Below are positions 1 to 34,084 of a stretch of DNA of 34,084 nucleotides, piece after piece; within the stretch, counting starts at the first letter, position 1, and the number at the start of each line of letters is the position of its first letter. Position numbers and translations under genes: made by a program. This DNA is from Marinobacterium arenosum. Its GTDB lineage: Bacteria; Pseudomonadota; Gammaproteobacteria; Pseudomonadales; Balneatricaceae. The notes under the pieces are model-generated. The model did no database searches, was not told the DNA's origin, and saw nothing but the letters and a program-made list of their open reading frames with translations. The stretch lies in contig NZ_JAILYN010000049.1 in assembly GCF_019795155.1 (NCBI RefSeq), positions 1-34,084 on the forward strand, given 5' to 3'.

Positions 1-40
1 AAACGCGAGAGATGGCATCCACTGCCTGACTGAAATGCAT

Positions 41-78
41 AAAAAAATCCGGAACCCTTAACATGGATTCCGGATTTT
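41..78 (-). terminator. Rho-independent terminator after the tsx-like gene
   Basis: A perfect 9-bp stem (46-54 AATCCGGAA with 68-76 TTCCGGATT, 13-nt loop) is flanked by an A-run at 41-47 and a T-run at 75-78. It can act in both directions. On the minus strand it lies about 80 nt after the stop codon of the channel gene and probably ends the permease/deaminase/channel transcript. Confidence 0.75.
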
Positions 79-160
79 CTCTTGCCTGATCAGCAAGTTA
101 AAGAGCTTAACTGATCGGCATTAAGCGGATGCTGGCTTTACGGGAAGATATCGGTGGTGA

Positions 161-877
161 TCAGAAATGCCACTTCAGCAGCAGCGAGGGGTTGCGTTCA
201 TCGACCCCCTTGATGCCGAATTTGTTGTTCCAGTAGGCATACTCCAGGCCGACGTACAGTGGCGTCTTGCTGCCGATCAGCTTGCCGGCGTTCCATTTCA
301 GCTGCGAGGTGAAATTCATTTCGGAGGCATGGTCGGACTGGGCGGTGCTCCAATCGAGGAAGCCGTCGTAGAGAAACTCGGCCGAGCCGATGGAGAACGG
401 CGCGCCCCAGGTCAGGGTCAGCTGTTCATCGTCCTCGATGTTCTCGTTTTCCACCTTGTAGACGTTGGCGTTAAAGTACTGGAAGCCTGGCAGATCGAAG
501 CTGAATGCCAGACCGTACAGCCAGTTGTCGAACCCTTCGCCGCTCTCCCAGGTGGTGGTGATCAGCAGGTCCTTGACCGGACCGAAGGAGAGGTCCGTGT
601 TGCTGAGCGAGCCGAGGCTCAGACGCGGGGCGAACTCGAAGTAGGTTTCGGTATCGCCGTTGTCCGATTTCAACCGGTCCATGAAGAAGAAGGTGTCGCC
701 CCAGCTGTGACCACTGGCGTGTTCGAAGGTAAACACCTCCCGATCAGGGTCGCCGACCTCGTAATCGCTACCGTTCAGGTAGGTGAGGCTGATGTCGCTC
801 CAGATCATCTCGGCGGATACCGACGTGGACAGCGCGATTCCGGCCAGGGCGGGCAACATGGACTTTGTCAGTTTCAT
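161..877 (-). CDS. Tsx/OmpK-like nucleoside-specific outer membrane channel
   Basis: The 238-residue product begins with a clear signal peptide: a basic MKLTK start, a hydrophobic stretch and a likely cleavage after SVSA near residue 22. It ends in WHF, the aromatic C-terminus used by the BAM machinery, and its body alternates polar and hydrophobic residues as in a small beta-barrel. The pattern (WSD.SLTYLNG near the N-terminus, YFEFAPRLSLG, LKWHF at the end) resembles the Tsx/OmpK nucleoside channel family. The start has GAGGAAC 9 nt upstream. It is the third gene after a purine permease and a purine deaminase on the same strand, which suggests that it brings nucleosides or bases across the outer membrane. 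The substrate is inferred from family and context only. Confidence 0.75.
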   Translation of the reverse strand: MKLTKSMLPALAGIALSTSVSAEMIWSDISLTYLNGSDYEVGDPDREVFTFEHASGHSWGDTFFFMDRLKSDNGDTETYFEFAPRLSLGSLSNTDLSFGPVKDLLITTTWESGEGFDNWLYGLAFSFDLPGFQYFNANVYKVENENIEDDEQLTLTWGAPFSIGSAEFLYDGFLDWSTAQSDHASEMNFTSQLKWNAGKLIGSKTPLYVGLEYAYWNNKFGIKGVDERNPSLLLKWHF

Positions 878-1003
878 GGGTTTGGGTTCCTCAGGTTTGT
901 TTTTATTTTGGTTGAGTTTATTGAGTTACGGTTTGTCTGCTGCCGGCACCTGCCTGTGCAGCCGGGCGGGCCCGGCTGTCTTCATCGACTGCGGCAGCTG
1001 GAT

Positions 1004-2362
1004 TCAGGTTGTCTGGGCGAGCTGCGTCGCCAGCTCTTTCTGGCGAGCGATCAGCCGGTTCAGATCCAGCTCGACGACCTCACCGTCGATCACCCGCCAG
1101 CGTCCGGCCACCATCATGCGGTCCGCTTTTTCCGCGCCACAGAGCACCAGGGCGGCGAGCGGATCGCCGGCACCGGCATAGCGGATGCCATCCAGCTTGA
1201 ACAGCGCCAGGTCGGCTTGCTTGCCGACGGCGAGGGTGCCGATATCGTCCCGGCCCAGGCAGTGGGCCGAACCCTCGGTGGCCCAGTTCAGCACTTTCTG
1301 ATGGCTGATTGCGGCGGCGCCATAGCGCAGCCGCTGCAGCAGAAATGCCTGGCGGACCTCCTGGATCATGTTGGAGCCGTCGTTGGACGCCGAGCCGTCG
1401 ACACCGAGGCCCACCGGGCTGCCGGCCGCTTCCAGCTCCAGCGTCGGGCACTGGCCGGAGGCGAGCAGCATGTTGGAGGAGGGGCAGTGGCAGATGCCGG
1501 TACCGGCCTGGCCCAGCCGCTTGATCTCCTCATCGTTGAAATGGATGCCGTGCGCCAGCCAGGTGCTGTCGTTGAGCCAGCCGACCCGTTCCAGATAATC
1601 CAGCGGACGTACGCCGAACATCTGCAGGCAGAAGTCGGTCTCGTCATGGGTCTCCGCCAGATGGGTGTGCAGCCGCACTCCGTGTTGCCGGGCCAGTTCC
1701 GCCGAGGCGCGCATCAGCTCTTCGCTGACCGAGAACGGCGAGCAGGGCGCCAGGGCCACCCGGCGCATCGCGCCATCCTCGGCCTGGTGGTAGCGCCGGA
1801 TCAACCGCTCGCTGTCGGCCAGAATGGTGGCCTCATCCTGAACGGTGGACTGCGGCGGCAGGCCGCCATCGGCTTGCCCCAGGCTCATCGAACCACGGGT
1901 CAGGTGGACGCGCACGCCGAGTCGGTGCGCCTGTTCCATCTGGATGTCGATCGCCTCTTCCAGGCCGAGCGGGAACAGGTAGTGGTGATCGCTGGCGGTG
2001 GTGCAGCCGGAGAGCAGCAGCTCGGCCAGGGCGATCTGGGTCGACACGGCCACCATCTCCCGGGTCAGACCGGCCCAGACGGGATAGAGGCTTTGCAGCC
2101 AGGGGAACAGTTCCTTATTGAGCGCTTGCGGATAGGCACGGGTCAGGGTTTGGTAGAAGTGGTGATGGGCATTCACCAAGCCGGGCAACAATATATGGTC
2201 GCGCGCATCGAAGATTTCGGTGATGGGACGGGCGGGTTGCTCGCCGGCGGCGAGAATTTCAACGATCCGGTCATTTTCGATTACCACGCCGCCGGCGGCC
2301 TGTTTATCCAGGGTGGCCAGGGGCGATTTGATCCAGAGACGCTGAATATCTTTTGTGGGCAT
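1004..2362 (-). CDS. 8-oxoguanine deaminase (amidohydrolase superfamily)
   Basis: The 452-residue product is a TRZ/ATZ-type amidohydrolase, and full-length similarity as I recall it points to 8-oxoguanine deaminase, which turns 8-oxoguanine into urate and ammonia. Visible metal and catalytic residues are H66 and H68 (in NAHHHF), H234 and E237 (LHTHLAE), H271 (LAHGIH) and D322 (VDGSASND). The ATG has AAGGAG six bases upstream. It follows the xanthine/urate-type permease by 158 bp on the same strand, and its product would feed PuuD directly, bypassing xanthine dehydrogenase. A guanine or other aminopurine substrate cannot be excluded, but a separate guanine deaminase is present at 14730-16037. 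Confidence 0.85.
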   Translation of the reverse strand: MPTKDIQRLWIKSPLATLDKQAAGGVVIENDRIVEILAAGEQPARPITEIFDARDHILLPGLVNAHHHFYQTLTRAYPQALNKELFPWLQSLYPVWAGLTREMVAVSTQIALAELLLSGCTTASDHHYLFPLGLEEAIDIQMEQAHRLGVRVHLTRGSMSLGQADGGLPPQSTVQDEATILADSERLIRRYHQAEDGAMRRVALAPCSPFSVSEELMRASAELARQHGVRLHTHLAETHDETDFCLQMFGVRPLDYLERVGWLNDSTWLAHGIHFNDEEIKRLGQAGTGICHCPSSNMLLASGQCPTLELEAAGSPVGLGVDGSASNDGSNMIQEVRQAFLLQRLRYGAAAISHQKVLNWATEGSAHCLGRDDIGTLAVGKQADLALFKLDGIRYAGAGDPLAALVLCGAEKADRMMVAGRWRVIDGEVVELDLNRLIARQKELATQLAQTT

Positions 2363-2520
2363 GATGGCTCCTTCGCTAATCGTTAGTCTTTTGCCCGGAT
2401 GTAGATACCGATGACGAACAACCCGGAAAGGTCCGCCACCGGAGCTGTATTAACTGCGTCTGGTTCCGTGGGCAAAACGCACTCGGATTCCGTGCGCTTC
2501 GCAACGACAGAACGCTATGA

Positions 2521-3984
2521 TCAGTTGCTGGTTGCCGCTGAGGACTGGCCGTCCGCTTCGAGATGATCGCCGCTGACCGCTTCGGCAGCGGTTTCATCGC
2601 TGCGGTCCAACTGCTGCTGGGCGCTGCTTTCGTCAGGCAGAATCAGGTTCAAGGTGATCGCCGTGAGCGCACCGACGGTAATCGGCGAGCCGAAGATGTT
2701 TTTGATCGTATCCGGCAGGGCGCTGAGGACTTCAGGTACACCGGCGACTCCCAGGCCCAGGCCCAGGCCGATGGAGATGGCGACGATCAGCATGTTGCGC
2801 CGGTTCAGCTCCGCCTCGGCCAGAATTTTGATGCCGGCCACCGCCACCGTGCCGAACATGATCAGGGTGGCGCCGCCCAGCACCGGTTTCGGCATCTGCT
2901 GCAGCACGCCGCCGACGATCGGGAACAGGCCGAGGAATACCAGAATGCCGGCAATAAACAGCGCCACATGGCGGCTGGCCACGCCGGTCAGCTGAATCAC
3001 GCCGTTGTTCTGGCTGAACGTGGTCATCGGCAGGCTATTGAAGGTGGCGGCCAGCGCCGAATTGCAGCCATCGGCCAGTACGCCGGCCTTGATCCGGTTC
3101 AGGTAGACAGGGCCTTTCACCGGCTGACGGGAAACCATGCTGTTGGCGGTCAGGTCGCCGGTCGTTTCCAGCGGAGTAATCAGGAAGATGATGGCGATCG
3201 GGATAAAGGCCGCCAGATCGAAGCTGAAGCCATATTTGAACGGGACCGGTATGGAGATCAGGGTGACATCTCCGAGACCGCCGAAATCCACTTTGCCCAT
3301 CGCCCAGGCAGCGGCGAAACCGATAGACAGCCCGGCAATGACCGCGCTCAGGCGCAGAATCTGAAACTGGAAGCGGTTAAAGGCGATGATGGTGATCAGT
3401 ACCAGAAAACCCAGCGTCAGGTTTTCCGGCGATCCGAGATCTTCCGCACCGTATCCCCCGGCGAAGTCGGTCATGCCCACTTTGATCAGCGACAGACCGA
3501 TCAGCGTGATGATGGTGCCGGTGACAATCGGCGTGATGATGCGCTTCAGCTTGTCTATCACCCGGCTGAGGGCGATCTCCACGAAAGCGGCAAAGAAACA
3601 GACGCCGAAGATGGTGGCAAGAATCTCGTCGGGGCCGCCGCCCTTGGCCTTCACCATGAAGCCGGCTGCCAGGATGGCGCTGAGGAAGGCAAAGCTGGTG
3701 CCCTGCACGCAGAGTAGTCCCGAGCCGACCGGCCCGATGCGGCGCGCCTGAATAAAGGTGCCCACGCCGGATACGATCAGCGCCATGCTGACCAGATAGG
3801 GGATTTCACTGCCCAGCCCGAGCACACCGCCGACGATCAGGGTCGGGGTAATGATGCCGATAAAACTGGCCAGCACATGCTGGAGCGCGGCGAACAGCGA
3901 CGGGGTGATTGCCGGTCTGTCCTCCAGGCCATAGACCAGGTCAATCGGTTCTGTGGTGGAGTGGTCGTTCTGATTGGTCGTCAT
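2521..3984 (-). CDS. NCS2/NAT xanthine-urate type permease
   Basis: The product is a 487-residue membrane protein of the nucleobase-ascorbate transporter (NCS2) family, with about 12-14 hydrophobic segments. The hallmark NAT signature QNNGVIQLTG is present in the second half, in the form typical of the xanthine/urate clade rather than the uracil clade. It should import xanthine and/or urate with a cation across the inner membrane. I place the start at 3984 (MTTNQND), preceded by AAGGT at 9 nt. An upstream in-frame ATG at 4152 would add 56 non-conserved residues and would lie inside an operator palindrome. The C-terminal tail of about 40 residues is hydrophilic. It heads a probable operon with the 8-oxoguanine deaminase and the outer membrane channel. 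Confidence 0.9.
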   Translation of the reverse strand: MTTNQNDHSTTEPIDLVYGLEDRPAITPSLFAALQHVLASFIGIITPTLIVGGVLGLGSEIPYLVSMALIVSGVGTFIQARRIGPVGSGLLCVQGTSFAFLSAILAAGFMVKAKGGGPDEILATIFGVCFFAAFVEIALSRVIDKLKRIITPIVTGTIITLIGLSLIKVGMTDFAGGYGAEDLGSPENLTLGFLVLITIIAFNRFQFQILRLSAVIAGLSIGFAAAWAMGKVDFGGLGDVTLISIPVPFKYGFSFDLAAFIPIAIIFLITPLETTGDLTANSMVSRQPVKGPVYLNRIKAGVLADGCNSALAATFNSLPMTTFSQNNGVIQLTGVASRHVALFIAGILVFLGLFPIVGGVLQQMPKPVLGGATLIMFGTVAVAGIKILAEAELNRRNMLIVAISIGLGLGLGVAGVPEVLSALPDTIKNIFGSPITVGALTAITLNLILPDESSAQQQLDRSDETAAEAVSGDHLEADGQSSAATSN

Positions 3985-4140
3985 TGTGGTCGTACCTTTG
4001 CTTATTTTTATGAGGTTTCTAATGCCGGAGTTTGGTGGGACGGCATCCACGAACAGCACAATTGAGCGGCTGACCCTGAGGTCAACTTGGTTTAGGACTA
4101 TATAATCATGAAAAAATGTCGTCCACACAAAAGTTGTAAA

Positions 4141-4152
4141 ATGTGTACACAT
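4141..4152. promoter_or_regulatory. GntR-type operator palindrome ATGTGTACACAT
   Basis: A perfect 12-bp palindrome whose core TGTGTACA matches the TGTRTACA core found at ten other sites in the window. It lies 157 nt upstream of the permease start codon. The form agrees with the known GntR-family operator pattern (GT..AC inverted halves). Assignment to the GntR protein encoded at 13789 is inference. Confidence 0.6.
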
Positions 4153-4368
4153 GGTTGGTTTTTGTTAACCGGTCCTATGGAAAAGTGAACTTAAGGATGT
4201 CGGGCTGATTGGAGGAAAGGCCTTGTTGTCTGGGTAAAATGGTGCCAAAAGGCGCTAATGCGCTTGTATGTGACGGGTTGGCTATTTGAGTGGGCGAGCT
4301 GCGCCGGGGAATCAGATCCGTGGTTCTGACTTGGTAGTGCGGATTTGAATCGATATATTGTCTTTTAC

Positions 4369-4378
4369 TTGTACACAA
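4369..4378. promoter_or_regulatory. GntR-type operator TTGTACACAA
   Basis: This reads TTGTGTACAA on the minus strand, identical to the boxes at 9117 and 13363. It lies in the spacer between the puuD terminator and the permease start. Confidence 0.6.
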
Positions 4379-4460
4379 ATATCTTGATTGTTGTATTGGT
4401 CGGCTATGAATGTCGCTTGACTTGACCGCTGCCAGGCATGGCCTTTGGAAAGGTGGTGGC

Positions 4461-4491
4461 AAATCAAAAAAGACCGCGCCCGAAGGCGCGG
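4461..4491 (-). terminator. Rho-independent terminator of the puuE-uraD-alc-allA-puuD operon
   Basis: A perfect stem, 4474-4480 CCGCGCC with 4485-4491 GGCGCGG, closes a four-base loop (TTCG on the minus strand). It is followed on the minus strand by a T-rich run (4465-4471 is A-rich on the plus strand). It lies about 85 nt after the puuD stop codon. Confidence 0.85.
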
Positions 4492-4574
4492 AAACCGCAC
4501 ATCGACAGATTGCATTGGGGAGGGCTTTGGGACCCTGCGCACAGGTTCCCGGGGTCTCTGGCGTTTCTGCTGTC

Positions 4575-5780
4575 TTAACGTACCTCTGCGCCCTGTTGAA
4601 TCCACAGGCCCAGCAGGTCACGTTCCGCTTTGGTCATCTGGGTGATATTGCCCAGCGGCATCGCCTCGGAGGCCACACTTTGCGCCTGGATGCGGGCAGC
4701 CTGCTGCCGGATCTGCTCCGGGCTGTCGAACATCACGCCTGCCGGCGCACTGGTGAACATGCTGCTGGTCGGATTGGCCGAGTGGCAAACCGTGCAGCGT
4801 TCGGCAATAACCGTGGAGACAGTTTCAAACGTCACCGAGCTACTCACGCCTCCGTGTTGCGCAGTCGGTGCCTGGGGGGCGATCGTGGACTGCGGCGCGG
4901 AGACGAACGCCAGTGCAATCATACCGACCGCAGCGGCCGGCAGGGTCCAGGCGTACTTCTGAGTCTCGTGACGGGTGTTGAAGTAGTGGCGCACCAGTAC
5001 GCTCAGCACTGCAATACCGGCCAGAATCGCCCAGTTGTATTCACTGCCGTAGGTGCTCGGGAAGTGGTTGCTGATCATGATGAACAACACCGGCAGCGTG
5101 AAGTAGTTGTTGTGACGGGAGCGCAGCAGGGCCTTGGCGGGCAACACCGGGTCCGGCTCGCGGTTCTCTTCGATCGCTTTTACCAGCGCGCGCTGGCCCG
5201 GCATGATGATGCGGAACACGTTGCCGACCATGATGGTGCCGATGATGGCGCCGACATGGATGTAGGCGGCGCGGCCGCTGAAGACCTGGCTGAAGCCCCA
5301 GGCGGCGGCGATGATCAATACGAAGATCAGAGCACCCAGCAGGGCAGGCTGCTTGCCCAGTGCCGAATCGCACAGGAAATCGTAGATGAACCAGCCGGCG
5401 ATCAGCGCGGCGACACTGATGCCGATCGCGGTGGTGGCACCGATGCCGGAGCCCGGCGCGATCAGGTAGAGTTCAGCATTGAGGTAGTACACGATGGCCA
5501 GCAGGGTAACGCCGCTGATCCAGGTGAAATAGGCTTCCCATTTGAACCAGTGCAGGTTGTCCGGCATCTTCGGCGGTGCCAGCTTGTATTTTTCCAGGTG
5601 ATAGATACCACCACCGTGGATCGCCCAGAGGTCGCCGGACAGGCCTTCGCGGGGAGTGCGCCGGTCCAGGTTGTTCTCCAGCCAGACAAAATAGAAGGAT
5701 GCGCCGATCCAGGCGATACCGGTAATCATATGTACCCAGCGCACTGCCAGGTTGAGCCATTCGGTTACATGGGGATCCAT
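4575..5780 (-). CDS. puuD: Urate hydroxylase PuuD (membrane urate oxidase fused to cytochrome c)
   Basis: The 401-residue product has an N-terminal membrane domain of the PuuD type (about residues 1-295, with some 8 hydrophobic segments and the motif VRWVHMITGIAWIG near residues 13-26). A short linker leads to a C-terminal cytochrome c domain. The heme motif is C329-T-V-C332-H333, and M374 in EAMPLGN is the likely axial ligand. The family oxidises urate to 5-hydroxyisourate in the inner membrane and passes electrons to cytochrome oxidase, so no oxygen-derived peroxide is made. The ATG has GAGGAG 7 nt upstream. It is the last gene of the allantoin operon. No soluble uricase is visible in the window, so this is the only candidate for the step. 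Confidence 0.93.
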   Translation of the reverse strand: MDPHVTEWLNLAVRWVHMITGIAWIGASFYFVWLENNLDRRTPREGLSGDLWAIHGGGIYHLEKYKLAPPKMPDNLHWFKWEAYFTWISGVTLLAIVYYLNAELYLIAPGSGIGATTAIGISVAALIAGWFIYDFLCDSALGKQPALLGALIFVLIIAAAWGFSQVFSGRAAYIHVGAIIGTIMVGNVFRIIMPGQRALVKAIEENREPDPVLPAKALLRSRHNNYFTLPVLFIMISNHFPSTYGSEYNWAILAGIAVLSVLVRHYFNTRHETQKYAWTLPAAAVGMIALAFVSAPQSTIAPQAPTAQHGGVSSSVTFETVSTVIAERCTVCHSANPTSSMFTSAPAGVMFDSPEQIRQQAARIQAQSVASEAMPLGNITQMTKAERDLLGLWIQQGAEVR

Positions 5781-5848
5781 AACGAACTCCTCAAATAAAG
5801 GCCGACACCGTTACCTGAATGCCGGCACTGATCTTGTAATTGTTATTT

Positions 5849-6346
5849 TCAGGGCGCGAGAACGATGCTGCTCTCGTCGCCGAAGAAGTACTCATCGCAG
5901 TTGTGGCCTTCGCCGGCCCGGTCCACCACCAGGAAGTCATCCTCCGGTTGCAGCGCCAGAATCGGGTGGTGCCAGACGCCGCGGTGGTAGTTGACGCCCT
6001 GGCGACCGTTGCTGATAAAGGCACGCAACTCGCCGCTGTCGACCTCATCGCCTTTCGGCGCCACCACAATCAGAAACGGATTGCCGTTCAGTGGAATAAA
6101 GGCCTGGCTGCCCAGCGGGTGGCGTTCCACCATCTTGATGCTCAGCGGATAGTCCAGCATCTGTGCCCGGAATATGCTGATGATCGGGCGGCCACCTCCG
6201 TCAGCTACTTCCACCTCGGCCAACTGGTGGTAGCGCTGGGTCGAGCCGTTGTTGATCGGGAAATGGTCCCGGCCCTCGGTTTCGATCACATCGCCAAACG
6301 GGGCGAAGGCTTCAGCGGTCAGCGGTTCAATCGTCAGGGTTGTCAT
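5849..6346 (-). CDS. allA: Ureidoglycolate lyase
   Basis: The 165-residue product matches the AllA family over its length (usual length about 160-170). Recognisable segments are [11 protein letters not shown] near residue 12, [19 protein letters not shown], and [12 protein letters not shown] in the cupin-like barrel. It splits ureidoglycolate into glyoxylate and urea, the last step of this pathway. It starts 12 bp after the allantoicase stop codon, behind a G-rich ribosome site, so the two are probably translated from one message. Nothing looks damaged. Confidence 0.93.
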
Positions 6347-6358
6347 CGCGGCCCCCTG

Positions 6359-7348
6359 TTACTTGCTGATCTTGCCGAACAGGCGCAAACGGCTGATGCC
6401 ACCATCCGGGAAGATGTTCAGACGTACGTGGGTGACCGGGCCCAGCTTGTTGATCTGCTCGGCAAATTCATGCTCCTGGTGCGCCTGCAGCTTCTGCGAG
6501 GGCAGCAGTTCGCTCCAGTAGAGGCTCTGGGTTTCGATCTGCTCGTCGGTGCCGCCTTTGACGAAGGCCGCCTGGATCGAGCAGCTGTCCGGGTAGTTGC
6601 CCTTGAAATGGTGGGTGTCGACCAGGATGCGGTCGATCTCGCCCGGATGGCCCAGCGCCAGGATCACCCAGTCATTGCCCGGCGTGCGGCGGCGGGCGGT
6701 TTCCCAGCCATCTCCCATGTTTACGCCGCGGCCCGGGTTGATGATGTTGCTCATCCGGCCGAAGTGTTCGTCGTTGCAGGCCAGTGCGCGACCGCCGTTC
6801 AGCGCGGCGGCCAGGTCGATGCTTTCGTCCGCACTCTGCAGCGACCAATCCCGGTGCGGAATACCGTAGACCCGCAGGCGTGCGACGCCGCCATCCGGGT
6901 AGATGTTCAGCCGCAGGTGGGTCCAGGGGCGGCCATCGTTAATGGCGTGCAGATGGTGGCTGTCGCCCTGCAGGCTGACGGCCGGCAGCAGTTCCTGCCA
7001 CTGGGTGTCCTCGTTCGGATCCCCTTCGGGGCAGAAGCAGGCGTCGATGGAGGCCGACGGCGGATAGTTGCCGGTGAAATAGCTGGTGTCGATATCGATC
7101 CCTTTAACGGTGCCCGGCACGCCCAGCCGGACGATCGCGTAGTCGTAGCCTTCGTGCCGTTTACGGCGGGATTCCCAGCCATCCATCCATTTGCCGTTAT
7201 CGTCGTATACGCCCTCTTTCCAGACCGGTGCGTCCGGCTGCAGCATGCGGTTTACCTCGGCAAACCAGTCGTCGGTGACGTAGATCGCCTTGCTGTCCAG
7301 TCTGGCATCGGCCAGGTTGACGTACTTTTCGAAGTTATTTGTTGTCAT
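6359..7348 (-). CDS. alc: Allantoicase
   Basis: The 329-residue product is an allantoicase, which hydrolyses allantoate to ureidoglycolate and urea. The protein shows the family's internal duplication: DGWESRRKR...[17 protein letters not shown] in the first half is echoed by DGWETARRR...[17 protein letters not shown] in the second half. Length is normal for the family. It lies between uraD and allA on the same strand, 47 bp after the uraD stop codon. Allantoicase, rather than the ammonia-releasing AllC route, means that urea is the nitrogen product; no urease genes are in the window. Confidence 0.95.
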
Positions 7349-7395
7349 CGTGTTCTTTCCGGAATAAGCCTTGTTGGTCGCTTTAAAAAGTGCGC

Positions 7396-7917
7396 TTACA
7401 GGTCGCGCAGGCGGAACAGCGCGATCTTGTTGATCTCCTGCAAAGCCCGTTCGAACTCCTGTTCGTGGCTGTGATGGATACGCTCTTCAAACGCCGCCAG
7501 GATCTGGAACCGGTTGCTGCCTTTCACCGCCATGATGAACGGGAAACCGAATTTCTCTTTGTACGCCGTATTGAGTGAGGTAAAGCGCTGGAACTCCTCC
7601 TCGTTGCACTCATGAATGCCGGCACCGGCCTGTTCAGAGGTCGAGGCCTCGGTCAGCTCGCCGCGGATCGCTGCCTTGCCGGCCAGATCCGGGTGGGCAT
7701 TGATCAATGCCAGTTGCGCCTCTTTATCGCTGTTCAGCAGGATGCCGGACATCAACTGATGCAGATCGTCGATGCCGTTATGGCTGTCGTTCAGACCGCT
7801 GTCCCAGGCCTGCTCCGCCACCCAGGCGGAGTGCTCATAGATATCGCCGAATACCTCTGTAAAGGCCTCGCGCGACATCTCGCTGGGGGTGCAGCTCTGA
7901 AAACGGGGGCTACTCAT
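7396..7917 (-). CDS. uraD: OHCU decarboxylase
   Basis: The 173-residue product is 2-oxo-4-hydroxy-4-carboxy-5-ureidoimidazoline decarboxylase, which makes S-allantoin. Family marks are [12 protein letters not shown], with the catalytic histidine, the following ELTEAST..EQAGAG segment, and FPFIMAVKG near the C-terminal third. I choose the ATG at 7917, whose A is also the last base of the puuE stop codon (TGATG), so translation is probably coupled. A TTG just upstream at 7920 would add one residue. Confidence 0.93.
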
Positions 7918-8837
7918 CAAACGCTCTCCTTTTTAAACGGGTGGTGCTCGTGCCAGTGACGGGCAATATCAATTCGGCGGCTGAACCAGACCCCGTGGTG
8001 ACCCTGGGCATAGCGGATAAACCGCTCCAACGCGGCGATGCGGCCTGGACGGCCCGCCAGTCGGCAGTGCAGACCGATCGACATCATCTTCGGCGCCTCG
8101 GCGCCTTCCTCGTACAGGGTGTCGAAGCTGTCCTTCAGGTACTGATAGAACTGCTCGCCGCTGTTAAAGCCCTGAACCGTGGCGAAACGCATGTCGTTTA
8201 CGTCCAGGGTGTAGGGAATCACCAGGTGAGGCTTGTCTTCGCCTTCCACCCAGTAGGGCAGGTCGTCGTCATAGGCGTCGGAGTCGTATAGAAAGCCGCC
8301 TTCCTGCATCACCAGTTTGCGAGTGTTCGGGCTGTTGCGACCGGTGTACCAGCCCAGCGGGCGTTGGCCGGTTACCTTACGGATGATCTCGATCGCCCGC
8401 TGCAGGTGGTCGCGCTCTTCGGACTCGTCCATATATTGGTAGTCGATCCAGCGGTAGGCGTGGCTGCAGATCTCATGGCCGGCCTTGACCATGGCGCGGG
8501 CGACTTCAGGATGGCGCTCGATCGCCATCGCCACCGCAAACACGGTCAGCGGGATGTCGTACTTGTTGAACAGCTTGAGCAGGCGCCAGACGCCGGCGCG
8601 GCTGCCGTATTCATAGATCGACTCCATGCTCATATGGCGCACGCCCGCCAGCGGTTGGGCCGAGGGCATCTCGGACAGGAAGGCTTCCGATTCCGGGTCG
8701 CCGTGCAGCACGCAGCGTTCGCCGCCCTCTTCGTAATTCAGCACAAACGAGACCGCAATCCGTGCGTTGCCAGGCCATTCGGGATGGGGAGGGTTTGCAC
8801 CGTAGCCGATCAGGTCGCGTGGATAAGTGTCACTCAC
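7917..8837 (-). CDS. puuE: Allantoinase PuuE (polysaccharide deacetylase-like)
   Basis: The 306-residue product belongs to the NodB-fold allantoinase family (PuuE), which opens allantoin to allantoate and is unrelated to the amidohydrolase allantoinase AllB. Recognisable segments are DLIGYGANPPHPEWPG at residues 8-23, VLNYEEGGE, GHEICSHAYRWIDYQ with the NodB-type histidine, and SIGLHCRLAGRPGR. The start codon is GTG, with AAGGAG six bases before it. It is the first gene of the five-gene operon ending with puuD, and two operator palindromes lie about 90-110 nt upstream. Confidence 0.95.
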   Translation of the reverse strand: MSDTYPRDLIGYGANPPHPEWPGNARIAVSFVLNYEEGGERCVLHGDPESEAFLSEMPSAQPLAGVRHMSMESIYEYGSRAGVWRLLKLFNKYDIPLTVFAVAMAIERHPEVARAMVKAGHEICSHAYRWIDYQYMDESEERDHLQRAIEIIRKVTGQRPLGWYTGRNSPNTRKLVMQEGGFLYDSDAYDDDLPYWVEGEDKPHLVIPYTLDVNDMRFATVQGFNSGEQFYQYLKDSFDTLYEEGAEAPKMMSIGLHCRLAGRPGRIAALERFIRYAQGHHGVWFSRRIDIARHWHEHHPFKKESV

Positions 8838-8923
8838 AGTCGACTCCTTGCGAAACGGGTTGATAGTTATTGAGAACCATACGTTTCATGTTTGTATCCG
8901 CATAATTCTATTGTAGTCAATCT

Positions 8924-8946
8924 TTGTATACTTGGATTGTATACAT
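8924..8946. promoter_or_regulatory. Tandem GntR-type operators upstream of puuE
   Basis: TTGTATACTT (8924-8933) and TTGTATACAT (8937-8946) lie head to tail with a 13-bp step. The same 13-bp step is seen upstream of the enolase gene. The pair is 87-109 nt upstream of the puuE GTG and overlaps the region where a promoter would be expected. Confidence 0.65.
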
Positions 8947-9115
8947 GATATCTTTGGCTTGTAAAGAACTCTAGTTGCTGTTCTTTGTGGCCAAACCTCG
9001 GCCGGACTGTGCCGTCGATCTCTTCTATAGCCCTGCCGAGCCCCTGCCGTCAGTGTTCTCGAGGCGACTGGATTGACGAGGGTTTTAAGGATGATTTGGA
9101 CTTCTCGTGCATTGC

Positions 9116-9127
9116 ATTGTGTACAAT
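9116..9127. promoter_or_regulatory. GntR-type operator ATTGTGTACAAT upstream of uraH
   Basis: A 12-bp near-perfect palindrome, identical in its core TTGTGTACAA to the boxes at 13363-13372 and, on the other strand, 4369-4378. It lies about 160 nt upstream of uraH, in an AT-rich stretch fit for a promoter. Confidence 0.65.
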
Positions 9128-9285
9128 AAATTGCTAGAAATGTTCTTGTCTATGTTTTCTGTGGGCGTGGTGATGCGACTTGCGCCACTATTGAATGAAG
9201 CAATCGATGCGAGGAGGTAGGGGCCTTAGAGGATGTTGAGGGCAGTAATTTCTCGACAGCCTCGTCAGGGTGCCCGTAATAACAA

Positions 9286-9636
9286 ATGGGTTATCTAACA
9301 ACACATGTACTGGATTCAGCACACGGTCTGCCGGGTAAGGGGATCCAGGTAAAACTGTTTCAGGTGGGCACGCAGCGTGAATTGCTGAAGGTGGTTCAGA
9401 CCAATGCCGATGGCCGGGTGGATGAGCCGCTGTTGCAGGGTGAAGCGTTTAAAGCCGGCGTCTACGAGCTGGAATTCGACGTCGCCGCCTACTACCGTGC
9501 TATGGGGCTGGAACTGCCCGAGCCTGCGTTTCTGGGCGACGTGGTCCTGCGTTTCGGTATCGCCGACGAGGCGGAGCACTACCATGTTCCGTTGCTGATC
9601 TCGCCCTACAGCTATTCTACTTACAGAGGTAGCTGA
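9286..9636 (+). CDS. uraH: 5-hydroxyisourate hydrolase (transthyretin-related)
   Basis: The 116-residue product hydrolyses 5-hydroxyisourate, the product of PuuD, to OHCU. The family signature is complete: TTHVLD with H7, GRVDEP with R44, EHYHVPLLISPYSYSTYRGS at the end including H98 and the diagnostic C-terminal YRGS. The absence of a signal peptide points to the cytoplasm. An in-frame TAA just before the ATG fixes the start, yet no good ribosome site precedes it. It is followed 103 nt later by an AzgA-type permease and is divergent from the other genes of the pathway. Confidence 0.95.
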   Translation: MGYLTTHVLDSAHGLPGKGIQVKLFQVGTQRELLKVVQTNADGRVDEPLLQGEAFKAGVYELEFDVAAYYRAMGLELPEPAFLGDVVLRFGIADEAEHYHVPLLISPYSYSTYRGS

Positions 9637-9652
9637 TAGCTCGCCCCCCCGT

Positions 9653-9679
9653 CCCTCCGGACGATCGGCATCCGGAGGG
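9653..9679 (+). other. Strong hairpin between uraH and the permease
   Basis: A perfect 9-bp stem (CCCTCCGGA 9653-9661 with TCCGGAGGG 9671-9679) has a 9-nt loop that is itself partly palindromic (CGATCG). It is followed only by a weak pyrimidine run, so it may act as a leaky terminator or as an mRNA processing/stability element that sets the ratio of uraH to permease. Confidence 0.5.
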
Positions 9680-9739
9680 GCTCCTTCTGTACTGTTGGCC
9701 GCCTGATTGATGCTGATCTTTAAATCAGGGTGCTTAGCG

Positions 9740-11092
9740 ATGGCCAGCGTGAATCCCCCGGAAAATCCCAACGACTCCTCCCCCCGTTCAGCCAGCCCTG
9801 CGCTGCTTGACCGCTGGTTTCTGCTGACCGAACACGGCACCACCCCCGGTCGTGAACTGATCGCCGGCGTGACCACCTTCCTGACCATGGCGTACATCAT
9901 CTTTGTGAATCCCAATGTGCTGTCGGCAGCCGGCATGGATCATGGTTCGGTTTTCGTGGCGACCTGCCTGGCGGCGGCCATCGGCAGCCTGATCATGGGC
10001 GTGTATGCCAATTACCCGATTGCGCTGGCGCCCGGCATGGGCTTGAACGCCTTCTTCAGCTTTACCGTGGTGGGCGAGATGGGCTACAGCTGGCAGGTGG
10101 CGCTGGGGGCGGTGTTCCTGTCCGGTGTGATGTTCCTGCTGCTGAGTATCTTCCGGGTGCGCGAGTGGATCATCAACAGCATTCCACTGTCATTGCGGAT
10201 GGCGCTGTCGGCCGGCGTCGGCCTGTTTCTGGGGATCATTGCGCTGAAAACCGCCGGCATCGTCGTGGACAGTCCCGCCACCCTGGTCACCCTGGGCGAT
10301 CTGACCGCGCCGGAGCCGTTGCTGGCCGGACTCTGTTTCATTGTCATCACGGTGTTGACCTTCCGCCGGGTGACTGGGGCGGTAATGATCGGCATCCTGT
10401 TCGTCACCCTGATCGGCCTGGCTGGCGGGCTGGTGCGGTATCAGGGGCTGGTGTCGGCGCCGCCGAGCCTGGCGCCGACAGTGCTGCAGCTGGATATCGC
10501 CGGGGCCTTCGATGTGGCGATGATCAGCGTGATCTTTTCGTTCCTGTTCGTTGACCTGTTCGATACCGCCGGCACGCTGATCGGGGTGGCCCATCGTGGC
10601 AATCTGCTCGATTCGAAGGGGCAGCTGCCGCGCCTGGGGCGGGCGCTGATGGCGGACAGTTCGGCCAGTATCTGCGGTTCGCTGCTGGGCTCGTCGACCA
10701 CCACCAGCTATGTCGAGAGTGCCGCCGGGGTCGAAGCCGGCGGGCGCACCGGACTGACCGCCGTGGTGGTGGCGCTGCTGTTTCTGGCGGGGATGTTTTT
10801 TGCGCCCCTGGCGGCGATGGTGCCGGCTTATGCCACGGCGGGGGCGTTGTTCTTCGTGGCGGTGATGATGACCAGTGGGCTGGGCAGAATAGACTGGCAC
10901 GATCTGACAGAAGCGGCGCCGGCGGTGGTGGCGGCGGTGATGATGCCGCTGTCGTTTTCGATCGCCAACGGCATCGCGCTGGGTTTTATCACCTACACCG
11001 CGATAAAACTCGGCTGCGGCCATTACCGGGATATCTCCGCCAGCGTCTACGTGCTGGCGGCGCTGTTTATCCTGAAGTTCGCCGTGCTGTAG
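9740..11092 (+). CDS. AzgA-type NCS2 purine permease (copy 1)
   Basis: The product is a 450-residue inner membrane permease of the AzgA-like branch of NCS2 (adenine/guanine/hypoxanthine importers). Family marks are ELIAGVTTFLTMAYIIFVNP near residue 38, LAPGMGLNAFF, FDTAGTLIGVAH, and TTSYVESAAGVEAGGRTGL. I prefer the ATG at 9740 (MASVNPP), preceded by an AGGG-containing site; an upstream ATG at 9710 has no ribosome site. It probably shares the uraH transcript. A second copy, similar along its whole length, lies at 11878-13248 in the opposite direction. The exact base transported cannot be told. Confidence 0.9.
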   Translation: MASVNPPENPNDSSPRSASPALLDRWFLLTEHGTTPGRELIAGVTTFLTMAYIIFVNPNVLSAAGMDHGSVFVATCLAAAIGSLIMGVYANYPIALAPGMGLNAFFSFTVVGEMGYSWQVALGAVFLSGVMFLLLSIFRVREWIINSIPLSLRMALSAGVGLFLGIIALKTAGIVVDSPATLVTLGDLTAPEPLLAGLCFIVITVLTFRRVTGAVMIGILFVTLIGLAGGLVRYQGLVSAPPSLAPTVLQLDIAGAFDVAMISVIFSFLFVDLFDTAGTLIGVAHRGNLLDSKGQLPRLGRALMADSSASICGSLLGSSTTTSYVESAAGVEAGGRTGLTAVVVALLFLAGMFFAPLAAMVPAYATAGALFFVAVMMTSGLGRIDWHDLTEAAPAVVAAVMMPLSFSIANGIALGFITYTAIKLGCGHYRDISASVYVLAALFILKFAVL

Positions 11093-11100
11093 AGGTTGGC

Positions 11101-11715
11101 TTATCGGCTCAGGGCCGCGAAAGTGCCGGCGCCGACGAAGATCGCGGCGGTAACCCGGTTGAACGCCCGGCGGCGGTGGGCGGCGGTGAGTGCCGGGGCC
11201 GCCAGCTTGGCAAAACCGCCATAGAACAGCTTGCACAGCAGGTCGGCTACCGCCCAGGTGGCGATCATCACCAACAACTGCGGCATCAGTAATGCTTCCG
11301 GATTGATGAACTGTGGTAGAAACGCCAGGAAGAACAGGATGTCCTTCGGGTTGCTGGCGGCCAGGGTGAAGGCGCGCCAGAACAGGGTTCCGAAGCGTGC
11401 ATTCTGGCTTGCCTTCAGCTGGGCATCGCCGGTCGGCTCCTTCCAGCTGCGGTAACCGAGGTAGATCAGGTACAGCGCACCGCCGATCTTGAGCGTGGTG
11501 AACAGCTGCTCTGACGCGGTAATGAAGGCCGCCAGACCGGTGGCGGACAGGCTGAGCAGCAACAGCGATGCGCTGACACCGCCCAGGAACGCAGGCGCGG
11601 AGCGGACCAAGCCATAGTTGAGGGTGTTGGCCACCATCAACAGAGACAGCGGCCCGGGAATCAGGATCACGAAAAAGGTGGCCGAGGTAAACAGCAGCCA
11701 GGTATCGAGCGACAT
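11101..11715 (-). CDS. LysE/RhtB-family exporter
   Basis: The 204-residue product has about six hydrophobic segments and the LysE-family pattern: PGPLSLLMVANTLNYG near residues 21-36, LIYLGYRSWK, and NPKDILFFLAFLPQF. The family exports amino acids or similar small solutes. It is convergent with the permease before it (8 bp between stop codons) and lies between two AzgA-type permeases, but nothing shows that its substrate is a purine. No operator palindrome lies in front of it. Confidence 0.85.
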   Translation of the reverse strand: MSLDTWLLFTSATFFVILIPGPLSLLMVANTLNYGLVRSAPAFLGGVSASLLLLSLSATGLAAFITASEQLFTTLKIGGALYLIYLGYRSWKEPTGDAQLKASQNARFGTLFWRAFTLAASNPKDILFFLAFLPQFINPEALLMPQLLVMIATWAVADLLCKLFYGGFAKLAAPALTAAHRRRAFNRVTAAIFVGAGTFAALSR

Positions 11716-11803
11716 CGACGGTTCCTTGCGGTTGATGGTGGTGGCTGTAGAGCCCGTGTTCTGCGAACCGGGCCATGTTACTGAAAAAAGGTTCCAAAAG
11801 ATC

Positions 11804-11837
11804 GAATAAAAAAGAGCCGGGACCGACAGGTCCCGGC
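11804..11837 (-). terminator. Rho-independent terminator after AzgA-type permease copy 2
   Basis: A perfect 9-bp stem (GCCGGGACC 11816-11824 with GGTCCCGGC 11829-11837, 4-nt loop) is followed on the minus strand by a T-rich run (A-rich 11805-11815 on the plus strand). It lies 40 nt after the stop codon of the gene at 11878. Confidence 0.85.
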
Positions 11838-11877
11838 GTTTACTGCGCCGGCAGGGCAGAGACCGGGATTGCCGGGC

Positions 11878-13248
11878 TTACAGGAACACGAACTTGGCGA
11901 CGAAGATTGCCGTCAGCACATAGATGCTGAGGGAGATCTGGTCGCGCTGGCCGGTCAAAAGTTTCAGTACCGTGTAGGTGACGAAGCCCATGGCGATGCC
12001 GTTGGCGATGGAGAAGGTCAGCGGCATCATCACCACGGTGACGATTGCCGGGATGGCATCGCTCATCTCCTTCCACTCGATGTGACCCATGCCGGTCATC
12101 ATCAGCATGGCGACATAGATCAGCGCACCGGCGGTGGCATAGGCCGGTACCATGCCGGCCAGCGGGGCGAGGAACATCGCGGCCACGAAAAGCGCACCGA
12201 CCACGATGGCGGTCAAGCCGGTCCGGCCGCCGGCAGCGACGCCGGATGCACTTTCCACATAGCTGGTGACCGGGGCACAACCAACGGCGGCACCGGCCAC
12301 GCTGGAGACGCTGTCCGCTTTCAGGGCCTTGCTCAGGTTTTCGATATAACCGTCTTCGCGGATCAGGTTGGCACGGTGCGCCACCCCCATCAGGGTGCCG
12401 GCGGTGTCAAACATGTTGACGAACAGGAATGCCAGGATCACGCTGATCATCCCCACATCCAGGGCACCGGCGATATCCAGCTGCCACAGGGTAGGGGCCA
12501 GGCTCGGCGGCATGGATACCAGGCCGTTATATTCCACCATACCCAGAGTCCAACCGATAAAGGTTACCGCCAGGATGCTGATCAGTACCGCGCCGAATAC
12601 GTTGCGGTAGGACAGTACCGCGATCATCAGGAAGCAGATCGCTGCCAGCAGGGCTGTGGGTTGGGTGAAAGTCCCCATCGAAAGCAGGGTTACCGGGTTG
12701 TCGACGACGATGCCGGCGGTCTTCAGGCCGATCAGGCCCAGGAACAGGCCGACACCGGCGCCCATCGCAAAGCGCATGCTCATCGGGATGCTGTTGATCA
12801 GCCATTCCCGAATCTTGTAGATACTCATCAATACGAAGAGCACCCCGGAGATAAATACCGCGCCCAGCGCAACCTGCCAGTCGTAGCCCATCTCGCCGAC
12901 CACGGTGTAGGTGAAGAACGCGTTCAGGCCCATGCCGGGGGCAAGGCCAACCGGCCAGTTGGCATAGAGGCCCATCAGGAAGCAGCCCAGAGCGGCGCCG
13001 ATGCAGGTGGCTACAAAGGCGGCGCCATGGTCGATACCGGAGTCTGCCATGATGTTGGGGTTCACGAAGATGATGTAGGCCATGGTGACAAAGGTTGTCA
13101 GGCCGGCGATCAGTTCGGTACGTACGTTGGTATTGTGTTCTTTCAGCTTAAAGAAGCGATCAAGAAATCCACGGTTGTGTTGTTCGCTTTCCACGAACTC
13201 AGAGCTTAATTGTTCTTGTTTAACGCTATCCACAACATGTGTCCTCAT
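11878..13248 (-). CDS. AzgA-type NCS2 purine permease (copy 2)
   Basis: The 456-residue product is a second AzgA-like purine permease and a close paralogue of the one at 9740: ELIAGLTTFVTMAYIIFVNP, LAPGMGLNAFFTYTVVGEMGY, FDTAGTLMGVAHRANL and TSYVESASGVAAGGRTGL align without gaps over long stretches. It carries an N-terminal extension of about 35 polar residues. The ATG at 13248 has a poor ribosome site; a GTG at 13233 sits at a good distance from GAGGA and could be the true start. Two operator palindromes lie 91-124 nt upstream, so it is probably its own regulated transcript, closed by the terminator at 11804-11837. Confidence 0.9.
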   Translation of the reverse strand: MRTHVVDSVKQEQLSSEFVESEQHNRGFLDRFFKLKEHNTNVRTELIAGLTTFVTMAYIIFVNPNIMADSGIDHGAAFVATCIGAALGCFLMGLYANWPVGLAPGMGLNAFFTYTVVGEMGYDWQVALGAVFISGVLFVLMSIYKIREWLINSIPMSMRFAMGAGVGLFLGLIGLKTAGIVVDNPVTLLSMGTFTQPTALLAAICFLMIAVLSYRNVFGAVLISILAVTFIGWTLGMVEYNGLVSMPPSLAPTLWQLDIAGALDVGMISVILAFLFVNMFDTAGTLMGVAHRANLIREDGYIENLSKALKADSVSSVAGAAVGCAPVTSYVESASGVAAGGRTGLTAIVVGALFVAAMFLAPLAGMVPAYATAGALIYVAMLMMTGMGHIEWKEMSDAIPAIVTVVMMPLTFSIANGIAMGFVTYTVLKLLTGQRDQISLSIYVLTAIFVAKFVFL

Positions 13249-13338
13249 ATTCGAGTGAATGACAAGGAAGCCTGGTTATTTTTATAAGGCAGCTTCCTGG
13301 CGATCGGGTGCTCTTTGAGGTAAGCCTGCTTGGTCAGC

Positions 13339-13372
13339 TGGTATACAAATGGCAGTATTGCATTGTGTACAA
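13339..13372. promoter_or_regulatory. Two GntR-type operators upstream of permease copy 2
   Basis: TGGTATACAA (13339-13348) and TTGTGTACAA (13363-13372) are spaced 24 bp apart, close to two helical turns plus a few bases. They lie 91-124 nt upstream of the permease start. Confidence 0.65.
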
Positions 13373-13674
13373 ACATTGGCAACAGCGGATTCCAATTTGT
13401 CTCCAATGTTATCTTTCGGTCGTCGAACCCCTACCCTTTAGGGGGCGTAAAGTCTTGCGCCGGCAGGACTCAGCAGCCACCTCTCAGAATCGTCCAAGGT
13501 GTTCTTTAAGCTGCTGTTTTTAGGCGCCCTATTACCCGCCGGGTGATCTTCGGCAGGGTCCCGGGCAGGTTTTGGTGACGGGGTTTGCGCCTTAAATGTT
13601 CAGGCTGGTGAGGGGTGGAGCAGTGACACGGGCAAGTTGTAGAGAAAATTGTCCACGGGCATTGTGCTTTGGTT

Positions 13675-13684
13675 GTGTGTACAA
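13675..13684. promoter_or_regulatory. GntR-type operator upstream of gntR (autoregulation)
   Basis: GTGTGTACAA contains the shared TGTGTACA core and lies about 105 nt upstream of the regulator gene's first ATG. It suggests that the regulator controls its own synthesis, which is common in the family. Confidence 0.55.
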
Positions 13685-13788
13685 TGAAAGCAGTGCTATG
13701 TAACATCAACGCCAAACATGGGCGCCATGCCTCTGTATGTCCGGACGCAGGTCGTACAGGGCAATGGTTGCATGACAGTGATAGTTAA

Positions 13789-14550
13789 ATGCTAGAGACT
13801 GAAACCGCGATGTCTTTAAACGAGAAATTGCAGACCAAAATGCCGCCAAAAGCGGTAGCGGGGACCAGCAAGGCCGGTACCCAGGACGATATCGTCTATG
13901 CCCACATTTTTGACGCCATCCTGGAGCAGCGATTGGCGCCGGGCACCAAGTTGAACGAAGAGGCGCTGGGTGAGATCTTCGGTGTCAGCCGCACGGTGAT
14001 TCGCCGCGCCCTGTCACGGCTGGCCCATGAGCAGATCGTGGTGTTGCGGCCCAACCGCGGTGCCGTGGTCGCCAGCGCGACCATCGACGAGGCGAAACAG
14101 ATCTTCCTGGCGCGCCGGGTGGTGGAAAAGGCGATCATCGAGCAGGCGGTGGAGCATGCCACCGCGGAACAGATCGACGTGATCAAAGGGATGGTGGAGG
14201 AGGAGCGGGCCTGCTTCGACCGCGGTGACCGCGGCGCCGGTATCCGCTTGTCCGGCGAGTTCCACCTGCAGCTGGCGACGATGGCCAACAACGCACCGCT
14301 GTTGAACTTCCAGCGCAGCCTGGTCTCCCAGACCTCGCTGATCATTGCCCAGTATGAAAGCGGTGGCAAAACCCACTGCTCTTACGACGAGCATTACCAG
14401 TTGATCCGGGCGATCGAAGAGGGCGACAAGGCCAAGGCGGTCCGCCTAATGATGCATCACCTCGATCATATCGAAGGAAAGCTGAATCTGGACGGCGAGG
14501 GCGCTTCCGATGATCTACGGGCGGTGTTCTCCCATCTGATCAGCAAGTAA
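13789..14550 (+). CDS. GntR-family transcriptional regulator, FCD type; likely regulator of purine catabolism
   Basis: The 253-residue product has a winged helix-turn-helix at about residues 35-95 (IFDAILEQRLAPGTKLNEE, then LGEIFGVSRTVIRRALSRL as the recognition helix region, and a wing VVLRPNRGAVVA). An all-helical FCD effector domain follows, ending with a HLDHIEGKL segment typical of the family. FCD regulators bind small organic acids or related metabolites and usually repress. The start may be 13789 or the ATG at 13810; neither has a strong ribosome site. It lies in the middle of the purine genes, and a TGTRTACA palindrome precedes it and every purine operon. The role and effector are inferred. 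Confidence 0.88.
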   Translation: MLETETAMSLNEKLQTKMPPKAVAGTSKAGTQDDIVYAHIFDAILEQRLAPGTKLNEEALGEIFGVSRTVIRRALSRLAHEQIVVLRPNRGAVVASATIDEAKQIFLARRVVEKAIIEQAVEHATAEQIDVIKGMVEEERACFDRGDRGAGIRLSGEFHLQLATMANNAPLLNFQRSLVSQTSLIIAQYESGGKTHCSYDEHYQLIRAIEEGDKAKAVRLMMHHLDHIEGKLNLDGEGASDDLRAVFSHLISK

Positions 14551-14577
14551 GTTCATTTTTCCTTTTCGCTTAACGAC

Positions 14578-14607
14578 AAACCCCGCCAGCCTGGCGGGGT
14601 TTTTTTT
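14578..14607 (+). terminator. Rho-independent terminator of gntR
   Basis: Stem CCCCGCC (14581-14587) with GGCGGGG (14593-14599) is followed by an eight-T run (14600-14607). It lies about 30 nt after the gntR stop codon and may also act weakly for the opposing guaD transcript. Confidence 0.9.
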
Positions 14608-14629
14608 CGATTTTCTATAGATGGTGGGT

Positions 14630-14708
14630 GTAGGAGCGGATTTATCCGCGACCCAGGCCGCAATCTTTGATTTGACCGCCGAAGGTCGCGGCTGAAGCCC
14701 GCTCCTAC
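14630..14708. repeat. Single REP-like palindrome (GTAGGAG type)
   Basis: A 79-bp imperfect inverted repeat starts GTAGGAGCGGATTTATCCGC and ends GGCTGAAGCCCGCTCCTAC, with GCGACC and GGTCGCGG as matching inner blocks. It is related to the units of the array at 25764-26396. It sits between the convergent ends of gntR and guaD. Confidence 0.8.
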
Positions 14709-14729
14709 AAGGAACCTAACGAATCGGCC

Positions 14730-16037
14730 TTAACCGCGCTGGTAAACGCAGCGGCCGGCGGCATAGGTTTCGAAGATGGTACGGTCGTCACCCAGCGTGG
14801 CCAGTACGAACAGGTTCTCATCCAGCGATTTGACCTGCTGCATGCGGTAATCCAGCAGCGGTGTCGCCTGGTAATCCAGTACCACGAAGTCCGCTTCCTT
14901 GCCGTTGGCGAAGCTGCCGATCTTGTCGTCCAGTCGCAGCGCTTCGGCGCCACCCAGGGTGGCCAGGTAGAGCGACTTGAACGGGTGCAGTTTTTCGCCC
15001 TGCAGCTGCATCACCTTGTAAGCTTCGTTCAGCGTGTGCAGGATCGAGAAGCTGGTGCCGGCGCCAACGTCGGTGCCCAGCCCCACGTTCACACCGTGCT
15101 GTTCCATCTTCGGCAGGTTGAACAGGCCGCTGCCCAGGAACAGGTTGGAGGTGGGGCAGAAGGCGATGGCCGAGCCCTTGTCCGCCAGCTGCTGGCATTC
15201 TTCGTCGCACAGGTGGATGCCGTGGGCGAATACCGAGCGCTCGGTCAGCAGGTTGAAGTGCTGGTAGACGTCGAGGTAGCTGCTGCGATCCGGGAACAGC
15301 TCCAGCACCCACTCAACCTCTTTCTGGTTCTCGGACAGGTGGGTATGCATGTAGAGGTCGGGGTACTCGTGCAGCAGTTGGCCGGCGATCGCCAGTTGTT
15401 CATCGGTGCTGGTCGGCGCGAAACGGGGCGTTACCGCGTAGTGCAGGCGGCCTTTGCCGTGCCAGCGTTCGATCAGCTCCTTGCTGTCCTGGTAGCCGGA
15501 TTCCGGCGTATCCAGCAGGTAGTCCGGCGCGTTACGGTCCATCAGTACCTTGCCGGCGATCATCCGCAGATTGTAGCCCTCGGCCACCTCGAAGAACGCA
15601 TCGACCGATTCCTTGTGCACGGTGCCGAACACCAGCGCGGTGGTGGTGCCGTTGCGCAGCAGTTCGGTCAGGAACCGCTCGGCGACATCCTTGGCGTGCT
15701 GACGGTCCTCAAACTTGCCCTCGGCCGGGAAGGTGTAGTTGTTGAGCCAGTCGAGCAGCTGTTCGCCGTAGGAGGCGATCATCCCGGTCTGCGGAAAGTG
15801 GATATGGGTATCGATGAAGCCGGGCACGATCAGCGAGCGTTGATATTCCGTCACCGTGACATTCTCCGCCAGGGTGGGCAGCAGTTCCTGTGCATGACCG
15901 ACCGCCTTCACCAGGCCGTTCTCGACGACCAGCAGGCCATCCTCGAAGTACTCGACCGAATTCTCGAGGCCGACTTTGGCCGGATCGCCCAGGCTGTGAA
16001 CAATGGCGGAACGATAGGCCTTGGTGGATTGATTCAT
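14730..16037 (-). CDS. guaD: Guanine deaminase
   Basis: The 435-residue product is an amidohydrolase of the guanine deaminase family, turning guanine into xanthine. Marks are PGFIDTHIHFPQT with H78 and H80 as metal ligands, YGEQLLDWLNNYTFPAE, MHTHLSENQKE, FAHGIHLCDEE and GLGTDVGAG with the metal-binding aspartate. Length fits the family. It is the last gene of the probable xdhA-xdhB-xdhC-guaD operon (69 bp after the xdhC stop), so its product goes straight to the dehydrogenase encoded ahead of it. Confidence 0.95.
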   Translation of the reverse strand: MNQSTKAYRSAIVHSLGDPAKVGLENSVEYFEDGLLVVENGLVKAVGHAQELLPTLAENVTVTEYQRSLIVPGFIDTHIHFPQTGMIASYGEQLLDWLNNYTFPAEGKFEDRQHAKDVAERFLTELLRNGTTTALVFGTVHKESVDAFFEVAEGYNLRMIAGKVLMDRNAPDYLLDTPESGYQDSKELIERWHGKGRLHYAVTPRFAPTSTDEQLAIAGQLLHEYPDLYMHTHLSENQKEVEWVLELFPDRSSYLDVYQHFNLLTERSVFAHGIHLCDEECQQLADKGSAIAFCPTSNLFLGSGLFNLPKMEQHGVNVGLGTDVGAGTSFSILHTLNEAYKVMQLQGEKLHPFKSLYLATLGGAEALRLDDKIGSFANGKEADFVVLDYQATPLLDYRMQQVKSLDENLFVLATLGDDRTIFETYAAGRCVYQRG

Positions 16038-16106
16038 CTCTGTCTCGACTCGTATTTGTTATTTGATTTTTTAAGCTGGGTTACACGGCTGCCTGGCGCC
16101 CTCGGC

Positions 16107-16961
16107 TCAGGCCACCTGATGAATAGGGTTGGTGTTCGCTTTTTTCGTCTTTCGCTCACTGCTGTCCCCGGATTCCGCCTGCTCGCCAAAGTTGGCGTTG
16201 TAACGGGCGATCACTTCGCCGGCCACCGATACGGCGATTTCGGCCGGCAGTTTGCCTTTCACCATCGGCAGGCCGAGCGGGCAGACCATCTTGTCGATCA
16301 CCGCGTCGCTGAACCCCTTGGCGCGCAGCCGGTGTTCGAACTTGGCGCGCTTGGTGCGCGAGCCGATCAGGCCGTAGTAGCCGAAATCATCGCGCCGCAG
16401 AATCCGTTCGGTCAGCTCCTGGTCCAACTGGTGATTGTGGGTCATCACGATGTAGTAGCTGCCGGCCGGCATATCGTCGATCTCATCGACCGGGAACTCG
16501 GTGACCACCTTGTCGACCCCCTCGGGGATCTGGCTCGGAAACTCGCCGTCACGGGAGTCGATCCAGCGCACCCGGCAGGGCAGGGAGGCGAGGATCGGCA
16601 CCAGTGCGCGGGCCACATGGCCGGCACCGAACAGCGCGATATGCAAAGGCGCCTGGCCGACCGGCTCGAACAGCAATGAGGTGGCGCCACCGCAACACTG
16701 GCCCAGGCTGGCGCCCAGCGAGAAGCGCTCGAAGCGGGTTTCGCCGACACCCTCGGCCAGCATCTGGCGGGCGATCTTGATCGCCTTGTGTTCCAGATGG
16801 CCGCCACCGATGCTGTCGAAACTGCGGTTGGCGGTGACCACCATCTTGCTGCCGGAGTTGCGTGGCGTGGAGCCTTTCTCCTCGACGACGGTCACCATCA
16901 CGCAGGGTTTACCGGCCTGGCGCAGGTTGGCGACGGTGGTAATCCAGTTATCTGTACTCAT
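16107..16961 (-). CDS. xdhC: Xanthine dehydrogenase accessory protein XdhC
   Basis: The 284-residue product is XdhC, which binds and sulfurates the molybdenum cofactor and inserts it into xanthine dehydrogenase. Typical segments are VTVVEEKGSTPRNSGSKMVV near the N-terminus, GGGHLEHKAI, GASLGQCCGG with the paired cysteines, and LFGAGHVARALVPIL as a Rossmann-like nucleotide motif. I set the start at the ATG at 16961 (MSTDNW), with AGAGG nine bases upstream; an earlier in-frame ATG at 16985 would add eight residues. A hydrophilic C-terminal tail of about 25 residues is unlike the core and may vary between species. Confidence 0.93.
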   Translation of the reverse strand: MSTDNWITTVANLRQAGKPCVMVTVVEEKGSTPRNSGSKMVVTANRSFDSIGGGHLEHKAIKIARQMLAEGVGETRFERFSLGASLGQCCGGATSLLFEPVGQAPLHIALFGAGHVARALVPILASLPCRVRWIDSRDGEFPSQIPEGVDKVVTEFPVDEIDDMPAGSYYIVMTHNHQLDQELTERILRRDDFGYYGLIGSRTKRAKFEHRLRAKGFSDAVIDKMVCPLGLPMVKGKLPAEIAVSVAGEVIARYNANFGEQAESGDSSERKTKKANTNPIHQVA

Positions 16962-17093
16962 TGCTGTTGGCCTCTTGGTGAGCAAAGGCTCTTATTTTTT
17001 GGCTGCCGGCTGGCCGGCAGCGGAGTTAGTGGCTGCCCTGTGCGGCACAGTGGCATGGCTGCGCCGCGCGGGGCCGGTTTACGCGCCTCGGTG

Positions 17094-19487
17094 TCAGACC
17101 GTGGCCGCCGCCGGGGCGGGCTGGTCTTGAGCAACGGCCTGTTTCAGCGACTCGACCGCCCAGAGCACCCGTTCCGGTGTCGCCGGCGCATCGATCTGCG
17201 GGCTGACGCGGTAGTTCGCCACGCTGGCCACCGCGTCCTTGATGGCACAGAACACCGAGATGCCGAGCATGAACGGCGGCTCGCCCACCGCTTTGGAGTG
17301 GAACACCGTGTCTTCCTTGTTGCGGCGGTTTTCCACCAGTCGCACCCGGAAATCGATCGGCATGTCCGCCACCGCCGGAATCTTGTAGCTGGCCGGGCCC
17401 GCGGTCATCAGCCGGCCCTGGTCGTTCCAGACCAGCTCTTCGCTGGTCAGCCAGCCGGCACCCTGGACGAAGGCGCCTTCCACCTGGCCGATATCGATCG
17501 CCGGGTTCAGCGAGGCGCCCACGTCGTGCAGGATGTCCGCCCGCAGGATCTTGTACTCGCCGGTCAGGGTATCGACCACCACCTCGGAGCAGGCCGCGCC
17601 GTAGGCGTAGTAGTAGAACGGCCGGCCGCGCGCCTTGTCGCGGTCGTAGTAGATCTTCGGCGTGCGGTAGAAACCGGTGCTCGACAGCGAGATCTGATGG
17701 AAGTAGGCCAGCTGGATCAGCTCCTCGAACGGCATGATCTGGTCGCGGATGATCACGTGGTTGTTCTGGAACACCACATCCTCTTCGGTCACGTCGAAGT
17801 GGCGGGCGGCGAACTCGACCAGCCGCTGGCGGATGGTGATCGCCGCGTTCTGCGCCGCCTTACCGTTCAGGTCGGCGCCGGAAGACGCCGCCGTCGGCGA
17901 GGTGTTCGGCACCTTGTCGGTGTTGGTGGCGGTGATCTGGATGCGATCGATATCCACCTGGAACTCTTCGGCGACGATCTGCGCCACCTTGGTGTTCAGA
18001 CCCTGGCCCATCTCGGTACCGCCGTGGTTCAGGTGGATGCTGCCGTCGGTGTAGACATGGATCAGCGCGCCGGCCTGGTTCAGGAAGGTGGCGGTAAAGG
18101 AGATACCGAACTTCACTGGCGTCAGCGCCAGACCTTTTTTCAGGATCGGGCTGTGGCGGTTGTATTCGGCGATCTCTTTCCGGCGCTTCTGGTACTCGCA
18201 GTTCTGCTCCAGATCGGCGATCAGCTCCGGCAGGATGTTGTCTTCCACCTTCTGGTAGTAATGGGTGTGGTCGCGACCCTCGTCGCCGTACAGGTTACGC
18301 TTGCGGATCTCCAGCGGATCGACGCCGATACGACGGGCGATATCGTCCATGATGATCTCCGGCATGATCAGACCCTGCGGGCCGCCAAAACCACGGTAGG
18401 CGGTGTTGGAGGCGATGTTGGTCTTGCAGCGGTAACCGGTGATGGTGGCATCGCCCAGGTAGTAGCCGTTGTCGGCGTGGAACATTGCCCGGTCGATGAT
18501 CGAGTTGGACAGGTCCGGCGAGTAGCCGCAGTTACCGGCCAGCTTCATCTCGACGCCCTGCAGAATGCCCTGGTCGTTGTAGCCGACGTCATACTGGTTG
18601 AAGAACGGGTGGCGCTTACCGGTGATCATCATGTCTTCCATGCGCGGCAGACGCATCTTGGTCGGTCGGCCGGTCAGTCGGGCGATCACCGCCGCGATGC
18701 AGGCCGGCCCGGCCGCCTGGCTCTCCTTGCCGCCGAAGCCGCCGCCCATGCGGCGCATGTCGACCACCACCTTGTTGAACGAGATGCCCAGCACTTCGGC
18801 AACCAGTTTCTGAACCTCGGTCGGGTTCTGGCTGGAGGTGTACACCAGCATGCCGCCGTCTTCGGTCGGGATCACCGAGGAGATCTGGGTTTCCAGGTAG
18901 AAGTGCTCCTGGCCGCCGATATGAACCGCGCCCTGGATACGGTGGGGCGCTTTGGCCAGTGCCGCCTTGGAATCGCCACGCTGGTGGGTGTGCGGATCGC
19001 TGACGTAGCTCTCCTTCTCCAGCGCATCTTCGACCGACAGCACCGGTTCCAGCTCTTCATATTCGATAATCGCCGCCATCGCCGCCTTGCGGGCGGTTTC
19101 CAGGCTGTCGGCGCCGACCGCGATCACCGGCTGGCCGACATATTCAGCCTTGCCGTCCGCCAGCAGCGGGTCGCCCGGCAGCACGCAGCCGATATCCAAC
19201 TGGCCCGGCACGTCTTCGGCGCTGATGGCGATGGCCACGCCCGGAATTTCATAACAGGGCGACAGGTCGATACGGGTGATCCTGGCATGGGCGCGGTCGC
19301 TCATGCGGGCATAGGCGTGCAGCTGATTCGGAAATTCCAACCGGTCGTCGATATAGACCGCCTCGCCGGTTACCTGTTTGGCGGCGCTCTCATGTTTGAC
19401 CTTGCGGCCAACACCGGTTTGCAGCTCCTGCTTGGCCTGCGCCAGCATCTCTTCAACCGTTTTTTTCGTGCTCTGATGGTTAGACAT
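17094..19487 (-). CDS. xdhB: Xanthine dehydrogenase, molybdopterin-binding large subunit
   Basis: The 797-residue product is the catalytic subunit that oxidises hypoxanthine and xanthine to urate at the molybdenum centre. Visible marks are the aldehyde oxidase/xanthine dehydrogenase hammerhead region in the first 150 residues, MGGGFGGKE, YRGFGGPQG for cofactor binding, and KAVGEPPF with the catalytic glutamate at about residue 736. Length is normal for the bacterial split enzyme. Its ATG overlaps the end of xdhA by 8 nt, so translation is probably coupled. Nothing suggests damage. Confidence 0.96.
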   Translation of the reverse strand: MSNHQSTKKTVEEMLAQAKQELQTGVGRKVKHESAAKQVTGEAVYIDDRLEFPNQLHAYARMSDRAHARITRIDLSPCYEIPGVAIAISAEDVPGQLDIGCVLPGDPLLADGKAEYVGQPVIAVGADSLETARKAAMAAIIEYEELEPVLSVEDALEKESYVSDPHTHQRGDSKAALAKAPHRIQGAVHIGGQEHFYLETQISSVIPTEDGGMLVYTSSQNPTEVQKLVAEVLGISFNKVVVDMRRMGGGFGGKESQAAGPACIAAVIARLTGRPTKMRLPRMEDMMITGKRHPFFNQYDVGYNDQGILQGVEMKLAGNCGYSPDLSNSIIDRAMFHADNGYYLGDATITGYRCKTNIASNTAYRGFGGPQGLIMPEIIMDDIARRIGVDPLEIRKRNLYGDEGRDHTHYYQKVEDNILPELIADLEQNCEYQKRRKEIAEYNRHSPILKKGLALTPVKFGISFTATFLNQAGALIHVYTDGSIHLNHGGTEMGQGLNTKVAQIVAEEFQVDIDRIQITATNTDKVPNTSPTAASSGADLNGKAAQNAAITIRQRLVEFAARHFDVTEEDVVFQNNHVIIRDQIMPFEELIQLAYFHQISLSSTGFYRTPKIYYDRDKARGRPFYYYAYGAACSEVVVDTLTGEYKILRADILHDVGASLNPAIDIGQVEGAFVQGAGWLTSEELVWNDQGRLMTAGPASYKIPAVADMPIDFRVRLVENRRNKEDTVFHSKAVGEPPFMLGISVFCAIKDAVASVANYRVSPQIDAPATPERVLWAVESLKQAVAQDQPAPAAATV

Positions 19488-20919
19488 ATGCGGTCACCCG
19501 TGTTTCGACTTCTATTACCTGGCTTTCGACGAAGTAGCGCTGCAGCATGTTGCGGGCTGTCAGCATCCGGTAGTCCTTGGAGGCGCGGAAATCGGAGATC
19601 GGTGCGAAATCCTGCTCCAGGGCAGCCATCGCTTTGGCAATAGTGGCCTGATTCCAGTGTGAGCCGAGCAGCGTCTGCTCGCAATGTCGGGCCCGTTTCG
19701 GGATGGCGGCCATGCCGCCGAATGCGATGCAGGCGTCGGTTACCACGCCATCATCGACGGTGATACTGAGTGCCGCCAGTACGGCGGAGATATCGTCATC
19801 CAGCCGCTTGGAGATCTTGTAGGCGCGGAACCGGTCCACGGCGCCGGCGCGCGGCACGATCACCTTCTCGATAAACTCGGACGGCTGCAGCTGGGTGACC
19901 TTGTAGTCGACGAAGAAATCCTCCAGCGGCATGGTGCGGCGCTGGTCGCCTTTGCGTAGCACGACCTGCGCTTTCAGGGCGATCAGCGCCGGCGGCGAGT
20001 CACCGATCGGTGAGGCGTTGCCGATGTTGCCGCCCAGGGTGCCCTGGTTGCGCACCTGCAGCGAGGCAAAGCGGTGCAGCAGGGCGCCGAAATCCGGGTA
20101 GTCGGCGGTGAGCGCGTCGTAGCACTGGCTCAGCGATGCCGCAGCCCCGAGCTCGATGCGGTCGTCGAACACCTCCACCTGCTTCAGTTCGGCGATATCG
20201 CCGACGTAGATCATCGCCGGCAGTTCGCGATGGAACTGGGTCACTTCCAGCGCCAGGTCGGTACCGCCGGCCAGCAGGCGGGCCTCGGGATACTGCAGGA
20301 ACAGTTCCGCCAGCTCGGCGGTGGTTTTCGGGTTGTGGCAGTGGCGTTTGTCCAGCGCCAGGCTGGGCGTATCAGTGCGCTGCAATGCTTTCAGTCGCTG
20401 TACGGTGGCCTGTTCGTTACGCTGGAACTGGTCGGCGCCGGCATCGTCGTACATGGCGTTGGCGGCATCGACGATCGGCCGGTAGCCGGTACAGCGGCAC
20501 AGGTTGCCGGCCAATGCTTCCAGCACCTCTTCCTTATCCGGCTCGGCGTTGTTCTTGCCCAGCGCGAACAGCGACATCACGATGCCGGGGGTACAGAAGC
20601 CGCATTGAGAGCCGTGACAATCCACCATCGCCTGTTGGGACGGGTGAAGTTTGTCCTTGTCCTTCAGGTCTTCGACCGTAATCAACTGCTTGCCGTCCAG
20701 CGCCGACACGAAGGTCAGGCAGGAGTTGATGCTTTTATAGCGCAGCTGATCGCCGTCGAGTTCAGCCAGTACCACTGTACAGGCGCCGCAGTCTCCCGAA
20801 GCACACCCCTCTTTCGTACCGGTCTTACGTACATGCTCACGCAGATAGTTCAGCACCGTCATGTTGGGGTCGAGAGTGTGCTCCTCCCTCAATTCCTGAT
20901 TCAGTAAGAACTTAATCAA
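19480..20919 (-). CDS. xdhA: Xanthine dehydrogenase, iron-sulfur/FAD small subunit
   Basis: The 479-residue product carries the electron-transfer centres. The plant-type [2Fe-2S] site has C39, C44, C47 and C67 (EGCASGDCGACTVV). The second [2Fe-2S] helical domain has C106, C109, C141 and C143 (QCGFCTPG and CRCTGYRP). A FAD domain follows (LLAGGTDLALEV; GGNIGNASPIGDSPP). The start is a TTG at 20919, chosen because AGAGGAG stands 7-8 nt before it and because the ferredoxin fold needs the MIKFLLN strand; the next ATG would cut into it. It heads the xdhA-xdhB-xdhC-guaD operon, with an operator palindrome about 40 nt upstream of the start codon. Confidence 0.95.
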   Translation of the reverse strand: MIKFLLNQELREEHTLDPNMTVLNYLREHVRKTGTKEGCASGDCGACTVVLAELDGDQLRYKSINSCLTFVSALDGKQLITVEDLKDKDKLHPSQQAMVDCHGSQCGFCTPGIVMSLFALGKNNAEPDKEEVLEALAGNLCRCTGYRPIVDAANAMYDDAGADQFQRNEQATVQRLKALQRTDTPSLALDKRHCHNPKTTAELAELFLQYPEARLLAGGTDLALEVTQFHRELPAMIYVGDIAELKQVEVFDDRIELGAAASLSQCYDALTADYPDFGALLHRFASLQVRNQGTLGGNIGNASPIGDSPPALIALKAQVVLRKGDQRRTMPLEDFFVDYKVTQLQPSEFIEKVIVPRAGAVDRFRAYKISKRLDDDISAVLAALSITVDDGVVTDACIAFGGMAAIPKRARHCEQTLLGSHWNQATIAKAMAALEQDFAPISDFRASKDYRMLTARNMLQRYFVESQVIEVETRVTAYV

Positions 20920-20955
20920 GGGGGCTCTCCTCTTTGTATTTATTATTTAATTGGA

Positions 20956-20965
20956 TGGTATACAT
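20956..20965. promoter_or_regulatory. GntR-type operator TGGTATACAT upstream of xdhA
   Basis: It contains the GTATAC core shared with the other boxes and lies 37-46 nt upstream of the xdhA TTG, where a bound repressor would block the promoter or early elongation. Confidence 0.55.
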
Positions 20966-21180
20966 TGATTTAAGTGAAAGCTGACTTCTAAGTCAAGATG
21001 GAATTTGACTCACGGGTCAGAAAAATGGCCATCCTGACAAATTTTCATGATTCCTCTCGATCGGCACGCTGAACGCAGCAGCAGGGCAGTGACCGCTCGT
21101 CTGTAGCAGGTTGGCGAAGTTGCTGGCGTCAACGCCGTTGAGTCAGCCCGCGGGCGCATGCTGGCAGTGGGATGATTAAT

Positions 21181-21203
21181 ATGTATACATTAAATGTATA
21201 CAA
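21181..21203. promoter_or_regulatory. Tandem GntR-type operators upstream of the enolase gene
   Basis: ATGTATACAT (21181-21190, a perfect palindrome) and ATGTATACAA (21194-21203) stand with a 13-bp step, exactly the step seen upstream of puuE. They are 147-169 nt upstream of the enolase ATG. Confidence 0.65.
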
Positions 21204-21235
21204 ATAAAGATAATAATGTATTTTATTGTGCTTGA

Positions 21236-22636
<1,401 letters not shown>

Positions 22637-22653
22637 TCGACGTGTAAGAGGCC

Positions 22654-22694
22654 GCCCCGCCCGGCGGGAATTGTCGCCGCGGGGCTCGTTTTTT
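22654..22694 (+). terminator. Rho-independent terminator of eno
   Basis: GCCCCGC (22654-22660) pairs with GCGGGGC (22679-22685), with an inner CGGCG/CGCCG extension, followed by six T residues (22689-22694). It lies just after the eno stop codon. Confidence 0.8.
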
Positions 22695-22711
22695 GGGGAG
22701 GCGCTATCTTT

Positions 22712-22788
22712 GTAGCAGCCCGCTCCGCGGGCGACTGGCTGCGGGCTCCGAAAAAAACGCTGACGGTCGCGGCTAAAGCCCCTCCTAC
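22712..22788. repeat. REP-like palindromic unit
   Basis: A 77-bp unit starts GTAGCAGCCCGCTCCGCGGG and ends GGCTAAAGCCCCTCCTAC. It has the same size and arms as the units of the array at 25764-26396. Its left arm is of the GTAGCAG type and its right arm of the CTCCTAC type, so the ends pair imperfectly. Confidence 0.8.
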
Positions 22789-22819
22789 AACAGATCGGCC
22801 CTACCGCTTCGCGTATAAC

Positions 22820-22930
22820 GTAGGGTTGGCTCTGGCCGGGCAGGTTCAGCCGACCAGGAGCCCGCAGGGCTCCAAAATCGCCTGCGGTGATGGCGCCCCG
22901 GGTGACGCCCTACAAGGTTTGGTAGCAGCC
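22820..22930. repeat. Divergent REP-like unit plus half unit
   Basis: A segment starting GTAGGG (22820) and ending CCCTAC (22913) is followed by the 8-nt linker AAGGTTTG (22914-22921) and a new left arm GTAGCAGCC at 22922. The same arrangement (CTAC, AAGGTTTC, GTAGCAGCC) closes the large array next to the EAL-HDOD gene. Confidence 0.55.
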
Positions 22931-22937
22931 CCTCGAC

Positions 22938-23714
22938 TCACTCCTCCAACAGCTGCAGCAGTTGCGATTTCCGCTGGATCGCCAGCTTCTTATAGGCCCG
23001 CTTGCGGTAGGTCACCACGCTGTTTTCCGACAATTCCAGCCGCAGGGCGATGCTCTTGGCGCTGTGTCCCCTGGCGATCAGGCCGCAGATCTGCGCTTCA
23101 CGCTCCGACAGGCCGGCGGCCAAGAGGGCGCGGATCGGATCGCGCTTGCGGCGTTCGTCACGGAACTGGCGCAGCAGCAGGGCGCTGATCAGCGGCGCAC
23201 CGGCGGCCAGCCGGTCCAGTTCTTCGTCGCTGAAATTGGCCCGGTCGTCGCCACGGTAAAAGTTGATATAGAACAGGTGCCGGCTGCGCGGGTCCAGCGC
23301 CGCCAGGGCGAACTTTTCGCCGAGGTCCGGCACGTTGTAGAAGCGGCGCCGGTAGACCGGTGGCAGTGAACGGCGGTCGAGGTGCTGGTAGGCCGGTTGC
23401 CCGGGATGCTCGACCAGCGTGCTGCGCAGTTGGGCCAGTAGTGGGTCGTCCCGGTAGGCGCCGTCCAGATACAGCGAGGCCAGTTGCAGGCCCAGCTCCG
23501 GGCGCTGGACATTGTGGGCCAGCCGGCAGCTGGCCGGTCCGTCGTCCGGTGGGAACTCGAACACCATGTACTGCTCTACCCGGGCGAACAGCTTCATCAG
23601 CTGGAAGAAGCGAGGGTAGAACGCCTCCTCGCCGATCCCCTCGATGCAGGATGCCAATGGCAGGCTCAGTGCCGGGTTGGTCAGCGCTCTGTTTTCAGTC
23701 TCTGTCGGTTTCAT
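22938..23714 (-). CDS. LuxR-type transcriptional regulator
   Basis: The 258-residue product (start at 23714, MKPTETEN; an ATG at 23732 would add six residues) has a C-terminal LuxR helix-turn-helix: LSEREAQICGLIARGHSAKSIALRLELSENSVVTYRKRAYKKL at about residues 200-245. The N-terminal 180 residues show no receiver motif and no clear acyl-homoserine-lactone pocket, and I do not recognise the sensor fold. It is divergent from an FAD monooxygenase gene 121 bp away and is the natural candidate for its regulator. Neither start has a strong ribosome site. The signal is unknown. Confidence 0.85.
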   Translation of the reverse strand: MKPTETENRALTNPALSLPLASCIEGIGEEAFYPRFFQLMKLFARVEQYMVFEFPPDDGPASCRLAHNVQRPELGLQLASLYLDGAYRDDPLLAQLRSTLVEHPGQPAYQHLDRRSLPPVYRRRFYNVPDLGEKFALAALDPRSRHLFYINFYRGDDRANFSDEELDRLAAGAPLISALLLRQFRDERRKRDPIRALLAAGLSEREAQICGLIARGHSAKSIALRLELSENSVVTYRKRAYKKLAIQRKSQLLQLLEE

Positions 23715-23731
23715 AGTGCAGCAATAGTGCA
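23713..23731. promoter_or_regulatory. Direct repeat ATAGTGCA at the luxR 5' end
   Basis: ATAGTGCA occurs at 23713-23720 and again at 23724-23731, an 11-bp step (one helical turn), over the possible start codons of the LuxR-type gene and about 105-120 nt upstream of the divergent monooxygenase. It could be a regulator-binding site; no further support is visible. Confidence 0.35.
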
Positions 23732-23835
23732 TTGATCAGCCGAGGTCAATTGTCCCTCTTTTATGGGGACATCTTCGCACTGGCTGCGACGTAGATTGAA
23801 AACAGAACAACCAACTACGCAGTAGGAGAGGCCAG

Positions 23836-25515
23836 ATGCATACCCCGGACAGTTCCCCCCGCGCGTCGCTGTATTACGACTATAAGATCCATCCGTTCAA
23901 GCCCGCGCCGGAGCAACGGGGCGAGCAGACCCGGCACCCGGTGGCGGTCGTCGGCGCCGGGCCGATTGGCTTGGCGCTGGCGCTGGATCTGGCCCGTTAC
24001 GGCGTGGCCTCGGTGGTATTGGAAGCCGACGTGCAGGTCTCCGAGGGCAGCCGGGCGATCGTGTTTACCCGCCGTTCGATGGAGATCCTGCAACAGGTTG
24101 GCGTGGCCGAGCGGATGATGGAGGACGCGCTGCCCTGGCGCAGTGGCAACTCGATCTATCGCGGCCAGCGGGTGTTCCGCATGGAGGCGCCCTACGACCC
24201 GGACGACCGCTACCAGCCGATGCACAACCTGCAGCAGCAGTACCTGGAACAGTACCTGGTCGAGCAGTGCGAACAGCAGTCGCTGATCGAGCTGCGCTGG
24301 GGCACCCGCTTCGTCGAGCTGCTGCGCAATGACGATCAGGTCGAACTGCTGCTGGATACCCCCGAGGGCGAGTATAGCCTGCAGGCCGACTGGCTGGTTG
24401 CCTGTGACGGCGCCCGCTCGCCGGTGCGCAGCCAGCTGGGGCTGCGGATGGACGGTGCCAGCTACACCGGCAACTTCGTGATCGCCGATATCAAGATCGA
24501 TATCGACCTGCCGACCGAACGGCTGGCGTTTTTCGATCCCGACTGGAACCCCGGCAATACCGTGCTGATGCACCGCGAACCGCACGGTATCTGGCGGCTG
24601 GATTACCAGCTGCCGGCCGGCGAGACGCCGGAGCAGGCATTGCAGCCGGAGTCGCTGTACGGCCGTATTCAGGCTCAGCTGGATATGGTCGGCATCGATG
24701 CCCCCTGGCAGCTGGACTGGTGCTCGGTCTACTCGGCGCGGGCGATGACGCTGCCGGACTATCGCCACAACCGGGTGCTGTTTGCCGGCGATGCCGCCCA
24801 TATGCTGCCTATCTTTGGGGTGCGCGGCGCCAATACCGGCCTGCAGGACAGCCAGAACCTGGCCTGGAAGCTGGCCGCGCGGATACAGGGTTGGGGCGGT
24901 GACGTGCTGCTCAACAGTTACAGCCACGAGCGGGTCGGTGCGGCGCGGGAGATCATCGAGGAGGCGGGCAAGAGTACCCGCTTCATGACTCCGCCCAGCA
25001 ACGGCTACCGGTTGCTGCGCGACGCCACCCTGTCGTTATCGCTGAGCCAGCCGTTCGTCGGCCCGCTGTTCCACTGGCGTACCTCGCGGGCGCATGACTA
25101 CCTGGATTCGCCGCTGAACAGTGGTGACAAGGCGGATAACGGACCCTTAACCGGCGCGCCGTTGCAGAATATCCGGCTGGCGGAGAGCGACTACCTGTTC
25201 GATCACCTAGGCGGCGCGTTCTACCTGATGCTGTTTGCCGAGCGGCCGCTCGACGAGCCGGGGCTGCAGTTGTTGCAACAGCGTCTGCAGCAGGAGGGCG
25301 TGCCGTTCGAGATCGTCCAGATCTGCCGTGACCTGGAACAGAACGACTGGCCGCTGCTGGCCGATCCGGATGGCCGTATTGCCGCCAAGTATGGCGCCGC
25401 CGATGGCTCGGCCTTGCTGGCACGGCCGGACCAGCACCTGTGCGCCCGCTGGTCGCAGCTGGATCTGGACCGGGTGGAAAAGGCGATCCGCATCGCGTTG
25501 GGTAAATCGAACTGA
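23836..25515 (+). CDS. FAD-dependent aromatic-type monooxygenase (PHBH/MhpA-like)
   Basis: The 559-residue product is a class A flavoprotein hydroxylase. Residues 36-50 carry VAVVGAGPIGLALAL (GxGxxG for FAD), D191-G192 the DG motif (VACDGARSPVR), and G318-D319 the GD motif (VLFAGDAAHMLPIFGVRGAN). A C-terminal thioredoxin-like domain follows (RPDQHLCARW near the end), as in phenol and 3-(3-hydroxyphenyl)propionate hydroxylases. It probably hydroxylates an aromatic or heteroaromatic acid using NAD(P)H and oxygen. The ATG has GGAGAGG closely upstream. No ring-cleavage genes are near it, so the substrate is unknown. A urate-hydroxylase (HpxO) role is unlikely: the protein is much longer and PuuD is present. 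Confidence 0.87.
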   Translation: MHTPDSSPRASLYYDYKIHPFKPAPEQRGEQTRHPVAVVGAGPIGLALALDLARYGVASVVLEADVQVSEGSRAIVFTRRSMEILQQVGVAERMMEDALPWRSGNSIYRGQRVFRMEAPYDPDDRYQPMHNLQQQYLEQYLVEQCEQQSLIELRWGTRFVELLRNDDQVELLLDTPEGEYSLQADWLVACDGARSPVRSQLGLRMDGASYTGNFVIADIKIDIDLPTERLAFFDPDWNPGNTVLMHREPHGIWRLDYQLPAGETPEQALQPESLYGRIQAQLDMVGIDAPWQLDWCSVYSARAMTLPDYRHNRVLFAGDAAHMLPIFGVRGANTGLQDSQNLAWKLAARIQGWGGDVLLNSYSHERVGAAREIIEEAGKSTRFMTPPSNGYRLLRDATLSLSLSQPFVGPLFHWRTSRAHDYLDSPLNSGDKADNGPLTGAPLQNIRLAESDYLFDHLGGAFYLMLFAERPLDEPGLQLLQQRLQQEGVPFEIVQICRDLEQNDWPLLADPDGRIAAKYGAADGSALLARPDQHLCARWSQLDLDRVEKAIRIALGKSN

Positions 25516-25526
25516 GGACTGATCAG

Positions 25527-25727
25527 ATGACAGAGCAGAGTAAAGCAGAAGCGATGGCGGTGGCCGATCTGGAGCAGGTCTATGACGCCCTGGCCGAAGC
25601 GATCGACCGGGCCGGCGAGGCGCATGACCGGTTGTTCCTGACCAAGCTGGTATTGCTGCTGGCCAACCGCTGCGGTGATCGACAGGCGGTGCTGGAGGCG
25701 ATCGACGCCGCGTTGCAGGATCTGTAG
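25527..25727 (+). CDS. Small DUF2783-like protein
   Basis: This 66-residue acidic, helical protein starts 11 bp after the monooxygenase stop codon, with GAGGACT in front of its ATG. The pattern LEQVYDALAEAIDRAG..LFLTKLVLLLANRCGD resembles DUF2783, a small family that I recall beside FAD hydroxylases. It has no cysteine pair, signal peptide or membrane segment. The tight spacing suggests that it acts with the monooxygenase, perhaps as a small subunit or stabiliser; this is inference. Confidence 0.75.
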   Translation: MTEQSKAEAMAVADLEQVYDALAEAIDRAGEAHDRLFLTKLVLLLANRCGDRQAVLEAIDAALQDL

Positions 25728-25763
25728 GGCCGGTGTCGGGGGGGCTACGAAACACGAAGCTCT

Positions 25764-26396
25764 GTAGCAGCCCACTCCGTGGGCGACAGGTCTCGGGCTT
25801 CGAAGGATCCACAGCGGGTCGCGGTCGGAGCCCGCTGCTACAGCGCTTCGTAGCAGCCGCTCCGGGGGCGACAGGCCTAGGACTTCGAGGGAACCACCGA
25901 GGGTCGCGGTCGGAGCCCGCTGCTACGGGTTGTCGTAGCAGCCCACTCCGAGGGCGACAGGCCTAGGACTTCGAAAGAACTGCCATGGGTCGCGGTCGGA
26001 GCCCGCTGCTACGGGTTGTCGTAGCAGCCCACTCCGAGGGCGACAGGCCTAGGACTTCGGAAGAACCGCCGAGGGTCGCGGTCGGAGCCCGCTGCTACAG
26101 CGCTTCGTAGCAGCCCACTCCGAGGGCGACAGGCTGCGGACTTTGAAAGAACCACCGCAGGTCGCGGATAAATCCCCTCCTACAGGGTTTCGTAGCAGCC
26201 CACTCCGAGGGCGACAGGCTGCGGATTTCGAAATAACCACCGAGGGTCGCGGTCGGAGCCCGCTGCTACGGGTTGTCGTAGCAGCCCACTCCGAGGGCGA
26301 CAGGCCGCGGACTTCGGAAGAACCGCCGAGGGTCGCGGATAAATCCCCTCCTACAAGGTTTCGTAGCAGCCCACTCCGTGGGCGACAGGCCGCAAC
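25764..26396. repeat. Array of eight REP-like palindromic units
   Basis: Seven full units of 77-78 bp begin at 25764, 25850, 25935, 26021, 26107, 26192 and 26278, and a half unit begins at 26363. The step is 85 or 86 bp, and every unit is followed by an 8-nt linker (AGCGCTTC, GGGTTGTC, AGGGTTTC or AAGGTTTC). Each unit is an imperfect palindrome: left arm GTAGCAGCCCACTCCGAGGG, right arm mostly GGTCGCGGTCGGAGCCCGC then TGCTAC, with a centre containing GGACTTCG and GAACC. Units 5 and 7 have a different right arm, GGTCGCGGATAAATCCCC then TCCTAC. The array fills the 682-bp gap between the converging DUF2783-like and EAL-HDOD genes. No transposase of the REP-associated type is seen nearby. Confidence 0.92.
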
Positions 26397-26409
26397 TTTT
26401 TTCAGCGAC

Positions 26410-27636
26410 TCAGTCGTGTAGCGCCTGCATCGAGGCCTGGGTCCAGCGCAGGCTGTCGCGGTAGGCCTCGTCGTACAGCTGGCAGTTCAGGTCGCTGGGC
26501 AGCAGGTCCCATTCGCCTTTTTCGTAATTGACCACGTTCTCCAGCACCTTGCCCATCAGGCCGGCGCCGTCGGCGATCGCCGCCTTGATCTCGTCATCCA
26601 GCGGTACCTGGTCCAGCAGGGTCTGCTTGTCCACGTCCAGCACCGCGTCCAGGCCGGACATCATGCCGGTCATGAAAAACGCTGAGCCGTTGGCCATATG
26701 CAGCTTCTCGGCCACCAGTTCGCACATCCGGCCACGCAGCAACAGCGAGCGGGTCAGCTCCTCGGGTTTCTCGCCGGAGGCGGTCATCGCGATCAGCGTG
26801 GCCCATTTGCGGATCTGCGCCAGCCCCAGAAGCACGATCGCCTCGGCCACCGACTGCACCTTGCGCACCAGGTTGTTGGCGGCGGAGTTGACGATCCGCA
26901 GCAGCCGGTAGGTCAGCACCGGGTCCATGACGATCAGCGTTTCCAGCCGTTCCGGCGTGGTGCTCGGGTTCTGCAACTCCTGGATCAGCTGCATCAGCGC
27001 CAGCTCGTTGCTCTCCAGCTTGCGCCCCTTGACCAGCTTGGGCTTGCTGAGGAAGTGGCCCTGGAACAGCTTGAAGCCGAGCTCGATGCACTGCTCGAGT
27101 ACCTCGTAGGATTCGATCTTCTCGGCCAGCAGGGTGACCCGGAACGGCTTGACCAGCTTGATCTGCTCGCGCACCTGGGCCATCGACAGCGCATAGACGT
27201 CGATCTTGACGATATCGGCCAGCTCCAGCAGCGGCGCCCACTCTGAAGTGTATTCGAAGTCGTCCAGCGCGATCCGGTAGCCGGCCTCAGACAGGTTGCG
27301 CACTGCGTCGATCAGCGCCTCGTCGACCACGCTGTCCTCCAGCACCTCGATCACCACGTCCCGTTTCGGCAGATCCGGCACGTGGCCGTCGATCAGCAGT
27401 TCGCGGGTCAGGTTGATAAAGGCTGGAACCCGCTTGGTCTCGCCCGCCTGGTTGATACTGGTATAGACGTTGAGGATCACTTCGCTGGTGGCCGACGAGC
27501 CGGAACCGGGCAGCACCGCTTCTTCGGTGTTGTCCTCGTTGCGATAGAGCAGTTCGTAGGCAACGACTTTCTGGTTGCGGTCGAAAATCGGCTGCCTTGC
27601 CATCAGCACTTGGCCAAGCTGAGAGGGATTGCCCAT
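26410..27636 (-). CDS. EAL-HDOD signalling protein
   Basis: The 408-residue product joins an EAL-like domain (about residues 10-205) to an HDOD domain (about 205-400). In the EAL part the signature is degenerate: YELLYR replaces the EALxR motif, while ALDDFEY, VKIDVY, LLAEKIES and FQGHFLSKP mark the rest of the barrel. Loss of the signature glutamate argues against c-di-GMP hydrolysis, so it probably binds partners instead, as in other YuxH/CdgJ-like proteins that influence motility or biofilm. The gene is divergent from ylqF and ends beside the repeat array. Confidence 0.9.
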   Translation of the reverse strand: MGNPSQLGQVLMARQPIFDRNQKVVAYELLYRNEDNTEEAVLPGSGSSATSEVILNVYTSINQAGETKRVPAFINLTRELLIDGHVPDLPKRDVVIEVLEDSVVDEALIDAVRNLSEAGYRIALDDFEYTSEWAPLLELADIVKIDVYALSMAQVREQIKLVKPFRVTLLAEKIESYEVLEQCIELGFKLFQGHFLSKPKLVKGRKLESNELALMQLIQELQNPSTTPERLETLIVMDPVLTYRLLRIVNSAANNLVRKVQSVAEAIVLLGLAQIRKWATLIAMTASGEKPEELTRSLLLRGRMCELVAEKLHMANGSAFFMTGMMSGLDAVLDVDKQTLLDQVPLDDEIKAAIADGAGLMGKVLENVVNYEKGEWDLLPSDLNCQLYDEAYRDSLRWTQASMQALHD

Positions 27637-27771
27637 ATGTGTTCTACTTAAAAGAGTCCTTGGATGGCTAATGGTAGATGTCCATGGCCGTCTGTAAAGC
27701 TACAGAATCTGGCAGTACGCAGTATAATGCCGCGCCATATTCCATGACTACAACAAAGGTTAGCAGCTGCG

Positions 27772-28692
27772 ATGAGCATCAACTGGTTCCCTGGCCATAT
27801 GCACAAGGCCCGCAAGGAGATCGCCAAAGTGATGGACGAGGTCGACGTCATCATCGAGGTGATCGATGCTCGTCTGCCGCGCTCCAGCGAAAACCCGCTG
27901 GTGGATAGCCTGCGCAAGGGCAAGCCGGCGCTGAAGATCCTCAACAAGAGCGATCTGGCGGACCCGGCCCGCACCAAAGAATGGCTCGACTATTTCAACG
28001 CCCAGCCGGACACCCGGGCGATGGCGCTGAACTCCGAGCAGAAAAAACAGATCCGCCAGATCCCGGAGCTGTGCAAGCAGCTGGTGCCGGGCCGGGCCAA
28101 CGCCGGCCGGCCGGTACGGGCGATGATCATGGGAATCCCCAACGTCGGCAAGTCGACGCTGATCAACGCGCTGCTCGGCAAACGGATCGCCAAGGTCGGC
28201 AACGAACCGGCGGTGACCAAGAACCAGCAGCGCTTCACATTGCAGAACGGCATGGCGTTGTCCGACACCCCGGGAATCCTGTGGCCGAAGATCGAAGACC
28301 CGGATTCCGGCTACCGCCTGGCGGCCAGCGGGGCGATCAAGGATACTGCCATCGAATACGAAGACGTGGCGGTGTTTGCCGCCGGCTTCCTGCTGAGCGA
28401 CTACCCGGCGCGGGTGCAGGAGCGGTTCAAACTGAAAGAATTGCCGGACGGCGGCGAACAGCTGCTGGACCAGATCGGCCGCAAGCGTGGTTGCCTGCGA
28501 CCGGGCGGGGTGATCGACAGCCACAAGGCCGCCGAAATTCTGCTGAACGAATTGCGATCCGGTAAACTAGGGTTAGTCAGCTTCGAAACCGTGGCCGAGT
28601 GGCAGGAGAAAGACCGGCTGGCGGCGGAAGAGGAAGCTGCACGCCTGGCCGCTGAGGCTGAGCAACAACAGAATGAAGGTAGTGACAACTAA
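27772..28692 (+). CDS. ylqF: Ribosome biogenesis GTPase YlqF/RbgA
   Basis: The 306-residue product is a circularly permuted GTPase: the G4 motif NKSD (residues 58-61) comes before G1 GIPNVGKST (121-129) and G3 DTPG (165-168). The start SINWFPGHMHKARKEI is the family's conserved N-terminus. In Bacillus, RbgA helps late assembly of the large ribosomal subunit; the proteobacterial protein is assumed to act similarly. The C-terminal 25 residues are an alanine/glutamate-rich charged tail. Its stop codon overlaps the next gene's start by one base. Confidence 0.93.
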   Translation: MSINWFPGHMHKARKEIAKVMDEVDVIIEVIDARLPRSSENPLVDSLRKGKPALKILNKSDLADPARTKEWLDYFNAQPDTRAMALNSEQKKQIRQIPELCKQLVPGRANAGRPVRAMIMGIPNVGKSTLINALLGKRIAKVGNEPAVTKNQQRFTLQNGMALSDTPGILWPKIEDPDSGYRLAASGAIKDTAIEYEDVAVFAAGFLLSDYPARVQERFKLKELPDGGEQLLDQIGRKRGCLRPGGVIDSHKAAEILLNELRSGKLGLVSFETVAEWQEKDRLAAEEEAARLAAEAEQQQNEGSDN

Positions 28693-28970
28693 TGAGTCGA
28701 TTGAAGAAACGACGCCACACCCGCGAATGGGTTGAATTCGAAGAAAACGGCCCCTCCCGTCGCGAGCGGCTGGCCAACCCGGACAGCTACGAAAGCCGTA
28801 AGCGCCGCGCACTGGCGGAAAAGAAAAAGAACAAGTCGGTTTTCCAGAAAGAGCAGGAGAAAGCTGAATCCGGCAGTAAGCAGCAGGGCGGCAACCATGC
28901 CCGCGGCCCGCTGGCTGACAAGATCCGTAAGCTGAATGCGGACAAAGCGCAGCAGGATCAGCAGGACTGA
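28692..28970 (+). CDS. Small highly basic hypothetical protein coupled to ylqF
   Basis: The 92-residue product starts at the last base of the ylqF stop codon (TAATG), so it is translationally coupled. It is rich in K, R and E, has no hydrophobic segment, and is probably largely disordered or helical: SRLKKRRHTREWVEFEENG at the N-terminus, then KRRALAEKKKN, and a glutamine-rich end. I recognise no family. Charge and coupling to a ribosome-assembly GTPase suggest RNA or ribosome contact, but this is only inference. The gene looks real because of the coupling and codon use like that of its neighbours. Confidence 0.75.
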   Translation: MSRLKKRRHTREWVEFEENGPSRRERLANPDSYESRKRRALAEKKKNKSVFQKEQEKAESGSKQQGGNHARGPLADKIRKLNADKAQQDQQD

Positions 28971-28976
28971 GTATTT

Positions 28977-29030
28977 GATCTCCGCGTGATGCTCTTCTAG
29001 TTTGGAAGGTGAACATGCAGCGCGGAGATC
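28977..29030 (+). promoter_or_regulatory. Hairpin leader covering the CDGSH gene ribosome site
   Basis: GATCTCCGCG (28977-28986) and CGCGGAGATC (29021-29030) form a perfect 10-bp inverted repeat with a 34-nt loop. The right arm contains the GGAG that would serve the ATG at 29035. The loop has its own AAGG plus an ATG at 29015 that opens a 24-codon frame (29015-29089) overlapping the CDGSH start out of frame. This could be a translational switch, or a weak terminator of the ylqF transcript; there is no T-run. Confidence 0.5.
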
Positions 29031-29034
29031 ACTC

Positions 29035-29322
29035 ATGTCCCATGCTCCCGTACACTGCGCCGGCCGGTCTCCGCTGGTCGTCCATCTGAAGGAGGGCGAG
29101 ACCTACGCCTGGTGCGCCTGTGGGCGCTCCCGAACCCAGCCGTTCTGTGATGGCTCCCACCAGGGCACCGGCATCGACCCGGTGGTGTTCATCGCCGAAG
29201 CCGACGCCGACGTCGCGCTCTGCATGTGCAAGCACACCGGCACTCCCCCCATCTGCGACGGCACCCATAAAACCATCACCTGCCAGGTCGACCAGCCCAG
29301 CGAACTGGAAAGCGAAGAATAA
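29035..29322 (+). CDS. Double CDGSH iron-sulfur protein
   Basis: The 95-residue product carries two CDGSH-type [2Fe-2S] sites: C27, C29, C38, H42 (CACGRSRTQPFCDGSH) and C63, C65, C74, H78 (CMCKHTGTPPICDGTH). Each has three cysteines and one histidine, as in mitoNEET-like proteins. No membrane anchor is present. Such bacterial proteins may store or pass on clusters or electrons; no exact function is assigned. I use the ATG at 29035, which has GGAG seven bases upstream. Confidence 0.9.
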   Translation: MSHAPVHCAGRSPLVVHLKEGETYAWCACGRSRTQPFCDGSHQGTGIDPVVFIAEADADVALCMCKHTGTPPICDGTHKTITCQVDQPSELESEE

Positions 29323-29396
29323 CGGCTGCCAGCGCCACCCTAAGTCCAATTCGAAGTGCTATCATAGCCGCCTTTTTCAGCCAGCCGAGGTATCCA

Positions 29397-30575
29397 GTGC
29401 AGCAGTATGATGTCGTCATTGTCGGGGCCGGTGCGTCCGGTTTGATGTGTGCCGCTACGGCGGGCTATCGCGGCCGGCGGGTACTGGTGCTGGAACATAC
29501 CTCGAAGATCGGTCGCAAGATCCTGATGTCCGGCGGCGGTCGCTGTAACTTCACCAACATCCACAACGGCCCGGCCAACTTCCTGTCCGGCAATCCGCAC
29601 TTCTGCAAATCGGCGCTGAGCCGCTACCCGGCGCGGGCGTTTATCGAGTTGGTGGAGCGCCACGGCATCGACTACCACGAGAAAACCCTCGGCCAGCTGT
29701 TCTGCGACCACTCCAGCAAGGAGATCCTGCAGCTGCTGCTGACCGAATGCGACTGGGCCGGCGTCGAGATCCGTACCGATGTCAGCGTCAACGGCATCAA
29801 ACCGCAGCCGGAAGGCTACCGGCTCGATACCAGCAGCGGCGCCTTCGGCTGCGAAAGCCTGGTGATCGCCACTGGCGGCCTGTCGATCCCCAACGGCGGC
29901 GCCACCAGTTTTGCTTTCGACGTGGCCGAGCAGTTCGGCCTCGAAGTGACCGAACGGCGCGCCGCGCTGGTGCCGTTCACCTTGCAGCCGGCGCTGCTGG
30001 ACCACCTCAAGCCGCTGGCTGGCATCTCCCATAAGGTCAGCGTCAGTGCCGGCAACATGAGCTTCACCGAGCAGATGCTGCTAACCCACCGCGGCCTCAG
30101 CGGCCCGGCGATCCTGCAGATCAGCTCCTACTGGCAGCCGGGCGGCGAGATCGAGATCGACCTGTTCCCGGAGCTGGACCTCAGCGCCTGGCTGATCGAA
30201 CAGCGCCAGAGCAATCCGAAACAGGCGCTGCACAACGCCCTCGGCCAGCTGATGACCAAGCGCTTCGCCCAGACCCTGTGCGAGCTCTGGCAGCTCGACG
30301 GCATTCTGGCGGAACTCAGTAACGCCCGCATCGACGAGATCGCCGCCAAATTCCACCACTGGAAGGTCAAACCGGCCGGCACTGAAGGCTACCGCACCGC
30401 CGAAGTCACCCTCGGCGGCGTCGCCACCTCGGAACTTTCATCGAAAACCCTGCAGGCCAACAAGGCCGACGGGCTGTACTTTATCGGCGAATGCGTCGAC
30501 GTCACCGGCCACCTGGGCGGCCATAATTTCCAGTGGGCCTGGGCATCGGGCTTCGCGGCGGGGCAGTTTGTTTGA
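29397..30575 (+). CDS. HI0933-family NAD(P)/FAD-dependent oxidoreductase
   Basis: The 392-residue product has an N-terminal dinucleotide fold, VVIVGAGASGLMCA (residues 6-19), the family-specific GRKILMSGGGRCNFTN, a middle IATGGLSIPNGGATSF, and a C-terminal ECVDVTGHLGGHNFQWAWASG. This fits the HI0933/YhiN flavoprotein family over its length. The reaction is not established for most members. The start is a GTG at 29397 with GAGG seven bases upstream, chosen because the FAD motif follows at once. It follows the CDGSH gene by 74 bp on the same strand and may share its message. Confidence 0.9.
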   Translation: MQQYDVVIVGAGASGLMCAATAGYRGRRVLVLEHTSKIGRKILMSGGGRCNFTNIHNGPANFLSGNPHFCKSALSRYPARAFIELVERHGIDYHEKTLGQLFCDHSSKEILQLLLTECDWAGVEIRTDVSVNGIKPQPEGYRLDTSSGAFGCESLVIATGGLSIPNGGATSFAFDVAEQFGLEVTERRAALVPFTLQPALLDHLKPLAGISHKVSVSAGNMSFTEQMLLTHRGLSGPAILQISSYWQPGGEIEIDLFPELDLSAWLIEQRQSNPKQALHNALGQLMTKRFAQTLCELWQLDGILAELSNARIDEIAAKFHHWKVKPAGTEGYRTAEVTLGGVATSELSSKTLQANKADGLYFIGECVDVTGHLGGHNFQWAWASGFAAGQFV

Positions 30576-30588
30576 GCTGTATTGAAGC

Positions 30589-30624
30589 AATTAAAACGAA
30601 GACTGTTGTAATTAGAACGAAGAC
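30589..30624. repeat. Short direct repeat AATTARAACGAAGAC
   Basis: AATTAAAACGAAGAC (30589-30603) and AATTAGAACGAAGAC (30610-30624) are two copies with a 21-bp step, just after the stop codon of the flavoprotein gene. Their meaning is unknown; they mark the point where base composition becomes more AT-rich. Confidence 0.4.
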
Positions 30625-30811
30625 AATTCAGTCGCACACATCCGTGTAAGCCCCTTGTAATGGGGGGCGGTGTGGATTGCCTTCGTTTTTGTATCCGATC
30701 TACTTGAGGGTGGCAGGCTTCTACAGAGCGCTATCCCGCACTCTCTCCTGTTGTCTGCTGCGGCCCGAAGCGGATACATCCACTTCGAGCAACTTCGAAT
30801 ATTCCCCCAAG

Positions 30812-31420
30812 CTAACTAGCTTGTACTACCGCCTGAAATGCCAGAAAAACAGCACCCAACATCGATAGTGCAAAAGAAACACGAAGAACCCTCGCAGCAC
30901 GGGGTTTTTCAAAAAGCTGCTTTAAAGCCCCGCCCAGTAGCACCCATCCAGTGTCAACCAACAATGCAACAGCAAAGCATATCCCCCCGGTAATAACGTA
31001 GCTGGATGTGACATCTTCAATCGGAAGCAAAAACTGTGAGAACAGTGCGAAGAATGCTGCGTAAGCTTTAGGGTTAAGCAGATTCAGTACAAAACCATCA
31101 ACCAAACTTGGGCATTTCGCATTGGCCTCTGTACCTGTAATCGGAGCAGAAGCGATCTTCCAGGCTATGTAGCCGATGTACGCTGCACCCAACAACTGCA
31201 GCGCAAACTTCAGTTGAGGGGCACTTGATAGGATGACAGCGAATCCGGTACTGGCGGTGGTTATCACGAAGATCAGCCCCGCAAGAATGCCGAATAGAAA
31301 TGGAAAACTCCGTTTAACGCCGAACGTTGCACTCGTCGCTGCCAGTGCAAGAGGTGCGGGGCCCGGTGAGCCCAACAGCAATGCGGTTGCAGTAGACAGC
31401 ATGATCACTTGATCGAGCAT
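30812..31420 (-). CDS. LysE/RhtB-family exporter (AT-richer, possibly acquired)
   Basis: The 202-residue product has about six hydrophobic segments and the LysE-family patterns GSPGPAPLALAATSATFG near the N-terminus, GAAYIGYIAWKI, and NLLNPKAYAAFFALFSQF. It should export amino acids or similar compounds. The start at 31420 (MLDQV) has AAGGA eight bases upstream; an in-frame ATG-like start further up (31450) would overlap an operator. The gene is visibly more AT-rich than the genes around it, which hints at a separate origin. Two TTGTCGACAA-like palindromes precede it, so it has its own regulator, not encoded here. Confidence 0.87.
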   Translation of the reverse strand: MLDQVIMLSTATALLLGSPGPAPLALAATSATFGVKRSFPFLFGILAGLIFVITTASTGFAVILSSAPQLKFALQLLGAAYIGYIAWKIASAPITGTEANAKCPSLVDGFVLNLLNPKAYAAFFALFSQFLLPIEDVTSSYVITGGICFAVALLVDTGWVLLGGALKQLFEKPRAARVLRVSFALSMLGAVFLAFQAVVQAS

Positions 31421-31791
31421 AAGATACGTCCTTGATTGTATTGTCGACAATGTCGATGATATTTCTTTATAGATTGATATAAAAGCCAGTAAAAGTTAAA
31501 AGCTGTCGACAATAAGTCGAAAGAGGGGGCGAGTCAGCACTGCGGCAGATGCGGAAGCAATCTACCAGGCGGACACTCGGCGCCATATGTGGTTTGTGGG
31601 TGTTTAGTGGGCTTTTGTTGGTCTAAAAATACCAGAGCAGCAAGAAAGCTTGTTACATCACCGAGCAGGCGATGGGCTAAGGAGGGGGGATCAAGTCCGA
31701 TCCATCAGACGATAACGGCCATCCCCCCCATCATGGAAGCTAAGATAGATCTAAAGCAGCCGCTTACATTTACGATTTTTGAGGTAAAGGG
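31421..31791. promoter_or_regulatory. 371-bp divergent spacer between LysE exporter and SLC13 gene
   Basis: No gene is visible. It holds ATTGTCGACAAT (31440-31451, a perfect 12-bp palindrome) and TGTCGACAAT (31504-31513) on the exporter side. On the transporter side it holds an 8-bp stem GGGGGGAT (31684-31691) with ATCCCCCC (31721-31728) in the leader. The latter does not match any riboswitch that I recognise. Confidence 0.5.
31440..31451. promoter_or_regulatory. Operator palindrome ATTGTCGACAAT of the LysE exporter
   Basis: A perfect palindrome 20 nt upstream of the exporter start codon, with a second copy of its core (TGTCGACAAT) at 31504-31513. The centre is CG rather than AT/GT as in the purine boxes, so a different GntR-like or MarR-like regulator is likely. 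Confidence 0.55.
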
Positions 31792-33627
31792 ATGGATCGC
31801 ATACTGCCGGCATTACCTGATGGGCATGGGATAGCGGTGCTGTTACTGATCGTCTTCGCACTGTACATTTTTACCCGGGACGAGATCCCTCTTGAAACTT
31901 CAAGTCTGTTGGTGCTGGTGGCACTGACTGTTGGTTTTACACTCTTTCCCTACCGATACGATGGCGAACTTGTTGACCCTTTAGGGCTTTTTCACGGCTT
32001 TGGCCATGAAGCATTGATCGCGGTTTGCGCCTTGATGGTTGCCGGTCAGGGATTGGTGCGCACCGGTGCACTGGAGCCGATCGGTCGATTATTGGCGCGT
32101 TTCTGGGCGGTCAGCCCGATGTTTTCCCTGTTACTGACCCTGGTGCTGGGGGCATTTCTCAGTGCGTTCGTCAACAATGTCCCCATCGTCGTGCTGCTGC
32201 TGCCCATTCTGGTGAGCGTTGCGCTGCGTACCGGCAAACCCGCGTCCGGAATGCTGATGCCGATGGGGTTCGCCACCCTGGTCGGGGGCATGGGCACCAC
32301 TATCGGCACCTCCACCAACCTGCTGGTCATTGCGGTGGCGGCTGATCTTGGCATGCGCCAGTTTCAGGTATTCGATTTCTTTCTCCCCGCTGCCATAGCC
32401 GCCAGTGTGGCAATCCTTTACTTGTGGCTGGTGGCGCCGCGCATTCTGCCTGAGCGTGTGGCGTCGCTGGATGACCGTTCCCCCCGCCTTTTTACTGCCC
32501 AACTGCATATTGAGGAGGGTGGTTTTGCCGATGGAAACAAGCTTTCCGAGCTGCAGAACAAGGTCGGTAAGAAAATGGATATCAGTGCTATCCGCCGTGG
32601 TGACATGTTGATCATGCCACTCCCGGATGCAACGCTCAGGGCCGGCGATCGACTGAGAATCTGCGATACGCCGGAGAACCTGACCGAGTTCGCCAGTGCA
32701 CTGGGTGCCGCGTTGTTTGCCGGGGACGTTCGGGTGGATCAAGAGCACCCGCTGCGAGCCGACGATCAGCAGATCGCCGAGATCGTGGTGACGCAAGGCT
32801 CATTACTGGAAGGCTCCACCCTGGCCTATGCCAGACTGGCAGAACGTTACCATATGCTGATCCTGGCACTGCATCGCCCCGGGACAACGCTGCAGACCCT
32901 GAGTGCCGATTTAGGCGACCTGCAGCTGGGAATAGGCGATGTACTGCTGGTGCAAGGCAGCCAGGAGCAGATTGCGTCACTCAAGCAGAATGCCGAACTG
33001 CTGGTACTTGATGCCACCAGTGACTTGCCGCATACCCAGCGCGCCCCCGTGGCATTGACCATCATGGCGTTCATCATCGTTGTTGCAGCGCTTGGCCTGA
33101 TACCGATCGCAATCAGCGCAGTGGCGGGTGTTTTGCTGATGATTCTCACCCATTGTCTGCGCTGGCAGGATGTGGTGCAGGCGTTGAGCGCCCCGGTGAT
33201 CATGATCGTGGTGGCCAGTTTAGCCCTGGGTATGTCACTGCTGAAAACCGGCGGCGCCGGCTATCTGGCAGAGCTGTATGTTGCGCTGGCCGCAGGGGCA
33301 TCGCCGTCCGTCATGCTCTCGGGGCTGATGCTGATAATGGCGATACTGACCAATATCGTGTCCAACAATGCGGCAGCGGTGATTGGTACGCCGATCGCTT
33401 TCAGTATCTCCCAGCAGTTGGGCTTGCCGCCCGAACCCTACGTGTTGGCGGTACTGTTTGGTGCCAATATGAGTTACGCCACCCCCATGGCTTACAAGAC
33501 CAACCTGTTGGTCATGAGTGCGGGAGGTTACCGCTTTTCCGACTTCATGAGGGTGGGGATACCGCTAACCATTATCGTATGGCTGGTGCTGTCCTGGTTG
33601 TTGCCACGGCTGTATGGGCTTGGCTGA
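31792..33627 (+). CDS. SLC13/DASS-family transporter with two RCK-C (TrkA-C) domains
   Basis: The 611-residue product has hydrophobic segments in residues 10-225 and 420-605 that enclose a soluble region holding two TrkA-C/RCK-C domains: one around GNKLSELQNKVGKKMDISAIRRGD..LRAGDRLRI, the other around GSLLEGSTLAYARLAERYHMLILALHR..LGIGDVLLVQG. Repeated transporter motifs are FVNNVPIVVLLLPI and GTTIGTSTNLLVIAVA in the first half, and NIVSNNAAAVIGTPIAFS in the second. The family moves sulfate, dicarboxylates or other anions with sodium; the substrate here is unknown. The ATG has GAGGTAAAGGG just before it. It stands alone in its operon. Confidence 0.9.
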   Translation: MDRILPALPDGHGIAVLLLIVFALYIFTRDEIPLETSSLLVLVALTVGFTLFPYRYDGELVDPLGLFHGFGHEALIAVCALMVAGQGLVRTGALEPIGRLLARFWAVSPMFSLLLTLVLGAFLSAFVNNVPIVVLLLPILVSVALRTGKPASGMLMPMGFATLVGGMGTTIGTSTNLLVIAVAADLGMRQFQVFDFFLPAAIAASVAILYLWLVAPRILPERVASLDDRSPRLFTAQLHIEEGGFADGNKLSELQNKVGKKMDISAIRRGDMLIMPLPDATLRAGDRLRICDTPENLTEFASALGAALFAGDVRVDQEHPLRADDQQIAEIVVTQGSLLEGSTLAYARLAERYHMLILALHRPGTTLQTLSADLGDLQLGIGDVLLVQGSQEQIASLKQNAELLVLDATSDLPHTQRAPVALTIMAFIIVVAALGLIPIAISAVAGVLLMILTHCLRWQDVVQALSAPVIMIVVASLALGMSLLKTGGAGYLAELYVALAAGASPSVMLSGLMLIMAILTNIVSNNAAAVIGTPIAFSISQQLGLPPEPYVLAVLFGANMSYATPMAYKTNLLVMSAGGYRFSDFMRVGIPLTIIVWLVLSWLLPRLYGLG

Positions 33628-33654
33628 TATTTTAAAAACAGAGGTCAAGCCGGC

Positions 33655-33719
33655 CGGCATAGAAGGCTGTCCCACGGAGGGCCGAAGGCCCGGAGTTGTA
33701 CTGCCTGGCCTTGTTATGA
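33655..33719 (-). repeat. Degenerate attC-like palindrome
   Basis: Read on the minus strand the element begins TCATAACAAGGC, continues to a CGGGCCTTCGGCCC hairpin centre, and ends GCCTTCTATGCC. Outer blocks ATAACAAGGC and GCCTTCTATG mirror one another, as the R''/L'' and L'/R' ends of integron attC sites do. The stop codon of the preceding reading frame lies inside the first block, as in gene cassettes. The second core lacks the expected GTT, so the site would be inactive. No integrase gene is seen. Confidence 0.4.
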
Positions 33720-33852
33720 GTTTGTGCCACCAATGCTGAATATTAGCACCATCATACCGAAGAAAAGCGCCATGTATGTATAAAAAATGCGCTTTAGAAA
33801 TGTGCACTTCTTTATTAAGAGTTCATCTCCAATCTCAATTGCTTTGTCGCGA
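33714..33852 (-). pseudogene. 3' remnant of a small membrane protein gene, cut by an IS30-family element
   Basis: An open frame with no start runs from the IS end to a TAA at 33714-33716 and encodes about 45 residues: a charged stretch (DKAIEIGDELLIKKC..) followed by a hydrophobic segment (YMALFFGMMVLIFSIGG) and TNS. It is broken upstream by a stop codon inside the IS terminal repeat. The likely explanation is that the insertion sequence removed the 5' part. The position of its stop codon in the attC-like block fits a former integron cassette. No family is recognised. Confidence 0.5.
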
Positions 33853-34084
33853 ATTCAACTCCGAAGTGCAACACTCCCCGTTTCAAGCAGCTCTCAGATA
33901 GTCATCAAATACCTTCTGAGGCTGCTTGTAGCCAAGACATTTTCTTGGCCTCAAATTGAGACGTTGTTGTGCCAGCGCGATTTGCTCATCCGTGACCAAC
34001 CTCAGATCGGTCCCTTTGGGGATATACTGGCGTAACAACCCATTGAAGTTCTCGTTCAGGCCTCTCTCCCAGGCGGCGTAGGCG
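33850..34084 (-). mobile_element. IS30-family insertion sequence, right end only
   Basis: The element runs off the window. Its outer end is near 33850, with a terminal-repeat-like AATTCAACTCCGAAGTGCAA at 33852-33871, as in several IS30-family elements, and the transposase stop codon about 30 nt inside. The exact tip and target duplication cannot be defined from one end. Confidence 0.75.
33883..34084 (-). CDS. IS30-family transposase, C-terminal part
   Basis: The last 66 residues are in the window; the gene continues past 34084. They contain AAWERGLNENFNGLLRQYIP, with the NEN motif carrying the last acidic residue of the DDE triad, then KGTDLRLVTDEQIALAQQRLN and RPRKCLGYKQPQKVFDDYL, the typical IS30 C-terminus. 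It catalyses transposition of its element. The visible part is intact. Confidence 0.92.
   Translation of the reverse strand, partial: AYAAWERGLNENFNGLLRQYIPKGTDLRLVTDEQIALAQQRLNLRPRKCLGYKQPQKVFDDYLRAA

Follow-up and report, generated by a model that had tools for sequence, protein, structure and literature searches.

A conserved palindromic box marks a candidate UgmR-type GntR regulon for purine breakdown in Marinobacterium arenosum and also precedes a third enolase gene

Introduction

Regulators that answer to purine breakdown products include AllR of Escherichia coli, which belongs to the IclR family, and the urate sensors PecS and HucR, which belong to the MarR family; all three differ in protein family from the GntR/FCD regulator described here. 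AllR is stated to sense allantoin and glyoxylate in a title of a reference list, and PecS is described in a passage of PMC12288460 as answering urate and xanthine. The closest described system is UgmR (PA1520) of Pseudomonas aeruginosa. According to the passages of PMC12694930 that deal with this protein, UgmR (i) binds upstream of gcl and of the PA1513-PA1518 allantoin cluster and represses both; and (ii) has its repression relieved by uric acid, not by allantoin (citing Xu et al. 2022). The same passages report that allantoin, too, induces gcl in P. aeruginosa, apparently by a route other than UgmR. PA1520 was in addition named among regulators tied to the stringent response and persister pathways in an excerpt of PMC13086498, and it does not occur in the main text of the SELEX atlas (PMC8041468). 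The titles listed by a literature search with the letters of the motif examined below concern vectors, viruses, eukaryotes, or other subjects unrelated to it.

Results

A purine-to-glyoxylate locus with a GntR/FCD regulator at its centre

The stretch of DNA analysed here (the window, 34,084 nt) corresponds to the entire contig C60 of a genome of 4.80 Mb in 115 contigs. Profile matches identified a locus of purine-to-glyoxylate genes, which extends from guanine deaminase and xanthine dehydrogenase through allantoin degradation and is accompanied by an enolase gene, as follows:

2521-3984, minus strand: first permease, NCS2 xanthine-type (pbuX; TIGR03173), start inferred near 3984
4575-5780, minus strand: PuuD-type membrane urate oxidase (PF06181)
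5849-6346, minus strand: ureidoglycolate lyase (NF002949)
6359-7348, minus strand: allantoicase (TIGR02961)
7396-7920, minus strand: OHCU decarboxylase, uraD (TIGR03164)
7917-8837, minus strand: allantoinase PuuE (TIGR03212)
9286-9636, plus strand: hydroxyisourate hydrolase, uraH (TIGR02962)
9707-11092, plus strand: NCS2 permease (PF00860)
11101-11715, minus strand: LysE-type exporter (PF01810)
11878-13248, minus strand: NCS2 permease, divergent from gntR (PF00860)
13789-14550, plus strand: GntR/FCD regulator, UgmR-like (PF00392, PF07729)
14730-16037, minus strand: guanine deaminase (TIGR02967)
16107-20919, minus strand: xdhC, xdhB and xdhA, xanthine dehydrogenase (TIGR02964, TIGR02965, TIGR02963)
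21350-22636, plus strand: enolase, third genomic copy (TIGR01060)

The assignment of the gene at 13789 to the GntR/FCD group in the initial annotation was borne out by matches to PF00392 (62.6 bits, cut-off 27) and PF07729 (78.4 bits, cut-off 24.3), which place a GntR winged helix at the N-terminus and an FCD domain at the C-terminus. The metal-binding site of the FCD subfamily is formed by one Asp/Asn and three His; in 16 aligned sequences H159, H202, and H224 were found to be invariant, and the residue four positions before H159 was an invariant Ser (S155). Matches to the regulator at E <= 1e-20 were detected in 24 of 57 genomes, the window genome included, of which four (best match 37-43% identical) are probably paralogues. 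Among the best 80 of 562 stretches kept, the relatives were mostly from Pseudomonas at 69-74% identity, and that of Amphritea balenae reached 79% over part of its length. The regulator may be considered a probable orthologue of PA1520 on the basis of locus layout and of these Pseudomonas relatives. As in P. aeruginosa, a GntR-family regulator adjoins a purine permease (there PA1519) and allantoin genes (there PA1513-PA1518), and the gene order is the same in the Pseudomonas relatives; candidate operators likewise precede the allantoin genes (8937 and 9117) and gcl. Unlike the UgmR system, gcl is here on another contig and divergent from the gene for malate synthase A.

Neither the regulator nor puuE was found at the cut-offs used in three genomes of the same genus (G001, G002, and G003, the last only 71% complete), and thus the purine locus appears patchy within the genus. 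Beside the enolase gene (22938-25515), a LuxR-type regulator is divergent from an FAD-dependent monooxygenase with no box between them, and a protein that combines EAL and HDOD domains is encoded at 26410-27636.

Box sites in the spacers of the purine locus

The initial annotation had described a palindromic TTGTRTACAA box and reported 11 matches to its core TGTRTACA, with one change allowed, in five spacers. All 11 were detected within one base of the reported positions, part of which mark starts of the 10-mer and part starts of the 8-mer core; the sites occupy four spacers of the purine locus rather than five, namely those upstream of the first permease, between puuE and uraH, between the permease and gntR, and between xdhA and the enolase gene. 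The full 10-mer TTGTRTACAA is exact at 3 of the 11 sites (4369, 9117, and 13363). Scores in the list below are from a weight matrix built on 313 sites from relatives (189 distinct 20-mers), which were picked by the pattern TTGTNNACAA with at most one mismatch, such that the matrix is independent of the sites of the window, not of the motif.

4141-4151: box ATGTGTACAC, with palindrome TGTGTACACA at 4142-4151, upstream of the first NCS2 permease; score 7.5
4369-4378: exact box TTGTACACAA, distal upstream of the same permease; score 17.1
8911-8946: puuE-side boxes TTGTATACTT (8924) and TTGTATACAT (8937), 13 bases apart, and a weaker box TTGTAGTCAA (8911), 13 bases beyond 8924
9117-9126: exact box TTGTGTACAA, uraH side of the puuE-uraH spacer; score 19.9
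13339-13348: box TGGTATACAA, downstream of the predicted -10 of the divergent permease; score 10.0
13363-13372: exact box TTGTGTACAA, between the predicted -35 and -10 of the divergent permease; score 18.8
13675-13684: box GTGTGTACAA, upstream of gntR; score 12.1
20956-20965: box TGGTATACAT, 37 bases upstream of the xdhA open reading frame; score 9.7
21181-21203: tandem boxes ATGTATACAT (21181) and ATGTATACAA (21194), 13 bases apart

The open reading frame at 2521-4152 seems to cover site 4142; its 5' extension is probably spurious, with a start of the first permease near 3984 more likely than at 4152. The box at 13675 makes autoregulation of gntR possible. A lone CG-centred TTGTCGACAA was also noted at 31441-31450, distant from the purine locus.

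Box counts against chance

The exact core TGTRTACA was found as 12 strand-matches at 8 distinct places in the window, compared with a mean of 0.53 and a maximum of 3 in shuffled sequences (n = 100). Within the four spacers (2,008 bases) there were 9 exact core starts, a count in which the palindrome at 4142/4144 is entered twice, whereas dinucleotide shuffles averaged 0.06 with a maximum of 3 (n = 2,000); when one mismatch was allowed, 13 core starts compared with a mean of 1.8 and a maximum of 7 (500 shuffles). The initial annotation had proposed a genome-wide scan, and this placed 8 distinct exact cores in the window contig versus 21 in the remaining 4.77 Mb, the expectation for the contig being 0.15 places (Poisson tail 6e-12); the core is thus clustered in the window contig and not equally common elsewhere. 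Seventeen of the other 21 were inside open frames of at least 150 codons and four were outside such frames; one of the 17 is the gcl promoter, where the only such frame is one of 153 codons at the gcl start. Exact TTGTRTACAA occurred at five places in 4.8 Mb, including three in the window, one at gcl, and one on contig C59 inside an open frame of 436 codons. At a score of at least 7, the matrix recovered 10 of the 11 window sites (8924 was missed) and gave 13 matches in the window in total, 12 of these within the four spacers. The same cut-off returned 24 matches, three of them in the gcl stretch, in 159 kb of other DNA of the genome that had been chosen for holding the core, such that this rate is biased upwards.

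The looser patterns behaved differently. With one mismatch, the core gave 36 strand-matches in the whole window, a modest excess over shuffles (mean 19.2, maximum 32), and was found at six places inside genes (5036, 5731, 15995, 16953, 18050, and 18837) and in one spacer other than the four (33777). Genome-wide, no enrichment was detected for TTGTNNACAA (31 places versus 64 for the reversed pattern) or for TTGTRTACAA with one mismatch (65 on each strand versus 61 and 54). These results would be consistent with AT-rich spacers yielding such palindromes through base composition, yet the shuffled spacers, which average 0.06 exact cores against the 9 observed, and the conservation of the boxes in relatives described below leave this explanation a negligible probability. 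For the exact core, a chance origin was ruled out by the shuffles, the rest of the genome, and the reversed motif; the looser patterns are outside this statement.

Conservation of the boxes in relatives that carry the regulator

Conservation was scored in 98 loci, consisting of the best 80 of 562 stretches and 18 others, with L052 (from G032, a genome of the same family as that of the window) and L088 (Marinobacterium profundum) among them representing the same genome (identical 600-base stretch). All were fetched via the regulator, and because they were fetched for holding it, they cannot show absence of the box in its absence. Exact TTGTNNACAA was present within 300 nt upstream of puuE in 66 of 66 relatives (reversed motif, 1/66), of uraH in 63 of 66 (0/66), of the gntR-side permease in 65 of 68 (0/68), and of gntR in 79 of 92 (0/92). 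The comparison of orthologous loci that had been suggested with the original proposal therefore found the box conserved at these four promoters. By the same measure, the box was found upstream of xdhA in 1 of 82 relatives and of the first permease in 2 of 10; it was not detected within 300 nt upstream of the second permease (0/1), xdhB (0/82), xdhC (0/86), guaD (0/88), lysE (0/23), uraD (0/65), alc (0/27), allA (0/65), or urate oxidase (0/64). The reversed motif was found exactly at allA (1/65) and urate oxidase (2/64) and, puuE aside, at none of the others. Since related sequences are not independent, the puuE-uraH spacers sharing under 15% of their 8-mers were taken as a subset, and the exact box was present in 24 of 24. 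Two boxes were found in 52 of 64 puuE-uraH spacers at a median distance of 184 bases; those of the window at 8937 and 9117 are 180 apart. When the search was widened to 450 nt, 5 of 10 first-permease relatives had the exact box (control, 0/10), a count of 10 that left out 41 other matches at <=55% identity; four of these five boxes had the centres GC, TC, GG, and GG, and one had AC. By sequence comparison, the conserved set of candidate targets is the puuE operon, uraH, the gntR-side permease, gntR, and gcl (see below).

The regulator orthologues of Pseudomonas and of the family relatives were found with the same purine locus and the same boxed promoters. The proposal of a GntR regulon is supported by this recurrence of the box at the same promoters in the regulator loci of relatives; it is very probably right, and already known in kind from UgmR. 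Co-occurrence was also examined in 37 genomes without a close regulator, a group that includes four (G008, G012, G022, and G025) with 37-43% identical GntR matches. Nine carried puuE, in 10 copies, and the exact box was found at 1 of the 10, with one-mismatch sites of other centres at two further copies. This test is weak because several of the puuE genes seem internal to operons. One genome (G014) keeps TTGTATACAA between puuE and uraH (L224, 9279), while no GntR match was found genome-wide at E <= 1e-20 and no UgmR-like gene within 20 kb around the box; the box may be either a relic or under a changed regulator.

The boxes could also be genuine operators of a different FCD regulator, or be shared among several. 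FCD proteins commonly use GT..AC palindromes, and operators of this type in other GntR/FCD systems have two-fold symmetric TTGT/ACAA half-sites around a two-base centre. Seven other FCD matches were detected in the genome, and the puuE box of G014 is without a detectable counterpart of the regulator. Against this reading, the box accompanies the 13789-type locus down to 45% identity (among loci chosen via the regulator), and the FCD paralogue on contig C28 has TTGTCGACAA, TTGTCGACAT, and TTGTCGACAC nearby, and so may use a CG centre instead of the RT centre seen here. The other six FCD loci, searched 1,500 nt to either side, were without exact TTGTNNACAA, and passages of PMC12694930 report binding of these promoters by UgmR itself. 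We thus regard a different or shared FCD regulator as improbable.

A perfect box at the gcl promoter on another contig

Outside the window, only one promoter in the genome has a perfect TTGTRTACAA box. This box is at C51:35883-35892 and starts 37 nt before gcl (glyoxylate carboligase), with two weaker boxes further upstream towards the divergent malate synthase A gene. After gcl come, in this order, genes resembling those for hydroxypyruvate isomerase, tartronate semialdehyde reductase, and glycerate 2-kinase (the last an assignment below the cut-off of the model), then a pyruvate kinase gene, a gene for a phosphatase of the HAD type, and a gene similar to those of urea transporters.

Among 37 genomes of the family and order, gcl was detected in six, each of which also has the regulator; among 24 genomes drawn from the loci of the 80 relatives, it was detected in 21. 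A box starting 35-37 nt before gcl was present in 24 of 32 rows, or 23 of 30 distinct copies, the window genome included; in 22 of those 24 rows, a further box with no more than one mismatch lies between -154 and -185. By set, the box starting 35-37 nt before gcl was found in 20 of the 21 gcl-bearing genomes of the 24-genome sample and in 4 of the 6 gcl-bearing family and order genomes, with one genome common to both. The seven distinct copies lacking the box comprised (i) four distinct second copies, presumably under other control, from G005 and three genomes of Marinobacterium; and (ii) the sole copies detected in three genomes that do have the regulator (G020, G055, and P. borbori). The boxless second copies (L074, L075, and L211-L213) are 80-81% identical to the gcl of the window genome.

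Boxes before xdhA and a third enolase gene

That a box marks every purine operon holds within the window, while the xdhA box is not conserved in relatives. Within 450 nt upstream of xdhA, an exact box was found in 2 of 82 relatives (reversed control, 1/82), and a third relative carries ATGTACACAA; all three are genomes of the same family (G034, G029, and G007). With one mismatch, the box was present in 13 of 82 relatives compared with 17 for the reversed control.

The genome encodes three enolases: that of the window, one on C61 beside pyrG, and one on C23 beside the genes for pyruvate kinase and triose-phosphate isomerase. The tandem boxes at 21181 and 21194 lie 147-169 bases before the ATG of the window enolase at 21350, and neither is an exact TTGTNNACAA. 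Of the 22 enolase loci examined in 15 genomes, only the window copy has the exact core in the 400 nt upstream. The window enolase is predicted to be probably active, because it aligns with the two other copies throughout the conserved stretches. Glycerate 2-kinase forms 2-phosphoglycerate, which is the substrate of enolase. The gcl cluster, which includes the pyruvate kinase gene, encodes every step between glyoxylate and pyruvate other than enolase, and a urate-controlled enolase would close this gap. We consider it somewhat more probable than the opposite that a third enolase dedicated to this route, and perhaps malate synthase A, has been drawn into the regulon, placing under one repressor an unbroken chain from guanine and xanthine through urate, glyoxylate, and phosphoenolpyruvate to pyruvate. 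The boxes before xdhA and the third enolase gene are new and differ from the UgmR regulon as described in the passages of PMC12694930; they are not conserved in relatives, and their regulatory role is putative. The word enolase was not found in PMC12694930, and no mention of an enolase in such a regulon was found among the listed titles and abstracts of open PMC papers.

Proposed mechanism and ligand

The boxes are, with high probability, operators of the GntR/FCD repressor at 13789, a local counterpart of UgmR that would be released by urate; both repression and release are modelled on the P. aeruginosa reports. A dimer of the repressor would bind the two TTGT half-sites of TTGTRTACAA and block the promoters of the operons for purine import, urate degradation, and xanthine dehydrogenase, as well as those of gntR itself, the enolase gene, and the gcl cluster on its separate contig, with control of xdhA and the enolase gene the more tentative parts. 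Urate formed from imported purines would then bind the FCD domain and release the repressor, switching on the route from purines through glyoxylate to phosphoenolpyruvate and pyruvate. Placement of two boxes is as expected of a repressor, since 8937 overlaps the predicted -10 of puuE and 13363 lies between the predicted -35 and -10 of the divergent permease, where the predicted promoters are weak and are consensus matches only. None of the promoters predicted at the first permease and between xdhA and the enolase gene overlaps a box. The 13-base spacing of the boxes at puuE (8911, 8924, and 8937) and the enolase gene (21181 and 21194) may allow cooperative binding.

Allantoin, ureidoglycolate, glyoxylate, and urate had all been put forward as ligands. 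A UgmR counterpart that answers mainly to one of the first three would fit with the extension of the box set to glyoxylate use (gcl, glycerate 2-kinase-like, and pyruvate kinase genes) and with the induction of P. aeruginosa gcl by allantoin reported in passages of PMC12694930. The same source, however, attributes relief of UgmR repression to uric acid and not to allantoin, and the regulator is 69-74% identical to its Pseudomonas relatives; we therefore find a main response to another metabolite unlikely, and by analogy to UgmR urate is the likeliest of the four. We regard the system as very probably one more member of the UgmR regulon, modestly extended by the boxes at the enolase gene and xdhA. 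Read in this manner, the UgmR regulon is carried beyond Pseudomonas to the family that includes Marinobacterium, and its conserved operator makes the regulon recognisable in genome sequences. A naturally occurring set of promoters that respond to urate is also suggested. The enolase boxes suggest that such a regulon can grow by picking up a spare glycolytic enzyme that closes a gap in the pathway.

Related sites elsewhere in the genome

Three TTGTCGAC-type sites, including one exact TTGTCGACAA, were observed near the FCD gene on contig C28 of the window genome (G000; L079, positions 2165, 2237, and 2778), and these may represent paralogue-specific operators that differ at the two central bases. 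On contig C39 (L035, positions 3964 and 4942), ATGTATACAT and TTGTATGCAA were detected upstream of a trans-3-hydroxy-L-proline dehydratase gene; these sites were left out of the regulon count and perhaps form the operator of another FCD regulator.
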